Shown here in pieces: positions 1 to 64,000 of a stretch of DNA of 64,000 nucleotides. The notes beneath the pieces were generated by a model. It was not told the origin of the DNA. It saw only the letters and a program-made list of their open reading frames with translations, and did not search any database. A program made the translations under genes and the position numbers. The stretch lies in the NCBI RefSeq assembly GCF_043290135.1, contig NC_134705.1:100938239-101002238 (forward strand), written 5' to 3'. Each line of letters opens with the position of its first letter. Within the stretch, counting starts at the first letter, position 1. The stretch is from Rhipicephalus microplus. Its lineage: Eukaryota > Arthropoda > Arachnida > Ixodida > Ixodidae.

Positions 1-3000
1 TGGTTTTCTTCAGTGCCAGTGTACAACACCATGCGACAAGGCACCTTGCCGACGCTTTCGCCTGAAGGAGAGAGAGAGAGAGAAAGGCAAAGGAAAGGCT
101 TATATGCTACCCTACACGGGGAGGGGGAAGGGGAGAAAAAGAATAGGGAAAAATGTCAAGGGCATGCGGCACCTGCTGACAATTGGTCATTGGGAAGTCT
201 GCCGTGCAGAGAACTTTCAATGCATCAAGATAGCAGCTCCTTGACTCGTTAGCGTGAGTCATAAGGCTGACGAGTAGAAATAGCCGATCTTGGACTTACG
301 CCTAGTAGCTCGAAAAGAACAGAAACGTTTCTGAAAAGGATAAGTTTATAAGAAAGTGTGGTGACATCGGTGTGCATAAAACACGTTTACATGAGTGCGA
401 AACATGCGCTTCGCATTCATGTAAGCAATGGGAGGCGCATTGCACTAATGCGTAGAAAATGGGCAGTTTTGCAAGTGCCAGTCGATTCACGGGCCGTAAA
501 TCACGATGAGGGGAATGGTGGCCCCCCGTTGTGCGAACTTCGTGCGTCCCTCTTTCGCTATAAGAAATTAATATTAGCTCAAGAAAACAAAAACACTCGA
601 GAAAGAAGTGGGACGAAGCAGAAATGTCGGGAGCTGAGATATTCCTGCCTCCTGCCACTCCTTTCTCAAGTCATTGTTATTTTGCTCGCGCTAATATGTA
701 CCTATTTATATAGTGGTTGATGACGCAGAAAATTGTGCGAATTTCTGTTTCCCATGCTCGAGGCACGACTAAGCTAATGAGTTATTTTTTTTTAATTCTT
801 TTACGTAAACCAACTCGCCCAGCTACAAGTCGCTGTAATCCGATACTCGCTTGCTGTAATCCGACACCACATGGTAGCTGCGGCGTACAGAAGACGAGAG
901 GTCCTGCAAACGGCGTCGCATCACCTTTCCGAAACGCGCTTGCAAAGTCGATGGGCTACTCTGGCATTCGTGTAAAATTTATTACAGCCTGACAGCTCGA
1001 GGCAACTGCCAGTCAGTTGGCTGCCAGCTGGGGCGACTAACTAACTTCATTCAACAAGAGGCCGGCACGCCGTCTCCACGGTTGTTGGGAGTGGGGTCCA
1101 GTTCGTCTTTCCTCGATAAGAAAGCACGTTTGCGTATAGCCGCGCGTCGACAGTGTGCCCTAAGCCGGCACGGCACGCACAACGTTTATACGAATGCGAC
1201 AACTGGCGCATCACGACCATGTAAATGGGGGTAATGCGCTAGAAAGACGTATCGCACAAATGCGCCAGGCAGGTCTGGATTTCGTGGGGTAAGTCGACCC
1301 AGAGTACTTTTCACGACAAAGGAACGCCGACCACTCGTCGTGTTGGCCTTGTGTGCACTTCTCGCACACTACAAGACAGCTGCGAGGACAGAAAGCAAGA
1401 GCTTCTCGGGACTAAAGTCCGCTAAATTTTTCTCTTTTACCTAAGTAACGACAACTGCCTCCTCTCCCGACCCTCTCTCACACACAGCCAGTGTCTGCCG
1501 CCATGTGCTTCCTAACTAGGCAGACTTCCAAAGCCACGTACGTATAAGTAAATTAGCCACGCGCCTATCAGTGAACAATGTGCGAACGCGACGCGCCTTT
1601 CTCCTCCAGCTAGTCCCCCGTCAATAGTGAGCGAGGAACGAGTTTTACCAAGTGGCTCCATGGGAAGAAGGGGTGCCCAAGGCGACACCACTAACACCTG
1701 AATAGTCTAGATGGCCTCGCACGAGGGCAGGAGATGTGGAATAACAGCCACTATGATAGCCTGAAGGTGCGAGGCAGCATGACGAGGGGGGAGGCGGACT
1801 GAGTGAGGATGAGGACGGACACAAAAATGCGTGCTCAGCACGGAAGGCGACAGTGCTGTAGTGGCGTGAGACACTAGAGATAGAATGCATTTCTGCCGCA
1901 TCCTCTGGTGTCCACTGCTCGCATAGAGGGTTCTTTAGAGTTTGCTTAGCGTGCGCTCCGAGTGCCTGTGGGAGTACCTGCAGCACGAGTGCCTTGCCGG
2001 GCTTCACATGAGTCATGACAAATCATAAGGATAGAGCTTCACGGAAGAGGAAAAGAGCCGCCATCGCGACATGTCGAGCACGGGCAGCAGCTGCATTTTC
2101 ACACCATTCAAGGTAAGACCATTTCGATCACTGTGGTTTCTTTTGATAATAAAAGCGCGCAGCTACAGCAGCAAAAAGAAAAAAAAACATTATAGAAGCC
2201 TATTCTTGACACGGTGGCGAGCTCGTTTTGTACCCCAGACGCAATGTGGGCTCCGTAAAGGAAGGAAGGAAGCAGAAGGCAAATTGTCACGTTGTGGGCG
2301 ACATTCTTTCTATGATCAGCTTTACGTTGCCAGCTACACTGCTATACTTTACTCTATTTTATGTTGGCATGTTAGTTTTGGCGGCTATATATGTACAAAG
2401 ATGATTCGTTAGAACTTCTGTTTTATGGCTTCAGGTGAACAAAACTGTCCAATGCTATAGCCCGTACTTTGTCGCTGCAGCGCCTTTAGGTGCGTGTACA
2501 GGACGCTGGACACGCAGTCACTCCTAGATAATGTGCGCCCGTGAGAAGAAAGTGCTAAGATCTACGGACGTGTGGAGTCTATAAAAAGCCTTGTTTCTTT
2601 GTGTATCTGAAATGTCGCTGCCGTGTATCAAAAGGCTAAGGGTAGGTGCTTCTTAGCGCTGTGACGAGAGGTCTGGGCGAATCAGGACCTACAGCACGCT
2701 GTGTGGACGTCACAACGCTCCTGCTTGCGTGTTTATCTGCTTGGGCGCCTTTTATTTGTCGTGACCTTGGGCTCCGTCTATCTTTCTGACCTGCACTTGT
2801 CCGATCGAACAGCATATTTGCGGGCGGAACATTGAGCAGTGGTGGCAAAGCCCGGCATTTTTGTCTGATGCTGCTTTTTTCGCAAGCACGCGGCGTGCTT
2901 GAGAGCTGAGCACTGTAACTGAGAAAGTGTTCTATAAAAGCTAGGCTGTGCTCAAAGTAAAAAAAAAAGATGTGAGATGCACCCAATCAAATGATTCTGT

Positions 3001-3488
3001 ACACACGAGCACTTATCCCCCAGCGCACGGACACGCGCGCACACAGCGTGTCACATGCCCTATCCACCCAACCATCCTCTCAAAACGCTATGACGCACTT
3101 GTCAATCCGTAATGGTTCATATTTTATCCCGGCCAGACTTTTCTACCGTAATTATGCTTTTTTGGAAACAAAACTATTTAATTTATATATTGATTGATTG
3201 ATTAATTGATTGATTAGGTTCAAGGAAGGCAGCACAAACTCCTGTATCGTCTATCTTGCCTTTTATCGACATTCAAGCAACCCATAGTAGACGACTGTCG
3301 GGAGAAATTCTTTTCAGTAATTATCCCGACTGAGAAAAGGACTCGCCCTTTTATTTTGAGTTTTGCATCGGTCCTTCACCACACCAGCTTATTATTCATG
3401 CCAGCTTTGGAAGTGTAGTTGCTACAATCCCTGTGCATCTGGTGCTAGCTCACTAACCACATGATGTACTTTCCTGTAAAATTTTCAG
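1..3488. other. Gene-free flank
   Basis: I see no supportable gene here. Open frames are short, lack domain-like composition and overlap on both strands. The stretch has a short GA-rich simple repeat near 67-84 and a TGAT microsatellite near 3,190. Its AT-rich, stop-rich character fits intergenic DNA of a large arthropod genome. Confidence 0.6.
3190..3216. repeat. TGAT/ATTG microsatellite
   Basis: Imperfect run of about six TGAT units with one ATTA interruption. It could be the simple tail of an old retroposon, but no recognisable element body adjoins it. Confidence 0.8.
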
Positions 3489-4025
3489 GAAGGCGAAATC
3501 GCCGGAGAGCAACAGAGAGCAACGCCAAAGCGCCGCCTGTACGCCATGCTTGGACGACAGTGGTTTTGCCAGAGAGGATAACGCAACGTCTGAATACTGG
3601 GACAATTTTGGCATCGTCGAAGAGTCGCTGCCAGGCCTGAGTCTGGAGACAAGCGTCACAACTCAGCCAGAGGAGCCGATCATCACCGGAAGAAGAGTTG
3701 TGTCGCTGGCCCATTTCGTGAACGCTGTTCGTAGTCTCGACGACCACAGCTGTCCTAAGCTGACTGGACGTTTTGCACTCGTGAAAGAACGGAGAGTGGG
3801 GCTCTGGTCGGAGCTCACTTTTACCTGCAGTGAATGTCAGGAAATCAGAAAGTTGACGACTGACCCCGTCACAGAACCAACGTCCCTCACTGACAAAGCA
3901 AACGTAGGAGTCAATGATGCTGCTGTTTGGGCATTCATGAGTATCGGATCGGGCCACTCGCAGTCATGAAAATTCCTGCTATGAGCAAAGGGGCTTTTCT
4001 ACGCCGGGAGGAGTCCCTGGGAAAG

Positions 4026-4351
4026 GTAAATAAGCTGATAAATATTTATTTTCTCTTTCTGAAGACGATGGAGGATGTACAGCGCTTTATTTTTAGTAAA
4101 ATTCACGTGAAGCGACAGTGGCACGTGCACAGCAAGCGTTTTGAACGGGAGTACGGCACGATGAGAATTTTCTGCAACATTTCGTCGTATACAATGAAAC
4201 GACTGATCGTGAGATGTCAGGATTACAAGTGAGCCAGTAATCGTCCTGTCTAGGAGCTGACTCACGCATTGACGCAATTACAAAGTGCGGCATCGCTATT
4301 GTGAAAACAATTTCGACGTTGTAATCTGCTGTAATTTTTGTTTTGTTGCAG
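4026..4351 (+). other. Intron of the Mutator-like/YqaJ gene
   Basis: Donor GTAAATAAG follows AAAG at 4,025 and acceptor TTTTGTTGCAG ends at 4,351. The 326-bp intron is phase 0: codon AAG ends exon 1 and TGC starts exon 2. Joining them gives a continuous transposase-like reading (EESLGK then CWKTVLFDQMIKAGKEEKKLA). A spliceosomal intron marks the host as eukaryotic. Confidence 0.75.
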
Positions 4352-6409
4352 TGCTGGAAAACCGTCCTTTTTGACCAAATGATAAAAGCCGGAAAAGAAG
4401 AAAAAAAACTCGCGGAAGAAGCTGGGGCTTTCTGTGAGGATGGCATAACCCCCTATATTACAGTGATTGTCGATGGTGGGTGGTCATACCGCAGTCATGG
4501 ACACCGGTATTCCGCCAACTCTGGTGTCGCTGTGGTTATAGGAGAACGCGCGAAGAAGCTCCTCTACCTAGGAGTACGAAACAAGCTGTGCAGTACCTGT
4601 GAGCACTATTCTAGGACGGGAAAGGGCAAGAAAGGCCATGTGTGCTACATGAATTGGAACCAAAGCTCAGGGGCAATGGAGTTGGATATTATCGTTGAAG
4701 GCTTCCAGAGAAGCGTGGAAATGCATGGTGTGGAATACCGGATATTCATAGGGGACGGGGATTCGTCCGTTTTACATCAGATACTCACGAAAGTGGAGTA
4801 CGGGCGCTTTGTAAAAAAGAGGGAATGTGCAAACCATGTTGTAAAATGTTACACCACTCGGCTCTATGACATAGCCAAAGAAACAAAGGGCAGTTCAGCT
4901 TTCCTAAGTGGCCCTAGGATTAAGCGGTTGAAGAATGGTGCACGGAAGGCCATAAAGCACTACGCAAACATTCTTAGAGATGTACAGGGTACTGCACAAA
5001 AGCAGCGTGCCCAGAAAGCCGACCTTACGCGCCAGCTTGCGGGTGACCTCATAAATGGCCCAAAACATGTTTTTGGTTGCCACGACAGATGCAAAGACTA
5101 CTTCTGTGATGGCACCAAAGGTGACAACATTTATCATGGCATGCCTAAGGTGCTACAAATGAAAATAGTTACCGCTGCCAATATAATTGCCGAAAAAGCT
5201 TACCGTCTTGTGACAGATAATACAAGTAATCTTGCCGAGGCAGTCATGGCACTGGTAGCCAAACTATCTGGTGGTAAACAGATCAACAGATGTCAAAAGG
5301 GCTCTTATGAACACCGCTGTTATGGAGCTGGGCTCAGCTGTCAGCTGGGGCCACAGTGGCACTGCACCACATCCAAGGCTGTAACCTGCAAGAGCCCCGC
5401 AGCCATCTTGAAGCGCTACGCAAGCAAGAAGATGGTTCAGAAAGCAAACAAAGAGTCTTGCAGAAGAAAACTGTTTGAAGAAAATGGCCACCAGCAGCAT
5501 AAGCGCAAGGAGTCTACGGTGAACGACTCAATGATTCATTATGGTCCGAATTGCCAGCAGCCAGACATGCCACCAGAGCAATATGCCGAGAAAGAACGGG
5601 CTGTTTTAGCAAGCCTGCAGGTGAATGAGAAACAGCAGATGGAAATTGAGAAGGCTACTCGAGGACAGGCTGATAATCCTACATGGCATTTTGAAAGAAA
5701 CATGCGCCTAACGGCGTCGAATTTCTATGCAGTATGCCGAAGGAGGGAGTGGACACCGTGTGACACGCTCGTGAAGACCCTGCTCTATAAGAAAAATTTC
5801 ACCAGTGCCGCTCTTGAACATGGAAGACAACAGGAACGTGTTGCACTCCGGTTATACGAGCAAGAAATGGAAACTGCTGTGCAACCTTGCGGGTTATTTG
5901 TTTACCCAGAGTACGGATTCTTGGCGGCGTCGCCAGACGGATTAATTGCGAGCGACGGTATCGTGGAGGTGAAGTGCCCATTCACTGCGAAGGACATGGA
6001 GCCATCCGAGGCAGCTAAAAAGTTCAATCAAAGGAGCCAAGTACACGAACCACCCAAATTGAGCTGCTCTCATAACTATTTCTACCAAGTGCAAGGCCAG
6101 CTGCATATCACTAAAAGAAGTTTCTGCCACTTCGTCGTCTGCACGTCGAAGGGCATCCACGTACAGCGGATCGAAAGAGATAATGACTTTTGGAAATTCA
6201 GAATGCTTCCACAACTAATCAGATTTTACAGAGACTGCATGTTACCTGAAATTGTAGATCCCCGTAATACGCGCAGCATGCCCATACGCAGACCACAGTG
6301 GAATGTGAAAGCAATTGAGTCACACCAGCAGTCTAAACGAGCTTCGATGAAGAACAAGGAGGCAAAGCAGAGTGGAGACTCGGACATTTTCCACAGCCTT
6401 GAGTCGTAG
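4352..6409 (+). CDS. Exon 2: transposase core plus YqaJ nuclease domain
   Basis: This exon supplies about 685 residues. The first part holds the transposase core: VIVDGGWSYRSHGHRY near 4,470 and IGDGDSSV near 4,750 carry the acidic residues expected of an RNase-H-fold transposase, and a Cys/His-rich stretch (KKRECANHVVKCY) follows. From about 5,640 the YqaJ-type nuclease reads through: an RLTASNF helix, GRQQE, then ASPDGLI followed by VEVKCP, and YYQVQGQL-like YFYQVQGQL. These match the E, D, E-x-K and Q positions of the lambda-exonuclease fold. In other copies of this family the protein is thought to be of transposon origin; whether this copy was ever co-opted is unknown. The stop is TAG at 6,407-6,409. 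Codons before 4,352 in the same frame belong to the intron. Confidence 0.75.
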   Translation, partial: CWKTVLFDQMIKAGKEEKKLAEEAGAFCEDGITPYITVIVDGGWSYRSHGHRYSANSGVAVVIGERAKKLLYLGVRNKLCSTCEHYSRTGKGKKGHVCYMNWNQSSGAMELDIIVEGFQRSVEMHGVEYRIFIGDGDSSVLHQILTKVEYGRFVKKRECANHVVKCYTTRLYDIAKETKGSSAFLSGPRIKRLKNGARKAIKHYANILRDVQGTAQKQRAQKADLTRQLAGDLINGPKHVFGCHDRCKDYFCDGTKGDNIYHGMPKVLQMKIVTAANIIAEKAYRLVTDNTSNLAEAVMALVAKLSGGKQINRCQKGSYEHRCYGAGLSCQLGPQWHCTTSKAVTCKSPAAILKRYASKKMVQKANKESCRRKLFEENGHQQHKRKESTVNDSMIHYGPNCQQPDMPPEQYAEKERAVLASLQVNEKQQMEIEKATRGQADNPTWHFERNMRLTASNFYAVCRRREWTPCDTLVKTLLYKKNFTSAALEHGRQQERVALRLYEQEMETAVQPCGLFVYPEYGFLAASPDGLIASDGIVEVKCPFTAKDMEPSEAAKKFNQRSQVHEPPKLSCSHNYFYQVQGQLHITKRSFCHFVVCTSKGIHVQRIERDNDFWKFRMLPQLIRFYRDCMLPEIVDPRNTRSMPIRRPQWNVKAIESHQQSKRASMKNKEAKQSGDSDIFHSLES

Positions 6410-8888
6410 GACTGCCGGGCACGTGCACTGTCAAGAAATTCACCAATTGTGACGATGCTACCTAATGGTGATTTTGAGCGCACTTTCGTGTTGGGGCAAC
6501 GCCAAGTGCGTCTGTAGTTTCGGCCATCTGCAGTTGTAGCTATTTACATATTTCCACGCAAATTGCCAGTGCTCGAGCGTTACGCATACCACTTTGTGCA
6601 TTGCAGGCGTCGCGAACCAAGCGAAATGCCGAGAGCCCCGTTACGACAAGCGAAGCCAGCCGCAGTGCCCGTGCCAGCCCTGCACGCGCGCGAGCTGCTA
6701 CCGGGGGGGGGGGGGGAGGCTAGCGAGCGTGACGGAGGAAGAAGGCGATGTTAGAGGCCAGTGGCGAGTGACATCAGCAGACTCCGCGTTCGCTCTCTTT
6801 CGTCCTTGTTCGCTCTATTGGTTACGCCGACGACGCCAACAGGCGCCGCCGCTCAACGCAGCAGTATGTGCGTAAGAGCTTCGCTCTAAAGAACTGCACA
6901 TTAGGAGAACGACCTTGTATATATCGAATGGCAGATGCAGGCTCAGATTTGACGATAGCAAAGACTCTTTCTCGAACAAGCTATGAGGTAGCAATTCACT
7001 TCTTTGTGTCGGGTGTGTCATCAGCCATTCACGTGCGTTCTGCAGCAGCAATGACCGAGAGACATGACCACAGAAGCGCCAATGAACTTTTGTAAAAAGT
7101 TTGTGTGTGATATAGGATAACGAAAAATGATAATAAAACATACACCTTCATTCTCTGCTGTCACAAGTTCGCATCCGAAAGTCGTGATTATATGTACTTT
7201 TGCTTTGTGCGATTTCACATTTCTCTGAATGTATGCGTTGTAGTTCTGCGGGCTTTTGTGTGTGTGTGATGTTCAGGTGTCTTCGTGGCTGTAACCAAGT
7301 GCTGCCGACGCTCGTTTCGTACTAAATAAATTGTCACAACAACGTGTATTGACTCAATCTTGCTTACTGCATGACAGCCCTTCATTGCATAGCATATACA
7401 CAACACTAAGACTCGTTGCTTGAAGATATGTTAGCCGACATAGTTATTTGAATTGACCAATCATGCATCCAAAAGCCTTATCCAGTGCGACAAGACCTTT
7501 TCTTCAACTCCTTTGCAACCATTGTATTTGTGTACTCATGTTTTTGCCTTGCATGCGCTTTACGAACTCGAAATGGGTACGACATAGAAGTAATACAAGC
7601 AGCGGCTGTGTAGAAAGATGCATGGGAGATGCACTGTACCATAAGTCTTCCCCTCCCTTGTTGCACTCCTGGGAGGTTTGTGTGAATCCGCCCCAGTTTT
7701 TATCATGAGATGTTTATAGAGCTTGAGGTAACCGCCTCGAATCTACGAGCTTGCAGTCAATAACTGATATGGCCGAAACGATCACTCTTCATGTTATTGC
7801 CACGACCTTTACAGGAGAAAAAAATGATGTTGAAATAGCGTACGCGAATAGAGAAGTCGTTCCTTGGACAAGGGAATAACGCACCTGGACCATTCAGGCC
7901 ACGCATGTGCGAGTCTCGCTCATATGACACACAAGAGGTAATTGCTTCATTTTCGTCATAAAAAATAGTTTGTCGACTAGGCCGATGGTTTGCGTACGGC
8001 AACGTGATAAATAAACGCTGCATCAACCAAAACATGAATTCATACTAGCCTGCTGAAGTTTCAATTCTAATGAAATAAATTACGCTACGTATAGTGGGGA
8101 AAACTAATGATTATGCAGTCGGCACGTGTTGGGCACCGTGAGTCACAGCGGCCGCACTTCTTAGCACGCGATTTGCCTAACTACCCGTTTTTTGTTTTTT
8201 TTTTTGAAAATTCGGAAGCTTAGGTCATACTGGGATGGAAGTATACATAGTCAAATATAATTTGCCTTCTCCTGTCCCACCGAACCGCATCATGCTCCAG
8301 CAACCCCAATTATTTGTAGAACAAACTGTTCCGTTGAACCTCGCATGAATACTCATAGTCCAAGTTTTGATCTCCATTGTATACATTGTTGTGACCTCCG
8401 CGATAGAGTTTTTCACTCAACCCCGCATTCCGGCACTGTATGGAACGTAGAGCAGCTGGCCAAGCAGGCTACGCAGCCTACATGAGGGATCTCTTGAAAA
8501 GCAGCGACCGCAGGGGTCAGGGGCTAGTGAGCATGGAGAGAGATGGAGGTGTTGTTGAAGGGGAGAAAAAAAAAAGCCCCTGCTCAGTGCCTCATTTCTT
8601 CGAACCGTGTCAGCGCGATTTGCACCCCCTCGTCATGCAGTGTGGCGCACCGGCACACGTGTGGCAGTTCACCTCCGAAATGTTGGCCTTCCAGTCCTGA
8701 CTTGGTGGCGCCGTCTGGTATTTTTTCCAGAACTACTCGCAATATGGCGACAGTAGAACCGCCACCTTAAACAGTGGCTAAAGAAAAACGATCATAACAA
8801 GAAAAGGAACCACAATTCAAACAATAAACAATAAAAAATATTTTCATCAGAGGGGGAGCACAAGTATTGATAACGATTAGCTTTAGAA
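6410..8888. other. Gene-free region with poly-G tract
   Basis: No gene recognised. A 14-base G run sits at 6,703-6,716 within a GC-rich patch (about 6,600-6,900) that ends near a CGCCGCCGCTCAACGCAG motif; this patch may be a degraded short repeat. Polyadenylation-like AATAAA signals occur near 7,133 and 7,324 and could serve the upstream gene. The rest is AT-rich with no coherent frame. Confidence 0.5.
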
Positions 8889-9155
8889 TTAGAGGAATGA
8901 CTTTACGACATTAACAAATGATTCATGATCGACAATTTGAATGATCTCAGTAGGCAGAACGTTCCATGCACGAATGGCGATGAGAAGTGGCGATTGATAG
9001 AACAGGATACTGCGAGCGAAAATGGGTTCAATTTTATGCTGATGATCTAGTTTTGAAGATAATTATCGAGCTGGCCTGATATTGATATTATCGTGGGAGG
9101 ACTGCTTGTAGTGTAACTTATAAAAGGAGGACAACAGTGTCAGCATCCTGCGCGT
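8889..9155 (-). pseudogene. LINE RT C-terminal fragment
   Basis: Reading the minus strand gives about 88 codons ending at the stop at 8,889-8,891, with one internal stop. The tail reads HKIEPIFARSILFYQSPLLIAIRAWNVLPTEI, closely resembling the C-terminal end of non-LTR reverse-transcriptase ORFs of the CR1/Jockey-like group (pattern ARS...SP...RAWN.LP). Upstream DNA lost similarity. It is a dead 5'-truncated copy. The exact clade cannot be fixed from this piece. Confidence 0.6.
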
Positions 9156-12100
9156 CTTTAATATTGTCGCAGTTTTCTGATAGGAAAAATTTGATGCAGT
9201 GTGTCATATCAAATATAATTTTGTTCGCTTAAAAAATGCTCAAAATCAAGATTCACTCTGAACCTTATTTATTGGAGCAAGGAATTAGCTGCATTTATAA
9301 GTGACGCTAGCCTACACAGAACACGTTTGTGAATAGGTTGGGTTGCACAGTGTCACGTAGCAAAAGTGTTCTTCGTTTAGTAAAGGTGTATAAAAATGCA
9401 CATTTCTTCTCAAAAGCACCATGAAGCGTAAAAACACAGTTTTGTGCAGGACATGCTTCATGGATGTGCAGTAAAGGCATGGTATGCATATGCCGTGGCA
9501 TAGCGTGCACGTTATAATGGAATTCACACGCTTCAGAGAGTGGAGCGTGCAGGAGTTCACACAACTGGGCTGTCTGAAACATGAATAAAACAAGGATAAA
9601 GACCACTAGATCCAGGACGGGGAACGAACAAGGAACTGCATCCTCGTCTGTCATTCTTTCTCCGCCCTGTGTCCAGTGCTGCTTGTCCCCGTCCCAATGT
9701 GTAGAGTGCCTAATGACACAATCGCTGCTCTACCGTATAGGCTTAGAGTATTGCACAGGCTTAGAAAATTGATTCTTAAGAAGGACTATGGTATTACCTT
9801 AGTGGACAGCCGTCAGTACGAAACTGAGGTCACTTCTCCTGTAATATACTTTTAAATAAAGAATAGATGCATGATCCACCTAATATTTAAAAATGATATT
9901 TTCATAATATAGCTTAGTATGTCTAGCCTCTTACGGAGGGCAAGTTTCACGGATCAAGACTTTTTCTCCCAGTAACGCCTGCGAATGTTCAGAGATAGTC
10001 CCTTGTTTGTGTAAGTGGTGAAATCAATTCTGATCATTTTCTTGGCTTCTCGATATTGGCTGCAGACAGCAGAAAGAAAAAGCATTTACAAAACAAGCAC
10101 CTCTGAAGAGGTTTAGCCAAATGTTCAAATTGTCCGCTATCATGCACACAACTGAAACAGTAAAGTAGCGTCTAAGGAACACAGATAAACGTATTTTGGT
10201 ATTTCCGGGATTTAATACTATCAAAGCATTTTTCACACACTGCATACTTAGACTGTTGGTGACATTGCAATACATGAGGTAGAGAAAATCATCTTCGCCA
10301 TTGAAGTCTATTTGGAAGAAGTTAATGTTCGAGTTATACCTTACTTGCTCTACAGATCAGGGACTTATACAGCGAGCATAATCACCGGTCAAATATTTTT
10401 GATTCTCAAATTAGAAAACCATTCAGTAGAAATTGTTTTGTCGAAGAAGCAGCCTACAAAAAAAGGTAGGTGGTGAGAACGTAAAACAATAGACAAGTTT
10501 CTTCTTTATATGGGCCATAGCTTTCCTCCCTTGATTTTTTTTTCAGATGCTTTCTACTAAAAACACAAATGACCAAAACTGTTTCGGATGGTATGTAGCT
10601 ATAGTTTGTGAATTACGAGAAATAATCTTTCAAATGAATATTTCACCCTTGAAATAGGCTGTCGATTCGGCTGTAATACAATGTACAGTCGTACATCAGG
10701 ACGTACTGCCGGGTAACATGGCTTTGTTTTCGGCATGTGGCTATATGCTAAATGACCATGACAAAAAGGCTGTTAAAGCAAGTAAAATACGTTGGCATTT
10801 TGACCTGCAATATAATGAACACCTGTGATGGTGCGCAAATGGAGCCTAAATTGTGTATGTGTAAAGAGAGAGAATTGGGAAACCGCAATGACTGCAAAAA
10901 CACGCCTTTTTGCACTCAGGCAACCTCAATGTTTCATATCCTGCCCGGCTAGGTATGCGTAATATAAAAGAAAATGGCTCATTCAAGGGGACAAGAAAAA
11001 CGTATGGCGCTGGCGGGGACATAACACAAAACAAAACAAAAAAAGTTTCATCTGTTTTTTCCTTCCTTTCTGCCGGGAATAAGCATCAGCATGAGGCGCA
11101 CATATGTGTAGAGGTGTTGCCAACCACAATTTACAAAATATCCAAAACCCGGTCAAAAAAGAAGTAGGAAGGTAAATAACAGAGAGGTCAGCTTGTTCTC
11201 AGACCGGCTGGCTACTATAGGCTGGCAAAGAGGGTGAGGGGAATAAAACTGGCATAAGAGAGATGTGCCAAAATAGGAAAAAAAATTGAGGACACTTATA
11301 TCGTAAACCACAGTGCTTAGTCACCGTCCGTGAGACAAATTACAACACTTGACTTGGGGACTATCAGCAAGTGCGCATGGCTGGCAGCGTAAGTGATGAT
11401 GACAAGGAGCACCAACAAAAAGTAATATAGGCAGAAGCAACGTTCTGGAGAACAGTGATGTAGAGGAATTCTGGTCTGGATAACTAACAGAGATAAGGAA
11501 GAAATAAGCAGAGATAAGTTTTTACAATAATTCTAAGCGCTTTGCAGTTTCAAGCGATGTGAGGTTATACCGTAAATCTTGGAAATGTAAATCATTATAG
11601 TGTAGTGGAATAAAATTTCAATCCATGGGAAAAGCAACAGAACCATGCAGGACGTTTTTATTTAAAAGGAGAAGCAATGAGTCGTTTTTGATTGAGAAAC
11701 TGCACTCTGAGAACTCTAACGTCATAAGCTTCATTGTCATATGCTCATCAATAGCGGAGAAAACGAAGGCTGAAGTGTCACCTAAAATATTTTGCGCCGT
11801 AATCAACGCGCGAGAGGTAAGAAATTCTACAATGTATTTTTCCTAATTTCGCGACATTGGCTCGATTGAATTTTTCGAAACTTTGTATTCTGAACCTATA
11901 GCACCCACCGATTACATTGTACCTTTTTTATTGAATAAAAGCTACGTAATAGCCAGTAGAGCCTTCAAAGTCGATGACGTCACAGTATTTGGTGCTGCAA
12001 TCTCAAGGTAGCGTCTCAACGTGGAGTTTATTTTCGTCAGTTTTTGCAGTAACCAATTGTTGTGCGACGGTAGGAGTGGTGTCTTTCTATCAATACATTT

Positions 12101-12210
12101 TGCATGAATGTAAAAAAGTATAGCAAAGATTTGTGATCCCCTTTGAATAGAAATCATCTACCGCTAAACAATTCCAAAAGTCTGGGTGCCCTGAATTGCT
12201 CTTGAAGTCA
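9156..12210. other. Gene-free region
   Basis: No gene or RNA recognised on either strand. Sequence is AT-rich with frequent stops, and the open frames here lack domain-like motifs. Confidence 0.5.
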
Positions 12211-14412
12211 TACCAGCCCATTTCACTTAACCTCAAGTATTATGAAGCTAATAAAGCGAATACACTGTTTCACCTAGACGCTAGACTAAAAGAGCTCAAT
12301 TTTTTCTGACGTTATGAGTGGCTTTCGTCGGTATCATTTTACCGTCTATAGCATTACAGATATTTGCATCGTCGCTTGAGTCTGTTCGAGAAAACAGGCA
12401 CTCTGCATATATGCATTTTCTGAACGCACGAAAAGTCTATGATACAGTGCTACAAGAGGTGATTGTTTTTGCACTCATGGAAGTGGGACTTACGGGTAGA
12501 CTGCCTAACTTCCTGCATAACGTTCTGTAGGGACACAAAATGAAAGTACTTGTTGCAGGTACAACGAGTGGATGACGCACTCTTAGATGCAGTGTTCCAC
12601 TAGGCAGCGTTTTACCGCCGCTTCTCTACAACAGCGTGCTTGCCGGACTTCCAAGTGCATTCCTTCGAGATTATGAGTTACCCATAGGTGTATCAATTTA
12701 TGCTGATGTCATCGCACTGTGGTTAAATGGTCTTTTTCAACAGGGCTCACGTCTGCAGGGAATCTTGCAGAGAGTGCTTCGTACGGCTACAGAATGCCCA
12801 GAAGTAGTTGGTCTACAGACTTCCCTAGCTGAATCAGCCGCCATTGCTTATGATCCAAGGGAACTTGCTCGAAGAAGCATCAGCCGGTTATACATTGAAC
12901 ACAGACACCAATAGCGTGGGTCCAACAACATCTCTACCGGGGGGTATTTATTGATGACCGCCTGTCTGGGTGCCCTGCTGCTATCTCCGCGAGGTGGCAA
13001 TTGCAGTCGCTCCAGAACTATGTGGCAGCCTTGCCTGCTTGGGGTACTGACTGTCGCCAGACGACAGCACACAAGCGTATAAATCAGATATGCTCTCAGG
13101 CTTGATGTACGCCTTTCATAATTTGAGTGTGCCGCCAAGTTTAAAGTCTCAACTGTAGCGAGAACATCGTGTTACGCCCTGAATCATACTCGGGTAACCT
13201 CACGCTGCAGAATCTGCTGCTCTACTAACAAAAGCACACCAGTTACCCCCGAGGCTCCATGCTGACAAGAGAGAGCTGCATGGTATTCAGCGCATGTTGA
13301 AAGCACCAGGTTGTGATGCACTTATTAATCACCTCACTGAGCACCAAACCTCTTGCAGCGGCAAAATTGCGGCATTGTTTACCAAAATAACCTGCAGATC
13401 AGATGATCCTTTTTGCTCATTATTTCAAAATGTCCTAACAAATGCATCTTTCTTATTCATATTTTCATTGGCGGAATGCTGAAAAACTCTCACCAGCCTA
13501 TCTCAGCACTATTTCAATTGGTCCAGTCACACCTATTTTAAAATACTGACGTTCATCTTCAAGTTTATGTAGACGCATCTGTGTACAATGATGGCCAAGC
13601 TCACTTTGCAGATTTTTTTTGTCCTTCTACTAACGTCCGACGGGTGTTTCGTATACCGCATTCATTCTCTTCATCAACTGCGGAACTAGTTGCATGCAAT
13701 TCATGTGGCACTGAAATGCATACTAGAAAAATTAGAAGAACCGAAGGTTGTCATACCTGCACTTTTTCGTGCTGTCCTTAGCAGATAGTTCAGAAAAGAT
13801 TCCAGTGGCCCAACTATATTCAGCATCGTTCAAACTGCCCCAAAACGTATTACTAGGGGGTGTTTCTAATTCGCCAGGAGATACCTTCGCACGTTGGTAT
13901 TACTGGAAATCAAGAGGCTGCTCGCCTCGCTTTACTTCGTGCCTACAACAACTGTGAATGTGAAAAAACTTGCTGCTAGTTAGACAACGCTGGTCTGCTG
14001 ATTCACCGACATATTTTAAAGCAGCATCCCGATCAGCGTGTCGCAAGCGAATTGTTTGCTCCTCGTGTTCTTTGCCCTGGGTTGAGTCGTCGTGACATAG
14101 CCCTGTTATGTATGCTAAGAGTTGGTGTTGTGTCAGTGTGCGAAAAGTTATACTCTCAAAGACATGATGACAGTTTGATATGTTCTTCGTTTGACTTTCG
14201 TGAGACACTAAAACACATCATTTTAGAGTGCCCGACATTTGTTGTTCAACGTCCACAACTAAAGGGGTTGATGGAGTGATTGAATTTTAGTGCACAACCT
14301 TTGAGGATTGCTTGTTCTCAGGAGGATGTGCTTTTAGGCGCGTCCAGGTCTACCGACCCTTTTAACTTTCCTAAAATGGACTTGGCATCACGTTTATATA
14401 CATTTTTTAAAG
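12211..14412 (+). pseudogene. Decayed RT-RNase H non-LTR retrotransposon
   Basis: Fragments in shifting plus-strand frames follow the order of a LINE ORF2. YQPISL then a motif around GFRR (12,211-12,350) matches the RT fingers. FLNARKVYDTVLQEVIVFALMEVGL (12,415-12,500) is a decayed palm motif A region. PLGSVLPPLLYN-like text then SIYADVIALW (12,600-12,720) is the degraded YADD box, with the second Asp replaced by Val. YNDGQAHFADFF and the following STAEL (13,580-13,690) match an RNase H start, and a C-terminal HIILECP motif lies at 14,210-14,235. Multiple frameshifts and stops show long inactivity. The organisation (RT, RNase H, Cys/His C-terminus) fits the I/R1/Jockey-like assemblage of tick LINEs. 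Confidence 0.7.
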
Positions 14413-14504
14413 ATGATATTCTTTCTTGGGGACCTTCGATGCAAAAATTTTCGTCTGCCTGCCTGCGTGCCTGCCTGCTTGCCTGCAGCCTGCCTGCCGG
14501 CCTG

Positions 14505-14506
<2 letters not shown>

Positions 14507-14576
<70 letters not shown>
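14507..14576. repeat. TCTG microsatellite
   Basis: A nearly pure run of about 17 TCTG units, preceded from about 14,455 by an imperfect CTGC/CCTG-rich stretch. It lies immediately after the decayed LINE. Open frames across it (Cys/Leu/Ser or Thr/Asp/Arg-Gln repeats) are artefacts of the repeat. Confidence 0.95.
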
Positions 14577-14577
<1 letters not shown>

Positions 14578-15027
14578 ACATTTGTCTGTTTGTTCACTGT
14601 TTACAGCATCAGGTATTTGAGAAGGCCGACCCCAACCGCAGCACCCACCTCTATTGCTCAAGAATCAGCGTTCATAATTGCGCAATTCTAATTAAAAAAG
14701 CCATTATTGCGCGTGTCTGGGGCACCATAACAACACGTATATATTCTGCATGTGCGCCTTTTAACAGAAAAGGCACACATAAGCAATTTTAGGGACTGGA
14801 GCGTTTATAACGCTGCGCTGATCATCCAACGCTCGAACGGAAAGGCAAGTGTTTCCAACGCTTTGCTAAAATGAGACGGTGATAGCCTCTACCCGTCGCA
14901 TTGCGTTCTACACCTTATCACCTCTGAGGCGGGCGTTTTTGAAAAAAAAACTGCCAGATGGCGCTCATGTCTCACGTGTGACGTAACTTGATGCGCTTGT
15001 TCGCCTCCGCTGCACACTCGAAGCACT

Positions 15028-15351
15028 CTAAAGCAGCGCCTCCAGAATACCATTCACTGATTTTCTTGAGCAGAACATCCAATAAATGTTTTGTTCACTC
15101 TCTCCACGCGCAAGACTACCGTCCTTCGACGACATTTGCACGTTAAATGCAGATACGGGGCCAATTTTTTGTGTGACTGTTTGCATTTGTGTGAGTTTTT
15201 CTTCGTTATATAGGTGCAAAGCTTCTAAAGCCACGGGTATGTCCATTCCTTGTTCGTGACCCCCTAGTTCCAGCTTCGCAAACTGCCCACTACTTCGTGC
15301 TTGAAAACATTCCACTACACCCGACCACTGATGCACCACTTCGCCAACCAT
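15028..15351 (-). CDS. Unrecognised 107-codon ORF with upstream TATA box
   Basis: I do not recognise this product. The frame starts at an ATG (MVGEVVHQWSG...) and runs 107 codons. It is mostly hydrophilic with alternating charged residues in its middle (EALHLYNEEKLTQMQ), no membrane segment and no signal peptide. A TATATATA box on the same strand (15,383-15,390) lies about 32-39 bases before the ATG, and the 3' end of element B begins some 40 bases further upstream. It may be a real small gene, a retrocopy, or chance. Confidence 0.3.
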   Translation of the reverse strand: MVGEVVHQWSGVVECFQARSSGQFAKLELGGHEQGMDIPVALEALHLYNEEKLTQMQTVTQKIGPVSAFNVQMSSKDGSLARGESEQNIYWMFCSRKSVNGILEALL

Positions 15352-15451
15352 AAAGCTGAATGAAGGAGCGAAAGAAGAGGCATATATATACCAGTTACAA
15401 GCAATGAAAGTTTTTGCATAAATATATTTCTACAACAAAGAGAAGTTTATT

Positions 15452-15466
15452 GACTCCAAATCAGAT
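15452..15466. repeat. Target-site duplication of element A, left copy
   Basis: GACTCCAAATCAGAT, repeated exactly at 21,317-21,331. It lies within the 3' UTR of element B and defines the 3' end of element A. Confidence 0.9.
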
Positions 15467-15819
15467 GATGATGATGATGTTTGATGTTTTATGGCGCAAG
15501 GGCCATTTCACGGCCAAAGAGCGCCAGTTCATCTTACTAAAAACATGGACAATGATTGTGATATGTGGCTGTATAAGGGCCATAAAATTCCTCGCGGTAA
15601 GGCGGGTAAAAACATACAAGTAATAAAATCATGACCATGTCGTGAAAGGTGTGTGTGGTGTGAATAGATGACAAAAGATGGTGATAATAAAAAACGATGG
15701 TGTATATGTATGGCATTAGCACAAGTACCTCACTGGTTCATACCCTTGCGTGCAAGGGCCGTGAGGCAAGTGCTTTCCTGTGTAGCCACCGCAGCAAAAA
15801 CCTCCCTGGAGAGGTCGTG

Positions 15820-18800
15820 CTACGGGATGCCCGGGTATATGATATGAAAATTACGAATTTCTTTTAAAAACGCTAACAATGATTTATGACTAAAAAGCGG
15901 TTCCCTACCAACGAACATTGCAGGGTGTAAAGGTATATGTTGTCGGTAGGGTAATGGAAAGTGTTGTTTTCTTACAGTGTCCAATTGTTTGTACTCAATT
16001 AAATTGTGAAGGACTGTCAATACTTCACCACATCTGTCACACAATGGTGGATCGCCACCGGACAAAAGGTGTGTGTGTGTCGTGTATGTGTGTCCTATCC
16101 TGAGTCTCGTTAGTATTACCTCTGTATGGCGTGATTTCGATACGGGCAGCCAATGACCAAGGTGTGGCTTAATAACGTGTAGTTTGTTTTGTGTGTGTGT
16201 ATCCCACTTGCTCTGCCAGTATACTCTGAGGTTTCGTTTGAGAGACGGCTTAAGATCAACGGCCGTGATCGATATGGGTGTAGGGGCAGTGCTTTTGTGG
16301 ACGGATGCAGCGAGCTGATCCGCCCTCACGTTGCCTTGAATCTCACGGTGCCCTGGCACCCAGCACACTACAACATGTTGTTTGAGTGTGTATAGTGTGC
16401 ATAAAATGGAGTAAAGTGAGACAAGGACTGGGTTTTTGTGTTTTTTAAGAGTGTGCAGAGCCGTTACTACACTGAGGGAGTCTGTATAAATTACTGCTTT
16501 TTGTATTTGTAATTGCTTGATGTGTTTAGCCGCCACAAGTATCGCGTAGGCTTCCGCTGTGAAGATACTTGTGTCTGGATGTAGAGGGCCAGCATCCGAA
16601 AAGGAAGGGCCAACAGCAGCATAGGACACAGAGGAGTTAGACTTGGAGGCATCTGTAAAGAACTCAGGACGTGTGTATTTGTGTTGAAGTTCCAGGAAGT
16701 ATGTTCGGATATGGGCAATAGGCGCATGTTTTGTAACTTCTAGAAAAGACACATCGCAGTCTATAGTCTGCCATTGCCACGGTGGCGGGTATGCTACAGG
16801 AGCCATTAAACTGTGTTCGAGTGACACTCCAGTGTCCTCAGCTAGACCCTTCAGGCGAACTGAGAAGGGCTGCCTCATTGAAGGCCTGTTTTGAAAAAGA
16901 ATGGAGCTCGACAAGTCATTAATAGTAGAGTATGAGGGATGCCTCTTGTCTGCTTTCACCTTAAGGAAATATACAAAGGACATGTAGGTTCTTTGCAGAT
17001 GAAGCGACCACTCATTTGACTCCACGTAAAAGCTTTCTACGGGGCTGGTGCGAAAAGCACCCGTAGAAAGGCGGATGCCCGAATGGTGCACGGGATCCAG
17101 CATCTTCAAAGCACTTTGAGTCGCAGACTGATAAACAATGGCCCCATAATCTAAGCGGGTGCGAATAAGGCTTCTATATAGGTTCATGAGACATTGCCTG
17201 TCACTACCCCACCTAGTACGTGACAACACTTTTAAAATATTCATGGCTTTTAAACATTTTGTTTTTAGATACTTGATGTGCGGTACGAAGGTCAACTTGT
17301 TGTTCAAGATTAATCCTAAGAATTTATGCTCCGTATTAACAGACAGACGTTGACCGTTCAGTTCAATGTCGGGTTCTGAGTGCATGCCTCTCTTTCTGGA
17401 GAACAGGACACACGTGCTTTTTTGTGGGTTCAGTCGGAATCCGTTTTCCTCTGCCCATTTGGAGAGCTTGTTTAAACCTAACTGAACCTGCCGCTCACAC
17501 ATTGCCAGATTGCAAGACCTAAAGCCAAGCTGGACGTCATCGACATATGTACAATAAAACATATTGCGAGGGATGGTCAAGCGCAAGGAATTCATTTTTA
17601 TGAGAAAAAGTGTGCAGCTAAGTACACCACCTTGTGGCACGCCTGTTTCCTGGACAAATGTTTGGGAAGGAACCGTGCCAACTCGGACACGGAATGTCCG
17701 GTTTGACAGGTAACTTTTGATTATGTGAAACATTCTTCCGCGCACGCCAAGATGGGATAGGTCTCTTAGAATTCCAAAACGCCATGTTGTATCATAAGCC
17801 TTTTCGATATCGAGGAACACAGAGAGAAAATATTGTTTATGGACGAAGGCGTCTCTGATCTGTGCCTCGATACGAACAAGGTGGTCTGTCGTGGATCTAC
17901 TCTCTCGAAACCCGCACTGAAATGGGTTGAGCAAATTGTTTGTTTCAAGAAAGTGTACAAGTCGGCAGTTTATCATTTTTTCGAAGACTTTGCACAAGCA
18001 GCTTGTAAGGGCAATAGGCCTGTAACTTAAAGCTAAAGAAGGGTCCTTGCCCTCTTTCAAAATGGGAATAACAATAGCCTCTTTCCAGGAGGTAGGAATA
18101 CTGCCAGAAGACCAAATAGCATTGTACAAACAAAGTAAGGTTTTTCGGCTTTCGTTTGGTAGGTTTCTCAACATTTCATACATCACACGGTCAGAACCTG
18201 GGGCAGAAGTACTGCAGGAGTTTAGAGATGTTTGGAGCTCAGCTAGACTGAAAGCTTGGTTATGTGCCTCGTATCTAGTGGATATCTGTTCGAGTTTCTG
18301 CTTTTCTATTCTTGTTCTGTATTTTTGGAAAGTGTCAGTATAGTGGGACGAGCTGGATACCTGTTCGAAGTGTGCACCGAGGAAGTTTGCCTGATCTTCC
18401 AAGGTATCACCCTGAGTGTTTACGAGTGGAAGTGTGTGTACTTGTTTTCCTGCTATCCTACCGACCATGTTCCAGACTTTAGCCTCCTGTGTGTATGAAT
18501 TAACCCCTGATAAAAACTTCTGCCAGCTTTCTCTTCTGGCCTGCCGACGCGTTATCCTGCCTTGAGACTTCATTTTCTTGAAGGTTTCAAGATTTTCGGC
18601 TGTCGGTGAGTTCCGAAGCAGCCTCCAAGCTCTGTTTTGCTGTTTGCGCGCGTTTCGGCATTCAGAGTTCCACCATGGCACACGTCGTTTTCCAGGGTGT
18701 CCATTTGTTTGTGGGATGCATTTTGTTGCAGCATCAATCAAAAACGCTGTGAAGTAGTTCACAGCAACATCAGTGTTCAAAGTACAGATGTCATTCCAAC

Positions 18801-19536
18801 CTAGACGAGCGATAGTATAAAACTGTTCCCAGTCGGCTCTGTTTATTAGCCACTTGGGAACACGTGGTGAGCACTCGGTTACTGTAGTTGTGCTCAAAAC
18901 TACGGGGAAGTGGTCACTTCCGTACAGATTACTGACGACATTCCACTGTAGTAGAGCCACAAGAGATGGAGATGCTATGCTTAGGTCTAAGGAGTAGGTG
19001 TTATTAGCGAGATTATAATAGGTTGGTTCTTTTCGATTCAGGAGACACGCGCTCGACGAGAGAAGGAACTGTTCGATCAGTCGACCTCGCGCGTCATACC
19101 GAGAATCACCCCATAGCCTGCTATGCGCATTGAAGTCTCCAAGGAGAACATAGGGCTCCGGAAGTTCATCAATTAAAGAATATAAATCACGTTTTTGAAG
19201 CTGATAGCTAGGAGGAATGTAAATACTGCAGATTGTGATCAGTTTATCAAAAAGAACCGCTCGAACAGCCACTGCCTCAAGGGATGTTTGGAGTTGTAAG
19301 TGTGCGCATGCAATTCCTTGATTTACTATGATGGCAACACCTCCGGATGATGTCATGGCATCATCTCGGTCCTTTCGAAAAATAACGTATTTACGAAGAA
19401 AATTTGTGTGTTTTGAATTAAGGTGTGTTTCTTGTACACACAGCACTTTTGGCGAGTGTTCATGTAAAAGTTCTTGGATGTCGTCAAGGTTCCTGAGGAG
19501 GCCCCTGACGTTCCATTGTATAATTTGAGTGTTCAT
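15820..19536 (-). CDS. Element A ORF2: endonuclease-RT-RNase H polyprotein
   Basis: 1,238 residues, open throughout, starting at ATG (MNTQIIQWNVRGLL). An N-terminal AP-like endonuclease shows QWNVRGL, VQETHL, GDFNAHSRLWG and SDHFPVVL. The reverse transcriptase covers the middle: YRPIALTSCLCKVFE, FLDIEKAYDTTW (motif A), TGVPQGGVLS and FYCTYVDDVQLGF (YVDD catalytic box). RNase H follows with TDASKSN, TAEAYAI, YTDSLSVV and a GHREIQGN...AD motif, so the D-E-D-D set is present. The C-terminal region has CDRCGEVLTVLH, but the position expected to be the last Cys is Tyr (LIEYKQLD), a possible lesion in an otherwise intact protein. The protein would nick target DNA, prime and copy its RNA. It acts with the ORF1 protein in an RNP in the nucleus. 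Confidence 0.92.
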   Translation of the reverse strand: MNTQIIQWNVRGLLRNLDDIQELLHEHSPKVLCVQETHLNSKHTNFLRKYVIFRKDRDDAMTSSGGVAIIVNQGIACAHLQLQTSLEAVAVRAVLFDKLITICSIYIPPSYQLQKRDLYSLIDELPEPYVLLGDFNAHSRLWGDSRYDARGRLIEQFLLSSSACLLNRKEPTYYNLANNTYSLDLSIASPSLVALLQWNVVSNLYGSDHFPVVLSTTTVTECSPRVPKWLINRADWEQFYTIARLGWNDICTLNTDVAVNYFTAFLIDAATKCIPQTNGHPGKRRVPWWNSECRNARKQQNRAWRLLRNSPTAENLETFKKMKSQGRITRRQARRESWQKFLSGVNSYTQEAKVWNMVGRIAGKQVHTLPLVNTQGDTLEDQANFLGAHFEQVSSSSHYTDTFQKYRTRIEKQKLEQISTRYEAHNQAFSLAELQTSLNSCSTSAPGSDRVMYEMLRNLPNESRKTLLCLYNAIWSSGSIPTSWKEAIVIPILKEGKDPSLALSYRPIALTSCLCKVFEKMINCRLVHFLETNNLLNPFQCGFRESRSTTDHLVRIEAQIRDAFVHKQYFLSVFLDIEKAYDTTWRFGILRDLSHLGVRGRMFHIIKSYLSNRTFRVRVGTVPSQTFVQETGVPQGGVLSCTLFLIKMNSLRLTIPRNMFYCTYVDDVQLGFRSCNLAMCERQVQLGLNKLSKWAEENGFRLNPQKSTCVLFSRKRGMHSEPDIELNGQRLSVNTEHKFLGLILNNKLTFVPHIKYLKTKCLKAMNILKVLSRTRWGSDRQCLMNLYRSLIRTRLDYGAIVYQSATQSALKMLDPVHHSGIRLSTGAFRTSPVESFYVESNEWSLHLQRTYMSFVYFLKVKADKRHPSYSTINDLSSSILFQNRPSMRQPFSVRLKGLAEDTGVSLEHSLMAPVAYPPPWQWQTIDCDVSFLEVTKHAPIAHIRTYFLELQHKYTRPEFFTDASKSNSSVSYAAVGPSFSDAGPLHPDTSIFTAEAYAILVAAKHIKQLQIQKAVIYTDSLSVVTALHTLKKHKNPVLVSLYSILCTLYTLKQHVVVCWVPGHREIQGNVRADQLAASVHKSTAPTPISITAVDLKPSLKRNLRVYWQSKWDTHTQNKLHVIKPHLGHWLPVSKSRHTEVILTRLRIGHTYTTHTHLLSGGDPPLCDRCGEVLTVLHNLIEYKQLDTVRKQHFPLPYRQHIPLHPAMFVGREPLFSHKSLLAFLKEIRNFHIIYPGIP

Positions 19537-19600
19537 GGTGAATGTAAAATAGTGCTGTGTGTACGAAAAGCGAGTGGCTGTTTAAACGGGAAATTTGAGT

Positions 19601-20785
19601 TCACTTAACAGGGCCGTCACCGGGCCCTGTTATTTGCTTTATCGTTTTCTTGGCGCGCTCCAAGGAGCCACGCCGCTCTTTCGGCACCAAGGGTGCCGAC
19701 GTATCCATTGCCTCCTCGGAGGCACTGGATGCCCGCACATGCGGGCTGTTATTTCGGATTACGGGCCTCGCCTGGTGAGGGGAGGCCTTGAGACCCGAGG
19801 ACTCTGGAGTCTCCGGTCTCTGTTTGAGAGTAGGCGGTGTAGCCTGGGCTACAGCCGCCTTGGGGGCAGGTGCCACAACCATCGGCTCGGTATACGCGGG
19901 CCGAAGGAGTGGCGAAGGCTGGTGCGGCGGTTCCCCCTGACGCGCCGCATCAGCGTATGTAGGTCCATAGAATGGAGCGACTCTTCGCCGTGCTTCCTTA
20001 AATGTTATGTTCTCCTTTACCTTTAATGTAATTATTTCTTTTTCTTTTTTCCAATATGTGCAGGAGCGTGAGTATGCGGCATGGTTTCCTTCGCAGTTTG
20101 CACAGTGTGGCGGTTGTTTGCAGTTCTCAGACACGTCGCCTAGGACTCCACATTGTGCACAGGTCTGGCGACCACGACAGGTTTTAGAGCCATGGCCATA
20201 CCTCTGGCATTGGAAGCAACGACGAGGGGTTGGTATATACGGCCTGATAGATGTCTTGGTGTACCCTGTTTGAATGGAATCTGGTAGTTTACTGGATGCA
20301 AACGTGAGTATTAAGTGTTTCGTCGGTATTTCCTTATTATCTCTTCTGATGATAATTCTCTGTACATTAGTGACGTTTTGGCTCTTCCACCCTTCCAAAA
20401 GTTCAGTTTCGGTGAGTTCAAGTAAGTCTGCATCAGATACCACTCCGCGAGTGATGTTCATGAATCTGTGTGGTGTTACGGTGATCGGTACGTCACCAAA
20501 CGTTGAGAGGCTGTCTAGCTTTACAAATTGTGCTTTGTCTCGAATTTCTAGGAGAAGATCTCCGCTAGCCATCTTCGTTACTTTGTATCCAGCCCCGAGA
20601 GTTTCAGTAAGACACCTGGCAACAACGAAAGGAGATACGGTCCTGGCTTGCTTTCCGTTTTTTTCACAGTGAATGACGTGGTAGTGGGGAAAAGTTTCTA
20701 TTGGCTGGTTGAAGAAATTTATGTCGTCGGTGCGTACCCGCTTTAGGCCGGTACGATCAGACAGTTGAGGGAATGCTCCATGCAT
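19601..20785 (-). CDS. Element A ORF1: gag-like zinc-knuckle protein
   Basis: 394 residues from ATG (MHGAFPQLSDRTG). Residues roughly 30-170 form an RRM-like or gag-like RNA-binding region; the C-terminal half has three consecutive Cys/His knuckles: CFQCQRYGHGSKTC, CAQCGVLGDVSENC and CANCEGNHAAYSRSC. In the second, the expected His is replaced by Val/Ser context (GDVSENC). The segment after them (WKKEKEIITLKVKENITFKEAR) is highly typical of I-clade ORF1 proteins. It should coat element RNA and deliver it to ORF2 protein. The stop lies 64 bases before the ORF2 ATG. Confidence 0.88.
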   Translation of the reverse strand: MHGAFPQLSDRTGLKRVRTDDINFFNQPIETFPHYHVIHCEKNGKQARTVSPFVVARCLTETLGAGYKVTKMASGDLLLEIRDKAQFVKLDSLSTFGDVPITVTPHRFMNITRGVVSDADLLELTETELLEGWKSQNVTNVQRIIIRRDNKEIPTKHLILTFASSKLPDSIQTGYTKTSIRPYIPTPRRCFQCQRYGHGSKTCRGRQTCAQCGVLGDVSENCKQPPHCANCEGNHAAYSRSCTYWKKEKEIITLKVKENITFKEARRRVAPFYGPTYADAARQGEPPHQPSPLLRPAYTEPMVVAPAPKAAVAQATPPTLKQRPETPESSGLKASPHQARPVIRNNSPHVRASSASEEAMDTSAPLVPKERRGSLERAKKTIKQITGPGDGPVK

Positions 20786-21316
20786 GCCGGTCTTATTTTT
20801 GTTCAGCAGCGTTGGCGGCCACCCACCACGGAGCCCAACGAGGGGACGCTACAAGTTTGCGGATGCTGAAACCTGCAGACGCCAGCCGTACAACGCCACT
20901 ATAACCCAATGCGCCTAGACCAAGGTAGGCTATTTGCACAGGGTTAACCCTTGCCGCCAGGAAAAATTGGAAGTAAAATGAAGTGAGGAGAAGACAGGAA
21001 AGATGTAAAGTGAGAACAAAAGACGAAGATATAGGGAGAGAGAGATAGGAAAAGGCGACTGCCGATTTCCCCTGGGTGGGTCAGCCCAGGGGTGCCGTCT
21101 ACATGAAGCCGGGGCCAAAGGGGTGTGTTGCCTCTGCCGGGGGGCCTTCAAGGTCCAATCACCCAGCGTCGGCTCAACCCCCAGGATCCCCTTTTCCCCG
21201 GACACGGCAAAGCCACGCACGGCTAGGCGTGGGAGGGAGTAGAAACTCCCCCGTTAGCTCGGGTCCGTGGTGTCGCTACACACCAAACGCCTACTTGCGC
21301 AGGCGCCCCTGCGGGG
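20786..21316 (-). promoter_or_regulatory. Element A 5' UTR
   Basis: Non-coding leader of the I-type element, GC-rich at its start. Non-LTR elements of this group normally carry an internal promoter here, but I cannot point to a specific core motif. Its right border is set by the target-site duplication at 21,317. Confidence 0.6.
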
Positions 21317-21331
21317 GACTCCAAATCAGAT
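21317..21331. repeat. Target-site duplication of element A, right copy
   Basis: GACTCCAAATCAGAT, identical to 15,452-15,466. Beyond it the 3' UTR of element B resumes. Confidence 0.9.
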
Positions 21332-21668
21332 CACGTTCAGGTCACGGTGAGACACAATACGCGGCCGCACTTTGGCCGGGAACAATTCAATGGAGCAAAA
21401 ACACACAAATTGTTGATGTAAAGGACAGGGCACTCGGTAAAATATATACACTATATACAATTTGGTTTTTTCCAACACGTACAAATACATGTATAATATA
21501 CCTATATACTGATATACATATACAAAAAACACATCTACAGATATTCTACATTACATTGACCATATATACATGAAGGAATACAATAATGTATGTACATATT
21601 TACAGTTTGGTGATAGCTTGGTTCTTTGACCAAGGGTGCCGGGGAGAAAACAAAGCGGTGGGGGGAGG

Positions 21669-24600
21669 TTAGTAGTGAATAAGGGGGGCGTGAAGCTTCC
21701 CGCCCCTTACAAAAAAGAATCTTGTGTGCCAGCGTCTGAGGAACCAGTCCTCCCCGCTGGCCTCCAGCTCTTTTGACAAGTATGCCCATAGCAGCCGTCT
21801 GATGCGCGAAAGCGCGGGGTACGCGGCCCGTACAGGTTTCCGACGTGCCTCAGCCAGCGAGCGTCTCTGCCAAATTACGAGCATCGTGAAGGACACCACT
21901 AGCCGCGCGAAGGCGCCCGTGTTTCGATTGTGACCTGGGGGAGGGCGGATTTGAAAACAGTGGGCAACCATGCGCCACACTGGTTTTGCCGCCACGCACT
22001 CGAAGAGCGCATGGTTTTGTGTTTCGGTGCCTTGGCAATTGGGGCAGCGGGAGTTCGGCACGATGCCTAACTTGTGCAAGTATGTCCTCGTGGGCAGCAC
22101 CTTCCAGGCTTTTTTGAACAAAAAGTCCTGCGCCTCACGTGGGGCACCGCAGAGGTGAGTAGATAACTCGCGCTTTGCTTGCTTGGCCCTTCTTTCTTCA
22201 TCGTCACTCAGCTGGAGGCGTGAGAGGTCTTCCACTATACGCGCTGGTGGGTCCACGTCAATGTCGCCAGCAGGCAGTTCTTTGCAGAGCATTCGCGCTG
22301 TCGCCACCGCTGCCTTGTAAAAAGGCGCCGGTGACTCGGCGAGTGGTCCTGTAGCCCGGTCCACCTCCAACCAGTCAAGCCTTGTGCTACACCAGTAGAA
22401 GAGCAGCTTGCGGCCGAAGTAACTGCTGTTTTGCGCGAGCATGCGGGCGGTCTTCAGTGCCAGTACCTTGCTCAGGGTCAGGGCGTGCGGCAGTCCCAGG
22501 CCCCCCTCGCTCACTGCCATCTGCAGGAAGCTCCGCTTAACAAGGGGTGGCTTGTCGTTCCACATGAAGGCATTGACTAGTTTGTTCAGTTCATTTGCCG
22601 TCCTTGTGGGAATCGCTGCCATTCGGCTGGCATGGGCAGCCAGGGCGAGGACGCTGGTCTTTGCGGCGACTACCTTTTCTCGCAGCGTGAGTTCTAGGAG
22701 CTTTGCACGCTCAACGAGGAGGTGGGCACGGTCTAGAACTCGTGACCACGTGGTCGACGCCACCCCTTCGCAGGAGAAGTACACTCCAAGCACCTTGACT
22801 GTGGAGACCACCTCAAAACGTCCGATTGCGCTTGCGGGGAAGGGGCCGAAAAGGAGAGCCTTACTTTTGCCCTCGTTCAACATGGCGCCCGACGCTTCAG
22901 CGTATGCGGCGAAGGTTCGTCTGAAGAGCTGGAGGCTGCGCGAATCTTTCATGAAAAGCGAGATGTCGTCCGCATAGGCCAAGACCTTGAGTTCCTCCGT
23001 ACCGGTAAGCGGCAGGCCTCGGATGTTCGGGTCGCAGGCAAGGGACGTAAGGAGGGGCTCAATTGACAGCACGAAGAGTGTAGGGCCTAGTGGGCACCCC
23101 TGCCTTATGCCTCTTGTGTACTCGATGTTGTCTGTCATGGAGCCGTTAACAACAACTCTGCACCGCAGGTCTGAGTACAGTAGCCTGATGACCCACACGA
23201 AGGTCTCCGGGAGGCCGAACTCACGGAGGGTCTGGAACAGGTAGCTATGGCGCACCCGGTCAAATGCCTTCGCTTGATCAAGGGAGAGGAAGGCCCCTGA
23301 CACTCTCTTCTTGGTGGCGTACATGAAGACGTCTCTGGTCATGTTCAGGTTCCAGTACATCGATCGACCTGGGACGGCGCAAGCTTGGTGCGGGGCGATG
23401 ACATCGGGCAGGAAAATCTTCAACCGGTTGTTGAGAATGGCGGCCACGATTTTATAGTCACTGTTGAGTAGCGTAATTGGGCGCCATGATGCAGGATCGT
23501 TTGGCGGGGCGCCGTCTTTCAGGATGAGGGCTACTCGTCCCGTGCCAAAGGAAGCAGGTTTCGCGTGTCCCTCGAGCACAGAGTTCACCAACGCCAGCAA
23601 TGGTGCAGCCAAAGTGTCAAAGAAAGTCGCATAAAAGCCCGCGGTGAGGCCGTCCGTCCCCGGGGCTGACCGCGGTGGCATAGACGCGACGGCGGCTTTC
23701 AGCTCTGACTCTGTAACGGGGCTGCACAAGGTCGGGCATTCGTCTTCTTCGAGACGATGTATGTGCTTGCAAAGCTCCTTCATGAGGGAAGGTGTCGGAT
23801 AGGTCGCGTCGGGGTCCGGCTCACGAAAGGCCAGCTTGAAATAGTCGCAGAATGTCGCGACAATCTCGGCCGGGTCCTCCGTGAAGGAGCCGTCGGGGCG
23901 TTTTGCCTCAGTGATTTTAGTGGAGCCATTGCCGCAGACGTCTTTAAGGTTGACCTCCTTCGGCTCTTCTGACCCTGCCTGTGTGTTCCTACGGTCTCTG
24001 GTGGACGCTCTAAGCAACCGGTCGTACTGTGTTTTTAAAACGTCGAGGTAGTCCCGGGTGCAGGAGGTAAGGTTATCGGCGCTCTGAACAATGCGCATTC
24101 TGTGCAGAATTTCGTTCATTCTGGCGGTGTTGCGCCTTTTCCTTTGCCTTCCCTCCTCTTGGAGGAGCGCTTTCCAGGTTCCCTTGAGGTCGTCCCAGGT
24201 TTCCGGAGTGATGTGGGGGGTGGCTTTTATCGACTCCTCGATCAAGAGCTGGATCGCCCGGGTAGAGTCGGGATCATTTAGCAGCGCAGGGTCAAGGCGC
24301 CAGGACGCGTCGTCCGGTCTGGGGCCGGGCATTCCTCTCACGGTCGTGGCCAGTGGGGCGTGATCGGACGCGTTGTCTAAGTCGGCTGGTACCCGAAGTA
24401 CGTCGCACGATGTCACCCCCGGCAGTAGCAAGTCGGGAATATATGCCCGATCTAAACGGCTGGCGGTGGTTCGCGAAGTTCGAGTCGGGCCAAACTCGGC
24501 GTCGTGCAAGTACACCCGGGCGTCCGTGAGGCGCAAGTGGCGGAGGGCCCTTACCAGCTCTTTGGCATGGTATGTAGAGCCTCCACGTCCCGGGCCCCGG

Positions 24601-25058
24601 ACGTCACGAGTCGAGTCAACAACACAGTTGAAGTCTCCCAAGATGACGTATGGGACAGGTTCCACCAGGTTGTCGTGGAGTTCCCGGAAGTACATGTTGG
24701 TGTCAGTCCTCGTAGCGGGTGCGTAAACATTCACGAAGCGGAACCTACGCCCGTCTATGAGGATGTCCAGGATCAATGTGCGCCCGTTGGCTCCGAAAAC
24801 ACAATGAGATTTATGGCGGAATCTGCCCGTGACGAAAACAACACCGACGCCACAGGACCGGGCGGTCGTCAAGGAGAAAAAACCTTCGACCCGGCAGTCA
24901 CGCTGAAAGTGGGCCACGTCAAGGGGGGACCAAAAGTTGGTCTCTTGCAGAAACAGGAGGTCGATGTGTTCGTCTTTAGCGAAGGCAACTACCCGTTTTT
25001 GCTTCGTCTTGTCGCGGAACCCGCGGATATTCCACGTTGCGAAGCGGAGCGAAGCCAT
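21669..25058 (-). CDS. Element B ORF2: endonuclease-RT
   Basis: 1,129 residues, fully open, ATG start (MASLRFATWNIRGF). The AP-type endonuclease shows ATWNIRGF, LQETNFW, GDFNCVVD and SDHAPLA. RT follows: SWRPITLLNSDYKIVAAILNNRL, FLSLDQAKAFDRVRH (motif A), RGIRQGCPLGPTLF and LAYADDISLFM (YADD). A C-terminal Cys/His knuckle reads CPNCQGTETQNHALFEC. There is no RNase H domain. The LNSDYKI and SLDQ-KAFDRV signatures are those of the L1/Tx1 group and not of the I group. This is the only intact ORF2 among the three Tx1-like copies, and the reference used here for damage in C and D. It could act in trans if expressed. Confidence 0.88.
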   Translation of the reverse strand: MASLRFATWNIRGFRDKTKQKRVVAFAKDEHIDLLFLQETNFWSPLDVAHFQRDCRVEGFFSLTTARSCGVGVVFVTGRFRHKSHCVFGANGRTLILDILIDGRRFRFVNVYAPATRTDTNMYFRELHDNLVEPVPYVILGDFNCVVDSTRDVRGPGRGGSTYHAKELVRALRHLRLTDARVYLHDAEFGPTRTSRTTASRLDRAYIPDLLLPGVTSCDVLRVPADLDNASDHAPLATTVRGMPGPRPDDASWRLDPALLNDPDSTRAIQLLIEESIKATPHITPETWDDLKGTWKALLQEEGRQRKRRNTARMNEILHRMRIVQSADNLTSCTRDYLDVLKTQYDRLLRASTRDRRNTQAGSEEPKEVNLKDVCGNGSTKITEAKRPDGSFTEDPAEIVATFCDYFKLAFREPDPDATYPTPSLMKELCKHIHRLEEDECPTLCSPVTESELKAAVASMPPRSAPGTDGLTAGFYATFFDTLAAPLLALVNSVLEGHAKPASFGTGRVALILKDGAPPNDPASWRPITLLNSDYKIVAAILNNRLKIFLPDVIAPHQACAVPGRSMYWNLNMTRDVFMYATKKRVSGAFLSLDQAKAFDRVRHSYLFQTLREFGLPETFVWVIRLLYSDLRCRVVVNGSMTDNIEYTRGIRQGCPLGPTLFVLSIEPLLTSLACDPNIRGLPLTGTEELKVLAYADDISLFMKDSRSLQLFRRTFAAYAEASGAMLNEGKSKALLFGPFPASAIGRFEVVSTVKVLGVYFSCEGVASTTWSRVLDRAHLLVERAKLLELTLREKVVAAKTSVLALAAHASRMAAIPTRTANELNKLVNAFMWNDKPPLVKRSFLQMAVSEGGLGLPHALTLSKVLALKTARMLAQNSSYFGRKLLFYWCSTRLDWLEVDRATGPLAESPAPFYKAAVATARMLCKELPAGDIDVDPPARIVEDLSRLQLSDDEERRAKQAKRELSTHLCGAPREAQDFLFKKAWKVLPTRTYLHKLGIVPNSRCPNCQGTETQNHALFECVAAKPVWRMVAHCFQIRPPPGHNRNTGAFARLVVSFTMLVIWQRRSLAEARRKPVRAAYPALSRIRRLLWAYLSKELEASGEDWFLRRWHTRFFFVRGGKLHAPLIHY

Positions 25059-25236
25059 CGCCTAGGCTGATAAGGCGCGCAAAAAAAGAGCAGTGAGCGG
25101 GAGAGGGAGCAGGCGCTGCCGGGTGCGCGGGCGAGGAGGGCCCCTGGGCTGCGAGAGGAGGAGAAGGGTAGGCGCAGTAAAGTAGAGGGAGAGGAGGCGG
25201 TGCATCGCTGCCGGCCAGGGTACGGGAAAGGTGAAC

Positions 25237-26762
25237 TTAGGTCCTGGGGGCGAGGGCTTGGCGTGGCGGCGGCTCCCCTTTGCCCGTGCTGTCTGCCTCA
25301 AGCTTTTTCGTTTTCGCATGGGGCGGAGCGTCGCTGTCGCTACTCTGTCCATCGGGCCCGGATCGTCGCTGTCTTATCTCCTTACTGGGGGCTTTCTCGC
25401 ACTCCGCTCGCCTATCGTCGTCGCCATGTCGCCTACGTGATCGCGAACGAGTTCGTTGCTCGCGGCCGGTCGTCGTGTGGCCTGCTGTGGCGTCAGCTTT
25501 GCGACTTGAATGAAGTGCCTGGGGGGATGCAGCGCGAGCCAGTGTAGACTTGTTACTGTCATGGTCATCGGGCACGAAATAGAAGCCGCGGCTCACAATG
25601 GGCGCGTCCTCAAGGGCGGCGTCGCGCGTGCCATCTTCCAGGTCGCGGTTGGTCACCGGCGCTAGCACGTTGGGAGGCGCCTTAGGGGTTGAAAGAGGGG
25701 CCTCGTCCGGCTTGGCTTCTTCGGCAGCTCCTTTAAAAGCGGTAGCCGGCCTTCGGCAATCTTCCAGGGCTGGTAAGGGGGGCAGCGGTGATGTTGGTGG
25801 TGATCGCGTCGGAACCGACTCGAAGTCGCTTGACTCAGTTCCCGATGTCTCGGAGTTGGCGTGGTCGACGCTTTCCTGCCTCTCTCCTTCGTTGCCGGAC
25901 GTGGTTTCCGTGCTGCTGCCGGTGGGCTGCTCCGTGTTGGTATCGGGACTTCCGGGGGCGAGCCCCTTCTCCGTCGTGCGGCCGGCGGTTCTTGATGTAA
26001 GAACTTGTAGGCGGGACGAACCGGAAGCCCTAGATGAGGGAGGGCCGCTTATGTTGCTGGGGGAAGGAGCAGGGTCAGACAACGAGGGGAATCCACGGGC
26101 GATCGACGCGTATGAGTGCCGCCGGAAGCACTCTTTTGTTCCGTTTTGGCCGCCGCATCGATTACACACCTCAGCACAACCTTCTGTTTCGTGCCCGAAG
26201 GCTCCGCAACGTTTGCAATACGGTGCCGAGCACGCGGAGGCCATGTGCCCGGCTTCGATGCACCGTGCGCACACTCAGCGCATCCCGCGATATTCAAACA
26301 TTACGCGGTGCCCCGCGATTGTCAGAAAATTTGGCACCGGGCGGCTCATTTCTATCCTAATGACTCGAACCCCATTTAGTTTTGTTTGGCGCGTGGCTAC
26401 GCTAGCAAAAGTGATGCCCTTCACTTTGCCGTACTGGCTGAGCGCGTTGCTGAGTATGTCGTCGGGTAAGTAGGCCGGATATCTGTACGCGTTAACAAAC
26501 GTAACCGGCGGCCCTACCGCTTCTACTGCTACGTTTACCCCGTTGACTTGGAAGCCCTCGGCTACCATCAATTTCGTAGCTTGGCTAGGGTTGCGGGTGC
26601 ATACCAAAAATTTCGCGCCCCCATATGTTGGAGCACTAAAACACTGTCCTCCCCCGCCGTTAATTCAACCGCGTCAATCAGGTCATCGATCGAAACATCT
26701 CCCTCTGGTGCGTTAAACATAAAGCAATTCTCCCTCACCGGGAGGTCTGGTGTTGACGCCAT
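25237..26762 (-). pseudogene. Element B ORF1, frameshift plus nonsense
   Basis: The start ATG at 26,762 reads MASTPDLPVRENCFMFNAPEGDVS, closely matching D ORF1. At a G run (C run 26,618-26,622 on the plus strand) one base is missing compared with D: MGARNF continues correctly only in the next frame as FLVCTRNPSQATK. A second lesion is an in-frame TGA at 26,275-26,277, where D has Arg (GMRRVCARC). Downstream, the zinc knuckles CARCIEAGHMASAC, CKRCGAFGHETEGC and CNRCGGQNGTKEC and a long Ser/Pro/Glu-rich tail are open to 25,237. The protein would be an RNA-binding gag-like partner of ORF2. The homopolymer lesion could be a sequencing error; the TGA is less likely to be. Confidence 0.82.
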
Positions 26763-27137
26763 TCTGGTGGGCGTTGCCGCTGGCCGCCAGGAGAGCGTGA
26801 CTGGTTACAAGACTGGTGTCGTGCAGTCTAGCTGCACTCTGGTAGGACGCGGCTCAGCCGGGGCCGACGCCTCTCAGGACTTGGTAGTGCCAGGTGGGCC
26901 GCAGGGGGGCTCCGGGACGGCGGGCGTTGACCGGGGGCCTTGCTCCTCCTCCTGGCATGGAGTAGATGGGCTCCGGGCAGCAGGCCCGAGACCCAAGGGC
27001 GGCAGCCGCACGTACGGCGCGGTGATGCCACGAAGACTACTTCGGGACACTTGAACCCCAGGGGCCGACGTCAGCGTGACGTGACCCCGGGAATCGCGCG
27101 AGGACTCAAAGAAAACCGCTAACTCGACGATTGAACT
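26763..27137 (-). other. Element B 5' UTR
   Basis: Leader between the U2 5' fragment and ORF1. Its first bases (TCGAGTTAGCGGTTTTCT) match those of D (CGAGCTAGCTGTTTTCT), fixing the common 5' end of the family. Confidence 0.6.
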
Positions 27138-27160
27138 TTGCCAAAAGGCCGAGAAGCGAT
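27138..27160 (-). pseudogene. U2: U2 snRNA locus 1, 5' fragment only
   Basis: Minus strand begins ATCGCTTCTCGGCCTTTTGG, identical to the universal 5' end of U2 snRNA, then degenerates (GCAAAG for GCTAAG). Element B starts directly after it. The matching 3' part is not found at the other end of B. Confidence 0.85.
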
Positions 27161-28635
27161 GCAATTCATTAGCACGTAATTAAAATCCATTCTTTCACAC
27201 CTCGTACTTAGTTCTGGCCAAAAGCCGGGCAAACAGTAGCACAGCAATTCCGACGTCCACCCATGCACAACCAGCATTGTGCACCGACAGCGGCAGCGCT
27301 GGCTTCACGGCATTGCTTTTATCCCTGGTCCGATTGAAGTTTCTTGTTTCGCTTACAAACATGTTAAAACTGAAACCTTCTTTTTCCCAGAGGTCGAAGC
27401 CACGCGTGCTTGCTTGCATGCGTACTCTCGAATGTGCCCATGACGTCACACCAAATGCTTGCCGGCGAACATTATCAGGCATGTCGCGAGGGATGCTACA
27501 GCACTTGTTTTAAAAACTGATGCATAGTGTACATGTCCAACTCGAGCACCAAAGCCTGGAAGGAAAAAAGAAAAAAAATGACTGTGCAAAACGTGACTAC
27601 GTCACCCATCCAACATGGCTTCTACGCTGGCTGCCCAAGCAACGCTTCTGCAACGACGCCCACAATCATCGGCAAAAAGGTGTTGCCTTTGGCTGCTTCA
27701 GCGCGCTCAACGTGTGCCTTGCAAGTTCCGACATGGCGGAACACCGCTCCGAGGTCGACGAAGGCCCTGCCGTGAAAGGCAGACCCGGGAATGCGTGCGA
27801 AACGTCTACCGCGTGCGTTGTGAAGCCGGTGAATGAAGGGTCATGTGGCAGAGGGTGACGGAACGTGATTGTGCGACATGCCGCTGCGATGTCGTTCAAG
27901 CGTTCAACGGGCCGGCAGGCTCTGCCTGTCGTGGTCGAAAACGTCCGAGTTTTGCTGATTCCGAGGGGTAGGAGTGTTATGGTGGCGTGTACGAGGCGCT
28001 AGTGCGGCGCTCCGTCGATCGTGCCAGACGGACATTAGGCGGCAGAAGGCGGTCGTCAAGTGGTCGCGGAAATCAGTGGAGAAGTACTCGCCTGCGCTTT
28101 TCGTCGAATTCCGCTGAGTAAGGTGCGAGAAGACTCGCGACAGACGGTCTTCGGGTCTTCGGAAGACGGGTGGTTGCACAAATGCGACCGTGCGTCAACG
28201 TGCAGCCATAATCGTGGATTATTTCGCCCCATTATGATAGCTTCGTCACTGCGCTCGCTGGTGTTGCTTGTTTTTGTTGACCTTCACTTGTGGCTCACAC
28301 GCACTGTGGGGGATTGGCCGGCTTGTTGTTCTGCTTCTTCGACTTCTACATACTCGGCTTAGTGAAGCTGTGAGGAGTGATGAGTGGGTACAGAGGCAAA
28401 GCACAGCAAAGCGCGCCCGGGGCGTGATCTCACGCGTCCTGGGTTCCACGGCGCTTCAGGTACGTGCGTGGTGCGTCCGTACGTCTAGTGCGCAATTTTC
28501 TTGGAACTTCCAGCAACTGGCAATTCCATTCAGGTGAGCGTGCGAGGATGTTTGTTGTAATTAACGAGAGCCCACGGTGGATGAGCTGGTATGAGATGGT
28601 GTTCAGAAATGCAGTGTGTGATCAACAAGGTGATG

Positions 28636-28855
28636 TCCGCCGTGGTGGTCTAGTGGCTGTAAGGTACTCGGCTGCTGACCCGCAGGTTGTGGGATCGAAT
28701 CCCGGCCGCGGCGGCTGCATTTCCCTGTGCTCAGATTAGGGTGCACGTTAAAGAACCCCAGGTGGTCGAAATTTTCGGAGCCCTCCATTACGGCGTCTCT
28801 CATAATCATATGGTGGTTTTGGGACGTCAAACCCCACATATCATCATATCGTCAT
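28636..28855 (+). mobile_element. tRNA-derived SINE (Ruka-like) in spacer 1
   Basis: 220 bp flanked by CAAGGTGATG at 28,626-28,635 and 28,856-28,865. The head is tRNA-like: box A-type TGGTCTAGTGG and box B-type GTGGGATCGAATCCC. The body continues with GTTAAAGAACCCCAGGTGG and a TTTTGGGACGTCAAACCCC tail. The pattern matches the ixodid tick SINE Ruka as I recall it. It is inserted opposite to U2 transcription. Confidence 0.8.
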
Positions 28856-29599
28856 CAAGGTGATGGCTGAGGGCGCCAGCGAGATAGCTGACCGCGTGGC
28901 AAAGAATAACAGCCACCGCTGGCAGAAGCTGGGACCCAGGTCAGTGGACATAGGAAAAGCACATCGGGGCTTTGCCGCTCCACCGTACAGCAGGTGTGTG
29001 CGGGGTGGGTCCTGTGGCGTCCTTTGCAATTTTAATTTGTGATGGGGAATAATAGTGTAGATGCATAGACGTGGCGAGAGCACGCGTATTCAGGTTAACA
29101 CGTCGCGTGAAGATGTGAAATAAAAATGCCTTTGCTTGTCACTGCAACTGTAAACAGAAACACCAACAACCAATTTTTCATAGAGGCTGTTTTATTTTTC
29201 GTTCCGAAACGGGTGAATTCGAAAAGCGTAAATAGCTTGGCACATACATACACACTTATACACACACATACACATCATATACACACTTCTAGCTTTCCTC
29301 CGAAACAGTAATTGTAACAATAAATTACTCAATAGTTTTAATAATGTGAGTAGGGATGTTTAAAAAAATTAAAAACTTGAGTATGTACGTGTGAACATAA
29401 CCAAAAAAAGGGGGGGCCCTCCAATTATGAAATTTCCACAGAAACATTTATTTTGCCCAGAGCAATCGTAAGTGTAAACACAGCTAGCGCACTCCCCGCA
29501 CGCGAATACCGCGTCACCCGGGGCGGCGTGACGCCACCGTCTCGGACACTCGCCGCACCCACGCCGTTTACCCCAAAATCATTGGTGAATCCGAACACT

Positions 29600-29627
29600 C
29601 TTTCTATCATTGAATTTATTGTCGAAC
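29600..29627 (-). terminator. Possible U2 3' box, locus 2
   Basis: Just downstream of the U2 3' end the minus strand reads AATTCAATGATAGAAAGAG, resembling the metazoan snRNA 3' box pattern (GTTTN0-3AAARNNAGA). It recurs after loci 3-6 with one or two changes. The assignment is tentative. Confidence 0.35.
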
Positions 29628-29640
29628 TCACCCCCGCAGG

Positions 29641-29792
29641 GGTGAGTGGGCCGATCCCGGAGGTAGTGCAATACCGGGCCAACCCGTGGCGGAGGTGAAG
29701 CAAGCTTCAAGCACTCCGCCGCATTACAAAAATAAGTTTAATATCTTGGATCCAAATAGGATCCGTATCAGATATTAAGCTGATAAGAACAG
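29641..29792 (-). pseudogene. U2: U2 snRNA locus 2, 3' part
   Basis: Minus strand from CTGTTCTTATCAGCTTAATA through the stem IIa region, the Sm-site context TTATTTTTGTAATG, and the 3' domain ending GGTATTGCACTACCTCCGGG. These are the diagnostic U2 blocks. About 152 nt remain; with the 28-nt 5' part at 34,985 the gene would be close to the usual 188 nt, less a few bases lost at the insertion site. The 3' end is good to about 5 nt. Confidence 0.92.
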
Positions 29793-30064
29793 ATTGAGAA
29801 ATGTTTTATTTACTTCAAACACGAGACAATTACAGCACTACTGGTCAATAGCATTGCGCATACAAAAGTGGATCTAATTACAATTCTACACATACTACGT
29901 GACGGAACATGCTTATTTCCTATAACACTCAAGCTTGTACAACAGACACGTTTTCCATGCAACTTAACAATGATAGCTTGTGCCAAAGAGAAAAACAGAA
30001 AAAGGAAGAAAACACACACAGCAAAGGAAAATGAACCCACAAACAACACCGACATGGTAATCTC

Positions 30065-33000
30065 TTAAACTATGTGACAGTCGGAGAATCTAACAGAGAG
30101 CTTGATCTTATCTCCTGTCACTCCCAAAAAAGGGCAAGACCAATGTCTCAAGAATTCTATTTCCCCGTGAGCTGCTAGTTGCACCTCAAGGAAGCACACA
30201 AGTGTCTCTCGAAACTGAGATAACAGCGGCCACTGTAGCCGTCAGACAGCCGCCCTGCAGCGATTACGCCAGAGCACAAACTCGCCAGCGGCGATCACTA
30301 ATCGGCCAAACCTACCCCGGGGGCAACGGTCTCTCGTGTAATAGTGAGCGACACGCAGGCTGGGCTGGGTTCTGTGAATTAGCTGCCAAAATGTTCTTGC
30401 CACCACACAGGCTGAGACCGCGTGCGTCGCGGTTTCCGTGTTTCCGCAGTTGGGGCACCTGGCGGACTGCACTACCCCCCAACGCTGTAATCGTTCCAGC
30501 GTGGGCAAAATTCGCCAGCCCCTTTGCCATTGCAGGTCAGCTACCTGTTTTGGTAGCCTACCCGTCGTTAACTCGGGCCATGGGAACGTGGGTGGCGGGC
30601 TTCTTAACGTGCCCCTGGTAGAAACCAGCTGTTCACATAGCCGCACAGGGGCAATTTCTCGCGGATCAAGATCCGGGTCCATGGCCGTGAGCTCCCGCGA
30701 GAGCGCCACAAGTTCCTTATAATAGGGCGGTGTATGCTCCGCGCTCGGGCACAAATTTCCCAGTGCTCGGGGGACCAGCACTCTGCGCTGCAGGCCTAGA
30801 AAAAACATGACGAGTGGTCTTGCGGGTGCCCCTACATCATCTAAAATTCCCAACACTGTTTTAAGTGCGAGCAGCTGCGCCGTCGTACCAATACACGGGA
30901 GACCAAAGCCCCCAAGATTCCGAGGAAGCCTGAGTGCATCTCGCTGCAGGCGCTCTGTCTTCCCGTCCCAAAAGAAAGAAAATACGGCTCGGTCGAGGGC
31001 CTTCAACACTGCTTCCGGGGGAAATTCTATTCTCGAAACATAAAAGACCCGCGCCAAAAAAATACACTTGATCAAATACGCCTTCTCAGCAAAAGAAAAC
31101 TTAAAGCTCGTGGCTCTCTGTGTCGAGTCAGTCACTTCTCTACTCAGCTCCTCCCACACATCGGGTGCAACTCCTGTTTTCTCAAAAGTGATACCGAGAA
31201 TCTGTAGCCTCGTAGCTATTTGGAGGTCGTGTGGTAAACTCGATTGCAGCGAGTTGCCGAGCACCATGGCGCTACTTTTATTCATATTTAGCTTCGCGCC
31301 TGAGAGCCTAGCATATTCCCCGAAACGCGTGAGTACCTGCGAGATGCTATCTTCGTCTCGAGCAAACACCGTGACGTCATCGGCGTACGCAGATACTGTC
31401 ACTGTGGCTGTGCCCGGGAGGGGAAGGCCGCGTATTCGAGTGTCAGCCAAGACCGCACGAAAGAAGGGGTCAATACACAGTACGAATAGCATGGGGCTCA
31501 CAGAGCACCCCTGCCGAACGCCTCTAGTTAGGTGTATCGTCCCCTTCGCTACGCCGTTAAGCACCAAGACACTTCTCTTGTTCGCGTAGATGTTACGGAA
31601 CAAAGCAACAGCTTTGGGCTGAAGCCCATACTTGCTTAATACACCGAAAAGGTATTCGTGCCTGACGCGGTCGAAAGCGTGTTCCTGATCTAAGGAAATG
31701 CAAAACCCTCGCGTCTTGGTGTGGGCCATGTACGCCAAGAGGTTCCGAGTGAGCGTGAGGGCGTTAAAAATGTTTCTGCCCATCACCGAGCCCGTTTGTT
31801 GATTACAAATCACTTCGGGCCACCTTTGCTTCAGTCTACTCACTAGGACGGCCGCGAAAATCTTATAATCCGCGTTTAACACGGTTATTGGTCGCCATGA
31901 TCCCGGTTGCCTACGATCTTTCCCTTCCTTATGTAGTAAAATTAGTTTACCCTCCGCTAATGAGTCTGGGAGCTTCCCACCTTTTAAAATTCTATTAATC
32001 ATGGCTACCAAGCCAGCACCAATTTCCGGCCAAAGCTCTTTATAAAATTCGGTCGGCAGACCGTCCGGGCCCGGGGCTGAACCTACCTTCAAAGATCGCA
32101 AAATGGAGTAAACTTCCGCGGCAGACGCTTTTTTCATTAGGTTTGCGCTTGCTTCTTCCGGTAATTTAGGCAGCTCGGCGCATAGGGTTTCAAGTTCGCT
32201 GACTACCGTGCTCGCATCTATTTGTGAGTCGCCTTCCGCAAACAAGTTAGAAAAGTACTCCAAAAAGCGCGTGTCTATATCTATGCTTTCTTCCGAAACC
32301 GACCCGTCCGGCATACATACTGTCATCGCGTACTCAGGGCCGTTCGGCGAGCGCCGTGATGTCAAGAAACGGCTGAGGTCAGGCGTGTCTCGAAAAATCG
32401 AGTCTGGCGGGTGTATGTGTACCTTTTGGGTCGTTTGCAGGAAGATGCGGTCGTATCGGGCTCTCAAAACTCTCAAGTACTCTCTCGTGGTTGGAGTCAA
32501 GGGGGCGCCTGCTTTCAGTATTCTTATCTTCCGCAGGGTTTCATTAAGCTCGTACGTGAGTCTCAGTCTCACGTTCCTACCACATTCCTGAGCCCAACGC
32601 TGCCACTGTGCTTTTAAACTATCCCACTCCTGAGACGGGTCTCTCGCGCCCGGAAGTGTTTCCTTAACACCCGCCCTTAGAGTCTCTTTCACCGCGTCAT
32701 CTGCGAGCACCGCTAGATCGAGGCGCCATAGGCGCACCCCGTCCAACCAACGATCCGGCAAGGCCATAGACAGAACCACAGGAAAGTGGTCAGAAATTCT
32801 ACCCGCCTCTACCGGAAAGGCGCGCACCGCCACGTCGGCCACCACAGGACTCAAGGCCTCACAGACATAAAATCTATCTAGCCTTGTCTCCGATGAACCC
32901 CTTTTCCAGGTCGGGACAAACGTATTGCCTTTCTTAAGAATCCATGCGTCTTGGAGCCCGAAGTCCTGTGTTAAGCTGACGAGCTCGCGAGCGTTGTTAA

Positions 33001-33478
33001 CATTTCTGCCTTGGCCCGGGCCCCGTACATCTCGCATGCTATCAGTGACACAGTTGAAATCCCCACATAGCACTGTCGCGCACTCGTCCATGAAATAGGG
33101 CGATAACGATCGAAAAAAAGCGTTCGTGTCCCTCTTTCGCATCGGCGCGTACACACATACAAAGCGCATGCGCAGGCTGCCTATCTTACATTTCAACTGC
33201 AACACTCGACCGTCGCTATCAACAGTGCAAAAGAGCGTGGAAAAAAGGGCGGTGTTCATTATCACCGCGCCGACACCGCAACTGCGCGTGGAAGCTAGCG
33301 AAAAATAGCACGGCAAATTGAAACGATTACGAAAGGCTGTTACATCTGCCGTCGACACAAAATTTACTTCTTGAAGAAACAAAAGGTGAATAAAATTCTC
33401 TCTAGCAAAATGGATAACCTCTGTCTGTTTATCGGGTTTACAAAACCCCTGTATATTTAGGGTAACTATGTTAACCAT
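30065..33478 (-). pseudogene. Element C ORF2: endonuclease-RT with premature TGA
   Basis: The frame opens at ATG (MVNIVTLNIQGFCK) and runs 1,078 codons to TGA at 30,242-30,244. The same frame continues for 58 more codons to TAA at 30,065-30,067, and those residues (FRETLVCFLEVQLAAHGEIEFLRHW...) align with the C-terminus of B (LLWAYLSKELEASGEDWFLRRW). The full frame would be about the length of B ORF2. The TGA sits where B and D have Arg, fitting a single C-to-T change. Endonuclease motifs are TLNIQGF, LQEVNF, GDFNCVTD, SDHFPVV; RT has SLDQEHAFDRV and SAYADDVTVFA; a CPNCGNTETATHAVSAC knuckle follows. Loss of the last 58 residues may or may not abolish function. Confidence 0.85.
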
Positions 33479-33668
33479 GTTGCTAGAGAAATGTTTACTA
33501 AAGGTAGGAATACCTTCCCGCCGGTGAACGACGGGTCAGTCGACGCCCTTTACGTGTCCGGAGGCTTGGACCCGGACGGGCCCTCGGTATGCGGCGTTTC
33601 CGTCACCGCGTGCTTGCTGGGGTTTCCCACTTCCTCGGAGCTTGACGCCGATGATTGGTATGGCCGTT

Positions 33669-34899
33669 TCAAATCCGGTTTGTCCAGCGCATTCCGTAGT
33701 CATCGCCCAAAGGTCCAAAAATGTCGTTCAGTGGGTTCCGGAGTTTGGGGTCTCGGCTCTGCTTCAGCACTCGGGACACCGGGCTCAGCGGTTGTTGGTC
33801 CTGCTGCGTGTTCGGAGGGTCGCTCGATGTTTTCGGATACTGAGGTTCACTCGCGGGCGTACGGTGTCCTCGCCCGACGGCCACCTGACCGCTGGGGTGC
33901 TTGATGCCCACAGGCTTGCCCTGCGAGGGTTCGGTGTTTGGGGGTGCGTCCTCAATGGAGCTTGACGACTGCCTTGTGTCGTCCGATTTCATTGAGGTGA
34001 GCTGACTTGCTCCCGACAGTGACTCCGTCTCCGACACGGATGCGGAGTCGTTTGTCACCTGCGGGCTTGGGGACGAATCTTCAACCACTGCACTCCAGTC
34101 TTGAATGGGCTCTTCCTCCTGAGGGTTGTGCGCCCTCCCACCTTGCACCTCCTCGATGTTGCCCCGGGGGGCAGTGACTTCCGCACGAGGTTCTTGTTCT
34201 GGTTCGGGGGCTCTCGGACTTGTGGGAGGTTTCTCCCCCGCGGCCGCCGCATACGACCTTGGCTGAAGGCAGTCTGCAGTCGCGTGTTCCCCGCCGCACC
34301 GGCGGCATGAGGCGGAACATCCTGTCGTGTCGTGGCCGAATGCTTCGCACCTCGCACATCTCGGGATGTGGCAGTCCTTCCCCACGTGGCCTTCTTGGGA
34401 GCATCGGGAGCAGACTTTCGTCACGCCCCGATAATCGCACAATACACGGTGCCCTTGCACAGTCAGGAAATTCGGCACTGGTTTGATCATCTCCAGCCGT
34501 ACAACTCGGAGACTGTTGCCCACGTGCTGGCGCCCTTTGAACGTTTGTTCACGGATGTCTATTACTTTGCCGTACTGGGTGAATGCTGCAGCCAAAGAGG
34601 CATCCCCAAGAAAGAGGGGGCACCTGAAGACTGTTACTGCGACTACTTGAGGTCCGACTTGGGCGACTGGTACAGAGACTCCGTTGAGGAAGAAACTTCC
34701 CCGCGACGAAAGCTTCACTGCGGCCGCCGCAGTGGCTACTGCAATGCAGAACTTCGTTCCGCCTTGGTGCTGAAGGGACTTGAGACCTCATGGCCCAGTT
34801 ACTTCTTCAATTGCGTCGATGATTTCATCTGCGGCAGAATCCGTCGAAGCGTTGAAGCAAAAGCAGTGCGCTTTAGGAGGGGGTGCCCGGAAAGCCATC
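33669..34899 (-). pseudogene. Element C ORF1: zinc-knuckle protein, broken near its start
   Basis: The C-terminal 373 codons (34,787 down to 33,669) are open and include RVVRLEMIKPVPNFLTVQGHRVLCDYRG, then CSRCSQEGHVGKDC, CARCEAFGHDTTGC and CRRCGGEHATADC, and a long acidic Ser/Pro-rich tail. The expected N-terminus is recognisable from an ATG at 34,899 (MAFRAPPPKAHC) and from CFNASTDSAADEIIDAIEEVTG, but the two parts are in different frames around a T5 run (34,856-34,860), and an in-frame TGA follows at 34,788-34,790. Unless initiation is unusual, ORF1 is dead. Confidence 0.75.
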
Positions 34900-34984
34900 C
34901 TCGCGTTGCAGGCAACCGGCCGAGCCGATCGCGGGCCCCGGGGGATGACTAAGCTTGAAAAACTTGCCGCCTGTTGACTAAAAA

Positions 34985-35012
34985 GATCCTAGCCAAAAGG
35001 CCGAGAAGCGAT
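34985..35012 (-). pseudogene. U2: U2 snRNA locus 2, 5' part
   Basis: Minus strand ATCGCTTCTCGGCCTTTTGG then CTAGGATC: U2 nucleotides 1-28 with one A-to-G change. Element C begins immediately after. Confidence 0.9.
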
Positions 35013-37502
35013 GCAATTCATTAGCACGTAATTAAAATCCATTCTTTCACACCTCGTACTTAGTTCTGGCCAAAAGCCGGGCAAACAGTAGCAAAGCAAT
35101 TCCGACGTCCACCCATGCACAACCAGCATTGTGCACCGACAGCGGCAGCGCTGGCTTCACGGCATTGCTTTTATCCCTGGTCCGCTTGAAGTTTCTTGTT
35201 TCGCTTACAAACATGTTAAAACTGAAACCTTCTTTTTCCCAGAGGTCGAAGCCACGCGTGCAAGCAATTGCTTGCATGTGTATTCTCGAATGTGCCCATG
35301 ACGTCACACCAAATGCTTGCCGGCGAACATTATCAGGCATGTCGCGAGGGATGCTACAGCACTTGTTTTAAAAACTGATGCATAGTGTACATGTACAACT
35401 CAAGCACCAAAGCCTGGAAGGAAAAAAGAAAAAAATTACTGTGCAAAATGTGACTACGTCGCCCATCAGACATGACTTCTACGCTGGCTGCCCAAGCAAC
35501 GCCTCTGCAACGACGCCCACAATCATCGGCAAAAAGGTGTTGCCTTTGGCTGCTTCAGCGCGCTCAACGTATGCCTTGCAAGTTCCGACGTGGCGGAACA
35601 CCGCACCGAGGTCGACGAAGGCCCTGCCGTGAAAGGCAGACCCGGGAATGCGTGCGAAACGTCTACCGCGTGCGTTTTGAAGCCGGTGAATGAAGGGTCA
35701 TGTGGCAGAGGGTGATGGAACGTGAGTGTGCGACATGCCGCTGCGATGTCGTTCAAGCGTTCAACGGGCCGGCAGGCTCTGCCTGTCGTGGTCGAAAACG
35801 TTCGAGTTTTGCTGATTCCGAGGGGTAGGAGTGCTATGGTGGCGTGTACGAGGCGCTGGTGCGGCGCTCCGTCGATCGTGCCAGACGGACATTAGGCGGC
35901 AGAAGGCGGTCGTCAAGTGGTCGCGGAAATCAGTGGAGAAGTACTCGCCTGCGCTTTTCGTCGAATTCCGCTGAGTAAGGTGCGAGAAGACTCGCGACAG
36001 ACGGTCTTCGGGTCTTCGGGAGACGGGTGGTTGCACAAATGCGACCGTGCGTCAATGTGCAGCCATATTCGTGGATTATTTCGCCCTTTATGATAGCTTC
36101 GTCACTGCGCTCGCTGGTGTTGCTTGTTTTTGTTGACCTTCACTTGTGGCTCACACCCACTGTGGGGGATTAGCCGGCTTGTTGTTCTGCTTCTTCGACT
36201 TCTACATACTCGGCTTAGTGAAGCTGTGAGGAGTGATGAGTGGGTACAGAGGCAAAGCACAGCAAAGCGCGCCCGGGCGTGATCTCACGCGTCCTGGGTT
36301 CCACGGCGCTTCAGGTACGTGCGTGGTGCGTCCGTACGTCTACTGCGCAATTTTCTTGGAACTTCCAGCAACTGGCAATTCCATTCAGGTGAGCGTGCGA
36401 GGATGTTTGTTGTAATTAACGAGAGCCCACGGTGGATGAGCTGGTATGAGATGGTGTTCAGAAATGCAGTGTGTGATCAACAAGGTGATGTCCGCCTTGG
36501 TGGTCTAGTGGCTGTAAGGTACTCGGCTGCTGACCCGCAGGTTGTGGGATCAAATCCCGGCCGTGGCGGCTGCATTTCCCTGTGCTCAGATTAGGGTGTA
36601 CGTTAAAGAACCCCAGGTGGTCGAAATTTCCGGAGCCCTCCATTACGGCATCTCTCATAATCATATGGTGGTTTTGGGACGTCAAACCCCACATATCATC
36701 ATATCGTCATCAAGGTGATGGCTGAGGGCGCCAGCGAGGTAGCTGACCGCGTGGCAAAGAATAACAGCCACCGCTGGCAGAAGCTGGGACCCAGGTCAGT
36801 GGACATAGGAAAAGCACATCGGGGCTTTGCCGCTCCACCGTACAGCAGGTGTGTGCGGGGTGGGTCCTGTGGCGTTCTTTGCGATTTTAATTTGTGATGG
36901 GGAATAATAGTGTAGATGCATAGACGTGGCGAGATTACGCGTCTTCAGGTTAAGACGTCGCGTGAAGATGTGAAATAAAAATGCCTTCGCTTGTCACTGC
37001 AACTGTAAAAAGAAACACCAACAACCATTTTCTCTTAGAGGCTGTTTTATTTTTCGTTCCGAAACGGGTGAATTCGAAAAGCGGAAATAGCTTGGCGCAT
37101 ACATACACACTTCTACACACATACATACACATCATATACACACTTCTAGTTTTCCTCCGAAACAGTAGTAGTAACAATAAATTACTCAATAGTTTTATTA
37201 ATGTGAGTAGGGATGTTTAAAAAAATAAAAAACTTGAGTATGTTCGTTTGAACATAACCAAAAAAAAGGAGGGGGGCCCTCGCATTATGAAATTTCCACA
37301 GAAACATTTATTTTGCCCAGAGCAATCGTAAGTGTAAACACAGCTAGCGCACTCCCCGCACGCGAATACCGCGTCACCCGGGGCGGCGTGACGCCACCGT
37401 CTCGGACACTCGCCGCACCCACGCCGTTTACCCCAAAATCATTGGTGAATCCGAACACTCTTTCTATCGCTGAATTTATTGTCGAACTCACCCCCCCGCA
37501 GG
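35013..37502 (-). repeat. U2 array spacer 2
   Basis: Near-copy of spacer 1, about 2.49 kb. It differs by small indels, for example an extra CAAGCAATTG near 35,262, one G fewer near 36,275, and a run of seven C near 37,491-37,497 in the stem downstream of U2. Confidence 0.85.
36491..36710 (+). mobile_element. tRNA-derived SINE in spacer 2
   Basis: Same 220-bp SINE with the same flanking CAAGGTGATG (36,481-36,490 and 36,711-36,720) as in spacer 1, so the copy is inherited by array duplication. Confidence 0.8.
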
Positions 37503-37661
37503 GGTGAGTGGGCCGATCCCGGAGGTAGTGCAATACCGGGCCAACCCGTGGCGGAGGTGAAGCAAGCTTCAAGCACTCCGCCGCATTACAAAAATAAGTT
37601 TAATATCTTGGATCCAAATAGGATCCGTATCAGATATTAAGCTGATAAGAACAGATACTAC
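37503..37661 (-). pseudogene. U2: U2 snRNA locus 3, 3' part
   Basis: U2 from about TGTAGTATCTGTTCTTATCA to the 3' end. The GTAG before TATCTG may belong to U2 or to the end of element D, since both end in GTAG. The stem, Sm-site and 3' domain blocks are as in locus 2. Confidence 0.9.
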
Positions 37662-38033
37662 AACAAAGAGAATTTATTTGTACGGGTTTCGGAATTATTT
37701 ACATCTGTCTTCACCGACAATGATCTTCTTGTTCTCTTGTTGCTTCGTGTTCCTGGGGCCGCGATGCACGCTATCTCGTTCTATCTTCTACGTGAACCAT
37801 GCACTTGCCCTATAACATCCTTATACAACGTTACAAAGAAGGGGTGACATAAGAAGGCGCTCAACACTGAATCGCGAGGAGGAAATGATGCTGTATACAC
37901 TTCACACAAGTGTGCAGGCACATTCGTATACAAGCCACACGAAAGGATTACAATAAGTGGTGTTATTACATCTGCTTATGTCACTTCACAGGCCCATTTG
38001 TCCTTGCGTGTTTATCCAAGGGGGGGCGGGAGG

Positions 38034-41000
38034 CTAATATGGGGTGATTGGGAGGTGGATCTTCCTTTCCTTAACAAAAAGGAATTTTGTATGCCAGCGG
38101 CGAAGAAATGCTTCCTCGCCGTTTGCCTCTAGCTCTTTCGCTAGGGAGTTCCGCAAAAGTCTGCGGATTCGTGATATTGCGGGGAATGCTGCACGGATCG
38201 GCGTTTTCCGAGCCTCAGCCAGGCAACGGCGCTTCCATATTATGAACATGGTGCATACGATAACCAATCGTGCGAACGCACCCTTGTTCTGGGCCAGTGC
38301 TGGGGGGGGGGGGGGTCGGATCTTGAATTCTCGCGCCACCAGCCGCCAGACGGGTATAGCAGCGGTGCACTCGTACAACGCGTGCTTCGATGTTTCAGTG
38401 GCCCGACAGTTGGGGCACTGGTCTGATGGTACCACTCCGAAGTTCTTTAATCGCTGCCGTGTTGGGAGGACGTCCCAATTCAACTTCCACACGAAGTCTT
38501 GCACTTCTCTTGCGCAAAGGCGGCCTCTTTGTAGCGCTTTCTTTTTCCATGCGCCGACTTTCATTCTCTCTTCTTCCGAGAGCTGGTTTATTACTAGAGC
38601 CTCCGCAATACTGACGGGCGGATCTTTGTCAATGTCGCACTCGGAGGCTTCCTTCTGTAGCATGCGCATTGTTATTGCCGCTGTTTTGTAGAACTGCGAC
38701 GGTGTTTCCGCGAGTGGTCCCGTATGTCTCCCTGCGTCGAGAAACTCTGCGTTCGTACTCGCCCAGTATCGCAGGAGGTTCCTGCCGATGAATTCGCCAG
38801 CTTGGTGCAGGGCTCGTGTTGTCTTTAGGGCTAGAATTTTGCTCATTGCCGTGACGTGTGGTAAGGCGAGACCCCCTTCGCTCGTCGGTAGATAGAACAG
38901 GTTGCGCCTAATCGGGGCAGGTTTCCCGTCCCACAATAGGTGCCCGATGATCTTATTCAGTTGGCTTGCTATTCGGGTTGGGATCACCGCCACCCGGCTA
39001 ACGTGGTTTGCGAAAGCGCATACGCTCAACTTGACTACATGTGCCTCCTCCCGCAGGTTGAGCTCAAGGCTTTCGGCGCGGGTAGCTACCCGTTGAGCAC
39101 GCTCCAGCGCTTGCTGCCAAGTCTTCTCTGTCACGCCGTTACAGCTGAAGTATATTCCGAGGACCTTCACCGTGTCTACCGTCCCAATATTCCCGAGTGC
39201 CTCTTTAGGGAAGGAGCCAAAAATAAGCGCTTTGCTTTTCTCCGAGTTCAACTCGGCGCCAGAGGCCTGGGCGTAACGGTGGAAGGCGCTCCGAAACTCG
39301 CGTAAGCCGCACTCGTCGCTTAAAAAAAGACACACATCGTCGGCGTACGCTAGCACCTTGAGCTCGTCGCTTCCGGTCAGTGGGAAGCCTCGGATGTTGG
39401 AGGCTGTGGTCAGGCTTGTCAGGAGCGGTTCGATCGAGAGGATGAACAGGGTAGGACCCAACGGGCAGCCCTGTCTTATACCACGAGTTTAGCTAAAGGA
39501 AGGCGTGACCGCACCGTTCACAACCACGTTGCTCGTCAAGTCCGAGTATAGAAGCTTGATGAGGTCGATGAAAGTCGTTGGTAAGCCGAACTCCTGCATA
39601 ACCTGGAATAGGTACGCATGTCTGACCTTGTCAAATGCTTTCGCTTGGTCTAGTGAAAAAAATACACCGAAAAGTTTCTTCTGGGTCATGTACTCGAAAG
39701 CATCTCTCGTGACCGTTAGGTTCGCATACATGGAGCGGCCGGGAACAGCACACGCCTGGCAAGGGGAGATTAACGTCGACAAGAGTGGCTTCAATCTGTT
39801 GTTCAAGATGGCAGCAGTGATCTTATAATCGACATTAAGCAGGGTTATCGGGCGCCACGATGCTGGGTCCTCTGGGGGTGAGCCCTCCTTGTACAACAGT
39901 ACTATGCCGCCGGGCACCAAAGGAGGCGGGTTTTTTCTGTTCAGTGAGAAAGGCCTTCACTGTTTCCAGAAGGGCGTCGCCCAAGGAGTCGAAGAACGTG
40001 GCGTAAAAACCCGCCGTGAGCCCATCCGGTCCCGGGGCTGAATTCGGGGGCATGTTTCGTATAGCGCTGCTCAATTCTTCCATCGTTGCTTCACGGCATA
40101 GACTCTCGAGCTCCTCCTCCTCCGGGTGCCGGAGATTCTGGCAGAGGGATTTAACCAGATGTAGTGGGGGACCGTCTTCTCGTGGTTCTCTTTCTTGGAA
40201 GCGGCTTGCAAAGCGGTTTTGGAAGATGCCTGCTATTTCTTGCGGGTCGGTAGCGATTGAACCGTCTGGGCGTTTCACCTCTGCCAGTTGCATACCACCA
40301 TTTCCGTGCACTTCTCTTATGTCGTCGTAGAAGGAGTTCTCTTGACCTGTTGGCTGTGCCCGCCGGCTTGTCCTGCGTTGAAGCAGTTTGGCGTGGGTCT
40401 CTTCCAAAGCGGCGAGATAATCCCTTGTGCATGATGTCAGGAGCTCTGCCCTCCGTATAATTTGTATCCTGCGGAGGATTTCATTCATCTGCTGTGTCAG
40501 CCTCTTTTTCCTGTCTCTGCCCTCCTCCTGCAAGATGTCCTTCCACGAGCTCTTCAGCAGGTCCCAACTTTGCGGGTTTAAGGGACCAGCGGATTCTACT
40601 GACTCCCGCAGGCGGTCTTCGATTCGGGCGACGCAAACGTCGTCATGCAGAAGGTTGGGATCTATCCGCCAGCCTAGGTCTCCCAGGCGTTGTCCGGGTG
40701 TTCCTCTCAACAACGCCACAAGCGGAGCATGATCCGATCTTTTTGCGAGGTCTATGGGGGGGGGGGGGGTCAACACTTCGCACCTAACTACTGAGGGAAC
40801 CAAGTAGTCCGGGAGATAGATGCGATCAATTCGGCTTTGCGTGGTGCGTGAGGTCCTGGTTGGCACGAACCGATCATTGTGCATATGTACCCAAACGTCC
40901 GTTAGGTTGATATGTCTTAGGACGTTTACCAATTCCCTTGCGTGGTATGTTGACCCCCTCTGGCCGGGACCCCTCAAGTCTCGCTGTGCGTTGACGACGC

Positions 41001-41427
41001 AATTAAAGTCGCCGAGTACGTGCGGAAGTGGTTCTAACACGAGCTGGTGTATCTCCGCAAAAAAAGCGTTCGTGTCGGACCTCGTGACCGGGGCATAAAT
41101 ATTGACGAATCGGATCTTTTTGCCGTTCACAAAAACGTCCAGCATCAGCATGCGCCCATTCGTTCCAAAAGTGCAAAAGGATTTCTTCCTGAAACGGTTG
41201 GAAATGAAGATAACACCAACTCCGCAGGATTTGGAGCTGGTTAACGAAAAGGCATCCACCTGGAATTTCCGACGGAATATGGCCACGTCTAATGGGGTCC
41301 TGAAGTTCGTTTCTTGCACAAAAAGGATATCTATGGCTTGTGCCTGTGCGTACATTAGTACGTCCCTCTGTTTAGACTCGTCGCGAAAGCAGCGAACATT
41401 CCAGGTGGCGAACGTAAACATACACAA
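38034..41427 (-). pseudogene. Element D ORF2: endonuclease-RT, frameshift plus nonsense
   Basis: Aligned with B, the product starts at ATG 41,427 (MCMFTFATWNVRCFRD) with endonuclease motifs LFVQETNF, LGDFNCVVN and SDHAPLVA. Near 39,905 one extra base (in CGGCGGC) shifts the frame: FGARR should lead directly into IVLLYKEGSPPEDPASW. An in-frame TAA at 39,489-39,491 then replaces the Tyr of the B motif EYTRGIRQGC. The last 475 codons (YADDVCLFLS, CPNCRATETSKHALYEC) are open to 38,034. Two independent lesions make this copy non-autonomous. Confidence 0.85.
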
Positions 41428-42186
41428 ACAAAGTCGAGGCTCCGGCGAACGAAGGAGGGGAGCAGAGAGGGAAGCAAAGTGAGCGCCGCTGATACCGGAA
41501 AGGGTGCCGATTTACGTCATGACAGGCTTGGGCGCGCTAGGCGTGCGCGGAAGGCAGTCTGGGCAACACCACCTAGATAAGTTGGTCTGGGGCGAACGGT
41601 CGACACAGAAGCCAGGGCGCCTCAGGATGCATCTATGAAAACCACGTGGGAGAGGGGACGGAGGAATACGGAAGCGAGCGTGGCCGGAGGAGTGTCAACA
41701 AACGACTCGCAGGAGTGGAGGGTGGCGTGAAGCCGTGCACGGTCGCGCAAGGCAAAGTGGAATGGGCTCGTGACGTCATTTTTATGTATGCCGCTGCCGG
41801 GCGTGAGCTTAGAGTAGCTGGGAGCTGCGCAGTCGGCGAGGGCGCGGAGCAGCGCATACAGGGAACTTGAAGGCGGCAGGTTTGGCTAAAGACGAAGGGC
41901 AGACGACACCACCAGTGTGAGCTGCGTCGCAGCAAAAAACAGAATAAAGTGAACCAGAAGGAATGTAACAAACTAAGCAGGAGCAGACGACGCGAGCTGC
42001 GTCGCCGCAAAACACAGAGGGAAGCCAGGTGGAACCAGTGAAATGGAAAAAAAACCTCGCCCGGCACAGAGGACGCGAACAGCGACTGCTCACTCCAGGT
42101 GGAAAGGCGCGGCACGTCCGAGGCGCGCAAACAACCTCCCCCCCCCCCCCCGCCCCGTCGCCGCATGGCGCCGAGACGCCGGCAGC
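41428..42186 (-). other. Element D ORF1-ORF2 gap
   Basis: 759 bp without a recognised coding segment. It contains a duplicated phrase (AACAGAATAAAGTGAACCAG near 41,938 and related CGAGCTGCGTCGCCGCA near 41,992) and a C-rich homopolymer near 42,137-42,150. The corresponding gaps in B and C are only 178 and 190 bp, so part of it may be a separate insertion. I could not name it. Confidence 0.4.
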
Positions 42187-43791
42187 CTACTCGATTGTTT
42201 CGCCGCCATCCGCGGGGGGATCCCCTTTGGACGCGGCGTTCTTACCCAACCTCGGGGTCTTCGGCGGGGCGTCGCTGTCGCTGCTGCTAACTTCAAGCCC
42301 GGTCCGCCGCTGCCTCGCCTCACGAGTGGGGGAGCCCTCACGGGAGTCGCGCTGCGGCTCGTCTCCTTGACGGCGACGCGAGCGAGACCTCGGCTCGCGG
42401 CCCGTGTCGCGACTTGAGGCCCGCGCGCCCGAATCGCGACCAGCCCCGTCTCCGCGGCGACGACGCGAGCGCGAGCGAGATCTCCGCTCACGGCCAGACG
42501 CCGGGTGAACCACGGGCGGGTCCGGTCGCCGGCCCTTGTGGGGCACAACTCGCTCGGGGGAAGGGTTTGGCGACGCGCGGTCGTCGACTTCAGGCAGGGC
42601 GTAGTGCCCGCGGCTCACGATAGGCCTGTCATCCCGGGCCGGGGCTTGCGAAAGCGCTCCCAAATCTTGTGCCGTGACAGGGGCCAGCACATTGGCCGGC
42701 GCATCGGAGACGGGGTGGCTTGTCTCCTCTTGCTCAGGAGGCGCCTGGGACGCGTCTTCTAAGGTAGCCAAAGGCGGCCAGTCCTCGGCGCTCGATAGGC
42801 TTGCGGGTGTCGTAAGGGACGCCGATCGCGTCGGGCCCGTCTCGGTATCAATTGAGTCTGCGCCAGAGGACGCCGACGCCGAAGCAACGAAGGCAGACGC
42901 TCCGCGCGCCTCTTCCTTGACACCTGAAGACGCCGCACTGCTGCTTGCGCTCGAGTCTGACTCCCCGTCGCGACGCCAAGAGAGGGGGCCCTCTGCGGTC
43001 GTGCGGGGCGCGGACTTAGGCGTAAGGACCTGTAGACGCGAAGAGATCTCACCCGACCTCGGCGAAGGGGCGCCGGATGACTGGCTAGTTGCTGCGTTGG
43101 TGACTGTCAGCACTGATGAACCACGGGCAGCGGCTGCGTAGGAACGCCTGCGGAAACACTCGCGCGTCCCGTGACGGCCCCCGCAACGCGTACACTCGGC
43201 TGTGCAGCCCTCTGTGTCGTGGCCGAAGACGCCACAACGCTTGCAAAACGCGGCCGTGCACGCGGTCGCCATGTGCCCGACCTCGCCGCAGCGTGCGCAT
43301 ACCCGACGCATGCCTCTATACTCGCACATTACTTTGTGCCCCGCAATCGTTATGAAGTTGGGGACAGGGCGACGCATCTCAATTTTCACGAGACGCACCC
43401 CGTTCAACTTGGTCTGGCGAGTGGCTAGGGTGGCGAACGAAATGCCCTTCAGCTTACAACACTGGGCTAAGGCATTACTAAGCGTCTCATCCGACAGAAA
43501 ACCGGGGTAGCGGTAGACGTTCACGTACGTAACAGGTGGCCCGACTGCCTCTACCAGCACATTCACTCCGTTAACCTTAAAGCCTTCTGCGACCATTAGC
43601 TTCGTCGCCTGACTAGCATTGCGGGTGCAAACAAGAAATTTTGATCCCCCCATGTGTTGGAGCATCAATACACTATCATCTCCGGCTGTTTCCTCTACTG
43701 CGTCTAATGAATCGTCCACAGAAACGTCGCCTTCGGGCGCTGAAAACATAAAACAATTCTCCCTCACCGGGAGTTCAAATGGTGTGGCCAT
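42187..43791 (-). CDS. Element D ORF1: gag-like zinc-knuckle protein
   Basis: 534 residues from the ATG at 43,791 (MATPFELPVRENCFMFSAPEGD), preferred over an upstream in-frame GTG because B begins at the same place. An N-terminal globular region includes YVNVYRYPGFLSDETL and RRPVPNFITIAGHKVMCEYRGMRR, followed by CARCGEVGHMATAC, CKRCGVFGHDTEGC and CTRCGGRHGTREC. The tail is rich in Ser, Ala, Pro and then Arg-Ser (SRSRRRRGD). It should bind element RNA and accompany ORF2 protein. It is the only intact ORF1 of the U2-inserted elements. Confidence 0.85.
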   Translation of the reverse strand: MATPFELPVRENCFMFSAPEGDVSVDDSLDAVEETAGDDSVLMLQHMGGSKFLVCTRNASQATKLMVAEGFKVNGVNVLVEAVGPPVTYVNVYRYPGFLSDETLSNALAQCCKLKGISFATLATRQTKLNGVRLVKIEMRRPVPNFITIAGHKVMCEYRGMRRVCARCGEVGHMATACTAAFCKRCGVFGHDTEGCTAECTRCGGRHGTRECFRRRSYAAAARGSSVLTVTNAATSQSSGAPSPRSGEISSRLQVLTPKSAPRTTAEGPLSWRRDGESDSSASSSAASSGVKEEARGASAFVASASASSGADSIDTETGPTRSASLTTPASLSSAEDWPPLATLEDASQAPPEQEETSHPVSDAPANVLAPVTAQDLGALSQAPARDDRPIVSRGHYALPEVDDRASPNPSPERVVPHKGRRPDPPVVHPASGRERRSRSRSRRRRGDGAGRDSGARASSRDTGREPRSRSRRRQGDEPQRDSREGSPTREARQRRTGLEVSSSDSDAPPKTPRLGKNAASKGDPPADGGETIE

Positions 43792-44157
43792 ACTGGTAGG
43801 TAGATTCCGCAAGTCGCCGGGTCGGGCGAGGCTTGAGGACGACTCGTTACGTGCAGGTGAGCTGCACACTGGTAGAACGCGGCTCAGCCGAGGCCGGGGC
43901 CGCGCAGGACTAGGTAGTGCCCGGTGGACCGCAGGGGGGCTCCGGGACGGCAGGCGTGGGCCGGGGACCTTGCACCACCAGGCATGGGGCGAGCGGGCAC
44001 TAGGCAGGAGCCGGGAACCCGAGACGGCAGGCGGGCGCGCGGAGCGGCGCTGCCACAGGAACGACCACTTGCACGAACTTCACAAGAACCGGGTGCCGAC
44101 GCCAACGTGATGTGACCCCAGGTCTCGCAAAGTAACTCGTAGAAAACAGCTAGCTCG

Positions 44158-44192
44158 ACACTTTGAACTTAGCCAAAACGCCGAGAAGCGAT
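44158..44192 (-). pseudogene. U2: U2 snRNA locus 3, 5' part
   Basis: U2 nucleotides 1 to about 35, with C-to-G in GGCG and A-to-T in AAGTTC relative to the standard sequence. It ends with AAAGTGT and then element D 5' bases. Confidence 0.88.
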
Positions 44193-46674
44193 GCAATTCA
44201 TTATCACGTAATTAAAATCAATTCTTTCACACCTCGTACTTAGTTCTGGCCAAAAGCCGGGCAAACAGTAGCAAAGCAATTCCGACGTCCACCCATGCAC
44301 AACCAGCATTGTGCACCGACAGCGGCAGCGCTGGCTTCACGGCATTGCTTTTATCCCTGGTCCGCTTGAAGTTTCTTGTTTCGCTGACAAACATGTTAAA
44401 ACTGAAACCTTCTTTTTCTCAGAGGTCAAAGCCACGCGTGCTTGCTTGCATGCGTACTCTCGAATGTGCCCATGACGTCACACCAAATGCTTGCCCGCGA
44501 ACATTATCAGGCATCTCGCGAGGGATGCTACAGCACTTGTTTTAAAAACTGATGTATAGTGTACATGTCCAACTCGAGCACCAAAGCCTGGAAGGAAAAA
44601 AGAAAAAAAATGACTGTGCAAAATGTGACTACGTCACCCATCCAACATGGCTTCTACGCTGGCTGCCCAAGCAACGCCACTGCAACGACGCCCACAATCA
44701 TCGGCAAAAAGGTGTTGCCTTTGGCTGCTTCAGCGCGCTCAACGTATGCCTTGCAAGTTCCGACGTGGCGGAACACCGCACCGAGGTCGACGAAGGCCCT
44801 GCCGGGAAAGGCAGACCCGGGAATGCGTGCGAAACGTCTACCGCGTGCGTTTTGAAGCCGGTGAATGAAGGGTCATGTGGCAGAGGGTGATGGAACGCGA
44901 GTGTGCGACATGCCGCTGCGATGTCGTTCAAGCGTTCAACGGGCCGGCAGGCTCTTCCTGTCGTGGTCGAAAACGTCCGAGTTTTGCTGATTCCGAGGGG
45001 TAGGAGTGCTATGGTGGCGTGTACGAGGCGCTGGTGCGGCGTTCCGTCGATCGTGCCAGACACATTAGGCGGCAGAAGGCGGTCGTCAAGTGGTCGCGGA
45101 AATCAGTAGAGAAGTACTCGCCTGCGCTTTTCGTCGAATTCCGCTGAGTAAGGTGCGAGAAGACTCGCGACAGACGGTCTTTGGGTCTTCGGGAGACGGG
45201 TGGTTGCACAAATGCGACCGTGCGTCAACGTGCAGCCATATTCGTGGATTATTTTGCCCCATTATGATAGCTACGTCACTGCGCTCGCTGGTGTTGCTTG
45301 TGTTTGTTGACCTTCCCTTGTGGCTAACACCCACTGTGGGGTATTGGCCGGCTTGTTGTTCGGCTTCTTCGACTTCTACATACTCGGCTTAGTGAAGCTG
45401 TGAGGAGTGATGAGTGGGTACAGAGGCAAAGCACAGCAAAGCGCGCCCGGGGCGTGATCTCACGCGTCCTGGGTTCCACGGCGCTTCAGGTACGTGCGTG
45501 GTGCGTCCGTACGTCTAGTGCGCAATTTTCTTGGAACTTCCAGCAACTGGCAATTCCATTCAGGTGAGCGTGCGAGGATGTTTGTTGTAATTAACGAGAG
45601 CCCACGGTGGATGAGCTGGTATGAGATGGTGTTCAGAAATGCAGTGTGTGATCAACAAGGTGATGTCCGCCGTGGTGGTCTAGTGGCTGTAAGGTACTCG
45701 GCTGCTGACCCACAGGTTGTGGGATCGAATCCCGGCCGCGGCGGCTGCATTTCCCTGTGCTCAGATTAGGGTGCACGTTAAAGAACCCCAGGTGGTCGAA
45801 ATTTCCGGAGCCCTCCATTACGGCGTCTCTCATAATCATATGGTGGTTTTGGGACGTCAAACCCCACATATCATCATATCGTCATCAAGGTGATGGCTGA
45901 GGGCGCCAGCGAGGTAGCTGACCGCATGGCAAAGAATAACAGCCACCGCTGGCAGAAGCTGGGACCAAGGTCAGTGGACATAGGAAAAGCACATCGGGGC
46001 TTTGCCACTCCACCGTACAGCAGGTGTGTGCGGGGTGGGTCCTGTGGCGTTCTTTGCGATTTTAATTTGTGATGGGGAATAATAGTGTAGATGCATAGAC
46101 GTGGCGATAGCACGCGTCTTCAGGTTAAGACGTCGCGTGAAGATGTGAAATAAAAATGCCTTCGCTTGTCACTGCAACTGTAAACAGAAACACCAACAAC
46201 CATTTTCTCTTAGAGGCTGTTTTATTTTTCGTTCCGAAACGGGTGAATTCGAAAAGCGGAAATAGCTTGGCACATACATAAACACTTCTACACACATACA
46301 TACACATCATATACACACTTCCAGCTTTCCTCCGAAACAGTAATTGTAACAATAAATTACTCAATAGTTTTAATAATGTGAGTAGGGATGTTTAAAAAAT
46401 AAAAAAACTTGAGTATGTACGTGTGAACATAACCAAAAAAAGGGGGGGGTCCCTCCAATTATGAAATTTCCACAGAAACATTTATTTTGCCCAGAGCAAT
46501 CGTAAGTGTAAACACAGCTAGCGCACTCCCCGCACGCGAATACCGCGTCACCCGGGGCGGCGTGACGCCACCGTCTTGGACACTCGCCGCACCCGCGCCG
46601 TTTACCCCAAAATCATTGGTGAATCCGAACACTCTTTCTATCACTGAATTTATTGTCGAACTCACCCCCGCAGG
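44193..46674 (-). repeat. U2 array spacer 3
   Basis: 2.48-kb copy of the spacer unit, containing the standard SINE. A few base changes separate it from the others, and it lacks the GAC of CAGACGGACATT near 45,060. Confidence 0.85.
45666..45885 (+). mobile_element. tRNA-derived SINE in spacer 3
   Basis: Same 220-bp copy flanked by CAAGGTGATG at 45,656-45,665 and 45,886-45,895. Confidence 0.8.
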
Positions 46675-46826
46675 GGTGAGTGGGCCGATCCCGGAGGTAG
46701 TGCAATACCGGGCCAACCCGTGGCGGAGGTGAAGCAAGCTTCAAGCACTCCGCCGCATTACAAAAATAAGTTTAATATCTTGGATCCAAATAGGATCCGT
46801 ATCAGATATTAAGCTGATCAGAACAG
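46675..46826 (-). pseudogene. U2: U2 snRNA locus 4, 3' part
   Basis: U2 3' portion starting CTGTTCTGATCAGC. The T-to-G change in CTTATCAG is shared only with locus 5, marking the two loci as recent duplicates. Confidence 0.9.
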
Positions 46827-47083
46827 AATTTCTTTATTATACTTATTACACAAACAACATAAATGGTTATAGAACATAACAAGAAACGGCAATAAAAGGT
46901 GTATAAATAAAATCAAATAACAAAAAGGCTAAAAAGTGTTAGTGGTGTTAGTATGGATAAAAGTGTATGACAATAAAAAAGGCGGTATCGCTTCTCGAAT
47001 AAAAACACACAACTATTTACAAAACGCCTATATGGCCACGGTAAATGTTCGTAGAGGCGGCGATCGTGTCTGAAACGCAAAGT
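46827..47083 (-). mobile_element. 257-bp insert E1 in U2 locus 4, probable LINE 3' remnant
   Basis: This insert splits U2 between GATCAAAG and CTGTTC, losing the 8 bases TGTAGTAT. It ends with AATAAAGAAATT directly before CTGTTC, the same end format as C and F. No coding similarity is left. I infer a severely 5'-truncated copy of a U2-targeting LINE from a family not otherwise seen here. Confidence 0.6.
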
Positions 47084-47115
47084 CTTTGATCCTAGCCAAA
47101 AGGCCGAGAAGCGAT
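47084..47115 (-). pseudogene. U2: U2 snRNA locus 4, 5' part
   Basis: U2 nucleotides 1-32 including GGATCAAAG, ending where insert E1 starts. Confidence 0.9.
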
Positions 47116-49591
47116 GCAATTCATTAGCACGTAATTAAAATCCATTCTTTCACACCTCGTACTTAGTTCTGGCCAAAACCCAGGCAAACAGTAGCAAAGC
47201 AATTTCGCGGTCCACCCATGCACAACCAGCATTGTGCACCGACAGCGGCAGCGCTGGCTTCACGGCATTGCTTTTATCCCTGGTCCGCTTGAAGTTTCTT
47301 GTTTCGCTTACAAACTTGTTAAAACTGAAACCTTCTTTTTCCCAGAGGTCGAAGCCACGCGTGCTTGCTTGCATGCGTACTCTCGAATGTGCCCATGACG
47401 TCACACCAAATGCTTGCCGGCGAACATTATCAGGCATGTCGCGAGGGATGCTACAGCACTTGTTTTAAAAACTGATGCATAGTGTACATGTCCAACTCGA
47501 GCACCAAAGCCTGGAAGGAAAAAAGAAAAAAAAATGACTGTGCAAAATGTGACTACGTCACCCATCCAACATGGCTTCTACGCTGGCTGCCCAAGCAACG
47601 CCTCTCCAACGACGCCCACAATCATCGAAAAAAATGTGTTGCCTTTGGCTGCTTCAGCGCGCTCAACGTATGCCTTGCAAGTTCCGACGTGGCGGAACAC
47701 CGCACAGAGGTCGACGAAGGCCCTGCCGTGAAAGGCAGACGCGGGAATGCGTGCGAAACGTCTACCGCGTGCGTTGTGAAGCCGGTGAATGAAGGGTCAT
47801 GTGGCAGAGGGTGACGGAACGTGAGTGTGCGACATGCCGCTGCGATGTCGTTCAAGCGTTCAACGGGCCGGCAGGCTCTGCCTGTCGTGGTCGAAAACGT
47901 CCGAGTTTTGCTGATTCCGAGGGGTAGGAGTGCTATGGTGGCGTGTACGAGGCGCTGGTGCGGCGCTCCGTCGATCGTGCCAGACGGACATTAGGCGGCA
48001 GAAGGCGGTCGTCAAGTGGTCGCGGAAATCAGTGGAGAAGTACTCGCCTGCGCTTTTCGTCGAATTCCGCTGAGTAAGGTGCGAGAAGACTCGCGACAGA
48101 CGGTCTTCGGGAGACGGGTGGTTGCACAAATGCGACCGTGCGTCAACGTGCAGCCGTATTCGTGGATTATTTCGCCCCATTATGATAGCTACGTCACTGC
48201 GCTCGCTGGTGTTGCTTGTGTTTGTTGACCTTCCCTTGTGGCTAACACCCACTGTGGGGTATTGGCCGGCTTGTTGTTCGGCTTCTTCGACTTCTACATA
48301 CTCGGCTTAGTGAAGCTGTGAGGAGTGATGAGTGGGTACAGAGGCAAAGCACAGCAAAGCGCGCCCGGGGCGTGATCTCACGCGTCCTGGATTCCACGGC
48401 GCTTCAGGTACGTGCGTGGTGCCTCCGTACGTCTAGTGCGCAATTTTCTTGGAACTTCCAGCAACTGGCAATTCCATTCAGGTGAGCGTGCGAGGATGTT
48501 TGTTGTAATTAACGAGAGCCCACGGTGGATGAGCTGGTATGAGGTGGTGTTCAGAAATGCAGTGTGTGATCAACAAGGTGATGTCCGCCGTGGTGGTCTA
48601 GTGGCTGTAAGGTACTCGGCTGCTGACCCGCAGGTTGTCGGATCGAATCCCGGCCGCGGTGGCTGCATTTCCCTGTGCTCAGATTAGGGTGCACGTTAAA
48701 GAACCCCAGGTGGTCGAAATTTCCGGAGCCCTCCATTACGGCGTCTCTCATAATCATATGGTGGTTTTGGGACGTCAAACCCCACATATCATCATATCGT
48801 CATCAAGGTGATGGCTGAGGGCGCCAGCGAGGTAGCTGACCGCGTGGCAAAGAATAACAGCCACCGCTGGCAGAAGCTGGGACCCAGGTCAGTGGACATA
48901 GGAAAAGCACATTGGGGCTTTGCCGCTCCACCGTACAGCAGGTGTGTGCGGGGTGGGTCCTGTGGCGTTCTTTGCGATTTTAATTTGTGATGGGGAATAA
49001 TAGTGTAGATGCATAGACGTGGCGAGAGCACGCGTCTTCAGGTTAAGACGTCGCGTGAAGACGTGAAATAAAAATGCCTTAGCTTGTCACTGCAACTGTA
49101 AACAGAAACACCAACAACTATTTTCTCTTAGAGGCTGTTTTATTTTTCGTTCCGAAACGGGTGAATTCGAAAAGCGGAAATAGCTTGGCACATACATACA
49201 CACTTCTGCACACATACATACACATCATATACACACTTCTAGCTTTCCTCCGAAACAGTAATAGTAAAAATAAATTACTCAATAGTTTTATTATTGTGAG
49301 TAGGGATGTTTAAAAAAATAAAAAACTTGAGTATGTACGTGTGAACATAACCAAAAAAAGGGGGGGGGCCTCCAATTATGAAATTTCCACAGAAACATTT
49401 ATTTTGCCCAGAGCAATCGTAAGTGTAAACACAGCTAGCGCACTCCCCGCACGCGAATACCGCGTCACCCGGGGCGGCGTGACGCCACCGTCTCGGACAC
49501 TCGCCGCACCCGCGCCGTTTACCCCAAAATCATTGGTGAATCCGAACACTCTTTCTATCACTGAATTTATTGTCGAACTCACCCCCGCAGG
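47116..49591 (-). repeat. U2 array spacer 4
   Basis: 2.48-kb spacer copy, nearly identical to the corresponding parts of spacer 5. It lacks a 7-bp GGGTCTT repeat near 48,108 present in other copies. Confidence 0.85.
48584..48803 (+). mobile_element. tRNA-derived SINE in spacer 4
   Basis: Same 220-bp copy flanked by CAAGGTGATG at 48,574-48,583 and 48,804-48,813. Confidence 0.8.
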
Positions 49592-49743
49592 GGTGAGTGG
49601 GCCGATCCCGGAGGTAGTGCAATACCGGGCCAACCCGTGGCGGAGGTGAAGCAAGCTTCAAGCACTCCGCCGCATTACAAAAATAAGTTTAATATCTTGG
49701 ATCCAAATAGGATCCGTATCAGATATTAAGCTGATCAGAACAG
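49592..49743 (-). pseudogene. U2: U2 snRNA locus 5, 3' part
   Basis: Same as locus 4 including the CTGATCAG variant. Confidence 0.9.
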
Positions 49744-50000
49744 AATTTCTTTATTATACTTATTACACAAACAACATAAATGGTTATAGAACATAACAAG
49801 AAACGGCAATAAAAGGTGTATAAATAAAATCAGGTAACAAAAAGGCTAAAAAGTGTTAGTGGTGTTAGTATGGATAAAAGTGTATGACAATAAAAAAGGC
49901 GGTATCGCTTCTCGAATAAAAACACACAACTATTTACAAAACGCCTATATGGCCACGGTAAATGTTCGTAGAGGCGGCGATCGTGTCTGAAACGCAAAGT
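49744..50000 (-). mobile_element. Insert E1, second copy, in U2 locus 5
   Basis: Also 257 bp, with only about two differences from 46,827-47,083 (AAATAA versus GGTAAC near 49,833), in the same position and same U2 variant. It reflects duplication of an already interrupted unit, not a second insertion. Confidence 0.65.
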
Positions 50001-50032
50001 CTTTGATCCTAGCCAAAAGGCCGAGAAGCGAT
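50001..50032 (-). pseudogene. U2: U2 snRNA locus 5, 5' part
   Basis: U2 nucleotides 1-32, identical to locus 4. Confidence 0.9.
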
Positions 50033-51510
50033 GCAATTCATTAGCACGTAATTAAAATCCATTCTTTCACACCTCGTACTTAGTTCTGGCCAAAAGCCAG
50101 GCAAACAGTAGCAAAGCAATTTCGCGGTCCACCCATGGGACACACCAGCATTGTGCACCGACAGCGGCAGCGCTGGCTTCACGGCATTGCTTTTATCCCT
50201 GGTCCGCTTGAAGTTTCTTGTTTCGCTTACAAACTTGTTAAAACTGAAACCTTCTTTTTCCCAGAGGTCGAAGCCACGCGTGCTTGCTTGCATGCGTACT
50301 CTCGAATGTGCCCATGACGTCACACCAAATGCTTGCCGGCGAACATTATCAGGCATGTCGCGAGGGATGCTACAGCACTTGTTTTAAAAACTGATGCATA
50401 GTGTACATGTCCAACTCGAGCACCAAAGCCTGGAAGGAAAAAAGAAAAAAAAATGACTGTGCAAAATGTGACTACGTCACCCATCTAACATGGCTTCTAC
50501 GCTGGCTGCCCAAGCAACGCCTCTCCAACGACGCCCACAATCATCGAAAAAAAGATGTTGCCTTTGGCTGCTTCAGCGCGCTCAACGTATGCCTTGCAAG
50601 TTCCGACGTGGCGGAACACCGCACAGAGGTCGACGAAGGCCCTGCCGTGAAAGGCAGACGCGGGAATGCGTGCGAAACGTCTACCGCGTGCGTTGTGAAG
50701 CCGGTGAATGAAGGGTCATGTGGCAGAGGGTGACGGAACGTGAGTGTGCGACATGCCGCTGCGATGTCGTTCAAGCGTTCAACGGGCCGGCAGGCTCTGC
50801 CTGTCGTGGTCGAAAACGTCCGAGTTTTGCTGATTCCGAGGGGTAGGAGTGCTATGGTGGCGTGTACGAGGCGCTGGTGCGGCGCTCCGTCGATCGTGCC
50901 AGACGGACATTAGGCGGCAGAAGGCGGTCGTCAAGTGGTCGCGGAAATCAGTGGAGAAGTACTCGCTTGCGCTTTTCGTCGAATTCCGCTGAGTAAGGTG
51001 CGAGAAGACTCGCGACAGACGGTCTTCGGGTCTTCGGGAGACGGGTGGTTGCACAAATGCGACCGTGCGTCAACGTGCAGCCGTATTCGTGGATTATTTC
51101 GCCCCATTATGATAGCTTCGTCACTGCGCTCGCTGGTGTTGCTTGTTTTTGTTGACTTTCACTTGTGGCTCACACCCACTGTGGGGGATTGGCCGGCTTG
51201 TTGTTCTGCTTCTTCGACTTCTGCATACTCGGCTTAGTGAAGCTGTGAGGAGTGATGAGTGGGTACAGAGGCAAAGCACAGCAAAGCGCGCCCGGGGCGT
51301 GATCTCACGCGTCCTGGATTCCACGGCGCTTCAGGTACGTGCGTGGTGCCTCCGTACGTCTAGTGCGCAATTTTCTTGGAACTTCCAGCAACTGGCAATT
51401 CCATTCAGGTGAGCGTGCGAGGATGTTTGTTGTAATTAACGAGAGCCCACGGTGGATGAGCTGGTATGAGGTGGTGTTCAGAAATGCAGTGTGTGATCAA
51501 CAAGGTGATG

Positions 51511-51730
51511 TCCGCCGTGGTGGTCTAGTGGCTGTAAGGTACTCGGCTGCTGACCCGCAGGTTGTCGGATCGAATCCCGGCCGCGGCGGCTGCATTTCCC
51601 TGTGCTCAGATTAGGGTGCACGTTAAAGAACCCCAGGTGGTCGAAATTTCCGGAGCCCTCCATTACGGCGTCTCTCATAATCATATGGTGGTTTTGGGAC
51701 GTCAAACCCCACATATCATCATATCGTCAT
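51511..51730 (+). mobile_element. tRNA-derived SINE in spacer 5
   Basis: Same 220-bp copy flanked by CAAGGTGATG at 51,501-51,510 and 51,731-51,740. Confidence 0.8.
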
Positions 51731-52388
51731 CAAGGTGATGGCTGAGGGCGCCAGCGAGGTAGCTGACCGCGTGGCAAAGAATAACAGCCACCGCTGGCAG
51801 AAGCTGGGACCCAGGTCAGTGGACATAGGAAAAGCACATTGGGGCTTTGCCGCTCCACCGTACAGCAGGTGTGTGCGGGGTGGGTCCTGTGGCGTTCTTT
51901 GCGATTTTAATTTGTGATGGGGAATAATAGTGTAGATGCATAGACGTGGCGAGAGCACGCGTCTTCAGGTTAAGACGTCGCGTGAAGACGTGAAATAAAA
52001 ATGCCTTAGCTTGTCACTGCAACTGTAAACAGAAACACCAACAACTATTTTCTCTTAGAGGCTGTTTTATTTTTCGTTCCGAAACGGGTGAATTCGAAAA
52101 GCGGAAATAGCTTGGCAAATACATACACACTTCTGCACACATACATACACATCATATACACACTTCTAGCTTTCCTCCGAAACAGTAATAGTAAAAATAA
52201 ATTACTCAATAGTTTTATTATTGTGAGTAGGGATGTTTAAAAAAATAAAAAACTTGAGTATGTACGTGTGAACATAACCAAAAAAAGGGGGGGGGGCCTC
52301 CAATTATGAAATTTCCACAGAAACATTTATTTTGCCCAGAGCAATCGTAAGTGTAAACACAGCTAGCGCACTCCCCGCACGCGAATAC

Positions 52389-53432
52389 ATGTAGCGCCCT
52401 CGTTCGGGCGGCGCGCAAACCGGAGAGCGCGCGATGGCGACAGAGGAAAATAAAGAAGGCGCTAGGCCGTGGCACGTGAAGCCACGACTCGCGTTCCTGG
52501 CTGGCATCGGTTATCGTTCAGGCGTGTCTTTCTTTCGCTCCTGGGGCATAAGCCTACAAGTGGTGACCTCGGACGAAGACAATGACGGACTCGAATGCAC
52601 CCTCAACCGAACAAGCCTCACGTCCGCAGGACGTCTCGGCCGTGCAACTGCGTCTCCCATCTTTCTGGCCACAGGACCCGCAAGTTTGGTTTCATCAGGT
52701 CGAGGCGCAATTCTCCCTGTACCGCATCGCCTCGGAAACGACACGCTACTACCACGTAGCCTCCGTCCTTCCTCCTGACGTTGCCAGCGAGCTCTCCGAC
52801 GTCCTCTCCAACCCCTCGGACACCACGCCATATCAGCACCTTAAATCCAAGGTGCTGGAACGATTCGTTCCTTCGGAACGCGTCCGCCTACAGCAGCTCC
52901 TTGCAGAGGGGGACCTTGGCGACAGGCGCCCCTCCCAACTACTGCGCCGAATGCGACAGCTTCTTGGGAAACACGACGTCTCTGCCCACTCAGCGTTGCT
53001 TCGCGAGCTCTTCCTGCAACGCCTTTCTCAGCCAATCCGCCTCGTCCTCGCGGCGGCCGGCGACGTCAATCTCGACCGCCTGGCGGAGCTCGCCGATCAG
53101 GTTCATGAAGCGACCTCCCCATCTGTCAACGCTGTCTTACCACCAGCAGACACAACGATTTCGCGCCTTGAGGCCCGCATCGACGAACTCGCCGCCTCCA
53201 TTGCCGCACTCCGGAGCCCCCTGCAAGAGACTCGTTCGCCTCGTTCCGGTCGTCGAGCTCTTCCACGCACACGAGATGCTCGGAGTCCCAGCCCTCCACC
53301 CCTCTGCTGGTACCATCGGCGTTTCCGACACCGAGCCACGAAGTGTACACCCCCATGTTCGTGGCAGGGAAACGCCTGCCGGGATCACTGACGGCGGCGT
53401 GTGATCTCCCTTCTCGTCCCAGCCGCCACCGA
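52389..53432 (+). mobile_element. Truncated Ty3/Gypsy element: one LTR plus gag
   Basis: A 169-bp LTR (52,390-52,558, TGTAGCGCCC...GCCTACA, 5-bp inverted ends TGTAG/CTACA) is followed by the leader GTGGTGACCTCGGACGAAG and a gag frame. Protease, RT, integrase and the second LTR are missing. No target duplication is seen and about 20 bases of spacer are deleted, so this looks like a broken copy joined by end-joining or an aborted integration. Confidence 0.75.
52582..53391 (+). CDS. Ty3/Gypsy gag fragment
   Basis: 269 codons from ATG (MTDSNAPSTEQASRP). It contains the capsid-like stretch FWPQDPQVWFHQVEAQFSLY...TRYYHVASVLPPDVASEL, LLRRMRQLLG and a C-terminal CWYHRRFRHRATKC region followed by PPCSWQGN, all typical of gag of a common arthropod Gypsy group. 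The usual knuckle Gly is Arg in RRFRHRA. The frame ends soon after WQGN, where protease should follow, because the element is truncated. Confidence 0.7.
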   Translation: MTDSNAPSTEQASRPQDVSAVQLRLPSFWPQDPQVWFHQVEAQFSLYRIASETTRYYHVASVLPPDVASELSDVLSNPSDTTPYQHLKSKVLERFVPSERVRLQQLLAEGDLGDRRPSQLLRRMRQLLGKHDVSAHSALLRELFLQRLSQPIRLVLAAAGDVNLDRLAELADQVHEATSPSVNAVLPPADTTISRLEARIDELAASIAALRSPLQETRSPRSGRRALPRTRDARSPSPPPLCWYHRRFRHRATKCTPPCSWQGNACRDH

Positions 53433-53543
53433 GACGCCACCATCTCGGACACTCGCCGCACCCACGCCGTTTACCCCAAAATCATTGGTGAATCCGAACA
53501 CTCTTTCTATCATTGAATTTATTGTCGAACTCACCCCCGCAGG

Positions 53544-53695
53544 GGTGAGTTGGCCGATCCCGGAGGTAGTGCAATACTGGGCCAACCCGTGGCGGAGGTG
53601 AAGCAAGCTTCAAGCACTTCGCCGCATTACAAAAATAAGTTTAATATCTTGGATCCAAATAGGATCCGTATCAGATATTAAGCTGATAAGAACAG
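53544..53695 (-). pseudogene. U2: U2 snRNA locus 6, 3' part
   Basis: U2 3' portion starting CTGTTCTTATCAGC. Small changes relative to the other loci include GTGAGT-TGG for GTGAGTGGG at the 3' end and CAGTATTGCACT for CGGTATTGCACT. Confidence 0.9.
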
Positions 53696-54031
53696 AGGAA
53701 TTTTATTGTGGTAAAGACAATGCTTAGAATGTCTTGAATTTGCCGGACGACTTGGTTGTATTCCCGTACATGGCACCGGGATTGCCAGATGGAAGCCGGG
53801 CGCGGATGGTCGCACCAAGGACACCAGGACAATGGGCATCAAAGGAACCACCGGGACATCAGCGGGTTAGCCAGGGCACCTGGTAGGCGGCAGGCGATGT
53901 AGCGACGTAGTAGGGCAGGTCTTGCCTTGGTCAGCGATCGTCTATCTGCGTCCATGTCCCACGTGCGCGTGGTAGATGGCGCGAAACGCTGCCACCACCT
54001 CGCTCACGCAGAGTTTCTTCATGAGACGCAG

Positions 54032-57000
54032 TTAGCTGCGGGAGCACAGGCGCAGGAGGACGCGGTCGTTGGCCGGGTCCCAAGCGCCTAGAGCCCCGAC
54101 TATGACGGCGGCCACCGTTACTCTCTGGTAGCGGCGACGCAGATAGTCGGCGATGGGTTGGTAGCGTGCGACCTTGTCGTTTCGTGTGTTGGTAAAGGCC
54201 TCCGGTGTATTCTCGAACGCGCAAGCCACGTCGATCACCAGGGCCTCCTCCCCACGAACCAAGACAAGATCAGGACGCAGTCCAGTGTCGCCGACCGGCC
54301 GGTTCTCGTACGCCACGGTGTAGTCGCGGGCAGCGGCCGTGCGAAGGCGTGAGACCACCGCGTTGTGCCGCGCCTGAGACATGGTGCTATGCGTCATGCA
54401 GTGACATAGCACGTGCGGTAGCGTCTTCCTCGCGTAGCCGCATACCCGGCAACGCTGGTCTCGTTCAGGTGGGCCCCACATGACGGCGCCATTCAGGGGT
54501 AGCAGGTTGAGGCGCGCCCGGTGGATGAATCTCCAGTCGGCGAAGTGCGTGAATGCTCCTGTGGTGATGAAATGGGAGCTCGCACGATCCGCCGAGACGC
54601 ATGCCATCACCTTCCCCTGGTTCGGCTGGTCATGGAGGGCGTTGTCCCGGACGTGGGCCAGTACATCTCGTAGCGCCCGCATGACCCGGTTCCTTTGGGT
54701 TGAAGGAAGCGTTGCGTCGCCGCAGGTGATGGTGACGTGGTCCGGCCGCAGGGACCACGAGACTTGTAGCCTTCGGGACGCCTTACGGGCCTCGGTCCAC
54801 ACGCTGCGCAGCTGGGTTGCCGGCCTTGAGTGGACGACCTGTCGGTCGCCAGAGAGGTACGCCTCCAACTCGAAACGGGTAACCTCCCATCCGAGGCGGG
54901 TGGAGGCGATCTCGTAAGCGTCGGACAGGGCGAGTTCCCGTAGTGACTGGTCTGATGTCGTCAGGAGCTTAAAAGCGGAGTCAATACGACAGATGTCGTA
55001 TAACTCCGCTGCCACCGGTATTGCTATAGCTCCTCCGGAGGCGCTCCCGTGGACGTAGTGTGTCGAGGCGTTCACCGGTAGGTACAATGTACGCTTGAAC
55101 ATGGGCCTGATGGCAAGCTCCAACCGGTGCCAGTCTGTTTTGGTCAGGGCGCCGCACCTCATGGAGAAGTTGAGGGCGGGGAACACAAATGTCTTGAGGG
55201 CGTCAATACGCTGCCACGGGGCTAGAAGGGACGAAAAAATAGCCGTGGCGTTGCGAATGGCGTCGTCATTAACATCGGTCCCCGCTCGCTGTGGAAGGCG
55301 GAAACCCACCGGGCGTCCGAGGTGGCGGAGCGGCTCGGAGTCGCTCAAAGCTGCGACCGGGACGCCGGAGACCCGGAAGACGGTTGGCCGCATTCCGACG
55401 GGGGTGACGCCGCTGAGGTGCAGGGTCGTACACTTGCTCGGGTTGAGAGATAGCCCAAGCGGTGTTGCTAGCGCCTCGACCATGTCGATGCGTTGCTGGA
55501 GAAGAGCAGGACAGTCAGCCAGGGGCGTCAGGTCGTCGGCATAGGCGAGGATATTGTGGTCGTCGCCTGTGCCTTGGACGCCTCAAACCACGGGGTCTAT
55601 GACCAGGTTGAAGAGCAACCCGCTGAGCGGGCAGCCCTGGCGTAGACCCGAGTGGATGACGACCGGATCTGTTGTGCCCTCTGCAGCAACGATGACAGTC
55701 TGGTTGTCTTGGTAAAGGTCCTCGATGAGGGCGGTGAATGTCTCTCCGGCACCGGAACCACGGATGGCATCCAAGAGGGCTTGGTGAGGCACGGACCCGT
55801 AGGCGTTTGCGAAGTCCAGAAGGGCTGCGCAAAACTCCGTGCCACCGGCTCTGGCTGCGTCCATGCGGTGCTGGAAGATGTAGTTGAGTTCAAAAACGCC
55901 ATCATATGGGAGGAAACCTTTTTGGCACCTTGACAAGACCTGGTGATTCATGATCCAGGCTTGCAGGCGCGACGCAAGGCACTTGGCGTATAGCTTTGAG
56001 GCAGTACAGCCAAGTGCAATCGGTCGCCAGTTGCCCGGAACAGAGGGATCACCTTTCTTGTATATCAGTACCGTACGCGACGTTCGCCATGAGTCCGGGG
56101 TGCGACGGTGGTGAAGGCAGGCGTTGAATAGGGCAGACAGGAAGCGGGCCTCCGGGTCGACGGACCTCCAGTGTTGGTAAGTCAGTCTGTCTGGACCGGG
56201 AGCCGTATTCTCCGACTTCCGGAGCTGGAGGAGAACCTCCTCTGCCGAGAACGACGCCGTGTCGACCGGAACAGGAGCCGCGGGTTGTTGGAACAGTGCT
56301 GAGGTGTCTGCCGTGCGAGGTGACCAGGTGGAGGCCCAATGGTCCTGGATGTCTCGTATGGGGATGGTGCAGGACCGTGTGGGACCCTCCATGATCAGGC
56401 GCACGGCACGTCGGTGGTTCCTGCGGTATAGACGCTGGATCTGCGTCGCGTTGTTGGGATTGACGTCTCGAGCAGGGCGTCCCGGTGTTGACGGAGGGAG
56501 GCGGACAGCCTCCGCGGCCAGAGCAACAGCCCGAGACCACACCTGCTCACACGTGACCCATGAGTCAGGCGTCGGGGCTGAGTGGAGCGTGGCTCGCAAG
56601 ATGCGGACCTGCTCCGCAAGCAGCACGGTGTGGTCCGGTGGTATTTCCATCGTCGGTGCTTCCACGGGAGTGTCGTGTGCGTCGTCGTCGGCATCTTCCG
56701 CGCCAGTGTCTTCCAACCGCTCGGAAAGGGAAGGGGATGAGGAGGAACGGGAACTGGTCGACAGAGGGCGGTGGTCGACGATGGTGCCGGCAGCTGGGAC
56801 ACTCTGTCCGTTACCGGCTCGTTGGCCGATGCGTCGTCGTAGTCGTCGGTACCGGGGACGTCGGCAAGCTCCGTGGACATCCGCGAGGAAGCCCTCGAAG
56901 CAGACGACGTGGAGCCAGGACCGGTGTGACGACGAGAAGACGAGCCGGGCGTGGAAGAGACCTCGCCAGTCGTGGACGGGGGACCCGGATCTGGTGGCAC

Positions 57001-57890
57001 GGCTGGTGGCGTTCCGGGAACTGAAGGCGACTGCCGAGGCGTGGAAGAGCCGGAGCCGGAAGTGGCTGAAGAGTGGCCCGGCATGGTAAACGCCTCGGAG
57101 GTTGACGCCGACGGAGAACCGGTGGCCGTATTGCTGGAGTCCGACCCGGTGCTCGAAGATGGTGTCGATGGGGAAGACTTGCCTCCACGACGTCTTCGAG
57201 ACCGGGAAACGGTTGTTCGGGTCTGTAGTGCTGGTGGTGCTCGGCAAGTTGTACCGGAAGGAGCTGGTCCGGGGGATGGTGTGGTCTCTGTGCCAGAGGA
57301 ACTGGAGGAAGTCGCCGTAGGCTGCCGTGGGTTGCGAAGAGGAACAAATGGGGTGGACTCCTCTTGCGCATGCCGTGCCATGGTGTGCCGGGCCAAGGAG
57401 CGCTCGCAGTTGAAGTACTTCGGGCAATACCGGCAGGGGTGGTAAGGCTCGTTCGAGGCAGGACCCGGGCAGTCGTGGCGGGCGGACAGCGAATTAACCG
57501 GGCATCACAGGCGACGCACCGGTAGAGACGCCTCGTTGGCCGAACCCCGTGTTTCTGCTCCATGTGGGACCGCCACGCGGACAGTCGGAGCGAGACTGAT
57601 GTACGGGCTAGGCAGCCCGCGCAACAGAGATAAGGACAACGTAGCATCCCGGGCACCGGCAGGTACACCGTCATGATGCCCTGGTGAATGACGGGCGGTC
57701 GGGAGCGAGGAGGGCCCGATGCTGCCGCTGAAACGCCAGTAGACACGGGGGTGCCAGGACGAGGCCGTTGGGCCGGCGGCGGCGCCGGGGTGTTCAACCC
57801 CGAAGGGGGAGCGGGAAGCCGCCGACGGCTACCGGAACCCGGGACGAGCGGCTCGATGGACACAGCAGGTGGCCGGCGGGGGGTAGGCAT
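54032..57890 (-). pseudogene. Element F ORF: zinc finger-RT-restriction-like endonuclease, broken
   Basis: The N-terminus (first ATG in the open frame 57,890; a later one at 57,674 gives MTVYLPVPGML) has CPYLCCAGCL...HMEQKH and YRCVACDARL finger-like motifs. A frameshift near 57,475 leads to CRYCPKYFNCERSLARHTMARH (C2H2), then a Ser/Pro-rich linker; a second shift near 56,770 leads to the RT frame. RT motifs: PGPDRLTYQHW, NWRPIALGCTASKLYAKCLASRL, LLDFANAYGSVPH, SGLRQGCPLSG. An in-frame TGA at 55,583-55,585 (DPVV-stop-GVQG) precedes ILAYADDLTPLA. The C-terminus has CRVCGYARKTLPHVLCHC and LRPDLVLVRGEEALVIDVACAF, the PD...D core of the endonuclease, ending at 54,032. Three lesions make it inactive. 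Confidence 0.8.
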
Positions 57891-57977
57891 GGCCAGGCAG
57901 GGACTTCTCCAGTTGGCAGGACCCGTGGACGGACGTCCAGGCAGGAATGCCGGGGCGACGACGACGACGGCGCCGAA

Positions 57978-58395
57978 GTGGTCACGATGACCAGGGTCCG
58001 TTGGTGTCACCAGCAGGCATTGGCGACCGGACCGGGAGCGGCAGGCAAGAAAAGGCTAGTAGACTCTCACCAGTCCCGGAGGGCGTCTTCTCCCGCTGGC
58101 TGGACTGGAACGCCTCGTCGGTCGGTGTCCACGTCCTCGTTGTTTGATGTCCTGGCCGGTAGGCTCGGGCGACGATGGCGAGGTGGTCACGAGGACCGGG
58201 GCCCGTGGATGTGGTCAGCAGGCATTGACGACCGGGCCGGGAGTGGCAGGCAAGAAAAGGCTCGTGGACTCTTACCACTCCCGGAGGACGTCTGCTCCTG
58301 CTGGTGGGCCCGCCGTGTCGGTAGATGGCCGGAGACTCCTTGGATAGTACAGCAGGGCCGAGGAACCAGGTGGACCCAGGTACAGCGTGGCTGCG
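57978..58395 (-). repeat. About 205-bp tandem repeat in element F 5' region
   Basis: The phrase GTGGTCACGA starts at 57,978 and again at 58,183, and the following about 110 bases match well in both (for example GCAGGCAAGAAAAGGCT, GACTCT-ACCA-TCCCGGAGG). The right copy degenerates beyond about 58,300. Tandem 5' monomers often carry promoter activity in LINEs, but here this is inference. Confidence 0.65.
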
Positions 58396-58487
58396 TGCGA
58401 CCAGGGGAAGGGGGACCTTCCAGGGCGGCCGGCTCGCCGGGAGGGACTGTTCTCGTCTTTTGGCTGTAAAGATCAAAAGTGGGAGAT

Positions 58488-58513
58488 CCACTTTGATCTT
58501 AGCCAAAAGGCCG
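58488..58513 (-). pseudogene. U2: U2 snRNA locus 6, 5' part, truncated
   Basis: Minus strand TCGGCCTTTTGGCTAAGATC then AAAGTG: U2 nucleotides 8-33. The first 7 bases of U2 and the promoter side are absent, replaced by LTR sequence of a Gypsy remnant. Confidence 0.88.
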
Positions 58514-58677
58514 AAATCATGTACAGACAAACTGGAAGGCCGAGGAACATCGGCAGAGTGAGGAACATCAGCAGGCCAAAATCCAAACAAGCGTAAGCTG
58601 GGGAAATGCGTGTAGATCACCAGCGCTGTTGCTTGCCTTGCTTGCTGCTTCGTCGTCTTCTCGCATTGTTTCCTACA
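58514..58677 (-). repeat. Gypsy 3' LTR, truncated at the U2 junction
   Basis: Aligns with 62,102-62,286 through shared blocks such as GGCCGAGGAAC, GTGTAGATCA and CTTGCTTGCTGCTT. Divergence between the LTRs is considerable, which implies an old insertion. Confidence 0.65.
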
Positions 58678-58833
58678 TTGGCGCCTGGTGAAGAGCGTAG
58701 CCATCCTGAGGACTTAAGGGGTAGTCACTATTCTGGGGTCATAATACGGCTTCAGGTGACTAACATGTACAATTTCTCGGCCACAACGACGTAAGTAGTC
58801 AGACAGTGTCAAAGGCTCAATCTCGTAAACGGG

Positions 58834-61352
58834 TCAGTTGTCTGCAATCTTTTGTGTATCTGGCAACATCAGGTATTGCAGTGTACTCAGATGAGTAAGG
58901 CGTGTAGGGGAGGATAGTGTCCAGCACGCACGATAGTTCACAGCCGTACAACAGAAAGAAAGGGCAAACCCTGTGGTCGCGTGCCTAGCGGTAATATACG
59001 CATACGTGACGAATGGAAGCACAGTGTCCCTATTCATCTACTCTGAAGCTGTGTACACTGTCAACATACCACCGAGAGTGCGAGTAAAGTGTTCTGTGAG
59101 TCCATTTGTCTCCGGGTGATAAGCTGTCTTCATGCGATAAACCATGTTGCACTGAGCGAGCATGGCATGAATGGCGTCAGATAGGAAAACACGCCACCTG
59201 TCACTCAAAAGTTCGCGGGGAGCACCGTGGCGAGGAACGAAGTTGCGCATGGTGAAAAACGCAGTTTATATTGCTGTTGCTGTGTGTAGTGCTGCCGTCT
59301 TTACGTATCGCACGAAGTGATCCACGCCGACAATTATCTACCTATTTCCAGAAGATGACGACGAAAGTGGTCCGTATAAGTCGATACCGGCGCGGTCAAA
59401 TGAACGCGCTTGACAAAGCAGATGCTAAAGTGTACCAGCCGGGTATTCAGGTGGGACTTTACCTCGCTTGCATGCAATAAAAGAACGTACGTATTGTGAA
59501 CAAATGTGTATATGCCGCGCCAGTTGTATCCCTGACGCAGACGTTTGTACGTTTTGAGAGCGCCGGCGTGAGCGCTTCGAGGGTTGTTGTGAAACGCAGT
59601 ATAGGTTTTCGAGCGCATGTGGTTGGGTATCACTAACAGCCACCTCTGACTTTCGGACGTGTAATTTTGCCGATAGAGGACGTCGCATTGAAGAATGAAA
59701 TGTGTGGCTTGATCGGGGATTGTTCTTGAGACCGACTGAGCCAACGGATCAGTCAGAAAGGCGTGGAGTGGGGAAATCCACGCATCTTCGTGGTTCTCCG
59801 ATGTCATGTCTGCGAAACCAATTGGTGCAATTAGAGCTGAAGAAGGTGAAGAGGAAATCGGGCCAGCCGGTAGCGGTGAGCAGGATAGAACATCAGCGTC
59901 GGAGTGCTTGCGGTTGGATCGGTATACAACACAAATGTGGTATTCTTGTAGCCAACATAGAGCGTGGTGATCCGTAATGACTTCGAAAGGATGGCCATAA
60001 AGGTGTTGACAGATTTTCATTAAAGCCCAGATAATTGCGCGACACTCTTTCTCAGTGACAGAATAAGTACACTCAGTTTCCTTGAGGGTTCGACTCGTGT
60101 AAGCGACCACGTATTCTTGGTATCCTGGTTTTCGTTGAGCCAGTACGACGCCACGACCGACACCACTTGCGTCGGTGTGAACTTCCGTAGGGGCATCTGA
60201 CTCAAAATGACGTAGTATTGGAAGTCATAATAATAACCGCTGAAGCGTGGTGAAGGATTTGTCGCACTCTTTTGACCAAGCAGGAATGCCTTTGGAAGTT
60301 GTGAGCAGGTTGGTAAGAGGTGCGATGATGGAAGAGAGGTCGCGCACAAATTGACAAAAGTAAGAGCACAGCCCAATAAAACTTCAAAGCGCCTGCATGT
60401 AATTGGGCTTTGGATAGTCGGCCATGGCACGGAGTTTCGCCGGATCCGGGAGAATACCCTCCTTGCAAACGACGGGAACCAGTATAGTGAGCTGGCGTGC
60501 GGCAAAATGGCACTTCTTGATGTTCAGTTGAAGGCCAGAAGAGGTTAGACACGTGAGAATATCACGAATACGAATGAGGTAAGTCGAAAAATCGCCAGAA
60601 AAAACGACGATGTCGTCAAGGTAGCAGAGGCACGTGTTCCACTTGTAGCCGCGAAGGATGGTTTCCATCATCTGTTAGAAAGTAGCTGGGGCGTTACAGA
60701 ATCAAAACAGCATGACGATAAACTCGCACAGCCCATCAGGTGTGACAAATGCAGTCTTAGATCAGTCGAGGTCAACCAGTGGAACTTGCCAATAACCTGA
60801 GTGTAAATCTAAAGAGGAGAAATATTTTGCTCCTTGCAAGCAATCGAGAGCACTGTCGATGCGTGACAACGGGTACACGTCCTTCCGTTTTATTTTATTG
60901 AGCTGGTGGTAGTCGACACACATACGATTGTGTGTCAACCCATACTTTATGCAGACAAGCACAATAGGGAACAACCACGGGCTCTGCGATGGCTGGATGA
61001 CACCGCGCTTGAGCATGTCAACTTGTTCGTTGATATTACGCCGCTTTTCCGCTGAAACTCGATATGGTCGTTGGCGTAAGGAAGCATGCAAACCGGTGTC
61101 AATGTGGTGCGTGATGTTTGCTCTGGGACCCAAAGATGGTTGAGCGCAATCGAAGGAAGAGCGGAACTGTCGAAGAAAGAACAAAAGTTCGAATTTTTGT
61201 GCCGCTGATAGCTCAGCGGCAGCACAAGGGTGGAATGAGTCTGGCGCGGGCATTGTAGCCACAGGCGGCGTCATGGCATTGAGCTGGAGGTGCGGTTGGC
61301 TTTCGGCAAATTCTAGAGGGCGCAAGAGGTCAACGTCTTGTATGCTGTCCAA
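58834..61352 (-). pseudogene. Gypsy pol remnant (RT, RNase H, integrase)
   Basis: Fragments in several frames. RT: VDYHQLNKIKRKDVYPLSRIDSALDCLQG and FSSLDLHSGYWQVPL (60,762-61,352), then CYLDDIVVFS with the YLDD box (60,384-60,671). RNase H: AYTSRTLKETECTYSVTEKECRAIIWAL and ITDHHALCWL (59,870-60,110). Integrase: HPETNGLTEHFTRTLGGML preceded by PRHGAPRELLSD (59,038-59,250), and its tail at 58,834-59,037. Frameshifts separate the pieces; no frame is complete. Confidence 0.75.
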
Positions 61353-61873
61353 CAGTCTCCGCGAAGTAAGTTGACTGGCGACGATAGTGAATTCACAATA
61401 AGCATGCTGGTAGCAGCGGATTCCACAGTGAGTACGGCAAAGGGCAGGTGTAGGCTACGGTAGAGGAAAAATACATCAGAAGGAGTAAACAAAACAGTTT
61501 TGGCAGGGGCGGCTGTTCAGCTCAAGGCTACAAGGGTGGACCCTGACCCAATGTAGGCCGGACATGGAGTGGCATGACAGGTTGAGCATAAGGCATACGT
61601 TTTTGCGTAGGACGAGCAACGGCGGCGGCGTATGTGAGAGGCAGAGGCACAATTACTGGTTTTGCTGTTGCAAGAGTGGGAGGGCCTCAGCGAGTTGGGT
61701 CCGAATGGCGTGTTGGAGTTCCAGAGCCAAAGCATGTACGAACTCATGTGCCAGTGGCAGGAGTGACAGCTGGCGCGCTACCTCTTCGCGGACGAACTCC
61801 TTAATTGTCGAAAGTAGCGGCTACTCATCAGTAGGACAGGCAGGTACATGCAAGCTTGCGAGTGTCCCTGGCG

Positions 61874-62107
61874 TCACGGGGGCTTGACGAGCAATCGCGC
61901 GTAGCCTACGCAACTCCTCGAAGTTCTGACAGAAGGACACGAGCAAAGCGATTTTGGGGGGATTCTCGTGAGCAATACCTGAAAAGTGCCGTTCTCGATA
62001 CCTTTTAAAATGTGCCTGGTCTCTTGATCCTCAGGCATGACAGAGTTGACGCGGCTGCATAGGTGCAACACATCTTCAATGTACCTCGCACCTCCACCAG
62101 ATGTCAC
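61874..62107 (-). pseudogene. Gypsy gag fragment abutting the 5' LTR
   Basis: Reads YIEDVLHLCSRVNSVMPEDQETRHILKGIENGTFQVLL, a characteristic mid-gag segment, followed after a frameshift by QNFEELRRLRAIARQAP. The start of gag and a primer-binding region are missing between LTR and this segment. Confidence 0.6.
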
Positions 62108-62286
62108 GTGATTTATTCACGTACGGACGAACTGAAAGGCCGAGGAACGTCAGCAGACCGAGGAACGTCAGCAAGCCGAAACTCAAGCAAGCGCAAGCTC
62201 GGGTCACACGTGTGTAGATCATCAACGCTGTGGCTTGTCTTGCTTGCTGCTTTGTAGTCGTCTCACATTCTTCCCTAAAATATACA
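62102..62286 (-). repeat. Gypsy 5' LTR
   Basis: 185 bp with TG...CA ends (minus strand), containing a doubled phrase CGTTCCTCGG and an AATAAA near its end. Confidence 0.6.
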
Positions 62287-64000
62287 GTGTTTGTCACGTT
62301 TTGACGATGTACTGGACGATATTGGCGGATGGTGGCGGATGGTTGGGCCGGATCAATATAATCGTCCGGCCCTTCCCCCCATTCAATGTCATTCGCTCCG
62401 TGGACATGCTGCGAATTTTTTTTACTTCCCTCTTCTCTTTCCTTTTTTCTTTCCTCCTGCCTTGCTTTTCTCTTTGTATCTCCTAAACTTTGAACATTAT
62501 GCGTCTATACATTAGTTATCAGTGCGCAAAGGTACACCAACCAGACCAAATTAAAGACGAGAGACACAGACAAAATTTTCACCATTCATTCTGGTTGCCT
62601 TTCCACTTCACTTGCTTGCCGCAATGGTCTTATCGCATTACAAGATGCAGCGCGTTCAGTCAATGTGACAACTATACAGTGGTCGCTGAGTGGTATGATG
62701 TTATCCCACGAAGTAGAATGATGCGGTTTCTGAGGACGTCTTTGATTTGTGATATATATGAGGGGTTTACCGTCTTGAAACCACCATATGAATATGAGAG
62801 ACGCCGTAGTGGAGGCTCCGAAAATTTCGGCCACCTGGCGTTCTCGAACATCTTTTCATCAGATGCTACATGTGAACACATTTTTTTAGTCTGTTTTTCG
62901 ACATCTCAGGTTGTGGGCCAGCTAAAGCTCAAAAGCTTAAACTAACACGAATTATTTTAAAACACAACAATAGTGTAGACACTTTTCTTGGCGATAATCC
63001 AGAAAGTAAAGATTATTAGTTATGTGAGGCTACTGGAGTTATTGTGAAATTCCAAACCTATTCGCGTTGTATGTAAACAGCACTGCTGCGGCCCACTACC
63101 TCGTAGGCTTACAGCCAGAAGCTACGCATTTCGTTGATATAACGAATATGTAGATTTCAAGTCAATGCTGCACCAGGCTAATTGTGACAAACAGATATTA
63201 TTTACTAACAATGCATTACGCGTGCTACATTAGCACTCATGGACCTATGTTCAATATAAAACGAGCAAATAGTGTCCCATGTAGAGGTGTAACGTGAAAT
63301 GGAATACTTCGCCAATAGGATTCTCCGTGTAACACATGCAAATTTTGAACACGTATGAGTTCCACATAGATAGCCATAACGAATGTATAATGACAAGGCA
63401 TAACAAAGGCACAATGAAAGGTTCCAGGTAAATTGTTTAAGTGTTGATAGCTGGGACAGTTGACGTTGACAGCTCGACCAGTTCTATGCTAGCAAGCAGC
63501 GCGAAAAAAAAACGAAAATTGAGGCGGGCACATCATTTTTGTCATTTCTTCCTGACTGTCGGTCTTGCTTTCTCGCGATGCTTGCTTTTAGGCTTGCAAG
63601 TAGATAAGAAGTAAGAATACAACGTTTTTAAATAAGAAAAACGTTCTATAAGATGCCAATTCCCGTTCTGTAAAGTGGTATTGTTAACATAGCTTCGATC
63701 TAGTAAAACTATAACTACAGCTAGGCTTTATTCAACCAAAAGAATGGGTTTTGAAGGCTTACGGATCTGCACACCTCGCATGTGTGTTGCTTCTCACAGG
63801 GCAATGTAAATAAACACCTATTGAAAAGATTACGTTATTGCTGCTCTGCTCTGGAAGTCTAGAACGACAGATCTACGTGAAATACAGAGCACTACTCGTG
63901 CACATATCAAAGGGAGTTGAGCGTACTTAACCTTACCAAATATGATTTTTTTGTTTCTGCCAGAGGGTATTTAACCACGACAGAGCTGAAGTGTTTTTTC
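62287..64000. other. Gene-free flank with SINE remnant
   Basis: No gene recognised. Apart from the SINE fragment at 62,745-62,850, the sequence is AT-rich with only short overlapping frames. Confidence 0.5.
62745..62850 (-). mobile_element. SINE 3' fragment (Ruka-like)
   Basis: Minus strand reads CCAGGTGGCCGAAATTTTCG, then a GGCGTCTCTCATATTCATAT block and GGTGGTTT, matching the tail half of the SINE in the U2 spacers with scattered changes. The tRNA-like head is absent. Confidence 0.65.

Follow-up and report, generated by a model that had tools for sequence, protein, structure and literature searches.

The window, the whole stretch of 64,000 nucleotides analyzed here, lies at 100.94–101.00 Mb of contig C6 in the 3.26-Gb tick assembly and contains six U2 snRNA loci on the minus strand (Table 1). 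As originally predicted, none of the six is intact, which was borne out by matches to Rfam model RF00004 and by mapping of the 5′ pieces. RF00004 matched the 3′ parts of five loci, all in minus orientation (107.6–134.8 bits); their low ends are the first coordinates given for these parts in Table 1; the last coordinates of the 5′ pieces at loci 1–5 mark U2 nt 1. The 3′ part claimed to be missing from locus 1 is indeed absent, as no RF00004 match was obtained there. These scores, together with spacers that are 97% identical, exclude chance as the source of the U2 loci. The live tick U2 gene is 192 nt in length and scores 188.8 bits against RF00004. Rfam numbering was dropped for ticks; the live gene contains one extra A (ATCAAAGTG) that was at first taken for insert sequence. 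ARAGORN detected no tRNAs.

Table 1. U2 pieces, inserts, and spacers of the sub-array (positions in the window; G108A relative to the live tick U2 gene)
Feature	Positions	Strand	Details
Locus 1 insert	21260–27139	−	AP-endonuclease/RT element; left edge provisionally ~21.2 kb
Locus 1, U2 nt 1–21	27140–27160	−	without 3′ part
Spacer, loci 2 and 1	27161–29640	−	2480 bp
Locus 2, U2 nt 40–192	29641–29793	−	G108A
Locus 2 insert	29794–34984	−	AP-endonuclease/RT element
Locus 2, U2 nt 1–28	34985–35012	−	A24G
Spacer, loci 3 and 2	35013–37502	−	2490 bp
Locus 3, U2 nt 33–192	37503–37662	−	G108A
Locus 3 insert	37663–44157	−	AP-endonuclease/RT element, ORF2 broken
Locus 3, U2 nt 1–35	44158–44192	−	C14G, A26T
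Spacer, loci 4 and 3	44193–46674	−	2482 bp
Locus 4, U2 nt 40–192	46675–46827	−	T48G, G108A
Locus 4 insert	46828–47083	−	256 bp; 3′ end related to R2-like families F3/F6
Locus 4, U2 nt 1–32	47084–47115	−	A24G
Spacer, loci 5 and 4	47116–49591	−	2476 bp
Locus 5, U2 nt 40–192	49592–49744	−	T48G, G108A
Locus 5 insert	49745–50000	−	256 bp; near-identical to locus 4 insert
Locus 5, U2 nt 1–32	50001–50032	−	A24G
Spacer, loci 6 and 5	50033–53543	−	3511 bp
Locus 6, U2 nt 40–192	53544–53696	−	G108A, G117A, G158A, C185A
Locus 6 insert	53697–58488	−	R2-like (Utopia-type) element, by RT match
Locus 6, U2 nt 9–34	58489–58514	−	array spacer absent before piece

A 5′ fragment had been reported at every locus. 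This holds for loci 1–5, where the fragment starts at nt 1, but the piece at locus 6 comprises nt 9–34 only; it is preceded by Gypsy-like frames instead of array spacer and may be the element's own leader. G108A is common to all five 3′ parts in the window. Loci 4 and 5 share A24G, T48G, and their insert, and from their sequences they look like a single insertion copied together with its unit. The description of the spacers as near-identical and about 2.48 kb long fits four of the five (2476–2490 bp), but the fifth, between loci 6 and 5, contains about 1.03 kb of extra sequence that includes a DUF7041 frame. Window spacers are 97.1–97.7% identical to one another, except for one pair at 99.15%.

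The inserts, originally put at 257 bp to 6.5 kb, measure between 256 bp (loci 4 and 5) and about 6.5 kb (locus 3). ORF2 of locus 1 (21669–25061; 1130 amino acids) is open, as are both frames of locus 2 (33669–34787, 372 amino acids; 30242–33535, 1097 amino acids). The locus 6 element, assigned to the R2-like class by its RT match only, has a frame broken by an in-frame stop near 55583, and other phases are used by the frames that lie upstream. U2 nt 1–11 recur in reverse complement, as CGAGAAGCGAT, in the locus 4 insert.

U2 is essential, and U2 genes are few. The expectation that intact copies lie elsewhere was confirmed by a U2 search of the assembly, which identified at least 46 full-length matches outside the window, 13 on C6 near 85.4–85.8 Mb and 33 on contig C163; these intact copies rule out a loss of U2 genes as such. 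We surveyed 200 of the 435 kb of C163 (C163:1–200000) and found 47 U2 starts, of which 23 are intact and 22 have both insert junctions; the ratio of intact to interrupted units is thus approximately 1:1 in this interval, although C163 is an unplaced contig of near-identical units, in which errors of assembly could affect both the order and the counts.

Spacers of this main array (n = 45) have a mean identity of 99.992%, whereas window spacers are only 94.4–94.9% identical to them. Given this divergence from a 99.99%-uniform array, the window probably holds a relict sub-array that lies outside concerted evolution. It shows both marks of a relict (orphon) U2 sub-array, in that it has no intact gene and appears to have lost concerted evolution with the main array. 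The suggestion that these copies are retired as a source of U2 therefore looks correct, given the absence of whole genes, the mutations held in common, and spacers that escape homogenization. Upstream of U2, however, the first 60 nt are unaltered at loci 1, 2, 4, and 5, and the sub-array is thus not necessarily silent.

Inserts in the main array fall into four families with open frames, two encoding an AP-type and two an R2-like endonuclease, plus two short forms. U2 resumes at nt 33 in all ten inserts of the AP-type families F1 and F2, and at nt 39/40 in all 12 inserts of F3–F6 (the two R2-like families and the short forms). Both sites fall within the part of U2 that is known to recognize the intron branch site. 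Within families, copies are 99.07–100% identical and may be unit duplications, so that independent insertions would be fewer than copies. In F1, ORF2 is open in five of five copies and ORF1 in four of five; the long frames of F2 (5/5), F3 (2/2), and F6 (2/2) are likewise open. ORF2 of F1, F2, locus 1, and locus 2 encodes an AP-type endonuclease and RT. The F3 protein matches the R2 protein 9nl2 over the RT (145 bits) and the C-terminal zinc/endonuclease end (41 bits); a search of one Pfam library at E values up to 0.001 returned RVT_1 as its sole match and no Myb domain. The element bodies of loci 1, 3, and 6 are 63–75% like main-array families over alignable parts. The locus 2 element has no relative apart from U2 in the 200 kb of C163, and in a tree built without named reference sequences it stands apart from F1, F2, and locus 1, which group together.

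Four inserts start with a second U2 leader, which implies co-transcription with U2. Both F6 copies carry U2 nt 1–38 or 2–38, and the leader is nt 19–38 in two copies of F4, one at C163:199489 and the other in L051; it is absent from the seven two-junction F4 copies of C163. Judged from these leaders, the U2 promoter probably drives transcription of the elements. The F4 leader begins at nt 19 rather than nt 1, which requires incomplete copying or RNA cleavage. Antisense pairing to U2 did not reach significance at the AP-type 5′ ends (F1, F2, and loci 1–3; p = 0.48–0.95 over 120 nt and 0.08–0.89 over 60 nt). A second test gave a weak signal, the observed score being reached by 18 of 200 shuffles for F4 and by 20 of 200 each for F6 and locus 2. 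The F4 sense-strand score (18) exceeds the antisense score (15), and 2 of 10 internal F4 windows (a fraction of 0.2) equal the antisense pairing of the 5′ end.

We consider it probable that the window holds a relict side-branch of the tick U2 array, in which all six copies have been split or cut short by non-LTR sequence and are no longer homogenized with the intact, probably functional genes, and that the elements were inserted by target-primed reverse transcription from U2-promoter RNA. In such a scheme, each element would nick the U2 gene at its own site, and its RNA would be copied in by target-primed reverse transcription. A clean junction would result where the new strand pairs with the target through its leader portion; without such pairing, the leader would remain in tandem. 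The uniformity of the main array and its supply of empty targets are likely maintained by unequal exchange. In the window sub-array, which lies outside this exchange, U2 pieces, spacers, and most elements would decay. It is tempting to extend this scheme, with a confidence just short of even. Two unrelated classes, AP-type and R2-like, may share one tick U2 array and cut seven bases apart in the branch-site stretch; the U2 promoter would provide RNA from nt 1, with the tandem leaders as its footprint; the R2-like families would have separately gained antisense-U2 5′ ends that fold the host part of the RNA into a hairpin; and the window would be a graveyard.

The leaders might instead arise through R2-style ribozymes, which would release themselves from read-through U2 RNA by cleavage at nt 1 or nt 19, rather than from the U2 start site. 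R2 elements do so and leave leader duplications of 13–28 nt (PMC3774820), and the predicted F4 fold contains a helix that begins at nt 19, where the F4 leader begins. This origin nevertheless seems unlikely: no HDV-type Rfam match was found at E values up to 5 (window part) or 3 (four pieces of C163), a crude HDV descriptor fits none of ten ends, and the F6 leaders begin at nt 1/2, the start of U2 itself. We regard as very improbable that reverse transcriptase switched template onto mature U2 snRNA. Such switching onto an snRNA is known from chimeras of L1 and U6, but the two F6 copies and leader-bearing F4 all have the joint between leader and element at nt 38, as does F4 without a second leader, and the same base would have to be met at every jump.

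The original prediction also cast the sub-array as a reservoir for U2-specific elements; as such it would sustain them and re-seed the main array. The open frames of loci 1 and 2 and the unaltered upstream sequences are in its favor, and the locus 2 element in particular could act in this way. As a general account we judge it improbable. Near-identical families with open frames reside among the intact genes of the main array; they are not copies of window elements, given that the element bodies at loci 1, 3, and 6 have diverged from them and that, in the 200 kb of C163, nothing outside U2 resembles locus 2. Frames at loci 3 and 6 are broken. That the interrupted cluster is an artefact of assembly appears remote. 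Its units are repetitive, but all 22 two-junction inserts of C163 show the same junction classes. Moreover, window units differ by 2–3% (one pair by 0.9%) and carry different inserts, so plain mis-joining of identical copies would not account for them.

Tx1 is the clade name associated with Keno, an element relevant to the AP-type inserts. Comparable U2 elements have already been described (PMC4640811). Utopia comprises U2-targeting non-LTR retrotransposons of the NeSL clade with a restriction-like endonuclease, and Ixodes scapularis is among the species listed; Keno is a U2-specific AP-endonuclease element of frogs, fish, lancelet, and hydra (PMC4640811). Tick F3 resembles Utopia in encoding an R2-like protein that has both an RT and a zinc/endonuclease end, and the absence of a Myb domain is a criterion used for Utopia in PMC13188248. 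The 3′ U2 flank begins at the same base (Utopia nt 39 is tick nt 40) in all 12 F3–F6 inserts and at loci 4, 5, and 6, and in Utopia arrays, too, disrupted U2 genes equal or outnumber intact ones (PMC4640811). U2 leader copies, candidate antisense-U2 5′ ends, and AP-type elements in the same array distinguish the tick case. The AP-type elements share with Keno the AP-type endonuclease, RT, and insertion into U2. Only locus 2 has Keno's 3′ site, whereas in F1, F2, and locus 3 the U2 sequence resumes seven bases further upstream than at the Keno/Utopia site, at nt 33.

In one open-access literature library, we found no report of tick or Rhipicephalus U2 arrays with retrotransposon insertions, and only PMC4640811 for the Tx1 clade together with U2 snRNA. 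Utopia and Keno are known U2-specific retrotransposons; to these the tick adds a target site at nt 33, mixed loading of one array, copied leaders, and a probable relict array. The Utopia work raised the question of how genomes tolerate elements that destroy U2 genes (PMC4640811). The tick array offers a readable case: roughly one in two of 47 units is intact, four families have open frames, there are two target sites, and leader footprints point to the host promoter. The side-array shows the fate of units that drop out of homogenization.

The likeness drawn to rDNA units loaded with R1 and R2 is apt. In the tick as in these elements (PMC3774820, PMC3542110), insertion into a tandem, multicopy RNA gene is site-specific, a co-transcript with the host gene is likely, leader duplications occur, and part of the array is sacrificed. 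The tick differs in that the target is an snRNA gene and that no HDV-type ribozyme was found in the parts of the window and of C163 that were searched. Furthermore, tick F4 copies look duplicated (seven are identical), whereas Drosophila R2 copies are mostly single (87%).

The six interrupted U2 loci of the window (L1–L6) retain different portions of the gene. Five U2 3' parts were identified on the minus strand by cmscan, all without the gene start; the 5' pieces were located by pattern and BLAST searches. Each locus is split or cut short, which bears out the original observation that the cluster contains no intact U2. The 5' piece of L6 is not preceded by array spacer and may therefore represent the element's own leader instead of a gene start. 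Spacers span 2476–2490 bp, close to the 2.48 kb first noted, except that between L6 and L5 (3511 bp).

Features of the U2 loci and their surroundings (U2 numbering follows the live tick gene, 192 nt)
Feature	Position	Strand	Description
L1	window	-	U2 nt 1–21; no 3' part
L2	window	-	U2 nt 1–28 and 40–192
L3	window	-	U2 nt 1–35 and 33–192
L4	window	-	U2 nt 1–32 and 40–192
L5	window	-	U2 nt 1–32 and 40–192
L6	window	-	U2 nt 9–34 and 40–192
Open frame	window 4325–6409	+	694 aa; matches Mutator-like transposase, YqaJ, viral alkaline exonuclease
Another non-LTR element	window 15820–20848	-	AP endonuclease, RT, RNase H; lies where 3' end of L1 element expected
tRNA-like stretches	window 28639–28713, 45669–45743	+	in U2 spacers; weaker at 36494, 51514 (Rfam tRNA, 22.8–34.6 bits)
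DUF7041 frame	window 52567–53391	+	within L6-L5 spacer
Gypsy-like frames	window 59334–61454	-	RT/RNase H/integrase; upstream of L6
L001	C6:85424920		solitary intact U2
L002	C6:85797772	reverse	solitary intact U2
L051	C6		F4 copy with second leader
F4 copy	C163:199489		second leader

Functional copies were expected elsewhere, and alignment of U2 to the whole assembly revealed at least 46 full-length matches (188.8 bits; a lower bound, 46 candidates scored), none inside the window. At least 13 reside on C6, the contig containing the window (85.42–85.84 Mb, ~15 Mb away), and at least 33 on C163, the unplaced contig (434,726 bp) that holds the main array. The proposed census of intact and interrupted genes covers the assembly for the former and C163:1–200000 for the latter. 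This stretch contains 47 U2 starts, 23 intact and 22 interrupted with both junctions; the others are an F4 copy with leader but no 3' part and a start close to the end of the contig, its 3' side falling outside the stretch. Order and counts on C163 depend on the assembly.

The 22 inserts comprise AP-type F1 (five) and F2 (five), R2-like F3 (two) and F6 (two), and the short forms F4 (seven) and F5 (one), numbers that mix insertion with unit duplication. Copies within a family are 99.07–100% identical. Long frames are open in F1 (ORF2, 5/5; ORF1, 4/5), F2 (both frames, 5/5), F3 (2/2), and F6 (2/2), and the F3 protein aligns to an R2 protein of solved structure across the RT and zinc/endonuclease end. 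F4 (726 bp, without a long frame) is the commonest insert, its seven two-junction copies being 100% identical; no parent element was seen in C163:1–200000.

The window spacers had been described as near-identical. They share 97.1–99.15% identity, whereas 45 main-array spacers share 99.87–100% (mean 99.992%); identity between window spacers and four main spacers compared is 94.4–94.9%. G108A is common to all five window 3' parts, and A24G to L2, L4, and L5 despite differing inserts. This divergence and these shared changes indicate that the window units, separately from the main array, either descend from one altered ancestor or exchanged with one another. The window is likely a relict sub-array, and the proposed retirement agrees with both observations; however, L1, L2, L4, and L5 keep an unchanged 60-nt stretch upstream of U2, so the remaining U2 pieces may be transcribed. 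Among C6 copies, 11 of 13 match a C163 unit at 99.8% over the flanks compared. L001 and L002, set apart from the main run (flanks 98.4–99.5% identical to the main unit), are possible intermediates towards a relict.

L1 and L2 carry elements encoding an AP-type endonuclease and RT within a single open ORF2, and the related element in L3 has a broken ORF2. L6 contains an R2-like element whose frame is interrupted by an in-frame stop, while the frames upstream of it are in different phases. The 256-bp insert of L4 and L5 matches the 3' end of main-array R2-like families at 79–87%, over alignments that include U2. The best named relatives of the L2 proteins are Rhipicephalus proteins (71–83% over parts); the L1 protein has its best matches at 62–68%, besides R. 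sanguineus at 64%, and the L6 C-terminal part matches R. appendiculatus at 73% (top score) and R. microplus at 86%. Among 120 listed relatives of the L6 protein, 13 apparently lie on one Ornithodoros turicata contig (3,912,002 bp) and 8 on one R. microplus contig (205,388,765 bp), clustering that suggests loaded U2 arrays in other ticks too.

U2 resumes at nt 33 in 10/10 copies of F1 and F2 and at nt 39/40 in 12/12 copies of F3–F6. According to PMC4640811, the previously described AP-type U2 element Keno shares its 3' flank with Utopia; the nt-33 site is therefore different. L3 belongs to the nt-33 class and L2 to the nt-40 class. A tree without named references groups F1, F2, and L1, with L2 apart.

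In both F6 copies, U2 nt 1–39 precede a second U2 leader, which comprises nt 1–38 in one copy and begins one base later in the other, followed by the element. Two F4 copies (table) read nt 1–39, nt 19–38, then F4; in the seven two-junction F4 copies on C163, nt 38 joins the element directly. With both leader copies placed upstream of the element, target duplication was ruled out as the source. These junctions are most simply explained if second leaders are footprints of element RNA begun in U2: the RNA would carry a U2 leader that is absorbed upon pairing with the target and left over without pairing. The same pairing-dependent fate has been proposed for R2 (PMC3774820); here it is read from F6 and F4 junctions. 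Because F6 leaders begin at nt 1 or 2, we infer that transcription starts at the U2 promoter. The main rival, in which RNA cleavage rather than the promoter sets the leader start, is strongest for the F4 leader beginning at nt 19. The footprints make promoter use by the elements testable.

PMC4640811 already describes retrotransposons specific to U2, as well as arrays in which broken U2 genes outnumber intact ones. The present case is ordinary in kind; its unusual details are a sub-array that is fully interrupted and likely relict, a second target site, the presence of two endonuclease classes in the same array, and the leader footprints.

When the first 120 nt of each insert were compared with the U2 leader, the predicted pairing exceeded dinucleotide shuffles for F3 and F6 (each p 0.005) and for F4, L4, and L6 (each 0 of 1000). 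No excess at 120 nt was found for F1, F2, L1, L2, and L3 (p 0.48–0.95) or 5'-truncated F5 (p 0.60). With 60 nt, F6 gave p 0.036 and L4 was not significant (p 0.34) because its match lies deeper in the insert. In a second test, by simple antisense alignment, the observed score was reached in 0 of 200 shuffles each for F3, L4, and L6, but in 18 of 200 for F4 and 20 of 200 each for F6 and L2; the F4 sense score exceeded its antisense score. Since F3 and F6 are related, independent antisense ends number at most four, three of them firm. Our guess is that such ends hide the U2 part of element RNA or aid second-strand synthesis.

The DUF7041 and Gypsy-like frames lie on opposite strands. The tRNA-like spacer stretches, in which ARAGORN called zero tRNAs, are probably a tRNA-derived SINE.
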